Shown piece by piece: positions 1-64,000 of a DNA stretch of 64,000 nucleotides. The stretch lies in assembly GCF_003368325.1 (NCBI RefSeq), contig NZ_CP031467.1, positions 2,666,001 to 2,730,000 on the forward strand. Reading direction: 5' to 3'. How positions within the stretch are numbered: the first letter of the stretch is position 1; every line of letters begins with the position of its first letter. Below the pieces are notes generated by a model that was not told the origin of the DNA, did no database searches, and saw only the letters and a program-made list of their open reading frames with translations. This DNA is from Paraburkholderia caffeinilytica (GTDB lineage: Bacteria > Pseudomonadota > Gammaproteobacteria > Burkholderiales > Burkholderiaceae). The translations under genes were made by a program, and so were the position numbers.

Positions 1-432
1 CCGTTCGACCATCCGGTACAACGTGGTGCGTTGCTCCGGCCGCCAGCGCGAGCGGCGCTGCGCGGTGACGGTGAGCAGCACCAGCACGCTGAGCTTGAGC
101 ATGGGCACCATGATGCTGGCGATGAACACGATCACGGCCAGCGGCCAGTCGCCCGAGGTCCAGAAGTACACGACGCCGCTCATGATGGTGTCGTCTTCCG
201 AACCGAGCAGCGACGACGTATGCATCACCGGCAGCAGATTCGCGGGAATATACAGCAAGGCAGCGGCGATCAGCAGCGCCCACGTGCGCATCAGGCTATC
301 GGGGTGGCGCCCGTGCAGCACCGCGCTGCAACGGCTGCAGTGCTGTGGCGTGACCGAGCGGATGCGCGGCTCGACGCGTCCGCACGCATGGCAGGAGACC
401 AGACCCGCGCGCTTCGCAGTGACGTATTTCAT
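1..432 (-). CDS. PqiA-family inner-membrane protein, second half (partial, cut by window start)
   Basis: The first 144 codons are visible on the minus strand; the gene runs off the left edge. The N-terminus carries a zinc-ribbon-like pair of Cys-x-x-Cys motifs (C14/C17 and C32/C35), followed by hydrophobic segments, which is the pattern of paraquat-inducible protein A domains. The ATG lies 7 nt after the stop of the preceding PqiA-like gene, so the two are surely co-transcribed. In E. coli one PqiA polypeptide contains two such modules; here they are two genes. PqiA works with PqiB/PqiC in lipid transport across the envelope; any pqiB would lie beyond the window. The family is clear; the exact paralogue is not. 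Confidence 0.85.
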   Translation of the reverse strand, partial: MKYVTAKRAGLVSCHACGRVEPRIRSVTPQHCSRCSAVLHGRHPDSLMRTWALLIAAALLYIPANLLPVMHTSSLLGSEDDTIMSGVVYFWTSGDWPLAVIVFIASIMVPMLKLSVLVLLTVTAQRRSRWRPEQRTTLYRMVER

Positions 433-439
433 CGTGCGC

Positions 440-1195
440 TCATCCCTGATGCGGGGCCGGTGGCGCGCCGGGCGGCAATGCGGATTGCGCGCCGCCTCGC
501 ACCTCGGGCGGCGCGGTCGGCCCGGCGACCGAACCGACGGTAGCCGCCGCGTTGTCCGCGGAGGTACCCGGCAACGGCCGCCGGCCGCGGTCGGCTATTT
601 CGTCGGCGACATCCCACAGCACGCGCGGATCGAACGTGAGAACCACCGCGATCATCAGCGTCAGCACGCCGAACGCGAATAGCGCAGCTTCGGGAATCAC
701 GCGCGCGAGACTCACCATCTTCACGATGGTGATCAGCACGCCGAGCATGAACACTTCGATCATGCCCCACGGCCGCACGAACTGGATGGCGCGCAACACC
801 CGGTTGAAGGCGGGCGGCACATAACCGGCGCGCAGCGGGATCAGCACGTAGAGCAGCGCGACCAGCTCGGTCAGCGGGAACAGGATGGTCGAGCAGAACA
901 CCATGACCGCGACGATCTGCATATCCTCGCCCCATAACGCGACTAGCGCGCCGAACAGCGTGGTTTGCGAGGTGATGCCGCTGGTTTCGAGTTCGACGAT
1001 CGGGAAGGCCTGGGCGATGATGAAGGTGATCAGCGCGGCCAGCGTCATCGCGCAGATGCTGTCGAGCTTGCGGGAGACGCCGCGATAGAGTGTCGCGCCA
1101 CAACGCGGACAGCGCGCGACCGTACGCCCGACAAGCCGAGGCTTGCGGAACAGCGTATCGCATTCATGGCACGCGATCAGGTTGTCATGGTCCAT
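440..1195 (-). CDS. pqiA: paraquat-inducible protein A family protein, first half
   Basis: This 251-residue protein has C9/C12 and C29/C32 Cys-x-x-Cys pairs at its N-terminus, then about four transmembrane stretches (roughly residues 48-70, 95-120, 140-165 and 175-195). The C-terminal 45 residues are polar and proline-rich. This is the PqiA module of the Pqi/Yeb intermembrane lipid-transport systems. It heads a minus-strand operon with the second PqiA-like gene directly downstream. The role in phospholipid transport or paraquat tolerance is family knowledge, not visible in the sequence. Confidence 0.87.
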   Translation of the reverse strand: MDHDNLIACHECDTLFRKPRLVGRTVARCPRCGATLYRGVSRKLDSICAMTLAALITFIIAQAFPIVELETSGITSQTTLFGALVALWGEDMQIVAVMVFCSTILFPLTELVALLYVLIPLRAGYVPPAFNRVLRAIQFVRPWGMIEVFMLGVLITIVKMVSLARVIPEAALFAFGVLTLMIAVVLTFDPRVLWDVADEIADRGRRPLPGTSADNAAATVGSVAGPTAPPEVRGGAQSALPPGAPPAPHQG

Positions 1196-1763
1196 ACGGC
1201 AGAAGGGCTAACGACGTGATGGGAGGCGCGCGGTGCCGATTTTAGGGCAGGGCTGCAGAAAGCGTGGGGCAATAGTACCAAACGCGCTTCGCCGCTGGGC
1301 TGGCCATTGCACCCTGTGCGAGTAGTGAAGCCGGCGGTGCCGGAATTAGGATTAGGAATAGTCTTGCACAAGAATGCTTACTTCTGACACTGTCCGTCCC
1401 TAATTGTTCAATATCATTCTGCACGCGGGGAAATTTTCCGCATGACAGCCTTCAGGGCCGCTAGCTCGGCTGGGACCGGGGTAAGTGCTTTGCATGGGAC
1501 TGGAGTAAGAGCTTTGCATGGGACCTGAGTAAGCGCTAAAGCGCTAACTCAGGTCGACGGCTTTGCATGGGACCTGAGTAAGCGCTAAAGCGCTAACTCG
1601 GGTCGACACAGCCAGCTTTTTCCGCTTGCGGTAGCATGGCGGCCTTGGCGTGTGCCGCAGCGGCCATGCTTTCTATCGTGTCGTACGAGGCAGTCTGCCT
1701 TGGCGGCGTGGAATAGCAGGGCCGGCTGCGCCGTTAACCTTTCTTAGCTTGCGTTGACCTGTC
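1196..1763. other. 568-nt divergent intergenic region between pqiA and cybB
   Basis: I see no credible gene here. The region holds a cluster of the dispersed hairpin element (two half copies and two full copies, 1471-1604). Further right is an imperfect hairpin at about 1635-1672 formed by agcatggc and gccatgct. Promoters for the divergent pqiA and cybB genes must lie here, but I cannot point to convincing -35/-10 pairs. Confidence 0.7.
1471..1604 (+). repeat. cluster of dispersed hairpin element: two half copies plus two full copies
   Basis: Two 24-nt left-half units (1471-1494 and 1495-1518) are followed by full copies whose hairpins span 1522-1555 and 1571-1604, 49 nt apart. A full copy is a 9-bp outer stem (gacctgagt / actcaggtc), an A/A mismatch, an inner 5-bp stem agcgc/gcgct and a taaa loop. 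The second copy has one T-G wobble in the outer stem (right arm actcgggtc). Each full copy begins with ATG GGA CCT GAG TAA (1518-1532 and 1567-1581). Related single copies lie at 10196 and 59963. I do not recognise the family by name. Confidence 0.85.
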
Positions 1764-2324
1764 ATGGCACTCAATCCTTCTTTCGGCGGCCGGGAGTCGT
1801 ACACGCGGACCGCCATAGCCTTTCACTGGCTGATCGCGCTGCTGATCGTGTGCGGCTTCGCGCTCGGCTGGGTGATGACCGACATCCCCGGCTTCACGCC
1901 CACCAAGCTGCGCTACTTCTCCTGGCATAAATGGATCGGTTGTACGGTGTTCGCGCTCGCCGTGCTGCGCATTCTGTGGCGCGCTACCCACGCGGGCCCG
2001 CCCATGCCGCGCCGCATGCCGGCCTGGCAACGCGGCGCCGCGCATCTCACGCATTTCCTGCTCTACGTGCTGATGATCGTGATTCCGGCCTCTGGCTATC
2101 TGTATAGCTCGGCGGCCAACATACCGGTGGTGTACCTCGGCCTGATTCCGCTGCCTCGCCTGATCGCACCGGATCCGCATCTCAAGGAGTTGCTGAAGAA
2201 CGTGCACATCGCATTGAATTACACGTTGCTCGTGCTGGTCGCGTTGCACGTCGCGGCGGCGCTCAAGCATCAATGGTTGGACCGCGACGGCCTGTTGTCG
2301 CGCATGCTCCCTTTCATCAAATAA
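1764..2324 (+). CDS. cybB: cytochrome b561 family protein
   Basis: The product is a 186-residue, four-helix membrane dihaem cytochrome of the prokaryotic b561 family, which moves electrons between quinone and a periplasmic partner. Haem-ligand candidates are H21 in the first helix (AFHWLIALL), H55 in SWHKWIG, and histidines in the last helix near NVHIALN and ALHVAAALKH. Length matches the family (about 175-190). It is followed after 8 nt by a yceI gene, the same pairing as yceJ-yceI in E. coli, so it probably heads a three-gene operon. No strong Shine-Dalgarno precedes this ATG, so the start is probable rather than certain. Confidence 0.92.
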   Translation: MALNPSFGGRESYTRTAIAFHWLIALLIVCGFALGWVMTDIPGFTPTKLRYFSWHKWIGCTVFALAVLRILWRATHAGPPMPRRMPAWQRGAAHLTHFLLYVLMIVIPASGYLYSSAANIPVVYLGLIPLPRLIAPDPHLKELLKNVHIALNYTLLVLVALHVAAALKHQWLDRDGLLSRMLPFIK

Positions 2325-2332
2325 GGATAACC

Positions 2333-2896
2333 ATGAAAGTTTCGTTTTATCGCTACATGCTCGCCGCGTTCGCCGCGGCCTCGCTGACCGCAGCCGGCAG
2401 TGCGCTGGCCCAGGTCGACGTCGCGAAGAGTTCGGTGACGGCAACCTCGAAGCAGATGAACGTGCCGGTGGAAGGCAAGTTCGGCAAATTCACGGCGCAA
2501 GTGAAGTTCGATCCGGCAAAACCGGCCGAGGGCAGTGCGCAGTTCAGCATCGACGTGGCCAGCTACGATCTCGGCGACGAAAGCTATAACGACCAGGTGC
2601 GCGGCAAGGACTGGTTCGACGCGAAGACCTATCCGACTGCAACGTTCGTGTCGAGCGCGATCGCGCCGGCCGGCGGCAGTCAGTACAAGGTCACCGGCAA
2701 GCTGACCATCAAGGGTAAATCGCAGACCGTCGTGGTGCCGGTCACGGTCACCCAGCAGGGCGCGACCCAGACGTTCGACGGCTCGCTGCCGATCAAGCGC
2801 TCGCAATTCGACATCGGCACCGGCGAATGGAAAGACACCTCGGTGGTCGCCGACGACGTGGTGATCAAGTTTCGTATCGTCGCAGCACACAAGTGA
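2333..2896 (+). CDS. yceI: YceI family periplasmic protein (copy 1)
   Basis: The 187-residue protein starts at an ATG preceded by aaggataacc, 8 nt after cybB. A signal peptide is evident (positively charged start, hydrophobic core, cleavage near ALAQ-VDV at residue 26). The mature part is a YceI-like lipocalin-fold beta barrel, a family that binds isoprenoid or other amphiphilic ligands in the periplasm. Its motif region [20 protein letters not shown] and the TFVSS strand are typical. Together with cybB and the next gene it forms a compact operon. The ligand is unknown. Confidence 0.9.
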
Positions 2897-2967
2897 CGTT
2901 CGCCGCGCCCTCCGCGCGCAGCCGCTTCCCTTTCAGTCGGGAATTCCGGAAACATAAGGAGCATGAA

Positions 2968-3549
2968 TTGAAAACATCCCTGTTGATCGCCGTCGGCGCA
3001 TTGGCTTCTTCTTTTTCGCTCGGCGCGTTTGCCGCTGCCGATACCTATCAGCTCGACCCGACTCACACGTATCCGAGCTTCGAAGCGGATCACTTCGGCG
3101 GCCTCTCGGTGTGGCGCGGCAAGTTCGTCAAGAGCGCCGGCACGGTCACGCTCGACCGCGCAGCGAAGACCGGCACGGTGGACGTCACGGTCGACCCGGC
3201 TTCGGTCGAAACCGGCAACACCAAGCTCGACGACCATCTGAAGACGGACGCATTCTTCGACGTGACCAAATATCCGTCGGTGACGTATAAGGGCACCGAT
3301 ATCAAGTTCGACGGCGACAAGCCGGTCGAAGTGGTCGGCAGCCTGACGATCCGTGGCGTGACCAAGCCGCTGAATCTGACGATCGAATCGTTCAAGTGCA
3401 TGCCGCATCCGGTGCTCAAGCGCGAAGTGTGCGGCGTGGAAGCGAGCGCTCATTTCAACCGCAACGACTATGGCTTGGATTTCGGCGCCAAGTACGGCTT
3501 CAGCATGGATACCAAGCTGCACATTCAGGCTGAAGGCATCAAGCAATAA
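2968..3549 (+). CDS. YceI family periplasmic protein (copy 2), TTG start
   Basis: This is a second YceI paralogue of 193 residues with a signal peptide ([14 protein letters not shown], cleavage near AFA-AAD) and the family opening [20 protein letters not shown] place the start at TTG 2968 because an AAGGAG Shine-Dalgarno (2956-2961) sits 6 nt upstream and the reading frame gives a complete signal peptide. The nearby ATG at 2963 only reads ATG-AAT-TGA. It is 71 nt downstream of copy 1 and followed by a strong terminator, so it ends the cybB operon. The two YceI copies are clearly diverged, not a recent duplication. Confidence 0.87.
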
Positions 3550-3626
3550 GCGCTTTAACGTGCCTTTTGCGTACTCGTATTGAATGTCACGGGTGGCGCG
3601 GCCATTGCGCCGCAACAAAAAAGAAG

Positions 3627-3664
3627 ACCGCTTTGTTCGCTTTTGCGACAAAGCGGTTTTTTAT
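3627..3664 (+). terminator. intrinsic terminator of the cybB-yceI operon
   Basis: A perfect 10-bp stem (accgctttgt at 3627-3636 with acaaagcggt at 3648-3657) is followed by an unbroken T tract and attg. It lies 80 nt after the second yceI gene and before the MFS gene. Confidence 0.9.
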
Positions 3665-3842
3665 TGCCCGCTCGAAACGCCGGAAGCCTTGTGCAATGGC
3701 AACAAGCGATTTGGCGCTCGCGCCGTTTTAATTTTTCAGGTACATAGAGCGCTGACACCGCATTGGTTGTGCGCGCACCCAGTTCGGCAAGATCCGGCGT
3801 AAAACCTACGTAGAAAATATTTCGCGCGCATTGGAGATCTGC

Positions 3843-5120
3843 ATGAATGCAACGACAGCGGCAAATCTCGCGGGGAGCCGGCAGAATTCGTGGCGCGCGG
3901 TGGTCGCCGCCTCGATCGGCAACGCGCTGGAGTGGTTCGACCTGGTGGTGTACGGCTTTTTCGCGGTCACCATCGCCAAACTGTTTTTCCCGGCGGGTAA
4001 CGACACGGTGTCGCTGCTGCTGACGCTCGGCACCTTCGGCGTGTCGTTCTTCATGCGGCCGCTCGGTGCGATCGTGATCGGCGCTTACGCCGACCGCGCC
4101 GGACGCAAGGCGGCGCTCACGCTGTCGATCCTGCTGATGATGTGCGGCACGCTGATCATCGCGGTTCTGCCGACGTATCAGAGCATCGGCATTGCCGCGC
4201 CCGTGATTCTCGTGATGGCGCGCCTGATGCAGGGCTTTTCGGCGGGCGGCGAGTTCGGCAGCGCCACGGCCTTTCTCGCGGAACACGTACCGGGACGGCG
4301 TGGCTTCTTCGCGAGCTGGCAGGTCGCGAGCCAGGGGCTCACCACGCTGCTCGCGGCCGGCTTCGGCGTGCTGCTGACCGGCAAGCTGTCGCCGGAGCAG
4401 ATGGCTTCGTGGGGCTGGCGCGTGCCGTTCTTCTTTGGTCTTCTGATCGGGCCAGTGGCGTGGTACATCCGCACCAAACTCGACGAAACGCCGGAGTTCC
4501 TTGCGGCGGACACCACCACGACGCCGCTGCGCGACACGTTCACGAACCAGAAACTGCGCCTCCTGATCGCGATTGGCGTAGTCGTGCTCGGTACGGTGTC
4601 GACCTATCTGGTGCTGTTCATGCCGACTTATGGCGTGAAGCAGCTGGGGCTGGCGCCTTCGGTCGCGTTCGCGGCGATCGCGCTCACCGGCGTGATCCAG
4701 ATGGTGTTTTCGCCGCTGGTCGGACATCTGTCGGACCGTCACGGGCGCACCACGATCATGCTGATCTCGGCGTTGCTGCTTCTCGTGCTGATCAATCCGG
4801 CGTTCGTGTATCTGGTCGCGCATCCGACTTTCGGTACGCTGATTGCGCTGCAGGTCGTGTTCGGCTTTCTGATGACGGGTTACTTCGCGGCGCTGCCGGG
4901 TTTGCTCTCCGAGATGTTTCCGGTCCAGACGCGCACGACCGGCATGTCGCTGGCCTATAACATCGCCGTGACGATCTTCGGCGGCTTCGGGCCCTTCATC
5001 ATCGCGTGGCTGATCAGCTTTACCGGTTCGAAGGCCGCGCCGAGCTACTACATGATTCTTGCCGCGGCCGTGAGCCTGGTGGCGCTGATGGCGGCGCGGC
5101 GCAAGCTCGGGTTCCGCTGA
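3843..5120 (+). CDS. MFS transporter, metabolite:H+ symporter (MHS) family
   Basis: The 425-residue protein has twelve predicted transmembrane helices and MHS-family signatures: GNALEWFDLVVYGFFA at the first helix, the RPLGAIVIGAYADRAGRKAA loop, and MARLMQGFSAGGEFGSATAF. Members carry organic acids or betaines such as citrate, alpha-ketoglutarate, proline or shikimate. The substrate cannot be told from sequence and no catabolic neighbours give a hint. The start is ATG 3843 with GGAG at 3833-3836. It is transcribed alone between two terminators. Confidence 0.9.
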   Translation: MNATTAANLAGSRQNSWRAVVAASIGNALEWFDLVVYGFFAVTIAKLFFPAGNDTVSLLLTLGTFGVSFFMRPLGAIVIGAYADRAGRKAALTLSILLMMCGTLIIAVLPTYQSIGIAAPVILVMARLMQGFSAGGEFGSATAFLAEHVPGRRGFFASWQVASQGLTTLLAAGFGVLLTGKLSPEQMASWGWRVPFFFGLLIGPVAWYIRTKLDETPEFLAADTTTTPLRDTFTNQKLRLLIAIGVVVLGTVSTYLVLFMPTYGVKQLGLAPSVAFAAIALTGVIQMVFSPLVGHLSDRHGRTTIMLISALLLLVLINPAFVYLVAHPTFGTLIALQVVFGFLMTGYFAALPGLLSEMFPVQTRTTGMSLAYNIAVTIFGGFGPFIIAWLISFTGSKAAPSYYMILAAAVSLVALMAARRKLGFR

Positions 5121-5228
5121 AACGTTGCTGGGTTGTCCTGCCGCGCGGCAGGGCTCGGCGAGCGCGTAGCGAGCCGGTGCAGATGGCCGGTGCAACCAGG
5201 CAGGCAGTGCGGCAAAGCGGTAAACGTA

Positions 5229-5259
5229 AAAGGCCGGTTCGCGAGAACCGGCCTTTCTT
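5229..5259. terminator. bidirectional intrinsic terminator between the MFS gene and secF
   Basis: A 12-bp perfect stem (aaaggccggttc at 5229-5240 with gaaccggccttt at 5244-5255) has a four-base loop. T-rich DNA follows on the plus strand and an A tract precedes it, so it can end both the rightward transporter transcript and the leftward secF transcript. Confidence 0.88.
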
Positions 5260-5284
5260 ATTGCGACTTCCAGCTACAGCAAGC

Positions 5285-6235
5285 TCAAACCTGTGCGCCT
5301 GCGTTTGGATCGTCCGGATCGACGCGTTCCTTCTTGTCCTTGATCAGGTCTTCGCGCTTTACGCCGAGCCACATGGCGAGCGCCGCGGCGACGAACACCG
5401 ACGAGTAGATACCGAACAGAATACCGACCGTCAGCGCCAGAGCGAAGTAGTGCAGCGTCGGGCCGCCGAACAGGAACATCGACAGCACCATCATCTGCGT
5501 GCAGCCGTGGGTGATGATCGTGCGCGACATGGTGCTGGTGATCGCGTGGTTGATCACCTCGATCACGGTCAGCTTGCGTTCGCGGCGGAAGGTTTCGCGA
5601 ATCCGGTCGAAGATAACGACGGATTCGTTCACCGAGTAGCCGAGCACCGCGAGCACCGCGGCGAGCACCGACAGCGAAAACTCCCACTGGAAGAACGCGA
5701 AGAAGCCGAGAATGATGATCACGTCGTGCAAGTTGGCGATCACGCCGGCCACGGCGTATTTCCACTCAAAGCGGAACGACAGGTAGATCACGATGCCGAC
5801 CACCACGCAGGCCAGCGCGAGCAGGCCGTCGGTAGCGAGTTCCTTGCCGACCTGCGGGCCGACGAACTCGACGCGCTGCAGCTGCACTTGCGGATCCTGG
5901 CCCTTCAGCGCGCCCATCACCTGATCGCTCTGTTGAGCCGACGTGTAGCCTTGCTTGAGCGGCAGACGGATCAGCACGTCGCGCGAGGTGCCGAAGTTCT
6001 GCACCTGCGCGTCGGCATAGCCGAGCTTGTTGAGCGTGCCACGTACCGGTTCGAGCGGTGCGGCCCCCGGATACTGCACTTCGATGACCGTACCGCCGGT
6101 GAATTCCACCGACAGATGCAGCCCGCGATGCAGCAGGAAAAACACGGCGGCGACGAACGTCAGCAGCGAGATTGCGTTGAACAGCAACGCACGCTGCATG
6201 AACGGAATGTCTTTGCGAAAACGGAAAAATTCCAT
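5285..6235 (-). CDS. secF: protein translocase subunit SecF
   Basis: The 316-residue membrane protein has an N-terminal helix (about residues 17-36), a periplasmic domain opening with SVEFTGGTVIEV, and five further helices including GYSVNESVVIFDRIRE and SMSRTIITHGCTQ-like motifs of the SecD/SecF RND-type fold. With SecD it pulls preproteins through SecYEG on the periplasmic side using the proton-motive force. It begins 18 nt after secD and ends at the bidirectional terminator, so it is last in the yajC-secD-secF unit. Confidence 0.97.
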   Translation of the reverse strand: MEFFRFRKDIPFMQRALLFNAISLLTFVAAVFFLLHRGLHLSVEFTGGTVIEVQYPGAAPLEPVRGTLNKLGYADAQVQNFGTSRDVLIRLPLKQGYTSAQQSDQVMGALKGQDPQVQLQRVEFVGPQVGKELATDGLLALACVVVGIVIYLSFRFEWKYAVAGVIANLHDVIIILGFFAFFQWEFSLSVLAAVLAVLGYSVNESVVIFDRIRETFRRERKLTVIEVINHAITSTMSRTIITHGCTQMMVLSMFLFGGPTLHYFALALTVGILFGIYSSVFVAAALAMWLGVKREDLIKDKKERVDPDDPNAGAQV

Positions 6236-6253
6236 GGTCTTGTTCTCCGGGAC

Positions 6254-8302
6254 TCAGCGGGATGAACCCGGTTTCTGCGGCGTGTTCGACGAACCCGACG
6301 CGTCGCGGCGGCGCACGGTCGGCTTGGCGCGCGCCTGGGCCGCAACTTTGGCTTTGGGCTTGGCGCTGGCCGCGGCGACGGCTCGTGCTGTGTCGGTCGC
6401 GGCGTCATCGTTGCCGAGGTAGGCGGCAGCGCCGTCGATGCCTTCCGGCTGCGGACGCCACACCTGACCGATGGCCAGCGACTTGAGCTTCTTCTTGCCG
6501 CCGTACCAGAGGTTCACGAGGCCACGCGAGAAGAACACGGCCGAGAACATGGAGGTCAGGATGCCGATACAGTGGACCATCGCGAAGCCGCGCACCGGGC
6601 CGGAGCCGAAGGCGAGCAGCGCGAGGCCGGCGATCAGCGTGGTGACGTTCGAGTCGAGAATCGTCGCCCATGCGTGCGCGTAGCCGTTCTGGATCGCCAG
6701 TTGCGGCGGCGCGCCGTTACGCAGTTCTTCGCGCACGCGCTCGTTGATCAGCACGTTCGCGTCGATCGCCATACCGAGCGCGAGCGCGATAGCGGCGATA
6801 CCCGGCAAGGTGAGCGTGGCCTGCAACATGGACAGCACGGCGATCAGCAGCAACAGGTTGACCGACAGGCCGATCATCGAGATCACGCCGAACAGCATGT
6901 AGTACGCGATCATGAAGACGGCGATTGCCGCGAAGCCCCATACCACCGAGTGGAAGCCCTTCTTGATGTTGTCCGCGCCGAGGCTCGGGCCGATCGTGCG
7001 TTCTTCGATGATGTCCATTGGCGCGGCCAGCGAACCGGCGCGCAGCAGCAGTGCGAGGTCGGCGGCGCCTTGCGGCGTGGCCTGGCCGGTGATCTGGAAG
7101 CGATCGCCCAGTTCCGACTGGATCGTCGCCACCGTCAGCACTTCGCCCTTGCCCTTTTCGAACAGCACCATCGCCATCGGCTTGCCGATGTTGTCGCGCG
7201 AGACGCTGCGCACCGCGCGGCCACCCGCCGAATCCAGCCGGATATTCACCGACGGACGCTGGTGCTCGTCGAAACCTGCCGACGCGTCGATGATGCGGTC
7301 ACCCGTGAAGATGATCTGCTTGCGCAGCAGGACCGGCGTCTGATTGCCTTGCGTGAACAGCTCGTCGCCCGGCGGCACCGGATCGGACGGATTCGGGTGC
7401 GTGTTCACCGGGTCGGCGAGGCGCGCTTCGAGCGTTGCCGTGCGGCCGATGATGTCCTTCGCCTTCGCCGTGTCCTGCACACCCGGCAGTTCGACGACGA
7501 TACGGTCCGAGCCTTGCTGCTGGATCACCGGCTCGGCCACGCCGAGTTCGTTCACGCGGTTATGCAGTGTGGTGATGTTCTGCTTGAGCGCTGCGTCCTG
7601 CACGGCTTTCTGCACCACTGGCGTGAACGTGCCGACCAGTTGCACCCCGCCGTCCGGGTTCGCTTGCGAGGCCCACTGGAGTTCGCTGATGCCGCGGCCC
7701 AGTTGTTTGGATGCCGCGTCCGCCGTAGCCTGGTCGGCGAAATTGATCACCACCGTCTGGTTGACGCGGTTCACGCCGCCGTCGCGGATGTTGTTGTCAC
7801 GCAGCATGGTGCGTGCATCCGATGCGTCGGAGTCGAGCTTCTTGTTCAGCGCGCCGGCCATGTCGACCTGCAGCAGGAAGTGCACGCCGCCGCGCAAGTC
7901 CAGGCCCAGGTACATCGGCAGCGCATGCAGGGCGGTCAGCCAGCGCGGCGACGCGCTTTGCAGGTTCAGTGCAACGATGAATTGCGGGTCGGTCGGGTCG
8001 CTGTTCAGCGACTTCTGCAACAGGTCCTTCACGCGCAATTGCGTGTCGGTGTCGAGGAGACGCACGCGGATGTTCGCGTTGGTCGACGAGTTGTCGAACG
8101 TGACGTCGTCAGGCTTGATCTGATTGGCGGCAAGCGCCGCTTCGACTGCCGACAGCGTGGTCGAGTCGAGCTTGACCGTTGCCTTGCCGCTCGACACCTG
8201 CACCGCCGGCGCTTCGCCGAACAGATTGGGCAGCGTGTACACGAGGCCGATGACCAGAGCCACCAGCATCACGGCGTATTTCCAGAGGGGGTAGCGATTC
8301 AT
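6254..8302 (-). CDS. secD: protein translocase subunit SecD
   Basis: This 682-residue SecD has the N-terminal membrane anchor, the MYLGLDLRGGVHFLLQVDM motif (around residue 130), the periplasmic P1 domain, and C-terminal helices with GMAIDANVLINERVREELR (around residue 530). It is longer than E. coli SecD (615). The extra length includes a C-terminal Ala/Lys/Arg-rich tail of about 50 residues (AKPKAKVAAQARAKPTVRRR) that looks disordered. It sits between yajC and secF, as expected for the SecDF-YajC complex. Confidence 0.97.
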   Translation of the reverse strand: MNRYPLWKYAVMLVALVIGLVYTLPNLFGEAPAVQVSSGKATVKLDSTTLSAVEAALAANQIKPDDVTFDNSSTNANIRVRLLDTDTQLRVKDLLQKSLNSDPTDPQFIVALNLQSASPRWLTALHALPMYLGLDLRGGVHFLLQVDMAGALNKKLDSDASDARTMLRDNNIRDGGVNRVNQTVVINFADQATADAASKQLGRGISELQWASQANPDGGVQLVGTFTPVVQKAVQDAALKQNITTLHNRVNELGVAEPVIQQQGSDRIVVELPGVQDTAKAKDIIGRTATLEARLADPVNTHPNPSDPVPPGDELFTQGNQTPVLLRKQIIFTGDRIIDASAGFDEHQRPSVNIRLDSAGGRAVRSVSRDNIGKPMAMVLFEKGKGEVLTVATIQSELGDRFQITGQATPQGAADLALLLRAGSLAAPMDIIEERTIGPSLGADNIKKGFHSVVWGFAAIAVFMIAYYMLFGVISMIGLSVNLLLLIAVLSMLQATLTLPGIAAIALALGMAIDANVLINERVREELRNGAPPQLAIQNGYAHAWATILDSNVTTLIAGLALLAFGSGPVRGFAMVHCIGILTSMFSAVFFSRGLVNLWYGGKKKLKSLAIGQVWRPQPEGIDGAAAYLGNDDAATDTARAVAAASAKPKAKVAAQARAKPTVRRRDASGSSNTPQKPGSSR

Positions 8303-8420
8303 GAGTGGTCCAACGGGAAGGTTGGCTTGGAAGCGATGCGTCCGGCGATGAGCGCGGGCAGTTCGGCGTTGTTTCGCGAGAACCGCCGGCGAGGCCGCGC
8401 CGGACGCGAGAGAGCAGGCC

Positions 8421-8750
8421 TTACAGCGACTTGATCGTGCCCTTCGGGAGAATCGTCGTGACCGACGCTTTTTGCACGGTGATCTCCGTGCCTTCCGAGA
8501 TTTCGACGCCGACGTAAGCCTCGCCCACCTTGGTCACCTTGCCGACGATGCCGCCATTCGTCACCACTTCGTCGCCCTTGGCCATGGCGGCGAGCATGTT
8601 GCGGTGCTCCTTCTGGCGCTTCATTTGCGGGCGAATCATGATGAAGTACAGCACGCCGAACATCAGGATCAGCGGCAGGAAGCTCATCAGGTTCGATTCA
8701 ATGCCACCTGTTGCTGTGCCTTGGGCGAAGGCATTGGAAATGAACGACAC
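8421..8750 (-). CDS. yajC: preprotein translocase subunit YajC, GTG start
   Basis: The 109-residue protein has one transmembrane helix (MSFLPLILMFGVLYFIMIRP) and a basic cytoplasmic domain with QMKRQKEHRNMLAAMAKGDEV, the YajC signature. I choose GTG 8750 as start because GGAGAG lies 7 nt upstream and the protein then begins (M)SFISNAFAQG, as in relatives; a longer in-frame ORF lacks a ribosome site. YajC associates with SecDF in the inner membrane. It lies between tgt and secD on the minus strand. Confidence 0.94.
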   Translation of the reverse strand: MSFISNAFAQGTATGGIESNLMSFLPLILMFGVLYFIMIRPQMKRQKEHRNMLAAMAKGDEVVTNGGIVGKVTKVGEAYVGVEISEGTEITVQKASVTTILPKGTIKSL

Positions 8751-8956
8751 GTTGGTCTCTCCGTTATAAATCAAAACGATCAAAAAAATCAGCCGGTTAT
8801 TCTACCACCGGCCAGACAAGGCTCGGCGCGGCGAATCGGCTTTGCGATCAACCGTTTAAAGCCTTTTTTGCTGCGCACGAAAGTTAATTGTAAGGTTTTC
8901 CGTGCGAAGCCGGCCGATTCGTCCGGCAAATTCGTCAGCTGATTTCCGGCTACCGG

Positions 8957-10342
<1,386 letters not shown>

Positions 10343-10452
10343 TCAGCGACGACCTGCCGCTACACCAACGTAGCAAGGAGCGGCAGACTACCGCGCGCGC
10401 TGCCGGCGCGCAACGCTATCGCACGGGATATCCCTGTGCGACACGGAACATG

Positions 10453-11511
10453 TCAAACGTCGCGGCGCGTCAGCAGCATCGCGTCGCCATAACTGAAGAA
10501 GCGGTAACGCTGTTCGATCGCATGCCGATACGCCGCGCGGATGGTTTCAACGCCCGCGAACGCCGACACCAGCATCAGCAACGTCGACTTCGGCAAATGG
10601 AAATTGGTCACCAGCCGGTCAACCACGCGGAATGGGTAACCGGGCGTGATGAAGATGTCGGTTTCCGTGCTGGCCGCGCCGAGCGGGCGTCCGGCGGCTT
10701 CGGCATCGCGCGCGGCGGCTTCGAGCGCGCGCATCGACGTCGTGCCCACCGCGATCACGCGGTTGCCGCGCGCCCGCGTCGCCGCGATCTTGTCGGCGAG
10801 CGATTGCGGCAGGTGATACCACTCGCTGTGCATCTTGTGTTCGGCCAGATTTTCCACTCGCACCGGCTGGAATGTGCCGGCGCCGACGTGCAGCGTCAGC
10901 GTCGCGCGTTCCACGCCGCGGGCGTCGAGTCGCGCCAGCAGCGCGTCGTCGAAATGCAGGCCGGCGGTGGGCGCGGCCACCGCGCCCGGATTTTGCGCGA
11001 ACACCGTCTGGTAACGGGTTTCGTCGGTTGCGTCGGGATCGTGCTCGATGTACGGCGGCAGCGGCAGGCGGCCGAATTGCTCGATCAGCGTCAGGCAGTC
11101 GTCGGGGAAGTGCAGCGTGTAGAACGGCTCGACGCGTTCGCCGACTGTCACGTCGAACGCGTTGGCGAGACGGATCGTGGTGCCCGGCTGCGGACTCTTG
11201 CTCGCACGGATCTGCGCGAGCGCCGTGCGTTCGCCGGTCAGGCGCTCTACCAGCACTTCGATCTTGCCGCCACTGGCCTTCTGGCCGAGGAAGCGCGCCT
11301 TCAGGACTTTGGTATCGTTGAACACCAGCAGATCGCCGGGCGCGATGCACTCGGGTAACTCGGCAAAACGGCGGTCGATCAGGCGCGCGGCGTCGGGGGC
11401 ATCGGCCGTGTTGGCTACTTCGAGCAGACGGCTGGCGCTGCGCTCGGGCAGCGCGACTTGCGCGATCAGCTCGGGCGGCAGATCGAAATCGAAATCGGAA
11501 AGCGTAAACAT
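10453..11511 (-). CDS. queA: S-adenosylmethionine:tRNA ribosyltransferase-isomerase
   Basis: The 352-residue protein adds the epoxycyclopentane moiety to preQ1-tRNA using SAM as ribosyl donor. Conserved blocks are [12 protein letters not shown] at the N-terminus, [37 protein letters not shown] and [18 protein letters not shown]. An upstream in-frame extension of 151 codons was rejected because the family starts at [10 protein letters not shown]. It lies 290 nt upstream of tgt on the same strand and diverges from recG. Confidence 0.96.
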
Positions 11512-11659
11512 GCGGACGACTGAAAGCGAATTGGGACTGAATTGAGCCGAAGCCGGAGCCGGGCGGCTATGATTGCGGGACGCCGGAGCGGCCCGCGAGC
11601 CCGCGCGCTGATTGGCGGCGACACCTTTGACAGCCGATATTGTACTTGCGAAGCAACCC

Positions 11660-13978
11660 ATGCCTTTGTCCGAACGCCGATTGCCCTCCGCTACCGACGA
11701 AGTGAGCGCCGAGCCGAAGCGCCGCGTCTCGCGGGGCAAGGCAGCGGCGGCGGGCGTCAACGACCTCGCCGCGGGTGCCGCGCTGGAGAGCGGCAAGACC
11801 GCGCGTGAAGGTGGGATTGCCGACCCATTCGGTGACAAGCCCGCCGGCAAATCCGTGGGCAGAGCCACCGGGAAGGCGGCTGCCGAAGCCGGCGCCAAAT
11901 CCACCACCAAACCCGCGGCCAAACCCGTCGACAAGCTCGCCAAACTCGGCCTCACGCGCGACATCGATCTGGTGTTGCATCTGCCGATGCGCTACGAAGA
12001 CGAGACCTCGCTGACGCCGATCGGGCATCTGCTGCCGGGCGGCATCGCGCAAACAGAAGGCGTGGTGTTCGACAACGAGATCGCCTATCGCCCGCGCCGG
12101 CAGTTGCTGGTGAAACTGCGCGACGATGCCGGAGACGAACTCGTTCTCCGCTTTCTGAATTTCTACGGCTCGCAGGTCAAGCAGATGGCGATCGGCGCGC
12201 GGCTGCGCGTGCGCGGCGACGTGCGCGGCGGCTTCTTCGGCGTGGAGATGGTGCACCCGGCAGTGCGTGTGGTGGACGAAGACACGCCACTGCCGCAGGC
12301 GCTCACGCCGGTGTATCCGAGCACGGCAGGCGTGACGCAGGCGTATCTGCGCAAGTCGATCGACAACGCATTGTCGCGCACCTCGTTGCCGGAGCTGCTG
12401 CCCGAGCCGATCGCGCAAGCTTATTTGCAGCCGCTCGGCGTGCCTGCGCTGATGGAGGCGGTGCGCACGCTGCATCACCCGGGTGTGCAGTCCGATGAAA
12501 CCGCGTTGATCGACGGCACGCATCCGGCGTGGGTGCGCATCAAGTTCGAGGAATTGCTGGCGCAGCAGATGTCCTTGAAGCGCGCCCATGACGAGCGCCG
12601 TACGCGTGCGGCGCCGGCCATGCCGCGCCGCAAGCTGGGCGATGAATCGGCGCTGGTGGCGCGTTTGCTGAAGGCGCTGCCGTTTTCGCTGACGGCGGCG
12701 CAAGAGCGCGTGGGTGGCGAGATCGCGCTCGATCTGACGCAGCCTCATCCGATGCAGCGGTTGCTGCAGGGCGATGTCGGCAGCGGCAAGACAATCGTGG
12801 CCGCGCTGGCCGCGGCCCAGGCGATCGACGCCGGCTACCAGGCCGCGCTGATGGCGCCGACCGAAATCCTGGCTGAACAGCACGCGCGCAAATTGCGCGG
12901 CTGGCTGGAGCCGCTCGGCGTAAGCGTCGCGTGGCTCGCCGGCAGTCTGAAGACCAGGGAAAAGCGCGCCGCGATCGAAGCGGCGGCGCTCGGCACCGCG
13001 CAACTCGTCATCGGCACGCACGCGATCATCCAGGACGCGGTCGAGTTTGCGCGGCTGGGCCTTGTGATCGTCGACGAACAGCATCGCTTCGGCGTGGCGC
13101 AGCGCCTCGCCTTGCGCGCCAAGGCGCAGAACGCCGCCGACGGCGCGCACGATTTCCAGCCGCATCAATTGATGATGTCCGCCACGCCGATTCCGCGCAC
13201 GCTGGCGATGACCTACTACGCCGACCTCGATGTCTCGACCATCGACGAATTGCCGCCTGGACGCACGCCGATTCTGACCAAGCTCGTTTCCGACGCACGC
13301 CGCGAGGAGGTGATCGGCCGGGTCCGCGAGGCTGCGCTGACGGGGCGCCAGGTGTACTGGGTGTGTCCGCTGATCGAGGAAAGCGAGACCTTGCAGCTGC
13401 AGACCGCGGTCGAGACCTACGAGACGCTGGTGGCCGCGTTGCCCGAATTGAATGTCGGTCTCGTGCACGGACGTCTCGCGCCGGCGGAGAAGGCTGCCGT
13501 GATGGATGCGTTCACGCGCAACGAGGTGCAGTTGCTGGTGGCGACGACGGTGATCGAAGTGGGCGTCGATGTGCCGAATGCGTCGCTGATGGTGATCGAG
13601 CATGCCGAGCGGTTCGGTCTCGCGCAGTTGCATCAGTTGCGCGGGCGGGTGGGGCGCGGAAGTGCCGCGTCGGTCTGCGTGCTGCTCTATACCGGGCCGC
13701 TGTCGATGACGGCGCGGGCGCGCCTGCAGACCATGCGGGAGACGACTGACGGATTCGAAATCGCCCGGCGCGACCTGGAGATTCGCGGTCCGGGCGAATT
13801 TCTGGGCGCCCGGCAGTCGGGTGCGGCCATGTTGAGATTTGCCGATCTCCAGAATGATCAGTGGCTCATCGAGCCGGCCAGAGAGGCCGCCGCGGCTTTG
13901 CTCGCGACGTATCCGGACGTGGTGATGCAGCATCTGACCCGCTGGCTGGGCGCTCGCGAGCAATATTTGAAGGCCTAG
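11660..13978 (+). CDS. recG: ATP-dependent DNA helicase RecG
   Basis: RecG reverses stalled replication forks and branch-migrates Holliday junctions. The 772-residue form used here starts at ATG 11660; an in-frame TTG at 11612 is possible. Visible parts are the wedge domain, Walker A GDVGSGKT (about residue 371), [12 protein letters not shown] (about 470), [23 protein letters not shown] and QLRGRVGRG. The first 100 or so residues are a low-complexity Ala/Lys/Pro segment ([20 protein letters not shown]) before the family start, making it longer than E. coli RecG (693). It precedes oxyR by 68 nt, a known betaproteobacterial pairing. Confidence 0.95.
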
Positions 13979-13991
13979 GTTGGCGAACCGA

Positions 13992-14022
13992 CCCTATCGG
14001 TGTATAACTAGAACCTATCGAA
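13992..14022 (+). promoter_or_regulatory. probable OxyR autoregulatory site upstream of oxyR
   Basis: The word cctatcg occurs twice, at 13993-13999 and 14014-14020, 21 nt or two helical turns apart. Between and over them lies ataactagaacctat, close to the OxyR half-site pattern ATAG-n-T-nnn-A-n-CTAT. The same cctatcgaa word recurs in the inverted repeat before the catalase block. OxyR binding is inferred. Confidence 0.5.
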
Positions 14023-14046
14023 CTCATCGCACTGATTGGTCCCCCA

Positions 14047-15006
14047 ATGACGCTCACCGAATTGAAATATATCGTCGCGGTTGCCCGCGAGCGGCACTTC
14101 GGCCGGGCCGCCGAAGCGTGTTTCGTTAGCCAGCCGACCTTGTCGGTGGCAATCAAAAAGCTCGAAGACGAGCTCAACGTCCAGATTTTCGAGCGCGGCA
14201 CCAGCGAAGTCAGTGTCACGCCGATCGGCGAACAGATCGTCACGCAAGCGCAGCGCGTCCTCGAGCAAACGCTCGCCATCAAAGAGATCGCGAAACAGGG
14301 CAAAGACCCGCTGGTCGGGCCGTTGCGCCTCGGCGTCATCTATACGATCGGGCCGTATCTCCTGCCTACGCTCGTCAAACAGATGATCCAGCGCGTTCCG
14401 CAGATGCCGCTGATGCTGCAGGAAAATTACACGGTCAAGCTGATCGAACTGCTCAAACAGGGCGAAATCGACGTCGCCATCATGGCACTGCCGTTCCCGG
14501 AAACGGGTCTCATGCAACGCCCGCTCTATGACGAACCGTTTGTCGTCGCCCTGCCTTCCGGTCACGCGTGGGAAAACCGCACGAAGATCGACGCCGAGGA
14601 TCTGAAGCAGGAAACCATGCTGCTGCTCGGCAGCGGGCACTGCTTCCGCGACCACGTGCTGGGCGTCTGTCCGGAACTGATGCGTTTCTCGCAGAACGCG
14701 GACGGCATCCAGAAGACCTTCGAAGGTTCGTCGCTGGAAACCATCCGTCATATGGTGGCGAGCGGCGTCGGTATTACCGTGCTGCCGCGCATGTCGGTGC
14801 AGGAGGTCAAGCCGCACGCCGGCGGTATCGACGCGGGTCTGCTCAGCTATGTCGCCTTCGACGAGCCGGTGCCGGATCGCCGCGTCGTGCTTGCCTGGCG
14901 CAAGAGCTTCACGCGGATGCCCGCGATCGACGCCATTTGCGACGCCATCAACGCCTGCGATCTGACGGGCGTCAAAAAGCTCGATCTGCCTGTCGCCGTC
15001 AATTAA
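14047..15006 (+). CDS. oxyR: hydrogen peroxide-inducible genes activator OxyR
   Basis: This 319-residue LysR-type regulator has an N-terminal winged helix (YIVAVARERHFGRAAEACFVSQPTLSVAIKKLE) and a substrate-binding-like domain. The redox pair C199 and C208 sits in GHCFRDHVLGVC, at the same residue numbers as in E. coli OxyR, so peroxide sensing by disulphide formation is very likely intact. Downstream on the same strand are a catalase and dps, classic OxyR targets. CCTATCG repeats just upstream suggest autoregulation. Confidence 0.96.
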   Translation: MTLTELKYIVAVARERHFGRAAEACFVSQPTLSVAIKKLEDELNVQIFERGTSEVSVTPIGEQIVTQAQRVLEQTLAIKEIAKQGKDPLVGPLRLGVIYTIGPYLLPTLVKQMIQRVPQMPLMLQENYTVKLIELLKQGEIDVAIMALPFPETGLMQRPLYDEPFVVALPSGHAWENRTKIDAEDLKQETMLLLGSGHCFRDHVLGVCPELMRFSQNADGIQKTFEGSSLETIRHMVASGVGITVLPRMSVQEVKPHAGGIDAGLLSYVAFDEPVPDRRVVLAWRKSFTRMPAIDAICDAINACDLTGVKKLDLPVAVN

Positions 15007-15090
15007 AGGGCCACGCCCGCACCCAGGCCGGACCGCCGCGCACTCTCTGCGCGCCGGTTCGGCGGCGCCCAAGGCGCCGATGGTCGCAAT

Positions 15091-15145
15091 CCCTATCGAA
15101 TAGATATAATTAATCAAACACGATAATTCGATAGGGTTGTTATAG
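15091..15145 (+). promoter_or_regulatory. AT-rich operator/promoter region with inverted repeat upstream of the catalase block
   Basis: A perfect 11-bp inverted repeat, ccctatcgaat (15091-15101) and attcgataggg (15126-15136), brackets a strongly AT-rich stretch in otherwise GC-rich DNA. CTAT and ATAG quartets, the units recognised by OxyR, occur in both arms and again at 15141 (tatag). A -10-like tatagt follows. It precedes the small ORF at 15190 and the catalase gene, so it is the likely OxyR-controlled promoter. Confidence 0.55.
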
Positions 15146-15189
15146 TTTCCTCCATGGATCGCCCGATCCCACCAGACCCGGAGGAAATC

Positions 15190-15339
15190 ATGACGCAATC
15201 GAACTCGCAACCAGTCCAAACCGTCGCCACCCAACCGGCTCGTATCGCCACCGGCAGCACCGGCACTTTCGCCGCTTCGGTGCGCAGCATACGCACGGTC
15301 GCCGTGTCCTTGCTGGTCGATCGGGCCTTGTCCGCATAA
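15190..15339 (+). CDS. small hypothetical protein (49 aa) between oxyR and catalase
   Basis: The 49-residue ORF starts with ATG preceded by GGAGGAAATC, one of the strongest Shine-Dalgarno sites in the window. The first half is Ser/Gln/Thr-rich ([16 protein letters not shown]); the second half is an amphipathic or weakly hydrophobic stretch with three arginines ([20 protein letters not shown]). I do not recognise a family. Its place just downstream of the putative OxyR operator and 70 nt before the catalase suggests co-transcription. It could be a leader peptide or a small stress protein. Confidence 0.55.
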
Positions 15340-15409
15340 GCCGTCAGCATCGGCGCGCCGCACCTCTCCCCACATTTCGTTTCCGATAAAAGCCACTCAG
15401 GAGTCACGC

Positions 15410-16864
15410 ATGTCCGAACGTAAGCTCACCAATGCAGCCGGCGCACCCATCGCCGACAACCAGAATTCGATGACCGCCGGCGCGCGCGGTCCGGTCGTCT
15501 TGCAAGACGTCTGGCTGCTCGAAAAACTCGCTCATTTCGACCGTGAAGTGATTCCGGAACGCCGCGTTCATGCCAAAGGTTCGGGCGCATTCGGCACGCT
15601 GAAGGTCACGCACGACATCTCGCGTTTCACGAAGGCGAAAGTGTTCGCCGAGGTCGGCAAGGACACGCCGGTCTTCATGCGATTCTCGACGGTGGCGGGC
15701 GAACGCGGCGCCGCCGACGCGGAACGCGACGTGCGCGGTTTCTCCATCAAGTTCTACACGGAGGAAGGCAACTGGGACGTGGTCGGCAATAACACGCCGG
15801 TGTTCTTCATCCGCGATCCGCTGAAGTTCCCGGACTTCATCCACACGCAAAAGCGCGACCCGTACACCAACATGCGCAGCAATGTCGCGGCGTGGGATTT
15901 CTGGTCGCGCCATCCGGAGTCGCTGCATCAGGTCACCATCCTGATGAGCGATCGTGGAATTCCGCAGAACTACCGCCAGATGCACGGTTTCGGCTCGCAC
16001 ACGTACTCGTTCATCAACGCGAACAATGAGCGCTTCTGGGTGAAGTTCCACTTCAAGTCGATGCAGGGCGTTGAGAACTTTACCGATGCCGAAGCGGCGC
16101 AAGTGGTCGCACAGAATCGTGAAAGCGCGCAACACGATCTGCTCACGAGCATCGAGGCAGGCAACTTCCCGAGATGGCGTTTTGCCATTCAGGTGATGCC
16201 GGAAGCGGAAGCCGCCGCCTATCGCTTCAATCCATTCGACATCACGAAGGTGTGGTCGCAGAAGGATTACCCGTTGATCGACGTCGGCACGATCGAGTTG
16301 AACCGCAACGCGGCGAACTACTTCGCGGACGTGGAGCAGGCAGCATTCACGCCGGCCAACGTGGTGCCGGGGATCGGCTTCTCGCCGGACCGTCTGTTGC
16401 AAGGCCGTTTGTTCTCGTATGGCGACACGCAGCGCTATCGTCTCGGCGTCAATCACCATCAGATTCCGGTGAATGCACCGCGCTGCCCGGTCCACCATTC
16501 GTTTCATCGCGACGGCGCGATGCGCACGGACGGCAACCTCGGCGGCAATGTGAACTACGAGCCGAATCGCTTCGGCGACTTCGCGCAGGACAGCAACGCG
16601 GCGGAGCCGCCGCTCGCAGCGGGCACGGTCGATCGCTACGATCATCGGCTGGACGAGGACTACTACACGCAGCCGGGCATGTTGTTTGCGCTCTTCGATG
16701 CGGCACAGCGTCAGCGGTTGTTCGACAACATTGCGCGCCATATCGACGGTGTGCCGCAAGAGATCGTCGCGCGTCAGATCGAGCATTTCCGCCGTGCCGA
16801 TCCGGCCTATGCGGAAGGCGTGATCGCCGCGATAGCCGAACTCGCCGAAGGCGGCAAGAAGTAA
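15410..16864 (+). CDS. katA: monofunctional haem catalase (small-subunit clade)
   Basis: The 484-residue enzyme dismutates hydrogen peroxide in the cytoplasm. Catalytic H54 lies in [12 protein letters not shown]127 in GNNTPVFF, and the proximal haem ligand Y337 in [14 protein letters not shown]. Length fits small-subunit catalases; no C-terminal flavodoxin-like domain is present. AGGAG lies 8 nt before the ATG. It follows oxyR and an AT-rich inverted repeat and precedes dps. The clade symbol is uncertain (katA or katB usage varies between genomes). Confidence 0.94.
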
Positions 16865-16944
16865 TCAGTCGAAGTGAGTCGATGCAGCAGGGCGGGGCGC
16901 AACGGGGCCCCGCCGGTATTGATACGAATCGAGGAAGCACGATC

Positions 16945-17106
16945 ATGATCCAGATGATGATGTCCACCATTGGCGGCTCGTCGGCCGCCCGCGGCACGCA
17001 CCGGCACCACGCATCGATGCTGCGCAAGGCCGTGGGATTCGCGATCGTCCTGAGCGGACTCGTGGTGATCGTTGCGCAAGCCGTGCAACATGCGCTCGGT
17101 GGGTGA
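16945..17106 (+). CDS. small single-span membrane protein (53 aa) between catalase and dps
   Basis: The ORF begins at ATG 16945 with GAGGAAG 7 nt upstream. The protein has a Met-rich start (IQMMMSTIGG), a basic His/Arg patch (RGTHRHHASMLRK) and one transmembrane helix (AVGFAIVLSGLVVIVAQAV) ending near the C-terminus, so the basic segment should face the cytoplasm. It lies 80 nt after the catalase and 154 nt before dps. No family is recognised. It may assist peroxide defence by association only. Confidence 0.6.
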   Translation: MIQMMMSTIGGSSAARGTHRHHASMLRKAVGFAIVLSGLVVIVAQAVQHALGG

Positions 17107-17260
17107 TTGAACGGCAGGCCGTGGGTGCCGCGAGCGACCACGCGTCACACGAACGCAACGGCTTTCCAGGCTAAACTGGCGGGCGTTCGGCGCGCCGGCT
17201 TTGCTATCCGCGCGCCGTCACTCTACCGATCGGTTCGTATCGCTCTTCAAAGGAGTCATC

Positions 17261-17749
17261 ATGGCCAAGAAAGAAACCGTACAGCACGTCAATATCGGCA
17301 TCAGCGACAAGGATCGCAAGAAGATTGCGGAAGGTCTGTCGCGATTGCTCGCCGACACCTACACCCTCTACCTGAAAACCCACAACTTCCACTGGAACGT
17401 GACGGGTCCGATGTTCAACACGCTGCATCTGATGTTCGAAACGCAGTACAACGAGTTGTCGCTCGCGGTCGATTCGATCGCTGAACGTATTCGCGCACTG
17501 GGCGTGCATGCGCCGGGCAGCTACAAGGAATTCGCGAAGCTGTCGTCGATTCCGGAAGCGGACGGCGTGCCGGGTGCGGAAGACATGATCCGCCAACTGG
17601 TGGAAGGTCAGGAAGCCGTGGTGCGCACCGCGCGCGCGATTTTCCCGTCGACGGAAGCCGCCAACGACGAGCCGACCGCCGACCTGCTGACGCAACGCAT
17701 GCAGACGCATGAAAAGACCGCGTGGATGCTGCGCTCCATGCTGGCTTGA
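17261..17749 (+). CDS. dps: DNA-binding ferritin-like protein Dps
   Basis: The 162-residue protein forms a 12-mer that oxidises and stores Fe(II) and coats DNA during stress. The ferroxidase motif [18 protein letters not shown] holds H41 and H44, and the partner acidic residues are in [10 protein letters not shown]. The short lysine-containing N-terminus ([12 protein letters not shown]) is typical. AAAGGAG sits 7 nt before the ATG. It closes the oxyR-catalase-dps block and is followed by a strong terminator. Control by OxyR is probable from the context. Confidence 0.95.
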
Positions 17750-17831
17750 ATGCCCTGGCGTTCCGGGCGTAGTGCCCGGAATTTCAGCGCCGTGCCTGAG
17801 CGTGGCGTTGAATCGTTGAATGGCAACACCA

Positions 17832-17866
17832 ACAAAGCCTCCCTTTGCGGGAGGCTTTGTTTTTTT
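17832..17866 (+). terminator. intrinsic terminator downstream of dps
   Basis: A 12-bp perfect stem (acaaagcctccc at 17832-17843 with gggaggctttgt at 17849-17860) has a five-base loop and is followed by a run of seven T. It lies 82 nt after dps. The rest of 17750-18036, up to ubiA, shows no gene. Confidence 0.92.
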
Positions 17867-18036
17867 GAGGTGCAGGTTTTCGGCTGTGAGCTTCGGGGTT
17901 CAACTCGGACCTGGCGTTGGTCTTGATGCTGGTTTCGGTTTTGGCGCTCGGCATTTTCGCCTTGCTTGCCCGAAGGCTGCCTGACGTCCGCATCCCGTAA
18001 AATAGCGGCACTGTCTGCACTTCACCGAATCCGCCC

Positions 18037-18900
18037 ATGTTCGCCCGACTTCCCCTGTATCTGCGCCTCGTCCGCATGGACAAGCCGATCGGCAGCCTGC
18101 TGCTGCTGTGGCCGACGCTCAACGCGCTGTGGATCGCGTCCAACGGTCATCCGTCGTGGCCGCTGCTGGCGATCTTTACGGTGGGTACGGTGTTGATGCG
18201 CTCGGCGGGTTGCGCGATCAACGACTACGCCGATCGCGACTTCGATCGCTACGTGAAGCGCACGGAAAACCGGCCGATCACCTCGGGCAAGATCAAGGCA
18301 TGGGAAGCGGTGGCGCTGGCGGCCGGCTTGTCGCTGCTAGCCTTTCTGCTGATTCTGCCGCTGAATACGCTGACCAAGGAGTTGTCGGTGGCGGCGCTGT
18401 TCGTTGCCGGTTCGTATCCGTTCACGAAGCGCTTCTTTGCGATTCCGCAGGCTTATCTGGGCATCGCGTTCGGCTTCGGCATTCCGATGGCGTTCGCCGC
18501 AGTTCAGGATCACGTGCCGATGCTCGCGTGGGTCATGCTGCTGGCCAACGTGTTCTGGTCGGTTGCGTACGACACGGAATACGCGATGGTCGATCGCGAC
18601 GACGACATCAAGATCGGCATCCGCACGTCGGCGCTGACGTTCGGCCGCTTCGACGTGGCGGCGATCATGCTGTGCTATGCGGTGACGCTGGGAATTTACG
18701 TCGGCATCGGCATGATGCTCGGCTTTGGCGTGTTGTATTGGCTGGGATGGGCGGCGGCGGCGGGTTGCGCGATCTATCACTACACGCTGATCCGCAATCG
18801 CGAGCGCATGGCGTGCTTCGCGGCGTTCCGTCATAACAACTGGCTGGGCGGCGCGTTGTTTGTCGGCATTGCCGCGCATTACGCTGCTGCTTCGTTGTAG
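18037..18900 (+). CDS. ubiA: 4-hydroxybenzoate octaprenyltransferase
   Basis: UbiA attaches the polyprenyl tail to 4-hydroxybenzoate in ubiquinone synthesis, in the inner membrane. The 287-residue protein has about eight transmembrane helices and the two Asp-rich diphosphate/Mg motifs NDYADRDFD (around residue 62) and [12 protein letters not shown] (around residue 180). It begins [32 protein letters not shown], typical for the family. It is transcribed alone, converging on proC. Confidence 0.95.
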
Positions 18901-19083
18901 TTCTTCTGGTTTTTTTCATGGCTCGCGCCATAGAAGCCGGCTTGTTTTAATTCTTCCGCGCTTCTTCATACCCCGGCCATATAAGCTACTTTGGTTTGAA
19001 CCGCGCCGAGCAGCCCCTCTTGCGGCGCGGACGCCGCCCGGGTTCTATCCGGGGCGCAGCGTCGCTTTACGTACACTCCTTCC

Positions 19084-19175
19084 AGACGGCCAGACGGCCA
19101 GACGGCCAGACGGCCAGACGGCCAGACGGCCAGCCGCCAAGCGCCAAGCGCCAAGGGCCAAGCGCCAAGCGCCAG
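19084..19175. repeat. two adjacent short tandem repeats (8-bp and 7-bp units)
   Basis: Six exact copies of AGACGGCC (19084-19131) are followed at once by five copies of the 7-mer GCCAAGC (19136-19170, one with a terminal G) plus a partial unit. They lie in the 288-nt convergent spacer between ubiA and proC (18901-19188), which has no gene. Such slippage-prone tracts are likely to vary in copy number between strains. Confidence 0.95.
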
Positions 19176-19188
19176 CCACCAACCGCGC

Positions 19189-20004
19189 TTACAGCTTGCC
19201 GAACTCGTCGCCCATTTCCCTGGCGCGTGCATCGGCGGCGAGTACGCCGCGCACAATCGCGTCCTTGATCCCGCTAGCGTCGAACGACGTCAGCGCGGCC
19301 GCCGTGGTGCCACCCTTCGACGTCACCCGTTCGCGCAGCAGGCTCGGCGGCTCGTCCGAGTTCGCGGCCAATTGTGCCGCACCGGTGAAGGTCGCGACGG
19401 CCAACGCGCGGCCTTGCGCTTCATCCATGCCGAGCTGGCGCGCGGCCTCCTGCAACGCTTCGATGAAATAAAACACGTAAGCGGGGCCACTGCCCGAGAT
19501 CGCGGTGACGGCGTCGATCTTCGCTTCGTCGTCGAACCAGACGGTTTCACCGACTGCGCCCAGCACCTGCGATGCGAGCGCGCGGCCGGCTTCGTCGACG
19601 CTGCCGGTCGCAACCAGGCCCGTGACGCCCATGCCGATCAGCGCCGGCGTATTCGGCATGACGCGCACGATGCGCGCGTGGCCGTTCAGCCAGCGCGACA
19701 TGTCATCCATGCGAATGCCCGCGACGATGCTGATCGCCAGTTGCGGCGCCGTCAGATACGGCGCCAGCGCCTCGGCGACGCTCTTCAGGATCTGCGGCTT
19801 CACCGCCAGCACGACGGCATCGTACGACGCGAGCGCGGCGTCCGCGGCAGCGCCGGTCTTGATGCCGAATTGCTGCTCGTTGCGTTTGCGCGCGTCTTCG
19901 TTGGGGTCGATTGCGTACAGGTCAGCGGGCGCGACGCCGCGCTTGATGAGACCGCCGATCAACGCCGCAGCCATATTGCCGCCGCCGATAAAAGCAATTT
20001 TCAT
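19189..20004 (-). CDS. proC: pyrroline-5-carboxylate reductase
   Basis: ProC makes the last step of proline synthesis, reducing pyrroline-5-carboxylate with NAD(P)H. The 271-residue protein starts MKIAFIGGGNMAAALIGGL (Rossmann dinucleotide site) and has RVMPNTPALIGMG, ISGSGPAYVFYFIEAL, and the ERVTSKGGTTAAAL motif near the C-terminus. A longer upstream in-frame extension was rejected since the family begins at MKIAFIG. It follows yggS by 55 nt, a very common pair. Confidence 0.96.
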   Translation of the reverse strand: MKIAFIGGGNMAAALIGGLIKRGVAPADLYAIDPNEDARKRNEQQFGIKTGAAADAALASYDAVVLAVKPQILKSVAEALAPYLTAPQLAISIVAGIRMDDMSRWLNGHARIVRVMPNTPALIGMGVTGLVATGSVDEAGRALASQVLGAVGETVWFDDEAKIDAVTAISGSGPAYVFYFIEALQEAARQLGMDEAQGRALAVATFTGAAQLAANSDEPPSLLRERVTSKGGTTAAALTSFDASGIKDAIVRGVLAADARAREMGDEFGKL

Positions 20005-20059
20005 GATGTTCCGAAAGAAGTGCCGTGAGGTGTCGAGAAAAGGAAAAGGCCTGAAACGG

Positions 20060-20758
20060 TCAGTGAGCGTAGTCGCGCGCGCCGAAGATCGCGGTGCCGA
20101 CGCGCACGATCGTCGCGCCTTCCAGCACGGCGGCTTCGAGGTCGCTCGACATGCCCATCGACAGCGTATCGAGTTCGAGGCCGTCGTTACGCAGACGCTC
20201 GAACAGTTCACGCAGTTGCCGATGCGGCACGCGCTGCTCTTCGATGCTGCCGACCGGCTCCGGAATCGCCATCAGGCCGCGCAGATTCAGCTTCGGCAGC
20301 GCGGCGATTGCCTGCGCGACCTCCACGGCCTCGGGAATGCTCACACCGCTTTTCGACGCTTCGCCGCTAATGTTGATCTGCAGGCAGACGTTCAACGGCG
20401 GCAGGTTGTCCGGGCGCTGCTCCGATAGCCGCTGTGCGATCTTCAGGCGGTCGACCGAATGCACCCAGTCGAAATTCTCGGCAACCGGCCGCGTCTTGTT
20501 CGATTGCAGCGGTCCGATGAAATGCCATTCGAGCGAAGTGCGCAGATCGGCCAGCGCGTCGATCTTGGCAATGGATTCCTGCACGTAGTTTTCACCGAAC
20601 GCGCGTTGGCCGGCCGTGTGGGCGGCGCGCACGTCTTCGGCGGGGAACGTCTTCGAGACCGCGAGCAGGGCGATCGAGCGCGGGTCGCGTTCGGCCGCCT
20701 GCGCGGCTTGGGCGATGCGCTGCCGCACCGCTTCGAGGTTGTGAATCAGATCGGGCAT
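20060..20758 (-). CDS. yggS: YggS/PROSC family pyridoxal phosphate homeostasis protein
   Basis: This 232-residue single-domain TIM-barrel protein binds PLP through K36 in LLAVSKTFPA. Other marks are AFGENYVQE, WHFIGPLQSNK and the phosphate-binding end SMGMSSDLEAAVLEGATIVRVGTAIFG. It buffers free PLP in the cytoplasm and has no known catalytic activity. It precedes proC in the same direction and lies 204 nt downstream of glcF. Confidence 0.95.
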   Translation of the reverse strand: MPDLIHNLEAVRQRIAQAAQAAERDPRSIALLAVSKTFPAEDVRAAHTAGQRAFGENYVQESIAKIDALADLRTSLEWHFIGPLQSNKTRPVAENFDWVHSVDRLKIAQRLSEQRPDNLPPLNVCLQINISGEASKSGVSIPEAVEVAQAIAALPKLNLRGLMAIPEPVGSIEEQRVPHRQLRELFERLRNDGLELDTLSMGMSSDLEAAVLEGATIVRVGTAIFGARDYAH

Positions 20759-20962
20759 GGAACGGATCCGGAAATCCAGCGAAAGGCGATGGTCGAATTA
20801 TACGGACGCCGCCTTATACCGTTGCGGACCTGATCGGCAATGCCGCCAACCAGGTCGGGAACTCCGCTGGGCAGCCGGGTTGCGGCCTGTTGCAGGAGCG
20901 AAGGCGGTCACCGTGACGTGTACCGCAAGCCACGTGCCGCGCTTGCCTCAAAATCGATCGCC

Positions 20963-22189
20963 TCAAGCGGACAGCATGTGCTCCACCAGTTCGATCCAAT
21001 GCGCGACCGGCGTGGACGTGCCGCTTTGCAGATGCGCAATGCAGCCGACATTCGCCGACACGATCACCTGCGGCTCCTGCGCCTGCAGCCGCTCGAGCTT
21101 CTGATCGCGCAGCGCGTACGAGAGCTTGGGTTGGGTCAGCGAATAAGTGCCGGCCGAGCCGCAGCAGAGATGATTGTCGGCGGGCAGACGCACTTCCACG
21201 CCGAGCGCCGTCAGCAGATGTTCGACCTTGCCGCGCACCTGCTGGCCGTGCTGCAAGGTGCACGGCGGATGGAATGCGACCGTATGGATCGCGCGGCGGC
21301 GCGTCACGGCAACGAGCGCTTCCTCGAATTCCGGCAGGATCTCCGCGACGTCGCGCGTCAGCTCGGTCACGCGGCGCGCCTTTTCCGCATACGCAGGGTC
21401 GTTGCGCAGCAGATGCGCGTATTCCTTGACCGTCGCGCCGCAGCCGGACGCGTTCATCACGATCGCTTCGACACCTTGTTCGATATACGGCCACCAGGCG
21501 TCGATGTTGGCGCGCAGGTCGTCGAGCGCTTCTTCGTTGTAGCCCAGATGCAGACGGATCGCCCCGCAACAGCCGGCTTCCGGCGCGATCAACGTTTCCA
21601 CGCCGAGCGCGTCGAGCACCCGCGCCGTCGCGACGTTGACGTTCGGCATCATCGACGGTTGCACGCAGCCCGCGAGCATCAGCATCTTGCGCGGATGGTT
21701 CGCGGTGGGCCATTCGAGCGGACGCTGCCGCGCGGGCACCTTGTCGCGCAGTTTTCTGGGCAGCAGCGGGCGGATATGCTGACCGAGGCGCATGGTCGGC
21801 GTGAACAATGCGCTGTTTGGCACGAAGCTCGCGAGCAGCCGGCGCACCATCCGCTGACGGAGCGGACGGGTGACTTTTTCCTCGGTGATCTTGCGGCCGA
21901 TCTCGACCAGCCTGCCGTATTGAACGCCGGACGGGCAGGTGGTCTCGCAGCTGCGGCACGTGAGGCAGCGGTCCAGATGAACCTGGGTGCTGCGCGTGAC
22001 CGCCGCGCCTTCGACCATCTGCTTGATCAGATAGATGCGGCCGCGTGGGCCGTCGAGTTCGTCGCCGAGTATCTGATAGGTCGGGCACGTCGCCGTGCAG
22101 AAACCGCAATGCACGCAATTGCGCAGGATGGCGTCGGCTTCGTCGCCATCGGGCGTGTTGCGAATGAAGTCCGCGAGGTTGGTTTGCAT
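20963..22189 (-). CDS. glcF: glycolate oxidase iron-sulfur subunit GlcF
   Basis: The 408-residue subunit passes electrons from the GlcD flavin towards quinone. Two 4Fe-4S motifs lie at the N-terminus (CVHCGFCTATCPTYQ around residue 25 and CLTCRSCETTCPSG around residue 75). Two CCG-type domains follow (GCCGAIRLHLG and CCGSAGTYSL). It begins 8 nt after glcE, and the order glcD-glcE-glcF gives a complete glycolate dehydrogenase. Confidence 0.95.
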   Translation of the reverse strand: MQTNLADFIRNTPDGDEADAILRNCVHCGFCTATCPTYQILGDELDGPRGRIYLIKQMVEGAAVTRSTQVHLDRCLTCRSCETTCPSGVQYGRLVEIGRKITEEKVTRPLRQRMVRRLLASFVPNSALFTPTMRLGQHIRPLLPRKLRDKVPARQRPLEWPTANHPRKMLMLAGCVQPSMMPNVNVATARVLDALGVETLIAPEAGCCGAIRLHLGYNEEALDDLRANIDAWWPYIEQGVEAIVMNASGCGATVKEYAHLLRNDPAYAEKARRVTELTRDVAEILPEFEEALVAVTRRRAIHTVAFHPPCTLQHGQQVRGKVEHLLTALGVEVRLPADNHLCCGSAGTYSLTQPKLSYALRDQKLERLQAQEPQVIVSANVGCIAHLQSGTSTPVAHWIELVEHMLSA

Positions 22190-22197
22190 CGCGTCGC

Positions 22198-23286
22198 TCA
22201 GAAGTCGGGGTAGAGGCGGCCGCGATTGAAGATGCGGGCCGGGTCGAAGGCGGTTTTCAGGCCGCGATGGATTTTCATGAGCGGTGCGGGCAGCGGCGTG
22301 AAGACCCCGGCGCTGCGGTCGTAGCCATAGCCGGTACGAAAGATGGTGGCGTGGCCGCCGGCCTGTTTGGCGCTGATGCGCACGGTTTGCGCGTCGGTGT
22401 CGGTGATCCACCAGCGCTGGCCGCCGCCCCATTCCATCAATTGCGCGCCGGGCAATTGCATCGGCTCGGTGATCGACGGCAGGGCGAGGCGCCATAGCGC
22501 GGCCTTCGGCGGGATCGCTGCAAAGAACGAGTCGGTCTGTTCGCGCAAGCCGGCCCAGAAACGCTCCGCCTCAACGGCATCGACGACTTCGCCGCCGAGC
22601 GCGGTGCGCGCTGCCTTGACCGCGGCTTCCGCACCGCCCATGCGCACAGCCAGCGTGCCGTGGCGCCATGCGCTCGCCGTGATCGGCAGTGGGCGGCCGC
22701 CCCATTCGTTGAGCTTGCGGACCGCGTCGGTGCCGTTCATGTCGAACTTGAGCGTGGCTTCGGCCTGCGGCAGCGGCAGCACTTTGATCGACAGTTCGAG
22801 GATCAGCCCAAGGGTGCCCAGCGAACCCGCCATCAAGCGGGAGACGTCGTACCCGGCGACGTTCTTCACCACCTGGCCGCCAAAATGCAGCGTCTGGCCC
22901 TGGCCGTTCATGATGACGGCGCCCAGTACGAAGTCGCGCGCCGCACCGGCGGACGGGCGGCGTGGACCGGCAATGCCCGCCGCGATGCAGCCGCCGAAGG
23001 TAGCCTGCGGCCCGAAGTGCGGCGGTTCGAAGGCGAGCATCTGATGATGTTCGGCGAGCGCGGCCTCGATCTCCAGCAGGGGCGTGCCCGCGCGCGCCGT
23101 GATGACCAGTTCGGCCGGGTCGTAGGCGATGATGCCGCGATAAGCGCGCGTGTCGAGGATGTCACCTTCCAGCGTCTGACCGTACCAGTCTTTGGTGCCG
23201 CCGCCACGGATGCGCAATGTGCGCCCTTCGGCGCTGGCTGAACGCACGCGTTCAGACCAAATGGCGACGATGTCGTCCTCTTCCAT
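22198..23286 (-). CDS. glcE: glycolate oxidase FAD-binding subunit GlcE
   Basis: The 362-residue protein is a PCMH-type FAD-binding subunit of glycolate oxidase. It shows RIRGGGTKDWYG near the start, the FAD loop FGGCIAAGIAGPRRPSAGAARDFVLG (around residue 90-115) and VKNVAGYDVSRLMAGSLGTLG. It is shorter than GlcD, as usual. It lies between glcD and glcF; a 269-nt gap that holds a strong hairpin separates it from glcD. Confidence 0.94.
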   Translation of the reverse strand: MEEDDIVAIWSERVRSASAEGRTLRIRGGGTKDWYGQTLEGDILDTRAYRGIIAYDPAELVITARAGTPLLEIEAALAEHHQMLAFEPPHFGPQATFGGCIAAGIAGPRRPSAGAARDFVLGAVIMNGQGQTLHFGGQVVKNVAGYDVSRLMAGSLGTLGLILELSIKVLPLPQAEATLKFDMNGTDAVRKLNEWGGRPLPITASAWRHGTLAVRMGGAEAAVKAARTALGGEVVDAVEAERFWAGLREQTDSFFAAIPPKAALWRLALPSITEPMQLPGAQLMEWGGGQRWWITDTDAQTVRISAKQAGGHATIFRTGYGYDRSAGVFTPLPAPLMKIHRGLKTAFDPARIFNRGRLYPDF

Positions 23287-23508
23287 GGTGTCCTGCGTCG
23301 TTGTGTTTCGATTGATTGTACCGGGCGGGGGCGCGCTGGCAACCCGGAACGGACCCGCATCCGGGTAATCAGGGTGGGAGCCCGTAAGCGCTGCGGGCGC
23401 GGGTCATGCGGGATGGATCGGCGGGGAACTTGCGTGCGGGGGAGCGGGCGGCGCGGCATGCGGGCGTTCCGCGATCCGGACAGGCCCAGCCGCGCGGGAC
23501 GGCCGTGC

Positions 23509-23551
23509 CATGCGACGCTGCCGGGCCGCCCTCGGCCGGCAGCGTCGCATG
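23509..23551 (-). other. strong hairpin in the glcD-glcE spacer
   Basis: A 14-bp perfect inverted repeat (catgcgacgctgcc at 23509-23522 and ggcagcgtcgcatg at 23538-23551) has a 15-nt GC-rich loop that can fold further. It begins 4 nt after the glcD stop on the transcribed strand. No T tract follows, so it is more likely an mRNA-stabilising or partial attenuation structure than a full terminator. Confidence 0.75.
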
Positions 23552-23555
23552 CCTC

Positions 23556-25049
23556 CTAGAACCGCGGCAGCTCCGGATGCGGCAGCAAGCCGCCGCGCAC
23601 ATGCATCTTGCCGTACTCGGCGCAACGCGCACGAGTGGGAATGCCCTTGTCTGGATTGAGCAGGCCCGGCGCGTCAAAGGCACGCTTGACGGCGTGGAAC
23701 GCATCGCGCTCTTCGGGCGAAAACTGCACGCACATCGAATTGATTTTCTCGATGCCCACGCCATGCTCGCCGGTTACCGTGCCGCCCAGTTCGACGCACG
23801 TCTCGAGAATGTCGCAACCGAACGCTTCGGCCCGGTGCCACTCGTCCATATCGTTGCCGTTGAACAGGATCAGCGGATGCATGTTGCCGTCGCCGGCATG
23901 GAACACATTGATGCAGCGCAGACCGTATTTCTTCTCCATGACTTCGATGCGCGCCAGCAGCGGTCCGATACTGCGGCGCGGCACGGTGCCGTCCATGCAG
24001 TAGTAGTCGGGCGAAATGCGTCCTGCTGCCGGAAACGCGTTTTTGCGCCCGGACCAGAAGCGCAGCCGTTCATTCTCCGAGCGCGAAATCTGGATGCGGG
24101 TTGCGCCCTGTTCGCGCAGCACCGCGGTCATGCGCACGATCTCGTCGGCGACTTCTTCAGGCGTGCCGTCCGATTCGCACAGCAGGATCGCCGCCGCGTC
24201 GAGGTCGTAGCCCGCGTTGACGAACTCCTCGACGGCGCGCGTAGCCGGTTTGTCCATCATCTCCAAACCCGCCGGAATGATGCCTGAGGCAATGATGCCG
24301 GCGACGGCGTCGCCGCCTTTCACGACGTCGTCGAAACTGGCCATGATGACCTGCGCCGTTTGCGGCTTGGGGATCAGCTTGACGGTGACTTCGGTGACGA
24401 TCGCGAACATGCCTTCACTGCCGATCAGCACCGCGAGCAGATCGAGCCCGGGCGCGTCAGGCCCGAGCGAGCCGAATTCAACGATGTCGCCTTCCATTGT
24501 CACGGCGCGCACACGCAGCACGTTGTGCACGGTCAGGCCGTATTTGAGGCAGTGCACGCCGCCCGAATTCTCGGAGACGTTGCCGCCGATCGTGCAGGCG
24601 ATCTGCGACGACGGATCGGGTGCGTAGTAAAGGCCGTAGGGCGCGGCGGCTTCGGAGATCGACAGATTGCGCACGCCCGGCTGCACGGTCGCGGTCCGGG
24701 CGTACGGGTCGACTTCGACGATCTTGCGGAAGCGGGCGAGCGACACCACCACGCCGTGGCGAATCGGCATCGCTCCGCCGGACAAACCGGTGCCCGCGCC
24801 GCGCGGGACGATCGGCACGTCGAGCCGGTGGCAGATCTGCACGATGCGCTGGACCTGCGATTCCGTCTCGGGCAATGCGACTGCGAGCGGCAGACGCCTG
24901 TACGCAGCGAGGCCGTCGCATTCGTAGGCAACGGTGTCTTCTTCTCGATACAGCAGACAGTGGTTCGGCAGTACCGCCATCAACGCCTGCACGACTTCGC
25001 GCTGGCGCTGGGCGAGAACTTCGGCCGTCAGTTCGACGGGTGCGTTCAT
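23556..25049 (-). CDS. glcD: glycolate oxidase subunit GlcD (FAD-linked)
   Basis: This 497-residue flavoprotein oxidises glycolate to glyoxylate. The PCMH FAD domain has VPRGAGTGLSGGAMP (around residue 97) and IGGNVSENSGGVHCLKYG; the C-terminal FAD-oxidase domain has NVFHAGDGNMHPLILF and GGTVTGEHGVGIEKI. It heads the glcDEF genes and follows the D-lactate dehydrogenase-like gene by 126 nt. No GlcC-type regulator lies nearby. Confidence 0.95.
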   Translation of the reverse strand: MNAPVELTAEVLAQRQREVVQALMAVLPNHCLLYREEDTVAYECDGLAAYRRLPLAVALPETESQVQRIVQICHRLDVPIVPRGAGTGLSGGAMPIRHGVVVSLARFRKIVEVDPYARTATVQPGVRNLSISEAAAPYGLYYAPDPSSQIACTIGGNVSENSGGVHCLKYGLTVHNVLRVRAVTMEGDIVEFGSLGPDAPGLDLLAVLIGSEGMFAIVTEVTVKLIPKPQTAQVIMASFDDVVKGGDAVAGIIASGIIPAGLEMMDKPATRAVEEFVNAGYDLDAAAILLCESDGTPEEVADEIVRMTAVLREQGATRIQISRSENERLRFWSGRKNAFPAAGRISPDYYCMDGTVPRRSIGPLLARIEVMEKKYGLRCINVFHAGDGNMHPLILFNGNDMDEWHRAEAFGCDILETCVELGGTVTGEHGVGIEKINSMCVQFSPEERDAFHAVKRAFDAPGLLNPDKGIPTRARCAEYGKMHVRGGLLPHPELPRF

Positions 25050-25175
25050 ATGACTTGTCTCCTGGTGTCCTTCACCCTGCGTGCCCGGTCAAGCCTGGTT
25101 GTGCGGCTGCGGACGTTGCTGCTGCCGCTGTCGCTGTCGCAACTGAGCTGAGCTCAGCTGAGCGTCGATGATCTC

Positions 25176-26591
25176 TCAAGCCGCCCAGGAAAAGATCTTG
25201 CCCGGATTCATCAGATTGCGCGGATCGAGCGCGTGCTTGATGGAGCGCATCGTGTCGACGGCGACTTCGCCGTGTTCTTCGAGCAGGAAGTTCATCTTGT
25301 GCAGACCGACACCGTGTTCGCCCGTGCAGGTGCCGTCCATGCGCAGCGCGCGCTGCACGATGCGATGGTTCAGGCGTTCGGCCTCGACGAGTTCTTCCGG
25401 CTTGTTCGGATCGATCAGGATCGCGACGTGGAAGTTGCCGTCGCCGACATGGCCGACGATCGGGCAAGGCAGCGGCGACGCGTTCAGATCCTGCTCGGTT
25501 TCCACCACGCATTCCGCAAGGCGCGAGATCGGCACGCACACATCGGTCGTGACGGCGCGGCAACCGGGCTTCAGTTGCAGCATCGCGAAATAGGCGTTGT
25601 GACGCGCGTTCCACAGGCGGCTGCGGTCTTCCGGCCGGGTTGCCCATTCGAAGCCTTCGCCGGCATTCTGCGCGGCGATCTCCTGCACCAGTTCCGCTTG
25701 CTCTTTCACACCGGCTTCGGTGCCGTGGAATTCGAAGAAGAGCGTGGGCGCCTCACGCAATGTGAGGTTCGAATGGCGATTGATCGAGCGGATCGCGAGC
25801 GCGTCGACGAACTCGACGCGCGCAATCGGCACACCCATCTGAATCGTTTCGATGACCGCGCGCACCGCATCGCCCATCGACGGGAACGTGCAGACTGCCG
25901 CCGAGACCGCTTCCGGCTGCGGATACAGCCGAACGGTAATCTCGGTAATCACGCCGAGCGTACCTTCCGAGCCGACGAACAGGCGCGTGAGGTCGTAACC
26001 CGCCGACGACTTGCGTGCGCGCGTGCCGGTTTTGATCACGCGGCCGTCGGCGAGAACCACGGTCAGCCCGAGTACGTTTTCGCGCATCGTGCCGTAGCGC
26101 ACGGCGTTGGTGCCCGAGGCGCGCGTAGCCGACATGCCGCCGATGCTCGCGTCGGCACCGGGGTCGATCGGGAAAAACAGGCCGGTGTCACGCAGTGCTT
26201 CGTTCAGCTGTTTGCGCGAGATGCCGGGTTCGACGGTGACGGTCAGGTCTTCGGCGTTGATCGACAACACGCGGTTCATTTCCGACAGGTCGATCGACAC
26301 GCCGCCTTGCACCGCCAGCAGATGCCCTTCGAGCGACGATCCGTTGCCGTAGGGGATGATCGGTACGTTGTGCTGGCCGCACAGCTTGACGATGGTTTGC
26401 ACGTCTTCCGTATTGCGCGCGAATACGACGGCGTCGGGCAGTTGGGGATCGAACGGCGACTCGTCGCGGCCATGGTGGGCACGCACGGCCTCCGCGGTGG
26501 ACACGCGTTCGCCGAAAGCGGCTTTGAGGGCAGCCAGCAACTCGGCGGGAAACGGCCGGCGCAGCGGGGCCGGCGGCACGGGATGGTTCAC
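25176..26591 (-). CDS. FAD-binding oxidoreductase, probable D-lactate dehydrogenase (cytochrome type)
   Basis: The 471-residue protein is a GlcD/Dld-family flavoenzyme: HHGRDES near the N-terminus, IPYGNGSSLEGHLLAVQGGVS at the FAD site, GGMSATRASGTNAVRYG, HVGDGNFHVAILID, and TCTGEHGVGLHKMNFL. The wording around the FAD loop and its closeness to glcD are typical of cytochrome-linked D-lactate dehydrogenases (mammalian LDHD-like); another 2-hydroxyacid is possible. Together with glcDEF it suggests a 2-hydroxyacid oxidation cluster. It diverges from the adenosyltransferase gene. Confidence 0.87.
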   Translation of the reverse strand: MNHPVPPAPLRRPFPAELLAALKAAFGERVSTAEAVRAHHGRDESPFDPQLPDAVVFARNTEDVQTIVKLCGQHNVPIIPYGNGSSLEGHLLAVQGGVSIDLSEMNRVLSINAEDLTVTVEPGISRKQLNEALRDTGLFFPIDPGADASIGGMSATRASGTNAVRYGTMRENVLGLTVVLADGRVIKTGTRARKSSAGYDLTRLFVGSEGTLGVITEITVRLYPQPEAVSAAVCTFPSMGDAVRAVIETIQMGVPIARVEFVDALAIRSINRHSNLTLREAPTLFFEFHGTEAGVKEQAELVQEIAAQNAGEGFEWATRPEDRSRLWNARHNAYFAMLQLKPGCRAVTTDVCVPISRLAECVVETEQDLNASPLPCPIVGHVGDGNFHVAILIDPNKPEELVEAERLNHRIVQRALRMDGTCTGEHGVGLHKMNFLLEEHGEVAVDTMRSIKHALDPRNLMNPGKIFSWAA

Positions 26592-26844
26592 GCATGTCTC
26601 CAGATATTGGGGCGGAGTTGTTCTACAGCATGTGCTTCATTTTACGCCGATCGTCTGCGGGCCGGCGTCGGGGGGTAGCTGCCGCTCCTATAATGGCGGC
26701 GACCTCGCGATGCGCGCAATATGGATAAACGCGGTGGCCGGCCTGGTGGTGGCTGACCTGCCGGATTTGCCGGATAGATTCAACGGATGGATTCGGCGGC
26801 GCCGTGCCGACGCATCGTCACTGAATGAATGCATGGGAGACATC

Positions 26845-27399
26845 ATGGGCAACCGCTTGAGCAAGATCGCCACCCGTACGGGCGATGACGGCAGCACCGG
26901 TCTCGGCGACGGCCGGCGCGTGCGCAAGGACAGCGCACGCATTGCCGCGATCGGCGACGTCGATGAACTCAATTCGAATCTCGGCGTGTTGCTGTGCGAA
27001 ACCTTGCCCGACGAGGTGCGGACGGCACTGATCGCGATTCAGCACGATCTGTTCGATCTGGGCGGTGAACTCTGCATTCCCGGCCACACGATGATTACCG
27101 ACACGCATCTCGGCCAACTCGACGACTGGCTGGCTGACTACAACGCGACCCTGCCGCCATTGAAGGAATTCATTCTGCCCGGCGGCTCGCGCGCGGCCGC
27201 GCTTGCGCACGTGTGCCGTACGGTGTGCCGGCGTGCTGAGCGGTCGATCGTCGCCCTGGGTGAAAGCGAGGCGATCAATGAGGCGCCGCGTCAGTATGTG
27301 AACCGGTTATCCGACCTGCTGTTCGTGCTGGCGCGCGTGCTCAATCGCGCGGACGGCGGCAGCGACGTGTTATGGCGGCACGATCGTCGCCCCGGCTGA
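26845..27399 (+). CDS. ATP:cob(I)alamin adenosyltransferase, PduO type
   Basis: The 184-residue protein transfers adenosyl from ATP to cob(I)alamin to make adenosylcobalamin. It opens GNRLSKIATRTGDDGSTGLGDGRR and has DVDELNSNLG and VCRTVCRRAERSIVAL with NRLSDLLFVLARVLN, the ATP and cobalamin contacts of the PduO/MMAB fold. The second ATG (26845) is used since GGGAGA lies just upstream. A TATAAT at 26689-26694 is a possible -10. No cobalamin riboswitch sequence was seen in the 253-nt leader. Confidence 0.92.
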   Translation: MGNRLSKIATRTGDDGSTGLGDGRRVRKDSARIAAIGDVDELNSNLGVLLCETLPDEVRTALIAIQHDLFDLGGELCIPGHTMITDTHLGQLDDWLADYNATLPPLKEFILPGGSRAAALAHVCRTVCRRAERSIVALGESEAINEAPRQYVNRLSDLLFVLARVLNRADGGSDVLWRHDRRPG

Positions 27400-27462
27400 C
27401 ACCGCGCGCCAGTCCCCGTTCTAGTCCCTTTAAGCACTGTGACAATCTGTCCGGGGCAAAAC

Positions 27463-27503
27463 TTCTCCTTAAAGAGGTATTGTAGCCGCATCTTTAAGGA
27501 GAA
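27463..27503 (+). promoter_or_regulatory. NsrR-like palindrome overlapping the hmp ribosome-binding site
   Basis: A 13-bp perfect inverted repeat, ttctccttaaaga (27463-27475) and tctttaaggagaa (27491-27503), flanks a 15-nt centre. The inner 23 nt (27472-27494) match the remembered NsrR consensus AAGATGCATTTnAAATGCATCTT at about 16 of 22 positions. The right arm contains the AAGGAG Shine-Dalgarno of hmp, so the palindrome may act as a DNA operator, an RNA hairpin, or both. Confidence 0.6.
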
Positions 27504-27509
27504 ATCGCA

Positions 27510-28715
27510 ATGACCGCTCTCACCGCCGACCAGATCGCCCGCGTCAAAGCCACCGTTCCCGTACTCGCCGTGCACGGCACGACCATCACCAAACACTTCT
27601 ACAAGCGCATGTTCGCGCACCATCCCGAGTTGAAGAACGTGTTCAACCAGACTCATCAGATGAGCGGCAATCAGCCGGAAACGCTGGCAAAGGCGGTGTA
27701 TGCGTATGCCGCCAATATCGATAACCTCGGCGCGCTGGGTCCGACTGTCTCGCGCATCGCGCATAAGCACGTGAGTCTGAATATCCGGCCGGAGCAATAT
27801 CCGATCGTGGGACGCCACCTGTTAGGCGCAATTGTCGACGTGCTCGGCGACGCCGTCGATCCGGAAACGCTCGGCGCATGGGAAGCCGCTTATGGGCAGC
27901 TCGCGAAGATCTTCATCGGCACGGAGGCCACGCTTTACGAAGGCGCGGCGTGGAGCGGCTTCCGGCCGTTCAAGGTTGCGCGCAAGGAAGTGGAGAGCGA
28001 TGAAATCACGTCGTTCTATCTGACGCCCGCCGATGGCTCGCCGGCCTGCGGTTTCGAGCCTGGCCAATATCTGAGCGTGAAGCGTTTCGTGGATGAACTC
28101 GGCGTCGATCAACCGCGGCAGTACAGCTTGTCGGATGCGCCGAACGGCAACTGGCTGCGCATTTCGGTCAAGCGTGAGGCCGGCCGCGAAGATGTGGCGC
28201 CAGGCCATGTATCGAACCTGCTGCACGACGGCGTGGAAGTGGGCGCGGTAGTGCATGTCAGCGCGCCAATGGGCGATTTCACACTCGACCGCAAGAAGAC
28301 GACGCCGGTCGTACTGATGAGCGGCGGTGTGGGCGTGACCCCGATGACCTCGATGCTGGCGACGTTGCTTGCCGACCAGAGCGAGCGCAGCGTGACCTTC
28401 GTGCATGCCTGCCGCAATGGCCGCGTGCACGCGTTCCGGCAATGGCTGAACGATGCGGTCACAGCGCATCCCAACGTTACACGTGCGGTGTTCTACGAAG
28501 CCATTGAAGCAAGTGATCGCGCCGGTATCGACTACGATTTCGAAGGCCGCCTCGATCTCGCGAAAATCGCCGGCAAGGTGATCGTTCCGGATGCGGATTA
28601 CTACATCTGCGGACCGTTGCCGTTCATGCACGCGCAATGCGAGGCGTTGGCCTCGCTCGGTGTGGATGCGGCGCGGATTCACACCGAAGTGTTCGGTTCA
28701 GGCGTGGTGGAGTGA
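27510..28715 (+). CDS. hmp: flavohaemoglobin (nitric oxide dioxygenase)
   Basis: The 401-residue Hmp converts NO and O2 to nitrate. An N-terminal globin domain (residues 1-140, with FYKRMFAHHPELKNVFNQ and the proximal haem region AHKHVSLNIRPEQYPIVGRHLL) is fused to an FAD domain (RQYSLSDAPN around residue 206) and an NAD domain (LMSGGVGVTPMTSML and YYICGPLPFMHAQ). AAGGAG lies 8 nt before the ATG inside a palindrome. Induction by nitric oxide through NsrR is likely from that site. It is convergent with the toxin-antitoxin pair. Confidence 0.96.
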   Translation: MTALTADQIARVKATVPVLAVHGTTITKHFYKRMFAHHPELKNVFNQTHQMSGNQPETLAKAVYAYAANIDNLGALGPTVSRIAHKHVSLNIRPEQYPIVGRHLLGAIVDVLGDAVDPETLGAWEAAYGQLAKIFIGTEATLYEGAAWSGFRPFKVARKEVESDEITSFYLTPADGSPACGFEPGQYLSVKRFVDELGVDQPRQYSLSDAPNGNWLRISVKREAGREDVAPGHVSNLLHDGVEVGAVVHVSAPMGDFTLDRKKTTPVVLMSGGVGVTPMTSMLATLLADQSERSVTFVHACRNGRVHAFRQWLNDAVTAHPNVTRAVFYEAIEASDRAGIDYDFEGRLDLAKIAGKVIVPDADYYICGPLPFMHAQCEALASLGVDAARIHTEVFGSGVVE

Positions 28716-28724
28716 AGCAAGGGC

Positions 28725-28767
28725 GCACGGCAAGCGGCGTGTGAAAACACGCGAGGGCGTGCCGTGC
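28725..28767. other. nested hairpin between convergent hmp and the antitoxin gene
   Basis: An outer 8-bp stem (gcacggca 28725-28732, tgccgtgc 28760-28767) encloses an inner hairpin gcgtgt-gaaa-acacgc (28737-28752) with a GAAA tetraloop. It fills almost the whole 55-nt convergent spacer. It lacks a T tract, so full intrinsic termination is not certain. Confidence 0.55.
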
Positions 28768-28770
28768 ACC

Positions 28771-29103
28771 TTATCCAATCGCCAGTGTGACCGGCTTGCC
28801 TATCCGGCTCATCATTTCGACCAGGGTGTCGATAGTGAACTTGGTGGTCTTCTTGTTGACCACATCGGACACGCGCGGACGCGACACCATCAGAATCTCG
28901 GCTGCCTCGGCCTGCTTCAGATGATGCTGTTCGATCCAGCTGGACAGCTCCGTCATCAACTGCTCCTTGAGCAGCCGCGTGTCGTTGATCTGTTTTTGCG
29001 ACGCGGCGTGCAAGCGCTTCGCTTCTTCGGCGGAGAAGCCGAGTTCGAGAAACAGGTTTGCGCCGGGCTTTGTTACGTGACGGATTTTCGTGTCGATCGT
29101 CAT
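28771..29103 (-). CDS. XRE-family antitoxin/repressor (HigA-like)
   Basis: This 110-residue protein has a helix-turn-helix in its C-terminal half (HLKQAEAAEILMVSRPRVSDVVNKKTTKFTIDTLVEMM), the arrangement of short HigA-like antitoxins paired with Gp49-type toxins. The N-terminal half probably binds the toxin. It starts 3 nt after the toxin stop, so the order is toxin first, as in higBA loci. It should repress the promoter at 29466-29494. Its AT content is higher than that of the neighbours, consistent with an acquired element. Confidence 0.85.
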   Translation of the reverse strand: MTIDTKIRHVTKPGANLFLELGFSAEEAKRLHAASQKQINDTRLLKEQLMTELSSWIEQHHLKQAEAAEILMVSRPRVSDVVNKKTTKFTIDTLVEMMSRIGKPVTLAIG

Positions 29104-29106
29104 TTG

Positions 29107-29445
29107 TTAAGTTTTCCTCTCATTGATGATGGCACGGTACCGCATCTCGGCAATCTTTCTATCGTGCGGGCCTAGCTTCTGCGTTTTCTTCTGGAAGCAA
29201 TGCAACACATACAGCGCTTCCACGAACTTGGTGACATACATCACGCGGTAAATGCCGTCGGTTTCCTTGATGCGGATCTCACGCGTTCCAGCGCCGATCG
29301 AATCAAACGGCTTCCAGTCGTCGGGGTCCAGTCCTGCCTGGATCTTGCCAAGCTGAAATCCGGCCCGGCGACGCGGTTCTTCGGGAAAAACAAGTAAATC
29401 GCGATAGCTGGAGCCCATCCAGCGAATTTCTTTTTCCTGCTCCAT
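29107..29445 (-). CDS. RelE/HigB-type toxin, phage Gp49-like family
   Basis: The 112-residue basic protein matches the Gp49-like (DUF891) toxin family: IRWMGSSYRDLLVFPEEPRRRAG at the start, GTREIRIKETDGIYRVMYVTKF, and ALYVLHCFQKKTQKLG. These RelE-fold toxins cleave mRNA at the ribosome. I choose ATG 29445 because AAAGGTGG lies just upstream; a GTG 6 nt earlier is in frame. It is the promoter-proximal gene of the toxin-antitoxin pair. Confidence 0.86.
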   Translation of the reverse strand: MEQEKEIRWMGSSYRDLLVFPEEPRRRAGFQLGKIQAGLDPDDWKPFDSIGAGTREIRIKETDGIYRVMYVTKFVEALYVLHCFQKKTQKLGPHDRKIAEMRYRAIINERKT

Positions 29446-29465
29446 AACCACCTTTCATGTACAAA

Positions 29466-29494
29466 ATATTATACGTACTTCTCAACCTGGTCAA
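29466..29494 (-). promoter_or_regulatory. promoter/operator of the toxin-antitoxin pair
   Basis: On the minus strand TTGACC (29489-29494) and TAATAT (29466-29471) are spaced 17 nt, a good sigma-70 promoter and AT-rich against the local background. A GTAC...GTAC pair overlaps the -10 and could be the repressor-binding site. The start codon lies 20 nt downstream of the -10. Confidence 0.65.
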
Positions 29495-29567
29495 GTTGTA
29501 TTCGACCCGGCAACGAGTTGTTACGGTACAGAGGCGGTGCAGGGAGCACCATTCGTCCGTTCGGCCA

Positions 29568-29598
29568 ATAAAAAACCCGGCTGAGCGAGCCGGGTTTT
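29568..29598 (-). terminator. intrinsic terminator downstream of the DAHP synthase gene
   Basis: An 11-bp stem (aaaacccggct at 29572-29582 with agccgggtttt at 29588-29598) with loop gagcg is followed, on the minus strand, by a T tract. It lies 46 nt past the end of aroG. Confidence 0.88.
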
Positions 29599-29643
29599 CG
29601 GTGAGCCAACTACAGCGATCGCACGGAAGTGCGCAGAGACCTT

Positions 29644-30717
29644 TTAGTTGCCGCTGCCGCGCGCCACACGCCGTTGCTTGACTGCTTCGGCGAGACCTTC
29701 CAGCACAGCGACGCTTTCGTCCCAACCGATGCAGGCATCGGTGATGCTCTGGCCGTACGTCAGCGCGCAGCCTTCCTGCAGATCCTGACGGCCTGCGATC
29801 AGATGCGATTCCACCATCACGCCGACAATCCGTTCGTCGCCCGAAGCAATCTGACGGCCGATGTCCGCGCACACCGGAATCTGGTTCTCATGTTTCTTCG
29901 AGCTGTTCGCGTGACTCGCGTCGATCATCAGACGCGCGGCAAGACCGGCCTTGCCGATGTCCGCACATGCCGCATTGACGCTGTCCGCGTCGTAGTTCGG
30001 CGTCTTGCCGCCGCGCAGGATGATGTGGCAGTCCTCGTTGCCGGCGGTCGAGACGATCGCCGAGTGGCCGCCCTTGGTGACCGACAGGAAATGGTGCGGC
30101 TGCGAGGCGGCCTTGATCGCGTCGACGGCGATCTTGACGTTGCCGTCCGTGCCGTTCTTGAAGCCGACCGGGCACGAGAGTCCCGACGCCAGTTCGCGGT
30201 GCACTTGCGATTCGGTCGTCCGCGCGCCGATCGCACCCCACGAGATCAGATCGGCGATGTATTGCGGGCTGATCATGTCGAGGTATTCGGTGCCGGCCGG
30301 CAGGCCGAGTTCGTTGATACGCAGCAGCAGTTCGCGTGCGGTGCGCAGGCCGTCGTTGATCTTGAAGCTGTTGTCCATGTGCGGGTCGTTGATGAGACCC
30401 TTCCAGCCCACCGTCGTGCGCGGCTTTTCGAAGTACACCCGCATGACGATTTCGAGCTCACCGGCGAAGCGCTTGCGCTGTTCGACGAGACGCCCGGCGT
30501 ATTCCATCGCCGCCTTCGTATCGTGAATCGAGCACGGTCCGATGATGACGATCAGACGGTCTTCCATGCCGTGCAGAATGCGATGCATTGCATTGCGCGA
30601 GTGGTAGATCACGTCGGACACCGTTTCGTCGCAGGCGAATTCGCGGATCAGGTGAGCGGGCGGCGTGAGTTCTTTCAATTCGCGGATGCGGACATCGTCG
30701 GTGTTGTGCGGGGGCAT
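29644..30717 (-). CDS. aroG: 3-deoxy-7-phosphoheptulonate synthase (class I DAHP synthase)
   Basis: The 357-residue enzyme joins phosphoenolpyruvate and erythrose-4-phosphate as the first step of aromatic synthesis. Signatures are LIVIIGPCSIHD (around residue 60), MRVYFEKPRTTVGWKGLINDP, CPVGFKNGTDG, ILRGGKTPNYD and MIDASHANSSK. The length fits the feedback-inhibited AroF/G/H type; which amino acid inhibits it cannot be told. AGGAGAA lies 9 nt before the ATG. A 13-bp direct repeat upstream may be an operator. Confidence 0.93.
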   Translation of the reverse strand: MPPHNTDDVRIRELKELTPPAHLIREFACDETVSDVIYHSRNAMHRILHGMEDRLIVIIGPCSIHDTKAAMEYAGRLVEQRKRFAGELEIVMRVYFEKPRTTVGWKGLINDPHMDNSFKINDGLRTARELLLRINELGLPAGTEYLDMISPQYIADLISWGAIGARTTESQVHRELASGLSCPVGFKNGTDGNVKIAVDAIKAASQPHHFLSVTKGGHSAIVSTAGNEDCHIILRGGKTPNYDADSVNAACADIGKAGLAARLMIDASHANSSKKHENQIPVCADIGRQIASGDERIVGVMVESHLIAGRQDLQEGCALTYGQSITDACIGWDESVAVLEGLAEAVKQRRVARGSGN

Positions 30718-30773
30718 GCTTGTTCTCCTGAATCGGGTCGTAGCGTGTTCGCGCGGGCAACGAAGGCTGCGAT

Positions 30774-30815
30774 CGGACAACAATCAGGCAGCGATGCCAG
30801 GGCGGACAACAATCA
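30774..30815. repeat. 13-bp direct repeat upstream of the DAHP synthase gene
   Basis: cggacaacaatca occurs exactly at 30774-30786 and again at 30803-30815, 29 nt apart, 57-98 nt upstream of the aroG start. A regulator or a duplication remnant could explain it. This lies in the 403-nt gap 30718-31120, which otherwise holds a terminator and hairpins but no gene. Confidence 0.7.
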
Positions 30816-30854
30816 AAAAGATTTCAACGGCAAAAATTTCAAAGACGTGGGGCG

Positions 30855-30885
30855 AAAAAAAACCGCCAGGCTAGCTGGCGGTTTT
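30855..30885 (-). terminator. intrinsic terminator, probably for tldD
   Basis: An 11-bp stem (aaaaccgccag at 30859-30869 with ctggcggtttt at 30875-30885) has loop gctag and, on the minus strand, ends in a run of T. It is 236 nt downstream of tldD and upstream of aroG. Confidence 0.8.
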
Positions 30886-31062
30886 CGTGAATTCTGAGTG
30901 TCTTGCGTGCACTAACACCCCTCTCGATCCGCCAGCGGTCTGAGATGCCAAAAAAAGTAAAAGTAAAACTTGGCGGACATGGCGAAATAGGTCGCTGGTC
31001 AAAAAGGGTGAGTGACTTTATAACCCGCTCAGGCTCGGCTGACAAGCTGCCGGGTGTAAAAA

Positions 31063-31108
31063 TGCGGAAAATCCGCATACTTCGCACATTCCATGCGCGA
31101 AGTATGCG
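31063..31108 (-). other. two overlapping hairpins just downstream of tldD
   Basis: A 12-bp perfect inverted repeat (cgcatacttcgc 31074-31085, gcgaagtatgcg 31097-31108) overlaps a second hairpin tgcgga-aaa-tccgca (31063-31077). They share cgca (31074-31077), so only one can form at a time. They start 12 nt past the tldD stop. No T tract follows. Confidence 0.6.
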
Positions 31109-31120
31109 TCGGCATCTCAA

Positions 31121-32587
31121 TCAGGCTGTGCCGCCAACCGTCATCTTGTCGATGCGCAGCGTCGGCTGACCGACACCCACCGGCACGCTCTGGCCTTCCT
31201 TGCCGCACACGCCGACGCCCGAATCGAGCTTCATGTCGTTGCCGATCATGCTGACGAATTTGAGCGATTCCGGGCCGCTGCCGATCAGCGTCGCACCCTT
31301 GACCGGGTAGGTGACCTTGCCGTTTTCGATCATGTACGCCTCGGAGGCAGAGAACACGAACTTGCCGTTCGTGATGTCGACCTGACCGCCGCCGAAGTTC
31401 ACCGCGTACAAACCGTTCTTCACGGACGCGATGATTTCCTGCGGGTCTTTGTCGCCGTTGAGCATGTACGTGTTCGTCATGCGCGGCATCGGCAGCGCGG
31501 CATACGATTCGCGGCGCGCATTACCCGTGACCGGCATCTTCATCAGGCGTGCGTTCAGCGTGTCCTGGATGTAGCCCTTCAGGATGCCGTCTTCGATCAG
31601 CGTCGTGCACTGGGTCGGATTGCCTTCGTCGTCGATGTTCAGCGAGCCGCGGCGGTTCGGCAGCGTGCCGTCGTCGACCACCGTCACACCCTTGGCCGCC
31701 ACCTGCTCGCCGATTCGACCCGCGAACGCCGACGATCCCTTGCGGTTGAAGTCGCCTTCGAGGCCGTGGCCGATCGCTTCGTGCAGCAGCACGCCGGGCC
31801 AGCCCGGTCCGAGCACGACCGTCATCGCGCCGGCCGGAGCCGGGCGGGCATCGAGGTTCACGAGCGCGGCATGCACGGCGTCGTCGACATAGCCGGACAG
31901 CACTTCGTCAGTGAAATAGCCATAGTCGAAGCGGCCACCGCCGCCGCCGCTGCCGATTTCTCGGCGGCCATTCTGTTCGGCGATCACCGTGACCGACACG
32001 CGCACGAGCGGACGGATATCGGCGGCGAGCGCGCCGTCGCTGCGTGCCACCAGCACCACGTCGTATTCACCGGCGAGGCCCGCCATCACTTGCTGAATGC
32101 GCGGATCGCGGCCGCGCGCCATCTGTTCGATGCGCTCGAGCAGCTTGACCTTGGCAGTCGCGTCGAGCGAATGCAGCGGATCGGAGGGCAGATACAGATC
32201 GCGCCCGGCGATGCCGGTCAACGATGAGGCCACCTTGATCTTCTGCTTGCCGCCGCCCGCCTTGGCAATCGAACGGGTGGCGAGTGCCGCCTGACGGATC
32301 GCCTCGGGCGACAGATCGTCCGAATACGCGAAGGCCGTACGGTCGCCCGCCACGGCGCGCACGCCGACACCCTGGTCGATGCTGAAGCTGCCCGACTTCA
32401 CGATGCCTTCTTCGAGACTCCACGCTTCGCTGCGCGTGTACTGGAAGTACAGGTCGGCGTAGTCGATCTTGTGCGTGAAGATTTCGGCGAGCGTGCGGGT
32501 GAGCAGGGATTCGTCGAGACCGTAGGGCGTCAGGAGGATGTCCTTGGCGGTGGCGAGATTGCGGATACCGGGTTCGATGATGTTCAT
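31121..32587 (-). CDS. tldD: metalloprotease TldD
   Basis: The 488-residue protein is a TldD/PmbA family zinc protease subunit; with TldE it trims peptides such as microcin or modified precursors. The metal site [11 protein letters not shown] (HExxxH) lies around residue 263. Other conserved parts are [20 protein letters not shown] at the N-terminus and [14 protein letters not shown]. Length is standard. Upstream is the nitrilase-family gene, then yhdP, all on the minus strand, the same order as in many proteobacteria. Confidence 0.95.
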
Positions 32588-32680
32588 GCGAAGTATGTTC
32601 TGCTCGATACGAAGGATTCGGTTAGCGCCTGCATCACTATATGAGTGACCGGCGCCGCACTTTCAATGTCAGGCAACAAT

Positions 32681-33571
32681 TCAGCAGCTCAGCACGCGGT
32701 GACGCCAGGCGGGCAGGCTCTGTCGCACCTCGTCGATGCGCGCACGCTCGAGATTGCCGCTCACCACGCCGGCGCTTTCGTCGCGCACCGCGACGATTTC
32801 GCCCCACGGGTCGATCAGCATGCTGTGGCCCCATGTCCGGCGGCCGTTTTCATGTTTGCCGCCTTGCGCGGCGGCCAGCACGTAACACTGGTTTTCGACC
32901 GCCCGGGCGCGCAACAGCATCTCCCAGTGCGCGCGGCCGGTGGTGTACGTGAACGCCGACGGCACCACGATCAGCGCGCAGTCGCCCATGCGCCGGTACA
33001 GCTCCGGAAAGCGCAGATCGTAGCAGACCGACAGGCCGACCCGGCCGAACGGCGCTTCGAAGGTGCGGACCTCGCCGCCGGGGCAGATGGTGCGTGCCTC
33101 GTCGAACGATTCCTCGCCCTTTTCGAAGTTGAACAGATGGATCTTGTCGTAGCGCGCGGCCTCGTGGCCCTGCGGGTCGAACACCAGCGTGGTGTTCAGC
33201 ACGCGCGACGGTTCCTGCGACATCAACGGCAAGGTGCCGCCGATCACCCACACCTTGTGGCGGCGCGCGGCATCGGCGAGAAAGCGCTGGATCGGGCCGT
33301 CCTGGTAGGGCTCGCGCACGGCGAGCTTGTCCGTGTCCTTGAAGCCCATGAAGCAGAAGTATTCGGGCAGCAGGACGAGTTGCGCGCCGTCGGCGGCGGC
33401 CTCAGCGATCAGGCGTTCCGCTTCGGCCAGATTGCGTTCGCGATCCGGCGTGCTCACCATTTGCAGCGCGGCAACGCGGAACGCGCTTTCGGAAGACCCG
33501 CTGGGCGCCGCGCCGGGCGAGGCAGTGGACGAAGCGGCGGACGAAGTTGAAGAGACGTGTGTTTCGCTCAT
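32681..33571 (-). CDS. carbon-nitrogen hydrolase (Nit2/NitA-like, probable deaminated-glutathione amidase)
   Basis: This 296-residue nitrilase-superfamily amidase has the catalytic triad E70 (LVLLPEYF), K143 (RYDKIHLFNF) and C183 (SVCYDLRFPEL). The SxCYDLRFPELYR wording points to the Nit1/Nit2 branch that repairs deaminated glutathione or omega-amides. I start at ATG 33571; the Ser/Ala-rich first 28 residues look disordered, and a clear ribosome site is lacking. It lies between yhdP and tldD. Confidence 0.88.
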   Translation of the reverse strand: MSETHVSSTSSAASSTASPGAAPSGSSESAFRVAALQMVSTPDRERNLAEAERLIAEAAADGAQLVLLPEYFCFMGFKDTDKLAVREPYQDGPIQRFLADAARRHKVWVIGGTLPLMSQEPSRVLNTTLVFDPQGHEAARYDKIHLFNFEKGEESFDEARTICPGGEVRTFEAPFGRVGLSVCYDLRFPELYRRMGDCALIVVPSAFTYTTGRAHWEMLLRARAVENQCYVLAAAQGGKHENGRRTWGHSMLIDPWGEIVAVRDESAGVVSGNLERARIDEVRQSLPAWRHRVLSC

Positions 33572-33694
33572 GAGCGTTTCGAAAAACTCCCGGCAAGGCG
33601 GCGGCGCGAACCGCTGGCGCCGCATACGTCGTTCAGGGCTGGCTGGGGCCGGTGGCGCGGCGCTTTTCTGATCAAACAAAGGGGCGAATCAAGC

Positions 33695-36600
33695 TCAGTG
33701 CGCTTCCACGGTCGAAGCCGGAGCGTCCATCTTACCGCGATCGCTCGTGACCCGCTCGATGTGAGGTTTCGACCACGGACCGGTGATCGCATACTCGCGC
33801 GCAAACGCCGTGGAGACCGATTTGCTGAACGCCAGATCGGCCACCAGCGCACCCAGCCCGAGCAGCGGATTGATCACGGTCGCGGCGATCACGGCGGCGC
33901 CGGCGCTGACGGTCGGCACGATCTGCACGTGCAGATCCTGGGTTTCCTGCGCCAGATCCACCGAGCCCTTCATCTCGGCGCGGGCCGGCGCTGTCACCAT
34001 CTCGAAGTTCTCGGTGCGGCCAATGCCATTGTGGATCTCGCCCGTGCCGGTGACGCGCTCGAACGGCAGTCCTTCGCCGATCACGTCGCGGAAATTGAGC
34101 GTGGCGAAGCGCGCGAGGCTTTGCAGGCTGAGCACGCCCAGCAGTTTCGCGACGCCCGGGTCGACCTTGAGAATCTGTCCGTGGCGCAGATCGACAGCCA
34201 GATTGCCGTTGAGCGTCGGATAGTCGATGGTGGTCGGCCCGCCGCGCCACACGACCTTGCCCGACAGCGTGCCGTTGCCCGCCTTGAGCGTGTGAGGCTG
34301 GCCGAAGCGTTCCAGCAGCGCGCCGGCGTCCTTGATGTCGAGTTTGAAATCGAACACGGTACGGCGCGGCGTCGCTTCGTCGGCGGTATTGCCGAGGCCG
34401 GTCGAGGTGCGCCAGTTCGCGGTGGCGGTCAGCGTGGCGGCGGGGTTGGTGATGTCCAGCTTGTCGAGCTGCCAGACCGGCACGCCGTCTTCCTCGAAGT
34501 TGTGCGCGTCCACCTCGAGCCGGCCGATGTTGCGATCGCGCACGATCAACTCATTGACCACCAGATCGATCGACGGCATGTTCTGCGCCGGCGCCGAAAT
34601 GGCCTGGCCGAGCAGGTCCTTATCCGTGGCCGAAGGGATCACCACACGGGCAAAGCGCGCCTGCAACGTGCCCGGCGATTCCTTGTTGGCGCCCGGCAGC
34701 CAGGAAACGTGGCCCGACACCTGGTTCGATGCGATGTTGGCCTGCCATTTGCCGTCCGCATGCGACGCGCCGACGATCACGCTATCCCAGTGGCGCTTGA
34801 GCAGCGTCAGCGTACCGACGTGCACCGCGAAGCGGCTCGGCAGGAATTGCGCAACGGTCGGATTGGGCGCTACCGGTGCGGCGGTGGCGGCGGGCGCGGG
34901 AGTCGGCGCGTCCTTGTTGCGCATCTGCGTGACAAGCGCGCGCCAGGCATCGGCATCGAACGCTTCGAGATCGACGGCGGCGATCACGCCCTCGGACGGC
35001 AAGTCGGCTGGCTTGTTGACGCCGATCGCCCCGCTCACGACCGTCGGCGGTGTTTTCGGCTCGTAGCGCAGCAGGTAGGTGGCGGCGATCGGGCCGAAGG
35101 TTAGGTCTGCGCGTTCCAGACCGGCCTCGCTTGCATCGGCGAAGGGGCCGACCGCGAAGTGCAGCGGCATCGGGGTGCCGACCGGTTTGTTGAACGGCGC
35201 GGGGAAGTCGAGCGCGAGGCCGCTCAGATCGGAGTTCGCCGTGACTTCCGGCAATCGTCCCTTGGCGCCACGCACGTTGAGCGAGTAAGGCGCGCTGCCG
35301 CTCATGCGCGTCAGCACCTGGGCGGCCGGGCCATGCAGATTCAGGCCGCGTGCGGCATCGACGGCGATATGGCCGCCGAGATCGAGTGCATATGTGCCGT
35401 CCTGCTTCAGGCCGCCATTCGCGTGCACGTCCCCGCCGAGGAACTGGCCCGAGAGCCGGTCGACCTGCGCGGTATGTTCGGTAAAGCGTACCTTGCCGTT
35501 CAGTTGCGACAGCGGCGGCACGTTGTCGACCGTCAAGCGGTTGTTCTGGAAGCCCACTGCGCCTTCCACGGCGATATGCGGCTTCGGCGTGCGCGGCACG
35601 GTCAGTTTGAGCGCCAGCGCGGCGGGTCCTTCGGCGCGCACTTTCTCGGTCTCATGTTGGGTCATGATGCCGAGCGAGCTTTCGTTGACGTAGTCGAGCA
35701 TGTCGGCAAGCGGCCCGCGGCCGTTGCCGTCGATGACCAGGTTGGACGCCTTGGTGCCGAGATCGTCGATCCTGCCGTTCACCCTGTTTAAAGCGACCCG
35801 CTTGTAATGGGCGCGGTCGATATCGAAGCGCAGCACGTTCTCCTTGAGTTCGAACACGCCGTCGATGCCGTCCAGCGGCGGCCACACATTCGGCGTGCCG
35901 TTCTTCATCTTGCGCGGCGGATACGGCGAAGGGTCGAACTTGCCGCCCTTGAACGGCGCGACGATATGAAAGACGCCTGCCTCCGGGGCGCGGGAGTAGG
36001 GGAATTTGGTCAGGTCGCCATGTATTTCGATCGTCGCGCCGCGTGAGACGCCGGCTTGCAACCCATGGCCCAGGTAGATGCGCAGCTTTTCGCTGATGCT
36101 GGTCGGCAGATAGCGGACGATGCGCGTGACCTGCGCGCGCTGGAAGTCGGCCTTCAGGTCGAGCGAGCCGCGCCCATGGCCCGGGTTGCTGTAATCGACG
36201 GTGGCGGTGGCGTCAGCGTCGGCGTTCGAGATGCCGAAATCGGCCAGCTTGACGGTGAAGCCACGGTGATTTTCGCCCGGCGCCTTTGGCGTGATGGTCC
36301 AGTCTGCCCGGCCATGCAGACGGTCGAGTGTCAGGCGCGGGTCGTCGAACACGCCAGGCAGCGTAATCGCCACGTTGGAGGTATTGAGCGTCGCGGTGCC
36401 GTGGTTTTCGTCGGCGTCGACGCTGCCCCACAGGTTTTCGATGCCGGGAATGCCCGCCCGCGGGTGATTCAACGGGGTGAGCCCCGGCGGCGGTTCCTGC
36501 GCGGCAACGCTGATGCCCTGCAGGTCGCCCTTGAAGCGATAACGCTCGATCGGTTCTGCGCCGCTCGGCCGATGGTCGCTGCCCGCTTCGCCGGATTCGG

Positions 36601-37894
36601 GTTTGCCGCGTTCGACTTCGATCACATAGTTCGCCACCATGCCGCGCGGATTGAAGCGCACCAGATTGTTCAGCAGGGGGCGCGGCAACGGCAGCGCGCG
36701 GCTGAATTCGGCGAGGATGCCCAGATCGACGCGGTCGCCTTCGACACTGACGAGTTGCCCATGCTGCAGCGAGGCGGTCCGGTAGCGGCCGTTCAGCGTG
36801 GATAGCGCGAGGGTGCGGGTGAGCGGCGTGCCGTCTTCGAGCGGCGGCTGGCCGAGTTCGGCGTGCAAGTCGTTGAGTTGCAGCGTGTAGTCGCCCTGGC
36901 CGACCTCGACACGCCACGAGAAATTGGCGATCGGCACGACCAGCTTGGGCTGGGTCGGGCGCACCCGCATGGCGACATCCATGCCGGCCAATTGCCCGCT
37001 CGCCGACTTCATGCGGCCATCGGCGAAGTCGGCCCAGATCGCATTGTCGATGCGCCCGGCAAACGTCTCGATCGGGAAATTGATGTAGCGCGCAAGGGTC
37101 GGCAGATCGACCGGACCGGTCGACATATAGACCTGCCCGGCCCAGTTGACCGGCTTGCCGATCGCGGAGAGCCGGGCGTGTTTGAAATGCGTGCGGAAGT
37201 CGATCGGCCCGTGCAGGACATGGCCGTCGGCGGGCGCTTGCAACGCGAGCTGGTGATCGTAGCCGTCGTTGAGAATCGCGATCCGGATGTCGCGCAAGGC
37301 AAGTTCCGGCGCGTCATGCTGGGCATCGCGCCAGCGCAGCACGCCGCCGCGCACCACGATCGCCTGTTGACGCAATAGCCACGTGGACAAGGTGTCGTTG
37401 CCGCTGTGCCGGGTCGGCACCGGCACGCCCGCCACCGAAATCACGCCGTCGCTGCTGCGCGACACCAGCACGTCGGGCTGATCGACGATCAGGCTGGAAA
37501 GCGCGGGATGGAACTGCCAGAGCGACTTCCACGAGAGCGTGGCGGTGGCGTGCGGAATGGTCAGCGCCGCTTTGCCTTCCGGGTCGCGGATGACGATATC
37601 GGTGGCGTCGAGGCCCGGCTGAAAGCCGCTCCAATGCGGCGCCAGCTTGCCGATCGTGAATTGCGTGTGCAGCTTGTCGGAGACGGTGGCTTCGATGCGC
37701 GGCCGGAACGAGTCGATGTGCGGCAGCAGTACGTAGCGCAAACCGAGAAACAGAGCCGCCGCGATGAAATAGAAGGCGAGTGCGAGCGCCAGCACCACGT
37801 GGGACGTCCGATGCAGCACCACGTGGGCGGTTCCGCTCGCGGGCCGGACCTGCCCGGTTTCGTGCGGGTCGGCGGATTCGTTTCGCTCGGACAT
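33695..37894 (-). CDS. yhdP: YhdP family AsmA-like envelope protein
   Basis: At 1399 residues this is the largest gene in the window. An N-terminal transmembrane helix (VVLALALAFYFIAAALFLGLRY, about residues 31-52) anchors a very long periplasmic body rich in beta-strand AsmA/DUF3971 repeats, ending in an AsmA-like C-terminal domain. YhdP proteins bridge the periplasm and move phospholipids to the outer membrane. The start at ATG 37894 (MSERNESADPHETG) is preferred over an in-frame extension of 74 codons. It diverges from glnE. Confidence 0.92.
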   Translation of the reverse strand: MSERNESADPHETGQVRPASGTAHVVLHRTSHVVLALALAFYFIAAALFLGLRYVLLPHIDSFRPRIEATVSDKLHTQFTIGKLAPHWSGFQPGLDATDIVIRDPEGKAALTIPHATATLSWKSLWQFHPALSSLIVDQPDVLVSRSSDGVISVAGVPVPTRHSGNDTLSTWLLRQQAIVVRGGVLRWRDAQHDAPELALRDIRIAILNDGYDHQLALQAPADGHVLHGPIDFRTHFKHARLSAIGKPVNWAGQVYMSTGPVDLPTLARYINFPIETFAGRIDNAIWADFADGRMKSASGQLAGMDVAMRVRPTQPKLVVPIANFSWRVEVGQGDYTLQLNDLHAELGQPPLEDGTPLTRTLALSTLNGRYRTASLQHGQLVSVEGDRVDLGILAEFSRALPLPRPLLNNLVRFNPRGMVANYVIEVERGKPESGEAGSDHRPSGAEPIERYRFKGDLQGISVAAQEPPPGLTPLNHPRAGIPGIENLWGSVDADENHGTATLNTSNVAITLPGVFDDPRLTLDRLHGRADWTITPKAPGENHRGFTVKLADFGISNADADATATVDYSNPGHGRGSLDLKADFQRAQVTRIVRYLPTSISEKLRIYLGHGLQAGVSRGATIEIHGDLTKFPYSRAPEAGVFHIVAPFKGGKFDPSPYPPRKMKNGTPNVWPPLDGIDGVFELKENVLRFDIDRAHYKRVALNRVNGRIDDLGTKASNLVIDGNGRGPLADMLDYVNESSLGIMTQHETEKVRAEGPAALALKLTVPRTPKPHIAVEGAVGFQNNRLTVDNVPPLSQLNGKVRFTEHTAQVDRLSGQFLGGDVHANGGLKQDGTYALDLGGHIAVDAARGLNLHGPAAQVLTRMSGSAPYSLNVRGAKGRLPEVTANSDLSGLALDFPAPFNKPVGTPMPLHFAVGPFADASEAGLERADLTFGPIAATYLLRYEPKTPPTVVSGAIGVNKPADLPSEGVIAAVDLEAFDADAWRALVTQMRNKDAPTPAPAATAAPVAPNPTVAQFLPSRFAVHVGTLTLLKRHWDSVIVGASHADGKWQANIASNQVSGHVSWLPGANKESPGTLQARFARVVIPSATDKDLLGQAISAPAQNMPSIDLVVNELIVRDRNIGRLEVDAHNFEEDGVPVWQLDKLDITNPAATLTATANWRTSTGLGNTADEATPRRTVFDFKLDIKDAGALLERFGQPHTLKAGNGTLSGKVVWRGGPTTIDYPTLNGNLAVDLRHGQILKVDPGVAKLLGVLSLQSLARFATLNFRDVIGEGLPFERVTGTGEIHNGIGRTENFEMVTAPARAEMKGSVDLAQETQDLHVQIVPTVSAGAAVIAATVINPLLGLGALVADLAFSKSVSTAFAREYAITGPWSKPHIERVTSDRGKMDAPASTVEAH

Positions 37895-38102
37895 GCTGCG
37901 GCGGGTGGGCGTATGGTAGTTTTGCGAATTAACGACGAAATGTAACACACGAGAAAGCGTCGGCGGACCTCCGGCAAACCCTTTCTCCATGCCGTCTTGC
38001 GACCCGCGCGAGGCGGCCGGACCCCGCATGGACCCTGCATGGACCGGTGTGTTGCCGCGAACTGAACAACGCTTATAAAGCAACGAGCGAGCCAGACCCT
38101 TG

Positions 38103-40895
38103 ATGACTGACGCCACTCTCCTGAGTTCCAGCTATTCGCATTACGCGGCGCGTGCCGCGGCGGCGCGTCCGCAAATCGTGGCGCACGTGGCGGCGCTTGC
38201 GTCCGCGCCTCTGACACGCGAACGGATTGACGCGCGCTTTGACGCGCTGTGCGCCGAGGCGGCCGGCGCGGGCGGCGGCCCATTGAGCGAGGATGCACTC
38301 AAACGAGCCTTGCGGCAGTTGCGCACCGAGGTATTTTGCGCCGTGATGGAGCGCGACCTGGCAGGCGAGGCGGATGTCGCCGAAGTCACGGGCGCGATGA
38401 CCGATCTGGCGGAGACGACGATCCAGCGCGCGCTCGCGGTCGTGTCCGCCGAACTCGAAACGCTCTACGGCGAACCGCGCGGACCGCAGGGCGAACGGCT
38501 CGCCCTCGGCGTGGTCGGGATGGGCAAGCTGGGTGGGCGTGAGCTGAACGTCTCGTCGGACATCGATCTGATCTTCATCTATGAAGAGGACGGCGAGACC
38601 GCGGGCGGTCAGCGCCCGCCGATCGCGACGCAGGACTTTTTCACGCGTCTGGGCAAGCGTTTGATCGGCGCATTGGCGGAGGTGACCGCCGACGGTTACG
38701 TGTTCCGGGTCGATATGCGCTTGCGGCCGAACGGCGATTCCGGGCCGCTCGTATGCAGCCTCGGCATGCTCGAAGAGTATTTCTACGTGCAGGGCCGCGA
38801 GTGGGAGCGCTATGCGTGGATCAAGGGCCGGCTCGTGTCCGAAGGTGCGAGCGAGGCAGCGCAGCGTCTGCAGAAGCAGCTCGACGCGATCGTCACGCCG
38901 TTCGTCTATCGGCGCTATCTCGACTTTGGCGTGATCAGCGCAATCCGTGCGCTGCATTTGCAGATTCGCCAGGAAGCGCAGCGGCGCGCCTCGATGCGGC
39001 CCGACAAGGCCGACGACATCAAGCTGGGTCGCGGCGGCATCCGCGAAATCGAATTCAGCGCCCAGGTGTTCCAGCTGATCCGCGGCGGCCAGGACGCCGG
39101 CTTCCGGGTGCGTCCGACGCTCGCTGTCTTGCGGCACGCGGCCACGCACGGGCTGCTCGATACCTCGGTCTGCGTGAAGCTTTCGCAGGCGTACCGCTTC
39201 CTGCGCGAACTCGAGCATCGCCTGCAATATCGCAACGACGCGCAAACTCACGCGATGCCGGTCGTTCCAGAGGAGCGCGCGGCGCTCGCGCGGGCAATGG
39301 GTTGCGACGACTATGCCGCGCTGATGCTCAAGCTCGACGCGCATCGCGAGTTCGTCGAACAGCAGTTCGACCAGATTTTCGCCGACAAGGTGAGCGGTCG
39401 CGATGGTTGCGGCGCACCGGAAGACGGCGCGGCGGTCTGGGTCTGGAGCAGTGCGCTCGCCGACGAAAGCGCCGAGGACGCGCTTCGCGCGCGCCTGGTC
39501 GAACTGGGTGTGTCCGAGCCGGGCGAGCTATTGGCGCGTTTGCGTGCGGTGTGGCAGTCGTCGCGTTACGCGGGGCTAGCCGAGCGGAGCCGCCAGCGCT
39601 TCGATATCGTCGCGCAGCGCGCGCTGGAGGCCGCGCGTACTCTCGAGCCGCCCGAACGGCGGGGCGATACGGTGGCGCGTTTCTTCGACCTGCTCGAAGC
39701 CGTGAGCCGGCGCGGCGCGTATCTCGCGCTGCTGACCGAATATCCGCAGGCGCTGCATCGGGTGCTGTCGGTGCTGGGCGGTTCGCGCTGGGCCGCCGGC
39801 TATCTGATTCGCCATCCGCAGTTGCTTGACGAGCTCCTCGACGACGAGGCGATGGACAGTCCGTTCGATTGGCCCGAATTCAAGCGCACGCTGCGCTTGC
39901 GCCTGGCCGCGGCGGATGGTGTCGAGCAACAGATGGATCTGCTGCGCCACGCGCATCAGGCCGAGGTGTTCCGCATCCTGCTGATCGATCTGGCCGGCAG
40001 GCTGAGTGTCGAGCATGTGAGCGACCGCCTGTCCGAACTCGCCGACGCCGTGCTCGACGTCACGCTCGAAGCAGTCTGGAATCAACTGGCCAAGCGCCAC
40101 CGCGATGTGCCGAAGTTCGCCGTGATCGCGTACGGCAAGCTGGGCGGCAAGGAGCTCGGCTACGCGTCCGACCTCGACGTCATTTTCCTCTACGACGATC
40201 CGGACGATGCCGCCGCCGACGTCTATGCCACCTATACCCGTCGCCTCATCACCTGGCTGACGACGGCGACCGGCGCGGGCACCTTGTTCGATGTCGACTT
40301 GCGGCTGCGGCCGAACGGCGAGTCGGGGCTGCTCGTCACCGATCTGGACGCGTTCCGCCGTTATCAATTGCGTGAAGGCGACGCCGCCAACACGGCATGG
40401 GTGTGGGAGCATCAGGCGTTGAGCCGTGCGCGCTACTGCGCGGGCGACGCCGAAATCGGCGCGAAATTCGAGCAGATCCGCGAACAGGTGCTGACCACGC
40501 CGCGCGAGGCCGCGCCGCTCGCGAAGGAAATCGTCGAGATGCGCGAGCGCGTCGAGGCGGGGCATCCGAACCATACGGCGCTGTTCGACCTGAAGCACGA
40601 TCGCGGCGGCATGGTCGATATCGAGTTCACCGTGCAGTACTGGGTGCTGCTGCATGCGGCGAGCGATCCCGAACTGATCCGCAATACCGGCAACATCGCG
40701 CTGCTGCGTGAAGTGTCGCGTTTCGGCTTGATGAGCGAAGCGGAAGCGGAGACGGTCGGGGCGGCTTATCGGATCTACCGGAAGCTGCAGCATCAACTGC
40801 GGCTGGACGGGATGGAGAAGGCGCGAGTCGATCCGGCGCTGGTGGCGACTGAGAGTGAGGCGGTGCTGGGGCTGTGGCAGCGGGTGTTTGGCTGA
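38103..40895 (+). CDS. glnE: bifunctional glutamine synthetase adenylyltransferase/deadenylase
   Basis: GlnE adds and removes AMP on glutamine synthetase in response to nitrogen status. The 930-residue protein has two nucleotidyltransferase domains: GMGKLGGRELNVSSDIDLIF (about residue 139) and AYGKLGGKELGYASDLDVIF (about residue 676). Each is followed by a helical RGGIREIEF or RGGMVDIEF segment. Length matches E. coli (946). The start is ATG 38103. It converges on recN with 29 nt between stops. Confidence 0.96.
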   Translation: MTDATLLSSSYSHYAARAAAARPQIVAHVAALASAPLTRERIDARFDALCAEAAGAGGGPLSEDALKRALRQLRTEVFCAVMERDLAGEADVAEVTGAMTDLAETTIQRALAVVSAELETLYGEPRGPQGERLALGVVGMGKLGGRELNVSSDIDLIFIYEEDGETAGGQRPPIATQDFFTRLGKRLIGALAEVTADGYVFRVDMRLRPNGDSGPLVCSLGMLEEYFYVQGREWERYAWIKGRLVSEGASEAAQRLQKQLDAIVTPFVYRRYLDFGVISAIRALHLQIRQEAQRRASMRPDKADDIKLGRGGIREIEFSAQVFQLIRGGQDAGFRVRPTLAVLRHAATHGLLDTSVCVKLSQAYRFLRELEHRLQYRNDAQTHAMPVVPEERAALARAMGCDDYAALMLKLDAHREFVEQQFDQIFADKVSGRDGCGAPEDGAAVWVWSSALADESAEDALRARLVELGVSEPGELLARLRAVWQSSRYAGLAERSRQRFDIVAQRALEAARTLEPPERRGDTVARFFDLLEAVSRRGAYLALLTEYPQALHRVLSVLGGSRWAAGYLIRHPQLLDELLDDEAMDSPFDWPEFKRTLRLRLAAADGVEQQMDLLRHAHQAEVFRILLIDLAGRLSVEHVSDRLSELADAVLDVTLEAVWNQLAKRHRDVPKFAVIAYGKLGGKELGYASDLDVIFLYDDPDDAAADVYATYTRRLITWLTTATGAGTLFDVDLRLRPNGESGLLVTDLDAFRRYQLREGDAANTAWVWEHQALSRARYCAGDAEIGAKFEQIREQVLTTPREAAPLAKEIVEMRERVEAGHPNHTALFDLKHDRGGMVDIEFTVQYWVLLHAASDPELIRNTGNIALLREVSRFGLMSEAEAETVGAAYRIYRKLQHQLRLDGMEKARVDPALVATESEAVLGLWQRVFG

Positions 40896-40924
40896 GGCTC
40901 CGCGACGATTTCCTGCCCGCGTTC

Positions 40925-42595
40925 CTAGGCCGCCAGCATTTCCTTCGCGTGCTTGCGGGTGGTCGCCGTGATCTCCAGTCCGCCGAGCATCCGCGCGACT
41001 TCTTCGACGCGGCTCGCGCGGTCGAGCGAGGTCACGCTGCTGACCGTGCCGCCCTTGCCGTTGCCCGACTTCGCCACCTGGAAATGATGGTCGCCGCGCG
41101 CGGCGACTTGCGGCAAGTGCGTCACGCACAGCACCTGACGTGCTTGCCCCAGTTGATGCAGCAACCGCCCAACCACTTCGGCGACGCCGCCGCCGATCCC
41201 CGTATCCACTTCGTCGAAGATCAGGGTTGGCGTCGGACTCGCGGCGCTCGCAATGACAGCCAGGGCGAGGCTGATCCGCGCCAGTTCCCCGCCTGAGGCG
41301 ACCTTCGCGAGCGGCCGCAGCGGCACGCCGGCATGACCGGCGACGCGGAATTCGACCTGCTCGAGCCCGTGCGCGCCACCTTCCGGCAACGGCACCAGCG
41401 CCACTTCGAAGCTGCCGCCTTTCATCGACAGTTCCTGCATGCCGGTGGTCACTGCTGAGCCCAGAGCCTTGCCGGCCTTGGCGCGCGCCTTCGACAGTTT
41501 TTTCGCTTCCATAAGGAAGGCTTCCCTGGCCTTGGTTTCGGCCGCGTGGAGGCTGTCGAGGTCGGCTGCGGCGTCGAGCGCGGCAAGTTGCGCGCGACGT
41601 GCTTCGTGTTCTTCCGGCAGCGTCTCGGGCTGCAGGCGAAATTTGCGTGCGGCCGAGTGCAGCGCGTCGAGGCGCTTTTCGACCTGGGCGAGGCGGTCTG
41701 GATCGAGATCGAGCTTCTGTGCGTAGTGGCTGAGCGAATAGGCCGCCTCCTGCAACTGAATCTCGGCAGGTTCCAGCGCCGCCAGCACATCGTTCAGCGC
41801 CGGGTCGATCTCGGCGAGGTCACGCACCTTCGACACGATCGAGGCGAGATGCGTGATCATCGCCTCGTCCGACTCGGACAGCGCGCCGAGCGCCCCCTGG
41901 ACGCCGTCGATCAGGTTGGCCGAATGCGACAGGCGCCGGTGTTCGGCGTTGACCTCTTCCCATTCGCCGGGTTGCGGCGAAAGTTTGTCCAGCTCGGTAA
42001 GCTGCCAGGCGAGCCGTTCGCGCTCGAGTTGCAGCTCGCGGTCGCGCGTTTGCGCATGTTCGACGGCCTGCACCTTTTCCCGCCACGATCGCCATGCTCG
42101 CGTGACGGTCGTGGCGGTTTCCGCGAGGCCGGCGTGGGTGTCGAACAGTTCGCGCTGCGCGTCCGGACGCATCAGCAACTGGTGCGCATGCTGCCCGTGA
42201 ATATCCACCAGCATTTCGCCGACTTCGCGCAATTGCGCGAGCGTCGCCGCCGTGCCGTTGATGAACGCCCGCGAGCGGCCGTTCGCATCCACCACGCGGC
42301 GCAGCATCACGGTGCCGCCGTGGTGGCCGTCGTCGGCGGCCGCGCCGAGCGCCTGCTCGTCGAGCCATTGCTCGACTTGCGCATGCGTCTCGAATTCGGC
42401 GGTGATGTCGGCGCGGGTCTCGCCGGTGCGCACCACGTTCGCATCGGCACGGGCGCCGAGCGCGAGGGCCAGTGCGTCGATCAGGATCGACTTGCCGGCG
42501 CCTGTTTCGCCTGAGAAAACGGTGAAGCCGCTGTCGAATTCGAGATCGAGCGCGGCGACGATGACGAAGTCGCGTATCGAGAGGTGGCGAAGCAT
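40925..42595 (-). CDS. recN: DNA repair protein RecN
   Basis: RecN is an SMC-like ATPase used in double-strand break repair. The 556-residue protein has Walker A FSGETGAGKSILIDAL near residue 30, a long central coiled coil (roughly residues 160-370, Glu/Leu/Arg-rich), the ABC signature region VASGGELARISLAL, and Walker B TLIFDEVDTGIGGG. It lies 80 nt downstream of nadK on the same strand, a conserved pairing. No LexA box was found by eye. Confidence 0.95.
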   Translation of the reverse strand: MLRHLSIRDFVIVAALDLEFDSGFTVFSGETGAGKSILIDALALALGARADANVVRTGETRADITAEFETHAQVEQWLDEQALGAAADDGHHGGTVMLRRVVDANGRSRAFINGTAATLAQLREVGEMLVDIHGQHAHQLLMRPDAQRELFDTHAGLAETATTVTRAWRSWREKVQAVEHAQTRDRELQLERERLAWQLTELDKLSPQPGEWEEVNAEHRRLSHSANLIDGVQGALGALSESDEAMITHLASIVSKVRDLAEIDPALNDVLAALEPAEIQLQEAAYSLSHYAQKLDLDPDRLAQVEKRLDALHSAARKFRLQPETLPEEHEARRAQLAALDAAADLDSLHAAETKAREAFLMEAKKLSKARAKAGKALGSAVTTGMQELSMKGGSFEVALVPLPEGGAHGLEQVEFRVAGHAGVPLRPLAKVASGGELARISLALAVIASAASPTPTLIFDEVDTGIGGGVAEVVGRLLHQLGQARQVLCVTHLPQVAARGDHHFQVAKSGNGKGGTVSSVTSLDRASRVEEVARMLGGLEITATTRKHAKEMLAA

Positions 42596-42675
42596 GGAGG
42601 TCGTCTGGTGAGCTTGAGATTCAGGGTTCGGCCGCGGCGGCGTTCGTGTTCTGGCGGTCCGGCATTCGGGGCCGC

Positions 42676-43578
42676 TCAGGGCTTGATATCTTCTTCGTGC
42701 GACGGGTATTCGTTCCAGTGCAGCTTCTTGCGCAGCGTCGCGAAATGGCTGTAGCCGACCGGGTGCAGCATCGGCACCGTATGACGCGAGCGGCGCACTT
42801 CGATCGTGTCGCCCAATTCCAGCGAAGTGAACGACTGCATGTCGAAATTGACGTTCACTTCGCGGCCCGAGACGATCTGAATGCTCACCTTCGAGTCGTC
42901 CGGCAGCACGATTGGCCGGTTCGACAGGGCGTGCGGCGCGATCGGCACCAGCACGATGCCTTGCAATTGCGGATGCAGGATCGGCCCTTGCGAAGACAGC
43001 GCGTAAGCGGTCGAGCCCGTGGGCGTGGCGACGATCAGGCCGTCGGAGCGCTGGTTGTACATGAAGCGCCCGTCCACCGAGACATGCAGTTCCGCCATCC
43101 CGGAGAAACCGCTACGGTTGACCACCACGTCGTTGAAGGCCAGTGCGTGATAGATCGGCGCGCCGTTGCGCATGATGCGCGCTTCGAGCAGCATGCGCTC
43201 TTCGCGCTCGAAGTTGCCCGAGAGCATTTGCGGCACGATCTCGCGCATGTCGGAGATCGGAATGTCGGTAATGAAGCCGAGCCGCCCGTGGTTGATGCCG
43301 ATCAGCGGCGTGCGGTAGGGCGCAAGCTGGCGGCCGATGCCCAGCATCGTGCCGTCGCCGCCCAGCACGACGGCAACGTCGGCGCGCGCGCCGATCTCGG
43401 CGGGACGCAGCGCCGGATAGTCGGTGACGCCGATTTCGGCGGCGGTGTCGGCTTCGAATACAACCTCGAAGCCGCGTCTCGCGATGCACGAGGCGAGCTC
43501 GGTCAGCGGCTCGCCGATGCCCGGCGTATTGTTGCGCCCGACGAGCGCGACGGTCTTGAACTGGCTGGTCACTTGCAT
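42676..43578 (-). CDS. nadK: NAD kinase
   Basis: The 300-residue enzyme phosphorylates NAD to NADP. The [11 protein letters not shown] motif (around residue 73), [32 protein letters not shown] and a C-terminal NFDMQSF stretch are diagnostic. The start [16 protein letters not shown] fits the family; an upstream in-frame extension of 73 codons was rejected. It diverges from hrcA across 354 nt, the usual arrangement in the group. Confidence 0.96.
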
Positions 43579-43932
43579 GCCGGCATTACACCATAGGTAG
43601 GGCCTGAAAAGAACCGCAGACAGACCCGGTAGCGAGCCGGCGCAAGCGGGCTGCCAGCGCATTGGGCGATTATCGTTAGAATGGTGAAACCTTGATGACA
43701 TGCACGCCGGTTGTAGTGCGGCGGCGTGCCGCCGGCGGACGCACCGAAGTGGCGGCCGGCGAGGCGCGGAGCCCGAGTCCGGGCGGCGCGCTGGCAAGGA
43801 CGCTGGACACGGCGCCAGTCAAGGCGCTGCACGGAACACCAGGCGCCGCCCCGCCAACCGGCGGCGCGATAGTCAGGGGTTGGCGCCGTTAGCGCTCGCT
43901 GTAGCCGCGTCATTGAGCTAAAATTTTCCGTC
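43579..43932. other. 354-nt divergent promoter region between nadK and hrcA
   Basis: No gene is supported. The stretch 43700-43880 is very GC-rich with short self-complementary runs. Close to hrcA the sequence becomes AT-richer (gagctaaaattttccg, 43915-43930) and may hold its -10. I did not find a CIRCE element (TTAGCACTC-N9-GAGTGCTAA) here. Confidence 0.6.
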
Positions 43933-44952
43933 ATGCTAGATCCTCGCGCACAAACCCTCCTCAAAACGCTGATCGAGCGCTACATCGCCGAAGGTCAGCC
44001 GGTCGGCTCGCGCACGTTGTCACGCTATTCCGGCCTCGAACTGAGCCCGGCGACGATCCGCAACGTGATGTCCGATCTCGAGGATCTGGGGCTTGTGATC
44101 AGTCCGCATACTTCCGCGGGCCGCATTCCGACACCGCGTGGCTACCGGCTGTTCGTCGATACCATGCTGACGGTGGAATCCGCCGCGGACGAAGAAGCGG
44201 TGATGCGTATCGTCAAGACTACGCTGCAGGCGGGTGAGCCGCAGAAAGTCGTCGCCGCGGCGGCCGGCGTGCTGTCCAATCTGTCGCAGTTTGCCGGTGT
44301 GGTGCTTACCCCGCGCCGCAGCCACGTGTTCAAGCAGATCGAATTCATGCGCCTGTCGGACAAGCGCATCCTGCTGATCATCGTGACGCCCGAGGGGGAC
44401 GTGCAGAACCGCATCATGGCAACTCAGCGCGATTTTTCGCCGGCGCAGCTGGTGGAGGCCTCCAACTACATCAACGCGCACTTCGCGGGCCTCTCGTTCG
44501 ACGACGTGCGCCGCCGCCTGCGCGAAGAAATCGACGAATTGCGCGGCGACATGACCACGCTGATGCACGCCGCGGTCACGGCCAGCACGGATGAGTCCGA
44601 CACCGGCGAGACCGTGCTGATTTCCGGCGAGCGCAACCTGCTCGAAGTCGCCGACCTGTCGTCGGACATGGCGCGCTTGCGCAAGCTGTTCGATGTGTTC
44701 GACCAAAAGACCAGTCTCCTTCAGTTGCTCGACGTGTCGAGTCACGCCGCCGGCGTGCAGATTTTCATTGGCGGCGAGTCGAATCTCGTGCCAATCGAGG
44801 AAATGAGCGTCGTCACCGCGCCTTATGAGGTGAACGGCAAGATCGTCGGCACGCTCGGCGTGATCGGGCCGACCCGCATGGCCTACAACCGCGTGATTCC
44901 GATTGTCGACATCACCGCGCGGCTGCTTTCCCTGACGCTGAGTCAACAGTAA
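43933..44952 (+). CDS. hrcA: heat-inducible transcription repressor HrcA
   Basis: HrcA binds CIRCE operators and represses chaperone genes until heat unfolds it. The 339-residue protein has the winged helix [36 protein letters not shown] and the conserved C-terminal end [21 protein letters not shown]. It is followed by hemH, hslR, grpE, dnaK and dnaJ, so it lies at the head of a heat-shock region. No CIRCE sequence is visible in this window; targets such as groES presumably lie elsewhere. Confidence 0.96.
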
Positions 44953-45040
44953 CCGGCAGCAAGCCGCGGTTACTGCCGGCTGCGGCACTTCATGTCGCAA
45001 ATGATGCGCGACGGCGCGCCGCTTGCCAATTGGCCGAATG

Positions 45041-45056
45041 GCCAGGGGCCCCTGGC
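45041..45056. promoter_or_regulatory. 16-bp perfect palindrome upstream of hemH
   Basis: gccaggggcccctggc is a perfect 16-bp palindrome, 80 nt before the hemH start and 24 nt before a TATAAT (45081-45086). No good -35 at 17 nt is seen. It may be an operator; the binding protein is unknown. Confidence 0.4.
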
Positions 45057-45136
45057 GGACCTTGCAATGGACCGCGCCGCTATAATGAATTCCACCTGAA
45101 CCGACTCTCCGCCCAAAGCGGTTACCTCTGCTGCCT

Positions 45137-46207
45137 ATGCGCTTCGACCTCGAGCGGCCATCGCAGAACGCCACGTCACACCGTGTCGCCGTGTTGCTGA
45201 TCAATCTCGGCACGCCCGACGCGCCGACGCCGCGTGCGGTCCGTCGCTATCTTGCGCAGTTCCTGTCCGATCCTCGCGTGGTCGAAATTCCGGCGCTGCT
45301 CTGGCAGGTGATCCTGCGGTTGTTGATTTTGCCGTTCCGGAGCCCCGCGTCGGCGAAGAAGTACGCGGCTGTGTGGATGCCGGAAGGCTCGCCGCTGCGT
45401 GTCTTCACGGAGAAGCAGGTGGAGGGTTTGCGTCATCTGTTGCAATTGAACGACTACACGGTGTTGGTCGACTACGCCATGCGCTACGGCACGCCCGGTA
45501 TTCCGGCCATGCTGAACCAGCTCAAACTGGCGGGCGCCGAGCGTGTGCTGCTGATGCCCATGTATCCGCAATATTCGTCGTCGACCACGGCCACGGCTTT
45601 CGACGAAGCCTTTTCGGCCCTCAAGCGCATGCGCAATCAACCGGAAATCCGCACGGTGCGCCAGTATGCCGATCATCCTGCGTATATCGCCGCGCTCGCC
45701 GCACAGGTGCATCACTACTGGCATCAGCATGGCCGGCCGGACTTCGCGGCGGGTGACAAGCTGGTGCTGAGTTTTCACGGCGTACCCAAGCGCACGATGG
45801 ATCTTGGCGATCCGTATCACGAGCAATGCCAGCAAACCGGCGCGTTGTTGATGCAGGCGCTGGGACTGACGCAGGTGGAATGCCGCATCACCTTTCAGTC
45901 GCGCTTCGGCAAGGCCGAGTGGCTGCAACCGTACACCGCACCCACATTGAAGGAATTGGGCTCGGCAGGCGTGCGGCGTGCCGACGTGTTCTGCCCGGGC
46001 TTTACCGCCGATTGCCTTGAAACGATTGAAGAGATCGGCATGGAAGTGCGCGACGAGTTCCTCCATGCGGGTGGCCAGGAATTTCACCGGATTCCCTGCG
46101 TGAACGCCTCGCAGCCGTGGGTCGCCGCGCTTGGCGAAATCGTCGCGCAGAATCTGCAGGGCTGGCCCGTGCAAGCGGTGCCGGTGCCGCATACGAGCGG
46201 GGCGTAA
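45137..46207 (+). CDS. hemH: ferrochelatase
   Basis: The 356-residue enzyme inserts Fe(II) into protoporphyrin IX, the last step of haem synthesis. Conserved parts are [21 protein letters not shown] at the start, [30 protein letters not shown], the active-site histidine in [21 protein letters not shown], and [19 protein letters not shown] with the catalytic glutamate region. It precedes hslR by 8 nt and is probably co-transcribed with it. Confidence 0.96.
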
Positions 46208-46215
46208 GCAGGCTC

Positions 46216-46623
46216 ATGAATTACAGGATCTCGACCGAACCGGGCGCGAAGCTGCGCATCGACAAATGGCTTTGGGCGGCGCGCTTCTTCAAAACCCGTT
46301 CGCTGGCGGCGGATGCCGTCGACAAAGGGCATGTGCGCATCGGCGGCGCGAATGTCAAACCGGCCAAGGATGTGCGCGTCGGCGACCTGGTCGAGATCGA
46401 GATCGAGCGGATTGTCTGGCAAGTGGAAGTGCTGGGCGTGTGCGACGTGCGCGGCCCAGCCAGCGTCGCGCAGACGCTTTACGCGGAAACCGAGGAGAGC
46501 AAGGTGAAGCGGCAGGTCGAGCAGGAGCGGCGCAAGACGTACCGCGAGCCGGCTGCCGCTTTGCACGGCAGACCGACCAAGCGCGACCGGCGCACTATCG
46601 ACAAACTTTCAGGTGGGGATTGA
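46216..46623 (+). CDS. hslR: heat shock protein 15, S4-domain RNA-binding protein
   Basis: The 135-residue protein has an N-terminal S4 domain (LRIDKWLWAARFFKTRSLAADAVDKGHVRIGGANVKPAK) and a basic C-terminal tail (KRQVEQERRKTYRE...GRPTKRDRRTIDKL). Hsp15 binds free 50S subunits carrying nascent chains and helps recycle them after heat stress. It follows hemH by 8 nt. Its last 29 nt overlap, in antisense, a small minus-strand ORF. Confidence 0.93.
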   Translation: MNYRISTEPGAKLRIDKWLWAARFFKTRSLAADAVDKGHVRIGGANVKPAKDVRVGDLVEIEIERIVWQVEVLGVCDVRGPASVAQTLYAETEESKVKRQVEQERRKTYREPAAALHGRPTKRDRRTIDKLSGGD

Positions 46624-46756
46624 ACAATTGTTCCATCGTCGCGTGCACACCGCCGTATTCGGTGGTGTGATCGTTGACGGCCCCGGACATGCAGATGGTC
46701 GTGGTGCCCGCGATCAGTACCAATGCGACCACCGATATTGCAAAGGTCAGTTTCAC
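46595..46756 (-). CDS. small secreted or membrane peptide gene (53 aa), antisense to the hslR end
   Basis: The minus-strand ORF starts at GTG 46756 with a strong AGGGGAG ribosome site 4 nt upstream. The product begins (M)KLTFAISVVALVLIAGTTTI, a clear signal peptide or membrane helix, followed by a short polar part (CMSGAVNDHTTEYGGVHATM) and ends in LKVCR. There is no lipobox. No family is recognised. It is too short to be found by length alone, but start, ribosome site and signal sequence agree. It shares 29 nt with the 3' end of hslR on the other strand. Confidence 0.62.
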   Translation of the reverse strand: MKLTFAISVVALVLIAGTTTICMSGAVNDHTTEYGGVHATMEQLFNPHLKVCR

Positions 46757-46984
46757 GGTACTCCCCTTGGGAAGATTCAGGACGGAAACAGGCGAATCAG
46801 GTGGAATTGAAAAATGTCGGTAAGGCTTACGTTAGATTAGGGTTAACGTGTCTTTTCCGACGCTTTATTGGAGCATAGGCCACTTGTCGGGCGCACTCAA
46901 TCTCAATCTGATTGCGACGCAATAATGGTTGTAACCGGGCATTTCCGTCGCGCGTCCACGGTGCGAAAAGTTCCGGGAGAGGCG

Positions 46985-47012
46985 CTTGAAATGGGTCTTT
47001 CCGGCCCCATCT
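46985..47012 (+). promoter_or_regulatory. sigma-32 heat-shock promoter of grpE
   Basis: CTTGAAA (46985-46991), a 13-nt spacer and CCCCATCT (47005-47012) reproduce the sigma-32 consensus CTTGAAA-N11-15-CCCCATnT without a mismatch. It lies 124 nt before the grpE ATG. The rest of 46757-47135 holds no other supported gene. Confidence 0.88.
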
Positions 47013-47135
47013 GCCGTTTCGATCCGCGTTAACGTACCAAGTTGTCTGTCGCAATTTTGCAACGCACAAATTGCGACAGCTTTTGACGCGTTGCCGTCAC
47101 CGTTAGCTTTAACTTTTTTAACGACTTTCAGCGAC

Positions 47136-47720
47136 ATGGAAAACACGCAAGAGAACCCGACGAGCCAGAATCCCACGCCCGCCGACGAAACCGCGCGCCA
47201 GGCCGCCGAGGCTGCGGCATCCCAGCAGGACGCGGCTGCAAGCGCTGCGCCTGAAGCGCCGGCAAGCGGTGCGGAAGCCGCATTGGCCGAAGCAGAAGCG
47301 AAGATCGTCGAGTTGCAGGAAAGCTTCCTGCGGGCGAAGGCTGAGACTGAAAACGTGCGCCGCCGCGCCCAGGAGGATGTCGCCAAGGCGCACAAGTTCG
47401 CGATCGAAAGCTTCGCTGAGCATTTGCTGCCGGTGGTCGACAGCCTCGAAGCGGCGGTTGCCCACTCGTCCGACGACCTGCAAAAGGTGCGCGAAGGCGT
47501 CGAACTCACGCTGCGCCAGCTTTCCGGCGCGCTGGAGAAGGGTCGCGTCGTCGCCCTGAACCCGGTTGGCGAGAAGTTCGACCCGCACCGTCACCAGGCT
47601 ATTTCGATGGTGCCGGCCGACCAGGAGCCGAACACCGTCGTTGCTGTGCTGCAAAAAGGCTTCGTGATCGCCGACCGCGTGCTGCGTCCGGCGCTCGTGA
47701 CGGTCGCGGCGCCGAAGTAA
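47136..47720 (+). CDS. grpE: nucleotide exchange factor GrpE
   Basis: GrpE releases ADP from DnaK. The 194-residue protein has an Ala/Glu/Gln-rich N-terminus, the long dimerisation coil ([32 protein letters not shown]), and the beta-wing domain ending [21 protein letters not shown]. The start is ATG 47136 in the frame that matches relatives. A consensus sigma-32 promoter lies upstream and dnaK downstream, with a decayed thioredoxin-like remnant between. Confidence 0.96.
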
Positions 47721-47788
47721 GCAGTACAAGCCGCGGCACAGGCCACAGCAGAAGCTGTTTATCAGCCGTTCCGCCGACAGGCGCCGTT

Positions 47789-48015
47789 ATGGCCAACATT
47801 CCCGTGGACGCCACTGCGTTCGCTGTCTTCGGCATGCAGGAGCTCAGCGCCGAGTCATTCGGCGCCGGCTGGCCGAAACGGGTGATGGGCTGCCCGTGGT
47901 GTTTTTCCGGGATCTCGCCTGCTTCGGCTGCTAGATCGCCAGGAAGGCCAGGCTGGCGCAGCCGGACGCGATGGTGAAAAAAGCGGCAAAAGTTCGACCG
48001 ATTGAAAAAAATTAA
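47789..48015 (+). pseudogene. truncated, frameshifted thioredoxin-like remnant between grpE and dnaK
   Basis: From ATG 47789 the frame reads ANIPVDATAFAVFGMQELSA then FGAG; at about 47867-47869 the meaningful frame changes, as if one base were lost, and continues LAETGDGLPVVFFRDLACFGC, then a TAG at 47932, then IARKARLAQPDAMVKK up to TAA 48015. The PVVFF strand followed by a Cys-x-x-Cys pair is thioredoxin-like. Intact thioredoxin-family genes next to grpE are, from memory, present in related genomes. The second half of the fold is missing, so this is a dead remnant. Confidence 0.6.
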
Positions 48016-48036
48016 AGACCGCATCGTAAAAGAGGT

Positions 48037-48064
48037 CTTGAAAACGATGCGGACGCACTTATGT
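48037..48064 (+). promoter_or_regulatory. possible sigma-32 promoter of dnaK
   Basis: CTTGAAA (48037-48043) is an exact -35 box; 13 nt later ACTTATGT is a weak match to CCCCATnT. It lies 95 nt before dnaK, so dnaK could have its own heat-shock start besides read-through from grpE. Confidence 0.4.
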
Positions 48065-48158
48065 TGAGTGCAGGTAGGAATTCAGAGCGGATCGCCTTAC
48101 CGCCAGCTGGGCAAACAAGGCGATTCCCGCAGCGATCAAAGTCAGGAGATTAGTAAAA

Positions 48159-50120
48159 ATGGGCAAAATCATCGGCATCGACCTCGGCACGACCAACTCG
48201 TGCGTGGCGATCATGGAAGGCAATTCGGTCAAAGTGATCGAGAACTCGGAAGGTGCGCGCACCACGCCGTCGATCATCGCTTACATGGAAGACGGCGAGA
48301 TTCTCGTCGGCGCGCCGGCTAAGCGTCAGTCGGTCACGAACCCGAAGAACACGCTGTACGCCGTCAAGCGCCTGATCGGCCGCCGCTTCGAAGAAAAAGA
48401 AGTGCAGAAAGACATCGGTCTGATGCCGTACAAGATCATGAAGGCCGACAACGGCGACGCATGGGTCCAGGTGCGCGACGACAAGCTGGCACCGCCGCAA
48501 ATCTCGGCGGAAGTGCTGCGCAAGATGAAGAAGACCGCTGAAGACTACCTCGGCGAGCAGGTCACCGAAGCGGTGATTACGGTTCCCGCGTACTTCAACG
48601 ACAGCCAGCGTCAGGCCACCAAAGACGCAGGCCGCATCGCCGGTCTGGAAGTGAAGCGGATCATCAACGAACCGACCGCAGCCGCTCTGGCATTCGGTCT
48701 GGACAAGGCCGAAAAGGGCGACCGCAAGATCGCGGTGTATGACCTGGGCGGCGGTACGTTCGACGTGTCGATTATCGAAATCGCCGACGTTGACGGCGAA
48801 ATGCAGTTTGAAGTGCTGTCCACGAACGGTGACACGTTCCTCGGCGGCGAAGACTTCGACCAACGCATCATCGATTACATCATCGGCGAGTTCAAGAAGG
48901 AGCAGGGCGTCGATCTGTCGAAAGACGTGCTCGCGCTGCAACGCCTGAAGGAATCGGCTGAAAAGGCGAAGATCGAACTGTCGTCGAGCCAGCAAACCGA
49001 AATCAACCTGCCGTACATCACGGCCGACGCGTCGGGTCCGAAGCACTTGAACCTGAAAATCACGCGCGCCAAGCTGGAAGCGCTGGTCGAAGAACTGATC
49101 GAACGCACGATCGAACCATGCCGCACGGCGATCAAGGATGCGGGCGTGAAGGTCGGCGAAATCGACGACGTGATTCTGGTCGGCGGTATGACCCGCATGC
49201 CGAAGGTGCAGGAAAAGGTTAAGGAATTCTTCGGCAAGGATCCGCGCCGCGACGTGAACCCGGACGAAGCCGTGGCCGTTGGCGCCGCGATTCAAGGCCA
49301 GGTTCTGTCGGGCGACCGCACGGACGTTCTGCTGCTCGACGTGACCCCGTTGTCGCTCGGCATCGAAACGCTCGGCGGCGTGATGACGAAGATGATCAAC
49401 AAGAACACCACGATCCCGACCAAGCACGCACAGGTCTACTCGACGGCTGACGACAATCAGAGCGCCGTGACGATCAAGGTGTTCCAGGGCGAGCGCGAAA
49501 TGGCGGCGGGCAACAAGCTGCTGGGCGAGTTCAACCTTGAAGGCATTCCGCCGGCACCGCGCGGCACGCCGCAGATCGAAGTGAGCTTCGACATCGACGC
49601 GAACGGCATTCTGCACGTCGGCGCGAAAGACAAGGCGACCGGCAAGGAAAACCGCATCACGATCAAGGCGAACTCGGGTCTGTCCGAAGCCGAAATCGAA
49701 AAGATGGTGAAGGACGCCGAAGCGAACGCGGAAGAAGATCACAAGCTGCGTGAGCTGGCCGATGCCCGCAACCAGGGCGACGCACTGGTCCACAGCACGA
49801 AGAAGGCGCTCACCGAATACGGCGACAAGCTGGAAGCTGCTGAGAAGGAAGCGATCGAAGCCGCGCTGAAGGACCTCGAGGAAACGCTGAAGAGCGGTTC
49901 GAGCGACAAGGCCGCGATCGAAGCCAAGATCGAAGTGGTGGCCACCGCCTCGCAGAAGATGGGCGAGAAGATGTACGCCGACATGCAGGCAGCGCAAGGT
50001 GCCGAAGCTGCGGCAGCGGGCGCGGCAGGCGCGGGCGCATCGGCGTCGGCGGGTGGCGCGAACCATCAGCAGCAGGACGACGTGGTCGACGCCGAGTTCA
50101 AGGAAGTGAAGAAAGACTAA
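48159..50120 (+). CDS. dnaK: molecular chaperone DnaK (Hsp70)
   Basis: The 653-residue Hsp70 opens [20 protein letters not shown] and contains [63 protein letters not shown] and the linker [18 protein letters not shown] before the substrate domain. The C-terminal tail is Ala/Gly-rich and ends [13 protein letters not shown]. It works with GrpE upstream and DnaJ downstream. Length is slightly above E. coli (638). Confidence 0.98.
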
Positions 50121-50145
50121 AGCCAGGTCGCAATCTGACCGTAAA

Positions 50146-50169
50146 GCCGCACACAGCAATGTGTGCGGC
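50146..50169 (+). other. hairpin in the dnaK-dnaJ spacer
   Basis: gccgcacac (50146-50154) and gtgtgcggc (50161-50169) form a 9-bp stem with loop agcaat, 25 nt after dnaK. No T tract follows, so it is more likely an RNA-stability or partial attenuation element between dnaK and dnaJ. Confidence 0.6.
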
Positions 50170-50386
50170 CTGGCTGCAAAACGGTTTGCTCCCGTCCGGG
50201 TGCATGAACCTGCAAAGCGGTTATCGCGCCTGGTGAGCCTGTTTGGGCTCTCCGGGCACATTTGTTTTATGGAGGGCGTTGTCTGAGCCGCGTAAAAACG
50301 GTTTGAACAGCGGCCGGACGAGTCGCAAGACTCCAGCATTCAAGAGGAGCCACCGCGTCGCATTGCGCGAGTGGCGTTGAACCGAT

Positions 50387-51529
50387 ATGGCGAAACGGGA
50401 TTACTACGAGGTTCTGGGCGTCGCAAAGAACGCGAGCGACGACGAAATCAAGAAGGCTTATCGCAAGCTTGCGATGAAGCACCACCCCGACCGCAATCCG
50501 GGCAACAAGGATGCGGAAGAGCATTTCAAAGAGGTGAAGGAAGCCTATGAAATGCTGTCGGACTCGCAAAAGCGTGCCGCGTACGATCAGTACGGCCACG
50601 CGGGCGTCGATCCGAACATGGGCGGAGCCGGGGCGCAAGGCTTCGGCGGTTTTGCCGATGCGTTCGGCGATATTTTCGGCGACATCTTCGGCCAGGCAGC
50701 CGGCGGTGCCGCACGCGGCGGTGCCGGCCGTGCCGGTCCGCAGGTGTATCGCGGCGCCGATTTGCGTTACAGCATGGAAATCACGCTGGAACAGGCCGCG
50801 CATGGCTACGACACGCAGATTCGCGTGCCGAGCTGGGTGTCGTGTGAAATCTGTCACGGCTCGGGCGCGAAGCCCGGCACCAAGCCCGAGACCTGCCCGA
50901 CCTGTAGCGGCTCGGGTTCGGTGCGGATGTCGCAGGGTTTCTTCAGCATCCAGCAGACCTGCCCGAAGTGCCACGGCACCGGCACCTATATCCCCGAACC
51001 GTGCGGCCATTGCCATGGCGCGGGCAAGGTGAAGGAAACCAAGACGCTGGAAGTGAAAATCCCGGCAGGCATCGACGACGGCATGCGTATCCGCTCGGCC
51101 GGCAACGGCGAGCCGGGTATCAACGGCGGTCCGTCGGGCGATCTGTACGTCGAGATTCACATCAAGCAGCACTCGGTGTTCGAGCGCGACGGCGACGATC
51201 TGCATTGCCAGATGCCGATTCCGTTTACCACGGCGGCACTCGGCGGCGAAATCGAAGTGCCGACCCTCGCGGGCCGTGCAAGCTTCACGGTGCCGGAAGG
51301 TACGCAATCGGGCAAGACGTTCCGTCTGCGTGGCAAGGGTATCAAGGGGCTGCGTTCGAGCATTGCAGGCGATCTTTACGTGCACGTGCAAGTCGAAACC
51401 CCGGTCAAGCTCACCGAGCCGCAGCGCGAGTTGCTTCAGCAATTCGAGAAGGCGCTCGTGGAAGGCGGCGCGCGGCATAGCCCGCAGAGCAAGAGCTGGT
51501 TCGATCGGGTGAAGAGCTTTTTCGATTAA
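50387..51529 (+). CDS. dnaJ: chaperone protein DnaJ (Hsp40)
   Basis: The 380-residue co-chaperone has the J domain with [24 protein letters not shown], the Gly/Phe-rich linker ([21 protein letters not shown]) and four zinc-binding repeats: [24 protein letters not shown] and CGHCHGAG. It stimulates DnaK ATPase and delivers clients. It follows dnaK by 266 nt. The ribosome site before ATG 50387 is weak; aagaggagcc lies about 20 nt too far upstream. Confidence 0.97.
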
Positions 51530-51553
51530 TAGCGGTTTGATTTGGCGGTAAGC

Positions 51554-53473
51554 ATGACGGCAGATGAGCGCGACGCAGTGTTCGCGTTGCTCGACGATTG
51601 CGACGCGACGGCGGCGCGCCGTTCGAGTCGTCTGTACACGGGTTTTGTGCATGGACGGAGTTGCGCTGCGCCCGCGCAACTCGAAGCCGTGTGCGAGACC
51701 GTGGCCGCGGACACGCGGCGTGGTTTGCATGCCGTCGTGCTCGCCGACTACGAGTTTGGCCGGCATCTTCTCGACGGCGGCCTTCCTCACCGGGCATTGA
51801 AAGAAACGCAGCGTGGCGATGCCACGCTGCGTTTTTTATTGTTCGAACGTTGCGAGAAGCTATCGCGCGACGAGGTCGACGCCTGGCTCATGGCGCGCGA
51901 CGGCGCAGCAGCCGACGCGTCGGTAGCAGGGACCGCAAACGTGCGTGCGAGCGTCGATCCAAAGCAATTCAACGAAGCGATCGACGCGATCCATGCCGCC
52001 CTGCGCGCGGGCGATTCTTACCAGGTCAACTATACGTATCGGCTGGGTTTCGACGTATTCGGCTCGCCGACCACGCTGTATCGGCGCCTGCGAGCGCGTC
52101 AGCCGGTTCCCTACGGCGCGTTGATCGCGTTGCCGGGCGACGAGTGGGTGCTGTCGTGCTCGCCGGAATTGTTCATCGAGAAGGAAGGCGCCATGTTGCG
52201 CGCCCGTCCGATGAAAGGCACGGCGCCACGGTCGGCAGATCCTGACGCGGATCGCAATGCCGCCGACTTCCTCGCGAACGACCCGAAGAATCGCGCCGAG
52301 AACGTGATGATTGTCGACCTGTTGCGCAACGATCTGTCGCGCGTGGCGCAAACCGGCTCGGTCAATGTGCCGGCGCTGTTTTCGGTTGAGCCGTATGCGT
52401 CGGTTTGGCAGATGACGTCGACGGTGCATGCGACGTTGCGCGCCGGCACGTCTTTCGCCGAGATCCTGCGCGCACTGTTTCCCTGCGGCTCGATCACCGG
52501 CGCGCCGAAGCATCGCACGATGCAGTTGATCGAGGCGCTGGAAAGCACGCCGCGCGGCCTCTATACCGGCGCGATCGGTTGGCTCGACGCGCCCGCCCCC
52601 ACACTCACTGCTGCCGACACCCTCCCGGCGACTGCAAGCGAAAACACCTGCGGCGACTTTTGCCTGTCCGTCGCCATTCGCACGCTGACCTTGAAGCCGG
52701 CTGCGACGCCGGGCGCACTGAAAGGCACGATGGGCGTCGGCGCGGGCATCGTGCTCGACAGCGTCGCCGCCGACGAATATGCGGAGTGCCAATTGAAGGC
52801 CAGCTTTCTGACCGGCGCCGAGCCGGGTTTCGAGCTCTTCGAAACGATGCATGCGACGCAGGAAGAGGGGGTGCGGCATCTGTCGCGCCATCTTGCGCGA
52901 CTCTCGGCGAGCGCCGCGACGCTGGGTTTCAAACTCGGCGATGAAAATGAGATTCGCGCGCAAATCACGGAGAAATGTGCGGCGTTGCCAACGCAGACTC
53001 CACATCGCATGCGTCTCGCATTGAGCAAGAACGGCGCGGTACACATAACGGCGGCGGTGCTGACGCCGCTGGCCGACTCGACCGTCGGCGTGTTACTCGG
53101 ACCGGATCACCAATTCCCTGCGACGGACGCCAACGATCCGCTGCTGCGCCACAAAACCACGCGCCGCGCCGAATATGATCGCGGTTGGCGCGAAGCCGAA
53201 GCGAGGGGCGCGTTCGACACGCTGTTCTTCAACGAGCGTGGCGAGTTGACCGAAGGTGGCCGGTCGAACGTGTTTGTGAAGCTGGCGGGACGGTGGTGGA
53301 CGCCGCCATTGGAGTCGGGCGTGCTGCCCGGGATCATGCGAGGTGTGCTGCTGGAGGATCCCGGTCTTCATGCGGCCGAACGCGTGCTGACTCGAGTCGA
53401 TGTGCAGAATGCCGAGGCGCTTCTGGTGTGCAACGCACTGCGAGGCGCGGTAAGGGCGCACGTGCTGGGCTAA
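51554..53473 (+). CDS. pabB: fused aminodeoxychorismate synthase component I and aminodeoxychorismate lyase
   Basis: The 639-residue protein fuses PabB (residues 1 to about 415) with a PabC-like class IV aminotransferase fold (about 425-639). PabB marks are SYQVNYTYRLGF, RPMKGTAPR, NRAENVMIVDLLRNDLSRVA and FPCGSITGAPKHRTMQLIEALE. PabC marks are FELFETMHAT and TLFFNERGELTEGGRSNVFVKLAGRWWTPPLESGVLPGIMR. Together they take chorismate to p-aminobenzoate for folate, with a separate PabA glutaminase. An intrinsic-terminator-like hairpin lies inside the gene at 51804-51840. Confidence 0.93.
   Translation: MTADERDAVFALLDDCDATAARRSSRLYTGFVHGRSCAAPAQLEAVCETVAADTRRGLHAVVLADYEFGRHLLDGGLPHRALKETQRGDATLRFLLFERCEKLSRDEVDAWLMARDGAAADASVAGTANVRASVDPKQFNEAIDAIHAALRAGDSYQVNYTYRLGFDVFGSPTTLYRRLRARQPVPYGALIALPGDEWVLSCSPELFIEKEGAMLRARPMKGTAPRSADPDADRNAADFLANDPKNRAENVMIVDLLRNDLSRVAQTGSVNVPALFSVEPYASVWQMTSTVHATLRAGTSFAEILRALFPCGSITGAPKHRTMQLIEALESTPRGLYTGAIGWLDAPAPTLTAADTLPATASENTCGDFCLSVAIRTLTLKPAATPGALKGTMGVGAGIVLDSVAADEYAECQLKASFLTGAEPGFELFETMHATQEEGVRHLSRHLARLSASAATLGFKLGDENEIRAQITEKCAALPTQTPHRMRLALSKNGAVHITAAVLTPLADSTVGVLLGPDHQFPATDANDPLLRHKTTRRAEYDRGWREAEARGAFDTLFFNERGELTEGGRSNVFVKLAGRWWTPPLESGVLPGIMRGVLLEDPGLHAAERVLTRVDVQNAEALLVCNALRGAVRAHVLG
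51804..51840 (+). terminator. intrinsic terminator-like hairpin inside the pabB coding sequence
   Basis: A 14-bp perfect stem (aaacgcagcgtggc at 51804-51817 with gccacgctgcgttt at 51821-51834), a gat loop and a TTTTTTATT tail (51832-51840) sit about 250 nt inside pabB. The hairpin encodes KETQRGDATLR in the open frame. It satisfies every sequence requirement of a Rho-independent terminator; whether it acts during translation is unknown. Confidence 0.8.
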
Positions 53474-53545
53474 GGCGTAAAGGGCGGCAGCGGCGGCGTG
53501 AGGCAACCGCGCCCGAGCAATGTAGTCGGCAGTCCGACTGAGCGT

Positions 53546-54361
53546 TCAGAACGTGTGCTCAGGCCCGGGGAACGAGCCGTCCTTCACGGCACGCACATAC
53601 GCTTCCACGGCAGCCTGGATAGTCGGCTGCCCCTGCATGAAATCTTTCACGAAGCGCGGCCGCTTGCCTGGGAAAATCCCCAGCATGTCGTGCAGCACCA
53701 GCACCTGACCCGAGCAATCCACACCCGCGCCGATGCCGATTGTCGGAATCCGCAATTGTTTCGTGACTTCAGCGCCGAGCAGCGTCGGAATCGCTTCTAG
53801 CACGATCAGTTGGGCGCCCGCATTCTGCACGGCGAGCGAGTCGCGCAGCACCTGGCTCGCGCCGGCGTCGGTCTTGCCCTGCACCTTGAAGCCGCCGAAC
53901 GCATGCACCGATTGCGGCGTCAGGCCGACGTGCGCGCACACTGGAATCGATCGTTCGACCAGAAAGCGCACCGTGTCCACGAGCCACTCGCCGCCCTCGA
54001 GTTTCACCATCTGCGCGCCGGCGCGCATGAGCTCCACCGAACTCCTGAAGGCGTCCTCCGGCGTGCCGTACGTGCCGAACGGCAGGTCGGCGACCACCAG
54101 CGCCGAGGGCCGCGCCCGCGCGACGTTCGCCGTGTGGTACGCGATGTCGGTGAGCGACACCGGCAGCGTGGTCGTCTGGCCTTGCAGCACGTTGCCGAGC
54201 GAGTCGCCGATCAACAGCACGTCGACGCCCGAGCGATCCAGCAGCGCGGCGAAGCTCGCGTCGTAACAGGTCAGCATGGCGATTCTTTCGCCTGCGTCGC
54301 GCATCGCCTGCAGTTTCGGCACGGTGATGGCGTTCCGGCTCGCTTCCTGCAAATAGGTCAT
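53546..54361 (-). CDS. panB: 3-methyl-2-oxobutanoate hydroxymethyltransferase
   Basis: PanB adds a hydroxymethyl group to ketoisovalerate, the first step of pantothenate synthesis. The 271-residue protein shows [60 protein letters not shown] and [21 protein letters not shown]. It lies 35 nt after the deoxynucleoside kinase on the minus strand and closes the hda-to-panB run. It converges on pabB. Confidence 0.96.
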
Positions 54362-54396
54362 GGGGAAATCCGTTGGAAAGAAGAGAGGCGCGCCGC

Positions 54397-55077
54397 TTAA
54401 AGCGACGTGCCTTTGACAAAGAATTCCTTGCGGCCGCGCATGGTTTCGATGCGTTCGGCGAGTAGCGCAAGGTCCGCGTCCGAGTCGAGCGGATTCAGGT
54501 GTTCAGCGTTGACCGTCAGCACGGGCGTGCGGTCGTAGTGATAGAAAAACTCGTTGTAGGCATCGCAGAGCGCGTGCAGATACGCATCGGAAATCTGCAA
54601 TTCCATTGGCACGGCGCGCTTCTGGATGCGTGCGAACAGCACTTCAGGACTGGCTTGCAGATAGACCACGAAATCCGGCGCGGGCGCGCTCACGTCGAGC
54701 CGCGCGGCGAGGGCGCGATAAAGCTGCCACTCGTCTTCCTGAAGGGTCAGACGCGCGAAGATCTCGTTCTTCTGCGTCAGGAAATCGGCGATCAGCGGCG
54801 TACCCGCCACATGCGCGGCCGTCACGTTCTGGGCCTGCTGTGCGCGCTGCAAGGCGAAGTGCAATTGCGTGGGCAGCGCATAACGCGCGGTGTCGCGATA
54901 AAAACGCTCGAGAAAGGGATTGTCCTGCGGCCGCTCGAACACCTCCTGCATCGACCAGCGCTGGGCGAGCCGCCGGGCGAGCGAGGTCTTGCCGACGCCG
55001 ATCGGCCCTTCGATCGCGATATAGCCAAAGGGCGGCCGCAGATGCGGCGGGGTCACGGTGAGCGGCGGCGAATTCAT
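54397..55077 (-). CDS. deoxynucleoside kinase (deoxyadenosine/deoxyguanosine kinase-like)
   Basis: The 226-residue P-loop kinase has [18 protein letters not shown] (around residue 23), a [15 protein letters not shown] segment, [18 protein letters not shown], and a [17 protein letters not shown] lid region, as in the dNK/dGK family that phosphorylates deoxynucleosides. Its ATG overlaps the folK stop by four bases (ATGA), so the two are translationally coupled. The same folK-dNK-panB order occurs in relatives. Exact substrate preference is not known. Confidence 0.88.
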
Positions 55078-55622
55078 TCGCAACGGCCCTTGTCCACAGC
55101 CGGGGCGCCGGCTGCCAATGCATTGAGCATGGGACATTGGCAAGGACTCTTCACCTTTTCGATGCGTTGATCGCGCACGCCGTCGAGCAGCGCTTCGGCA
55201 CGACCGTATCGAGGGATGATCAGCGCCGCGTCGATCTCGACGAGCGGCACGAGTGCAAAGGCGCGCTCGGTCAAGCGCGGATGCGGCACGATCAGATCGG
55301 CTTCGTCGATCGATTGATCGCCGTATAGCAGGATGTCCAGATCGAGCGTGCGCGGGGCGTTGCGAAACGGCCGTTCACGGCCGAACTGATGCTCGATCTT
55401 GTGGCATAGCGCGAGCAGATGCCGCACGGGGAGCGTCGTTTCGACCTTCACGACGCAGTTGAAATAGTCGTCGCCGCCCGCGTCGATCGGGGCGGTGCGA
55501 TAGAAGCTCGACTTGGCGAGCACGGTGATGGTGTGCTGTTGGGCGAGGCACACCACCGCGTCTTTCAGGGTCTGGCGCGCGTCCCCGAGATTCGCGCCGA
55601 GGCCGAGATAAGCAACCGTCAT
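55074..55622 (-). CDS. folK: 2-amino-4-hydroxy-6-hydroxymethyldihydropteridine pyrophosphokinase
   Basis: HPPK transfers pyrophosphate from ATP to the pterin in folate synthesis. The 182-residue protein opens MTVAYLGLGANLGDARQTLKDA and has the signature FGRERPFRNAPRTLDLDILLYG and LIVPHPRLTERAFALVPL. It lies 48 nt after pcnB and overlaps the kinase gene by 4 nt. The window also holds the folate-related pabB-pabC fusion on the other strand, though not in the same operon. Confidence 0.96.
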   Translation of the reverse strand: MTVAYLGLGANLGDARQTLKDAVVCLAQQHTITVLAKSSFYRTAPIDAGGDDYFNCVVKVETTLPVRHLLALCHKIEHQFGRERPFRNAPRTLDLDILLYGDQSIDEADLIVPHPRLTERAFALVPLVEIDAALIIPRYGRAEALLDGVRDQRIEKVKSPCQCPMLNALAAGAPAVDKGRCE

Positions 55623-55670
55623 GGCATAACTTCCTGCAACTATCGTTCGACGGCAACAGCCGACGCTGCG

Positions 55671-57254
55671 TCAGTCTTCGTGCGAACCGTCGTGGCCCGC
55701 GTCGGTGGCTGTGCGTTCGGCTGGCGTGCCGCCCTCCATTCCGTCGCCCGGTTTGCGGCTCCTCGCGCCACTGCTGCGCCGCCGTCGTTTTCTGGGGCTC
55801 CGGTCCTTCCCGCTTTGCGTGAGCAATGTCTCCCGCGCAGCGACGTCTCCTTCGATGAACTCCGTCCACCACGCACCGACCGACTCGTCGAGTTCGCCCG
55901 ATTCGCAGCGCAACAGGAGGAAATCATACCCCGCTCTAAATCTTTGGTGTTCCAGCAGCTTCAGCGCGCTTCTTCCCGAGCGTTTCTCGAGGCGCAGCTG
56001 CAGACCCCAGATCTCGCGCATATCCGACGAAAAGCGCTTGTGGATGGCGAGCTTCTCGGTTTGCATGTCGAGGACCTCGTCCATCGCGCGATGCAGGGCC
56101 GGTACCGGGTATTCGCCGTTTGCTTCAAATTGTTGCCAGCGCGTCTGGACGTCGTGCCACAGCAGCGTGGCGAACAGGAAACCCGGCGAAACCGGCTTGC
56201 CGGCGCGCACGCGGGCGTCCGTGTTGGAGAGCGCGAGCGAGATGAATTTTTCGCCGATGGGTTGTTCCAGCACCACGTCGAGCAGCGGCAGCAGACCGTG
56301 ATGCAGGCCTTCCTGGCGCAGACGCTTCAAACAGGCGAGCGCGTGGCCCGATAGCATCAGCTTGAGCATCTCGTCGAACAGACGCGCGGCCGGCACGTTG
56401 TTGATCAGATCGGCCATTCTGGCGATCGGCGCACGGGTCGCGTCTTCGATCTCGAATTCGAGCTTGGCGGCAAAACGCACCACGCGGAGCATGCGCACCG
56501 GATCCTCGCGATAACGCGTGGCCGGATCGCCGATCATGCGCAACAGGCGCGCGCGCATGTCGGCCATGCCGTTGTGATAGTCCAGCACGGTTTGCGTGGC
56601 CGGATCGTAGTACATCGCGTTGATCGTAAAGTCGCGGCGCGTGGCGTCTTCGTGCTGCTCGCCCCAGACGTTGTCGCGTAGCACGCGGCCGCTGGCGTCC
56701 ACCGCGTGGGTGCGGCGGTCGAGCTCGTCGCGCTTCAGGCGACGCGGCGGCGCGGCGTTGGCCGCGGGCGGATCGACCAGCGCGCGGAACGTCGAGGTTT
56801 CGATGATTTCCTGGCCGAATTGCACGTGCACGATCTGAAACCGGCGGCCGATGATGCGGGCGCGGCGGAACAGCTTTTGCACCTGTTCGGGCGTGGCGTC
56901 GGTCGCGACGTCGAAGTCTTTGGGCTTGATGCCGAGCAGGAGATCGCGTACCGCACCGCCGACGATGAACGCGCGATGCCCCGCCTCCTGCAAACCTTCG
57001 GTGACGCGAATTGCGTTCTTCGAGATCAGCGACTGATCGATGCCATGCACGTCGTGCGGAATGATGACGGGCACGTCGGGATCGCGCACGGTTTTGGCGG
57101 CCGGGCGTGCCGGCTTGCGGCGCGCTTTGGCGGCGCTGGACGCGTGGCGTGCCGGTGCTTCGCCGGCTTCGTCTGCTTCGGCCTCGGCGGGCGGGGTGTC
57201 GTCAGCGGGCGCCGAGTCCTGGCCGAACAGCTTGCGGATAAGTTTTTTGATCAC
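55671..57254 (-). CDS. pcnB: poly(A) polymerase I
   Basis: The 527-residue enzyme adds 3' poly(A) tails that promote RNA decay. The nucleotidyltransferase motif AFIVGGAVRDLLLGIKPKDFDVATD (around residue 95-120) has the catalytic aspartates, followed by RRDFTINAMYYD and RYREDPVRMLRVVRFAAKL. N- and C-terminal ends are low-complexity basic segments (KARRKPARPAAK and RSPRKRRRRSSGARSRK), longer than in E. coli. Its ATG overlaps the HAD gene stop by 4 nt. Confidence 0.94.
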   Translation of the reverse strand: MIKKLIRKLFGQDSAPADDTPPAEAEADEAGEAPARHASSAAKARRKPARPAAKTVRDPDVPVIIPHDVHGIDQSLISKNAIRVTEGLQEAGHRAFIVGGAVRDLLLGIKPKDFDVATDATPEQVQKLFRRARIIGRRFQIVHVQFGQEIIETSTFRALVDPPAANAAPPRRLKRDELDRRTHAVDASGRVLRDNVWGEQHEDATRRDFTINAMYYDPATQTVLDYHNGMADMRARLLRMIGDPATRYREDPVRMLRVVRFAAKLEFEIEDATRAPIARMADLINNVPAARLFDEMLKLMLSGHALACLKRLRQEGLHHGLLPLLDVVLEQPIGEKFISLALSNTDARVRAGKPVSPGFLFATLLWHDVQTRWQQFEANGEYPVPALHRAMDEVLDMQTEKLAIHKRFSSDMREIWGLQLRLEKRSGRSALKLLEHQRFRAGYDFLLLRCESGELDESVGAWWTEFIEGDVAARETLLTQSGKDRSPRKRRRRSSGARSRKPGDGMEGGTPAERTATDAGHDGSHED

Positions 57255-57937
57255 GAGGGTTGAAAGAGTTCGAGGATGCGCCAGCCTTTGGCCTGCGCGT
57301 GGGCGCGCAATGTGTCGTCGGGATTGGTCGCGATCGGATCGGTGACCTTTTCGAGCAGCGGGATGTCGTTGTGCGAGTCGCTATAGAAATAGCTGTGCTC
57401 GAAGTCGCTCCAGCGCTTGCCGAGCGAAGCCAGCCACGCCTCGGTACGGATGATCTTGCCTTCCTTGTAGCTCGGCGTGCCGGTGGGGCGGCCGGTGTAC
57501 GGCGAATGCGGCTGGCCGTCGACGGTTTCCGCTTCGCAGGCGATCAGCGCGTCGACGCCGAACGCCTGAGCGATCGGGCGGGTGATGAACTCGTTGGTCG
57601 CGGTGACCACGCAGCAGAGATCGCCGGCTTCACGGTGCTCCCGGACCAGCTCCAGCGCGACCGGGAAGATGGCCGGCTTGATCACTTCATGCATGTACTG
57701 CGCGTGAAGATCGGCAAGCTGCGCGCGCGTGTACTTCGCGAGCGGTGTGAGCATGGCGATCAGATAAGCGTGAATGTCGAGCTTGCCGGCCTTGTAGTCG
57801 GCGAAAAAGCGGTCGTTTTCACGGGCGAAGTTTTCAGCGTCGACCATGCCTTGTTTCACCATGAAGCGGCCCCATTCGTGGTCGCTGTCAGTGGGGATGA
57901 GCGTGTGGTCGAGGTCGAAGAGTGCGAGGTTAGCCAT
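57251..57937 (-). CDS. HAD-superfamily hydrolase, subfamily IB (SerB-like phosphatase)
   Basis: The 228-residue protein starts MANLALFDLDHTLIPTDSDHEWGRF with the DxDxT nucleophile motif (D8, D10), then VTATNEFITRPIAQAFG (motif II), a conserved lysine in SYKEGKIIRTEAWL, and SDSHNDIPLLEKV (motif III). This is the HAD-IB type near phosphoserine or histidinol-phosphate phosphatases; the substrate is unknown. It overlaps hda by 8 nt and pcnB by 4 nt, so the three genes are translationally coupled. Confidence 0.9.
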   Translation of the reverse strand: MANLALFDLDHTLIPTDSDHEWGRFMVKQGMVDAENFARENDRFFADYKAGKLDIHAYLIAMLTPLAKYTRAQLADLHAQYMHEVIKPAIFPVALELVREHREAGDLCCVVTATNEFITRPIAQAFGVDALIACEAETVDGQPHSPYTGRPTGTPSYKEGKIIRTEAWLASLGKRWSDFEHSYFYSDSHNDIPLLEKVTDPIATNPDDTLRAHAQAKGWRILELFQPS

Positions 57938-58703
57938 GGGGGCCTATTTTACTTGAAGCGGCGGCGGGGGACGCGGATGAGGCGGACGAAGAGGGTGCCG
58001 TGCGCCGATCGTCAGCGTCGGGCGAGGCCAGCATGGTGCGCAGAAGCGGCAGCGTGACCGCGCGTTTCTGTTCGAGCGAGAAGCGGTCGAGCGCGTCGAG
58101 CAACGCCATCAGGCTCGGCATGTCGCGGCGAAAATGCGTGAGCAGGTAGGCGGGGACGTCGTCGGCGAGCATGATGCCGCGTTCGCGCGCCGCGTGTTTC
58201 AGCACGGCGGCCTTGCCTTCGTCCGGCAGCGGCGCGAGATGAAACACAAGGCCCCAGCCGAGGCGCGTGCGCAGATCTTCGCGTACGGTCATGCCGATCG
58301 GCGGGGCATTGCCCGCGGCGACGAGCGCGCTGGTGGGATGCGCGCGCACCTCGTTGAACAGGTTGAACACGGCGATCTGCTGCGCCGCGGACAGGCCGTC
58401 GCAATCGTCGATCGCATACAGCGCGACGCGCGGGTCGAAGGTGAAAGCGGCGAGGCTGCTCTGCGGACCGGCGAAGCGCGCATGGCCCGGCGGCGCTTCG
58501 TGAACCAGCGCCTGCAGCAGGTGTGTGCGGCCGCTGCCGGTTTCGCCCCAGACGTAGAACGTACGATCCGCCACCGGCCCGGCCGCGAGCGCGTTGTCGA
58601 GCTCGCGTAGCCGCGTGACCAGCTCGGCGTTGGCGCCGGCGAAGAAATTGTCGAATGTCGATGGCGGCGGGGTGCCGAGATCGAGCGTCAGTTGACGAAG
58701 CAC
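57930..58703 (-). CDS. hda: DnaA regulatory inactivator Hda
   Basis: Hda, with the beta clamp, stimulates ATP hydrolysis by DnaA and stops over-initiation. The 257-residue protein starts MLRQLTLDLGTPPPSTFDNF with a clamp-binding QLTLDL motif. It has a Walker A variant GETGSGRTHLLQAL (around residue 52), VALYAIDDCDGLSAAQQ as Walker B, and a C-terminal AAA+ lid. The last 25 residues are a Ser/Ala tail not found in E. coli Hda (233). It heads the hda-HAD-pcnB-folK run. Confidence 0.94.
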   Translation of the reverse strand: MLRQLTLDLGTPPPSTFDNFFAGANAELVTRLRELDNALAAGPVADRTFYVWGETGSGRTHLLQALVHEAPPGHARFAGPQSSLAAFTFDPRVALYAIDDCDGLSAAQQIAVFNLFNEVRAHPTSALVAAGNAPPIGMTVREDLRTRLGWGLVFHLAPLPDEGKAAVLKHAARERGIMLADDVPAYLLTHFRRDMPSLMALLDALDRFSLEQKRAVTLPLLRTMLASPDADDRRTAPSSSASSASPAAASSKIGPHG

Positions 58704-58809
58704 AGTAGGTTAATGCCGAAAATGAGGCTTAAGGCCGCAAATGGCCCGGATATCGCGCCCTAAAACGTCCGTGAACAGTCAATGAGCAGTTAGTGGCTCA
58801 GTCAGTGAC

Positions 58810-59934
58810 TCAGTTGTTGTAAAGCGTGCTCGTCAGATAACTTTGACGCAACTCGCGCATGGCGACCGACAGAATCGCGCTGACCGGCAGCGCCAGCAAC
58901 ACGCCGAAAAAGCCGAACAGCTGACCGAACGCGAGCAAGGCGAAGATGACCGCGAGCGGGTGCAGGCCGATCCGCTCGCCGACGAGCCGCGGCGTGAGAT
59001 AAAAGCTCTCCACGATCTGGCCGACGCCGTAAATCAACGCGACCGCGCCGAAGCCGTACCAGTCGCCGAACTGTAGCAGTGCGGCGAGCAGCGCCAGCGC
59101 GAGACCGGTTGCAAAGCCGACGTACGGGATAAACACCGCGAGGCCCGTGAAAATACCCACCGGCAGCGCGATCTCGAAGCGGGCGATGGTCAGCGCAATC
59201 GCATAATAGACCGCGAGCACCGCCATCACGAGGAGCTGGCCGCGCAGGTATTGCGACAGCATCTGGTCCATGTCGTGTGCGAGTTGCAGCGTCTTGTCGA
59301 GCCAGCGGCGCGGCACCACGATCTGCACGCGAGCGAGCATGCGGTTCCAGTCATACAGCAGATAAAACAGCACGAGCGGCACCATCACGAGGTTGCCGAC
59401 CACCGTCATCATCACGTTGCCGCTGGTGCGAACGGACGTCCACACATACAGCGCGACCTGCTGCGCGCTGCCTTCGAGCTGCCCCATCACGAGATCGCGG
59501 ATGCTGGCGAAATCGAGCGAGTCGGCGAGGCCCAATAAGGCAAGTTTCGGCTGCAGCCAGGCGCTCACGTGGGCGAACAGCACGGGCACCTGCTGCTTCA
59601 ACTGCGGCCCTTCTTTCTGGATGACGGCCAGCACCAGCAGCACGAGCAGCGTCATCATCAAGGAGAAGACCAGCATCATCAGCAAGGCGGCGAGTCCGCG
59701 CGGCACGCGCCGCCGTACCATCCAGGCGACGCCCGGTTGCAGAATGTACGCGAGAATGGCGCCGAGCAGGAACGGCGTGAGGACCGGACTCAGGAGCCAA
59801 AGCAGGATGCCGACGCCCAGCGCGATCGCCAGCCAGATCAGGGCGCGGCGCTGTACAGGCGTGAGGATCGAGGAGTTCTGTTGCAAAGTTGTTTCCCTGG
59901 TGTCGTCGCGACCGGCAGATTCACGATGATTCAA
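58810..59934 (-). CDS. AI-2E family transporter (PerM-like membrane protein)
   Basis: The 374-residue protein has about eight transmembrane helices, beginning RRALIWLAIALGVGILLWLLSPVLTPFLLGAILAYILQP, and the family stretch FIPYVGFATGLALALLAALLQFG followed by ESFYLTPRLVGERIGLHPLAVIFALLAFGQLFGFFGVLLALPVSA. PerM/YdgG-type proteins export solutes, sometimes AI-2 or Na+; the substrate here is unknown. Its position upstream of hda and divergent from purM is common in the group. Confidence 0.9.
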   Translation of the reverse strand: MNHRESAGRDDTRETTLQQNSSILTPVQRRALIWLAIALGVGILLWLLSPVLTPFLLGAILAYILQPGVAWMVRRRVPRGLAALLMMLVFSLMMTLLVLLVLAVIQKEGPQLKQQVPVLFAHVSAWLQPKLALLGLADSLDFASIRDLVMGQLEGSAQQVALYVWTSVRTSGNVMMTVVGNLVMVPLVLFYLLYDWNRMLARVQIVVPRRWLDKTLQLAHDMDQMLSQYLRGQLLVMAVLAVYYAIALTIARFEIALPVGIFTGLAVFIPYVGFATGLALALLAALLQFGDWYGFGAVALIYGVGQIVESFYLTPRLVGERIGLHPLAVIFALLAFGQLFGFFGVLLALPVSAILSVAMRELRQSYLTSTLYNN

Positions 59935-59962
59935 ATTCCAGCCAGACGGCCGGCAACTCTGT

Positions 59963-60000
59963 ATGGGACCAGAGTAAGCGCTGAAGCGCCAACTCTGGTC
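59963..60000 (+). repeat. dispersed hairpin element, single copy upstream of purM
   Basis: This copy reads ATG GGA CCA GAG TAA (59963-59977), then agcgctgaagcgcc, then actctggtc (59992-60000). The outer stem gaccagagt/actctggtc is perfect, with the variable pair A-T instead of T-A (1.5-kb copies) or G-C (10.2-kb copy). It lies 45 nt before purM. A second hairpin, ggtaaaat-cgc-attttacc (60008-60026), follows it. Confidence 0.85.
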
Positions 60001-60045
60001 GGCATCGGGTAAAATCGCATTTTACCGACCTTCTTGCTCTTCCCC

Positions 60046-61101
60046 ATGAATCAACCGAAATCCGCCCCTGACACCCAAGGTTTGTCGTATCGCGACGCCG
60101 GCGTGGACATCGACGCGGGCGACGCCCTTGTCGACGCGATCAAGCCCTTTGCCAAAAAGACGATGCGCGACGGCGTGCTGGGCGGCATCGGCGGTTTTGG
60201 CGCGCTGTTCGAGGTGCCGAAGAAATACAAGGAGCCGGTGCTGGTTTCGGGCACGGACGGCGTGGGCACCAAGCTGCGCCTCGCGTTCCAGCTGAACAAA
60301 CACGATACCGTCGGCCAGGATCTGGTGGCGATGAGCGTGAACGACATTCTGGTTCAGGGCGCCGAACCGCTGTTCTTCCTCGATTATTTCGCTTGCGGCA
60401 AGCTGGACGTCGGTACGGCGGCAACGGTCGTGAAGGGCATCGCGCATGGCTGCGAACTGTCCGGCTGCGCGCTGATCGGTGGCGAAACGGCTGAAATGCC
60501 GGGCATGTATCCAGACGGCGAATACGATCTGGCCGGTTTTGCGGTCGGCGCGGTAGAAAAGAGCAAGATTATCGACGGCAGCACGATCGCCCCGGGCGAC
60601 GTGGTGCTGGGGCTGGCTTCCAGCGGCATCCATTCGAACGGTTTTTCGCTGGTGCGCAAGATCATCGAGCGCGCGCAGCCGGATTTGAACGCGGACTTCG
60701 ATGGCCGCTCGTTGGCGGATGCGCTGATGGCGCCCACGCACATTTATGTGAAGCCTTTGCTGGCCTTGATGCAGCAGATCGCTGTCAAGGGCATGGCGCA
60801 CATCACCGGCGGCGGGCTGGTCGAGAACATTCCGCGCGTTTTGCGCGAAGGTCTGACGGCCGAGCTGGATCATCGTAGCTGGCCGATGCCGCCGCTGTTC
60901 TCGTGGCTGCAGAAGCACGGCGGCGTGGCGGATGCGGAAATGCACCGTGTTTTCAACTGCGGGATCGGGATGGCGGTGGTTGTGTCTGCTGCTGATGCCG
61001 ACGCTGCGGTCGCGTCTTTGTCGGCTGCCGGCGAGCAGGTATGGAAGATCGGCGTGATTCGCGAGAGCGCGGCCGGTGAAGCTCAGACGGTAGTGATCTA
61101 A
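60046..61101 (+). CDS. purM: phosphoribosylformylglycinamidine cyclo-ligase (AIR synthetase)
   Basis: PurM closes the imidazole ring in purine synthesis. The 351-residue protein begins with a short lead, then [21 protein letters not shown], and has [24 protein letters not shown] (metal/ATP site), [24 protein letters not shown] and [16 protein letters not shown]. The start is ATG 60046; an upstream TTG in frame is less likely. It is followed by convergent miaA. One copy of the dispersed hairpin element lies just upstream. Confidence 0.96.
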
Positions 61102-61184
61102 CCAGACCCAGCTTGGCCAAAGGCTGGTTTGCCTGCGCGGCGTAGAGACAGAACGCGAAAGAAAGCGCCGCGCGGGCAAAAACT

Positions 61185-62141
61185 TCAAATTATCGCTTCA
61201 ATCAAGCTGACGACCTGCCCGGTAGCGTTGGGATCGCAGCAGTCCACCACAACCCGCTCTGTCATGCTGCGCAGCCACGTGAGCTGCCGCTTGCACAATT
61301 GCCGGGTTGCAAAGACTCCCTTATCCCGCATGGTCGAGTAATCGATCGCTCCGTCGAGATATTCCCAGACCTGGCGATATCCCACGCAGCGCATGGACGG
61401 CATCTCGGGCAACAGATCCCCGCGCTCGCGCAATTTCACCACTTCGTCGATGAAACCCTCGGCCAGCATGGCGTCGAAGCGTTTTTCGATGCGCGTATGC
61501 AGCACGCTCCGTTCGGAAGGCTCCAACGCAATGGGCACGAAGCGCCACGCCAGCGCGGCGTCATCGGTTCGAGCGGGCGCGGCCAGCAAAGCGGACATCG
61601 CTTGGCCTGTCAGCATGAAAACTTCGAGCGCCCGCTGAATTCGCTGCGAATCGTTCGGCGCGAGACGCGCAGCCGTAACGGGATCGACGGCGGCAAGCCG
61701 CGCATGCAGTGCCGGCCAGCCGTCGCGTGCGGCGTCGGCATCGAGCGTCGCGCGCAAGTCGGCATCGGCGGCGGGCAAGTCGTTTAGCCCCTGCGTGAGC
61801 GCCTTGTAGTACAGCATGGTCCCGCCGACCAATAAAGGCAGCCGACCGCGCGCACTGATCTCGCCGATCAGGCGCAACGCGTCGCCGCGAAATTCCGCCG
61901 CCGAATACGCGTTGGCCGGATCCACGATGTCGATCAGATGATGCGGCGCGACCGCGCGTTCTGCCGCCGTCGGCTTGGCGGTGCCGATATCCATCTCGCG
62001 ATAGACCAGCGCCGAATCGACACTGACGATTTCAACCGGCCGCCGTGCGGCCAGCGCCAGCGCGGCAGCGGTTTTGCCGGATGCGGTCGGGCCGAGCAGG
62101 CAAGGGATCGGCGCGGGCGTGCTCGAAGGGCGTGAATTCAT
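61185..62141 (-). CDS. miaA: tRNA dimethylallyltransferase
   Basis: MiaA adds a dimethylallyl group to A37 of tRNAs reading UNN codons. The 318-residue protein has the P-loop [17 protein letters not shown] (around residue 15), [46 protein letters not shown] and [13 protein letters not shown] use ATG 62141; a GTG at 62195 would overlap mutL by 11 nt. It follows mutL on the minus strand, the usual mutL-miaA order. Confidence 0.95.
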
Positions 62142-62184
62142 AGGCAACACGGCGCGCGCCGGATCAGCGGAATCAGGCGCACCG

Positions 62185-64000
62185 TCATTGCCCACGCATG
62201 AACAGCCGATCGAGATCGGACAGTGTCAACTGATACCACGTCGGACGCCCGTGGTTGCATTGGTCGGCGCGCTCGGTCGCCTCCATCTGGCGCAGCAGGG
62301 CGTTCATTTCGTCGAGCGTCAGACGCCGGTTCGCGCGCACCGCGTGATGGCAGGCGAGTGTGCCGAGCAGTTCGTGCTGACGCTCGGTCAACACGCGTGA
62401 ACCGCCGAACGCATGCAGGTCGGAGAGCACTGCGCGTGCCAGCGCCTGCAGATCGGCGTCTTTCAACAAGGCCGGCACGGCTCGGATCGCGAGCGTGGTC
62501 GGCGACAGCACGGCGAGATCGAAGCCGAGTGCGTCCAGCGTGTCGCGCTCTTCCTCGACCGTGCCGATTTCGATCGGATCGGCCTGCATGGTCTGCGGGA
62601 TCAGCAGCGGCTGCACGGCAATCGTGCGATCGGCGAGCGCGTTCTTGAACTGCTCGTACAGGATGCGCTCGTGCGCGGCATGCATATCGACAATGACCAA
62701 TCCATGCGCGTTCTGCGCGAGCACATAGATGCCGTGAATCTGACCGAGCGCGAAGCCGAGCGGCTGTTCGTCCGAGGCATTGAACGCAGGCGATGCGTAG
62801 GGGCTCGAGGTGTTGTAGGAGGACGGGGCCTCTGCAGCCGAGTCGCGCGCTTCGAAGAGCGTCGCGCCTTCTGCTGTGCCGGTGTTTGTGTCTCTGCGGC
62901 CGAATAGAGCGTCGTAGAAGGCCAGCGGTTGTGCAACCGGCAGCGTGCCTTGCGTCATGCGCGCCTGACGCATCCAGGTATTGCCGGGCTGCGAGGATCC
63001 GCCACCAAAGCCGCTGCCGAGGCCGCCTGTGCCTGCACTGGCCCCGCCACCGAAGCCACCGGCGCCCGCGCCCGCGCCGCCCAGCGGCGTCGCGCCGAAC
63101 GAAGCCGGCCCACCCGGCGACGCTTCCAGATGCGCCGCGTGCCCGCCCGCTGTCGTTTCCGGCGACGCGCCCGCGTGCCGCGCCAGCGCGCGCTGCACCG
63201 CGTGGAACACGAACTGGTGAATCGAACGGGAATCGCGAAACCGCACTTCGATTTTCGACGGATGCACGTTCACATCGACCGCTTCGGGCGGCAGATCGAG
63301 AAACAGCACGTAAGACGGATAGCGGTCGCCGTGCAGCACGTCTTCGTAGGCGGCGCGCACGGCGTGCGTAAGCAGCTTGTCGCGCACGAACCGGCCATTG
63401 ACGAAGAAATACTGCTGATCGGCGCGTCCGCGGCTCGCTGTGGGCAGGCCGGCACAGCCATAGACGGCGAGCGGCCCGGCGGATTCGTCGAGCGGCAAAT
63501 GAGCCGTCGCAAAGGTTTCGCCGAGAATCTTGGCGACCCGCACGGGCGGCTCGGTGGCGTTCCAGTGTTCGACCGCCTTACCGTTATGCAGGACCGAAAT
63601 CGCCACATCCGGTCGCGCCAGCGCAGCGCGGCGAATCTGCTCGAGGCAATGGCCGAGTTCAGTCTGCTCGCTTTTGAGGAATTTGCGGCGCGCGGGCGTA
63701 TTGAAGTACAGCTCGCGGACCTCGATCATGGTGCCCTGGGTGCCGGCGGCGGGACTCAGCACACCGGTTTGCGCGTCGACACGCACGGCATGCGGCGCGT
63801 CAGCCGTGCGGCTCGTGATGGTCATCTGCGCGACCGACGCAATCGACGCCAGCGCCTCACCGCGAAACCCCAGCGTGGCGACCGCTTCCAGTTCGGCGAG
63901 CGAGCGGATCTTGCTGGTCGCGTGCCGCATCAGCGCGAGCGCGAGTTCGTTTTCGGGGATGCCGCAGCCGTCGTCGGTAATCGAGATGCGTTTGACGCCG
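62185..64000 (-). CDS. mutL: DNA mismatch repair protein MutL (5' end beyond window)
   Basis: The visible 605 codons run off the right edge; only the first residues are missing. The GHKL ATPase domain shows [25 protein letters not shown] and [17 protein letters not shown], then [19 protein letters not shown] central Gly/Ala-rich linker ([18 protein letters not shown], about 40 residues) is unusually glycine-rich. The C-terminal domain has [34 protein letters not shown] and [12 protein letters not shown]. MutL couples MutS to excision. It is followed by miaA. Confidence 0.95.

Follow-up and report, generated by a model that had tools for sequence, protein, structure and literature searches.

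A dispersed hairpin family of Burkholderia sensu lato that usually lies directly 5' of Shine-Dalgarno sequences and resembles REP-type mobile palindromes

A short palindrome dispersed through the genome of Paraburkholderia caffeinilytica usually points in the direction of the next gene and sits directly before its ribosome-binding site. This adjacency to Shine-Dalgarno (SD) sequences is the main new fact about the hairpin family, of which we found no description in the open-access literature. Its copies are dispersed, keep a preferred orientation, are exactly present or absent at orthologous sites, nest within one another and covary in their stems. We consider it reasonably likely that they are non-autonomous, REP-like mobile palindromes of Burkholderia sensu lato that insert 5' of purine-rich, SD-type sequences. 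A preliminary description had offered three readings (REP-like mobile palindrome, small-RNA hairpin, minimal ORF); the first is best supported, by the dispersed copies, exact empty sites and nesting.

In the window, the 64-kb stretch of P. caffeinilytica DNA that was analysed, four full hairpin copies sit on the plus strand at the coordinates reported earlier, and their placement between genes was borne out, as the three window arrays overlap none of the genes called by our script. The first array starts upstream of the copies reported then, with two 5' half-elements that lack 3' halves; the P. fungorum site orthologous to the first half-element holds an intact nested pair. The window features are as follows.

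1472 to 1489, plus strand: 5' half-element (GGGACCGGGGTAAGTGCT), 3' half absent; read directly
1494 to 1513, plus strand: second 5' half-element (ATGGGACTGGAGTAAGAGCT); read directly
1518 to 1558, plus strand: full element 1, ATGG, 34-nt hairpin and GAC; covariance model, 70.0 bits
1567 to 1607, plus strand: full element 2, T.G (U.G) at the variable pair; covariance model, 68.4 bits
10190 to 10238, plus strand: 10.2-kb insertion of about 49 nt, ends ambiguous by 1-2 nt; model match at 10196-10237, 57.4 bits
59963 to 60003, plus strand: leader element of a purM-like gene that has AIRS domains and its ATG near 60046; covariance model, 65.2 bits

Elements 1 and 2 stand in tandem with a period of 49 nt. 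The stem had been given as gaccNgagt/actcN'ggtc with N/N' being T/A, T/G, G/C or A/T; the four variable pairs are as described, and the 10.2-kb copy departs from the form, reading GACCGGAAT...ACTCCGGATC, where one pair is an A.C mismatch and one additional A is present. No window copy is immediately followed by GGAG, so the SD adjacency escaped the preliminary description.

The complete unit, about 49 nt, has the layout (GCAAnnnnn)TTGC-ATGG-hairpin-GAC. In its 34-nt hairpin core, an A.A mismatch separates the variable outer stem of 9 bp from an inner stem of 5 bp that carries a loop of the UAAA/UGAA type, and the element is flanked by TTGCATGG and GAC; in 33 copies from the P. caffeinilytica genome, A1 and T2 of the ATGG flank are conserved at 90% or more, and G3 and G4 are invariant. 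The bottom strand reads NGTC, with TGTC before most SDs and other first bases in linkers. With up to three mismatches allowed, the genome contains the stem pattern 63 times but never when it is read backwards, so the pattern is not due to chance. Stem covariation is strong and genome-wide. Among the 33 copies (32 distinct), 8 of the 14 pairs change on both sides, as many as in none of 500 shuffles, and a covariance model run on the genome and its relatives recovered a large family.

The model found at least 96 copies in 56 places of the 8.3-Mb genome, a count that may be low because 150 of 4308 first-look candidates were scored. It matched all 35 sampled genomes of the genus and 60 of 150 genomes of the family, in 9 of 25 genera, several of these genomes having a single weak match; family-wide copy numbers are lower bounds, the P. 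caffeinilytica genome itself giving at least 46 there versus at least 96 in the dedicated scan. Among the matches listed, 80 named loci belong to Paraburkholderia, Burkholderia, Caballeronia and Trinickia; these favour well-kept copies, since they were picked by the canonical core pattern. The alignment from named genomes took in the best 150 among 260 matches; reverse-strand echoes account for many of the remainder. Phages gave no match to the element.

In P. caffeinilytica, 49 of 56 arrays share the strand of the next gene, as judged by a gene caller that favoured starts with an SD; the named-genome analysis had no such preference. There, 7 of 85 arrays were dropped because they lay at locus edges, and one of the remaining 78 fell inside a called gene. 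The next gene was on the same strand for 64 of these 78, compared with 10712 of 20000 random intergenic placements. A start codon followed the array by 8-22 nt in 31 of the 78 (682 of 20000 at random), and an SD-like motif lay within 16 nt in 47 (1448 of 20000). A GGAG-like motif right after the array is absent from 18 of 56 P. caffeinilytica and 30 of 81 named arrays. Because most elements sit just 5' of a same-strand start codon, they are probably transcribed as leaders.

Plasmid copies were compared in eight opened records, five of them almost without annotation, so that an entry of 'none' under a plasmid match is uninformative. No gene starts right after the matched part in the three annotated records: the next gene is on the opposite strand in the Caballeronia grimmiae plasmid, a minus-strand gene precedes the element in the P. 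phenoliruptrix plasmid, and in the Caballeronia SL2Y3 plasmid the annotated start lies about 125 nt past the match, which covers part of a longer array, and we read an ATG with AGGAG about 28 nt past the last unit. By sequence, an SD-like motif and ATG directly follow the element in three of the eight records, and a weaker purine tract with an ATG follows it in one more.

Units occur singly in 35 of the 56 places. All 21 multi-copy arrays keep one orientation, running head to tail with a 49-nt period and near-identical linkers (the longest noted has 12 near-identical units), and inverted, head-to-head pairs or BIMEs are absent from them. Units nested in the loops of other units were found in 21 cases. 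All 9 outer pairs are retained in 17 of these if G.U is included, a pairing that is partly a product of selection by the search, which demanded at least 8 of 9.

Orthologous loci include both filled and empty sites. Between atpA and atpG, compared in 30 of 58 genomes, exactly the 48-nt unit is missing from 4 of the 30 aligned genomes; these empty alleles keep the SD intact, so the SD there existed without the element. On the atpG tree (28 of the 30 genomes), the empty state needs at least three changes, and its distribution over the tree shows no more clustering than expected by chance (77 of 500 shuffles scored as low); an empty allele could mark a return by homologous recombination instead of excision. 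At purM, anchored in 13 of 30, the element is present in 9 and exactly absent from 4 of the 13 aligned loci (P. caffeinilytica included). The 10.2-kb site, anchored in 6 of 30 with locus L451 read separately, is empty in all six relatives read, and the thiolase site is empty in at least 14 of 30 loci. Shared sequence at the ends amounts to 1 nt at atpG and CGGCA at purM, with no constant target-site duplication.

On the mobile-palindrome reading, a unit would insert with a fixed orientation, immediately 5' of a purine-rich tract and most commonly of an SD, and would therefore usually become a hairpin in the next gene's leader. Further units would be added head to tail or within the loop of an older unit. 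A trans-acting enzyme would move the palindrome, most plausibly a Y1/HUH (IS200/REP-type) enzyme whose substrate would be single-stranded DNA from the strand that has CTCC(T) 5' of the element. Within the Y1 family, we found no dedicated transposase. PF01797 detects one Y1-type protein in the P. caffeinilytica genome and has a match in 58 of 58 genomes of the genus. The HUH histidines and catalytic tyrosine are missing from this common ortholog in the five sequences recovered from 30 loci (the motif filter did not recover the other 25), and the protein occurs in 134 of 150 genomes and 18 of 25 genera, including genera without the element. RAYT as a specific partner was rejected because of this loss of HUH and Tyr residues in the recovered sequences and a range wider than the element's. 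The 9-kb locus around the P. caffeinilytica Y1-type gene holds no element, and 11 Y1-type loci (10 places, part of the relatives' strong Y1 matches) gave no model match.

Two groups of REPs offer comparisons. CGTC-tagged REPs, which include Neisseria dRS3 and Rickettsia RPE-4/6, are described in Di Nocera et al. 2013 (PMC3733652), whose main text does not mention Burkholderia, as having no known transposase. The hairpin family is like them, as presented there, in being a short palindrome (loop of 4 nt) with no dedicated transposase found in the Y1 family, and in a CCA tail, the top-strand ATGG being CCAT on the bottom strand. The TGTC that its bottom strand shows before most SDs is a listed CGTC variant and may be a comparable tag. 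Unlike them, it has an interrupted 14-bp stem (9 + 5, with the A.A mismatch) instead of 8-9 bp, opens with a G-C pair where the REP stem starts with two A-T pairs, is arranged head to tail and nested rather than head to head, and lies 5' of SDs, whereas REPs are reported to lie mainly 3' of ORFs. GTAG REPs with RAYT/TnpAREP, as outlined in passages of PMC2817692 and PMC8266576, are likewise intergenic palindromes in high copy number, with the behaviour of non-autonomous elements; cleavage by TnpAREP is at C|T, and unit junctions in the hairpin family often fall at GCT. The family differs in lacking a GTAG head, any flanking RAYT that we could find, and BIME-type inverted pairs; because of the missing head and RAYT, we call it REP-like rather than REP. 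The minus strand of the 12-unit array also gave a sub-threshold match to naRNA4 (RF02564; 37.7 bits against a gathering score of 59.5). naRNA4 originates from REP325, and the match is probably generic double-palindrome similarity.

An alternative that we regard as rather unlikely is a cis-regulatory RNA family, in which a protein or small RNA would recognise the hairpin in the leader and selection would have both spread it and kept it before many catabolic and operon-internal genes. SD adjacency does exceed that expected from a bare GGAG target: of the GGAG motifs that follow an element, 79 of 88 belong to a gene start, versus 212 of 902 control sites, and for AGGAGA the figures are 60 of 66 versus 55 of 84, although the strict target [AC]AGGAGA leaves little excess (35 of 39 versus 38 of 48). 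Stems at atpG, counted in 23 of 26 orthologs with three indel-bearing ones left out, are paired in 288 of 322 cells versus a simulated-drift mean of 278, a level reached in 8 of 2000 simulations. Catabolic genes are frequent downstream (HpaE, HpaD, HPPD, PaaB, CoA-transferase, AMP-ligase, two thiolases and two FAA hydrolases), and AtpG and AtpC are among the others, but the downstream genes share no single pathway, and close relatives lack the element at the same genes. Nor does the pairing point to RNA specifically, because on the mRNA strand G.U pairs do not outnumber A.C (58 versus 96, in copies of exactly 41 nt: 78 of 96 from P. caffeinilytica and 137 of 150 named); pair 15:28 alone supplies 53 A.C and 8 G.U, and the remaining pairs 43 A.C and 50 G.U. 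Folding of 38 leaders showed no consistent effect on predicted SD accessibility (0.485 with the element, 0.519 with it removed, 0.471 shuffled), and SD sequestration was rejected. No Rfam 15 family reached its gathering score in the window.

Passive spread of an old palindrome by tandem slippage, gene conversion and homologous recombination, with no transposition enzyme, seems to us distinctly unlikely. The near-identical units within arrays, 12 in one, and their 49-nt period are in its favour, as are the empty Y1-family search and brief stretches of end sequence in common (CGGCA at purM, for example), which permit slippage deletion. Insertions into hairpin loops do not fit it readily, nor do the scatter over 56 unrelated sites and, at atpG, a precision of one nucleotide where the shared sequence is 1 nt.

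The M-G-P-E-stop frame is a by-product of the stem. The earlier claim that copies differ at third codon positions only did not survive the larger sample of 183 copies, each distinct within its own locus: MGPE-stop accounts for just 75, beside MGSE-stop (24), MGLE-stop (14), MGRE-stop (8) and various others. Translation of a minimal ORF, ATG-Gly-Pro-Glu-stop, whose stop region is structured, is therefore very improbable; the stop is kept in 173 copies and the ATG in 155, but ATG and TAA coincide with flank and core bases, which are conserved in any case, codon 3 alters its amino acid freely and in step with the stem rather than with synonymy, and few P. caffeinilytica arrays have an SD-like motif before the ATG (judged by eye, uncounted). 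With residue 3 being P, S, L, R or Q, a conserved peptide was rejected.

If the mobile-palindrome reading is true, REP-type elements are not merely 3'-end features or filler, since one family would occupy many translation start regions. We tentatively entertain the further possibility that the palindrome homes to ribosome-binding sites and that its insertion, excision, stacking and nesting give genes, among them operon-internal single-subunit genes such as atpG, atpC, exbD and flgC, exchangeable leader hairpins, which would amount to a moving layer of post-transcriptional tuning common to Burkholderia sensu lato. Natural pairs of filled and empty alleles within the genus, at atpG, purM and the thiolase site, make two questions testable: whether the hairpin changes expression, and by what means REP-like palindromes move when no transposase flanks them.

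Fragments of the family are listed as orphan CRISPR for P. terrae and P. oxyphila in Table 4 of PMC5968390, where CRISPRFinder called the regular short repeats and the Cas genes of the listed arrays are given as not identified; we give an orphan-CRISPR origin almost no credence, as the 'spacers' in P. caffeinilytica are near-identical linkers, not diverse, and most places hold one unit only. The hairpin family would instead account for some of the 'orphan CRISPR' calls in Paraburkholderia.

The four full hairpin copies that the preliminary description placed in the window proved correctly positioned when the sequence was read directly. Each consists of ATGG followed by an interrupted palindrome, 34 nt long (35 nt in the 10.2-kb copy), with GAC after it in three of the four. 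The palindrome comprises a 9-bp outer stem, an A.A mismatch, a 5-bp inner stem and a 4-nt loop.

Element copies in the window
1472-1489 and 1494-1513: two 5' half-elements ahead of the tandem pair
1518 and 1567, plus strand: full copies, tandem units of 49 nt each
10196, plus strand: full copy with an extra A and one mismatch
59963, plus strand: full copy in the leader of a purM-like gene, with GGC in place of GAC at 60001

These copies belong to a dispersed family. A pattern search of the P. caffeinilytica genome allowing up to 3 mismatches returned 63 places (reversed-pattern control, 0), and a covariance model built from 33 copies found 96, confirming the proposed dispersal. The 96 copies form 56 arrays, 35 of a single copy and 21 of 2 to 12 units, with one orientation within every multi-unit array (21/21). 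The model matches all 35 genomes of the genus examined, at 1 to 107 copies each, the lowest being a single weak match. Within the bacterial family, matches come from 60 of 150 genomes and 9 of 25 genera, in part only weak ones, and in other families from none of 24 genomes. Related genomes carrying species names hold at least 80 loci, and among the matches listed only Paraburkholderia, Burkholderia, Caballeronia and Trinickia appear.

The proposed stem covariation was borne out: in the 33-copy alignment, 8 of 14 pairs changed on both sides, a number reached by none of 500 shuffles, 95.1% of cells were paired, and the variable pair took all six standard pair types. Non-Watson-Crick pairs on the would-be mRNA strand numbered 58 G.U against 96 A.C, so the evidence favours a hairpin without pointing to RNA in particular. 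The supposedly conserved M-G-P-E-stop frame did not hold up. Only 75 of 183 copies read MGPE* (24 read MGSE*, 14 MGLE* and 8 MGRE*), stem changes alter the amino acid, and the third-position synonymy of the four window copies was a small-sample effect. The ATG is part of a conserved foot, TTGCATGG, and the TAA part of the stem-mismatch-stem core.

The element typically ends a few nucleotides 5' of the next gene's Shine-Dalgarno (SD) sequence, most P. caffeinilytica arrays reading, in the sense of transcription, ...GGTCGAC-A(nA)GGAGA(C)...ATG. Of 56 arrays, 49 have the next gene on the same strand; the distance to its called start is 12-20 nt for 27 and 25-43 nt for 15 more, several with an outer 3' half between. 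We compared 78 arrays from named genomes with 20000 control placements, using a gene caller blind to SDs. The next gene was on the same strand in 64/78 arrays (control 10712/20000) and started at 8-22 nt in 31/78 (682/20000), and an SD-like motif fell within 16 nt in 47/78 (1448/20000). GGAG marked a gene start in 79/88 cases after an element versus 212/902 for other intergenic GGAG, AGGAGA in 60/66 versus 55/84, and [AC]AGGAGA in 35/39 versus 38/48. Because the control rate rises with stricter motifs, much of the pattern could come from a preference for the SD sequence as such. The copies in the window depart from it: GGAG directly follows none of them. Several Trinickia copies (loci L238, L207, L247, L268 and L209) precede terminator-like or other sequences rather than SDs; placement may therefore vary with the genus. 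At Caballeronia loci L414, L211 and L252, elements lie inside or beside another repeated-looking sequence, GCAAAGAAAGTRAC..., and the adjoining purine tract is not an SD.

The 49 downstream proteins, assigned by Pfam (the first ten also by NCBIfam; one lacked a Pfam match), share no one pathway. They include aromatic and fatty-acid catabolism proteins, ABC transporters, LysR regulators, AtpG, AtpC, a FlgC-like protein, two ExbD, MraZ, an Fe(2+)-trafficking protein and a GlgC-like protein.

Sites that are filled in some genomes are empty in others. Between atpA and atpG, 26 of 30 aligned genomes carry the element, some copies decayed; in the other four, exactly GCTTTGCATGG-34-GAC is missing and ...CTTCGATC runs directly into AAGGAGC...ATG. 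A tree of 28 of these genomes requires at least three changes for the empty state, with loci L321 and L322 each sister to a filled genome at starred support. At the thiolase gene at least 14 of 30 loci read as empty, with an SD-like motif present. The 10.2-kb unit is absent from all six relatives read (five aligned, plus locus L451), where the empty site forms a small inverted repeat, CCGGA-GAACAG-TCCGG or nearly that sequence. In the window, the element occupies the 3' edge of this repeat's loop. Nested elements numbered 21 (8 in P. caffeinilytica, 13 in named genomes), with all nine outer pairs in 17, usually as a unit TTGCATGG...GACAGCT set at GCT within the loop; at the site matching the window's 1.5-kb site, P. 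fungorum carries a nested pair that is intact. At purM, 9 of 13 aligned loci are filled and 4 empty. A second perfect hairpin, GGTAAAAT-CGC-ATTTTACC (60008-60026), separates the element from the purM-like start; it is almost invariant across these 13, filled or empty, and is possibly a separate regulatory site.

Exact gain and loss, a single orientation with respect to a short purine tract, and insertion into loops are consistent with a non-autonomous palindrome that would move as single-stranded DNA. The suggested mobile palindrome is best described as REP-like: it departs from classic REPs in the GTAG, RAYT and head-to-head characters, and from CGTC REPs in the stem. Read along its bottom strand, the element lies 3' of CTCC(T). 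It shares a CCA tail with CGTC-type REPs (PMC3733652), and its tag, TGTC before most SDs but with other first bases in linkers, may correspond to theirs. TnpAREP cleaves between C and T (PMC8266576). From this we infer movement by a trans-acting enzyme, most likely of the Y1/HUH type.

Y1-transposase-like protein of the genome
G000:C2:1774634-1775338 (L047:3635-4339), minus strand: Y1-transposase-like protein, the sole Y1-type protein found in the P. caffeinilytica genome

This protein is highly conserved, sharing 96-99% identity with its nearest counterparts in the genus among the matches listed, and occurs in 134 of 150 Burkholderiaceae genomes. The HUH histidines and catalytic tyrosine are absent from the five sequences read. 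Lacking catalytic residues and ranging too widely, it was rejected as the specific partner; it may be a domesticated transposase without catalytic activity.

A host effect is possible, since stem pairing at atpG is kept slightly above the random-drift expectation; predicted folding showed no change in SD access with the element.

We found no description of the hairpin as a repeat family in the open-access literature, and PMC3733652, PMC2817692, PMC6006769 and PMC8266576 never use the word Burkholderia in their main texts. Among the orphan CRISPR repeats in Table 4 of PMC5968390, three from P. terrae (repeats 2, 3 and 6) and one from P. oxyphila (repeat 23) appear to be fragments of the family. 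Separately, window 19074-19182 holds short tandem repeats of CCAGACGG (8 nt), then another array of short repeats around CCAAGCG.
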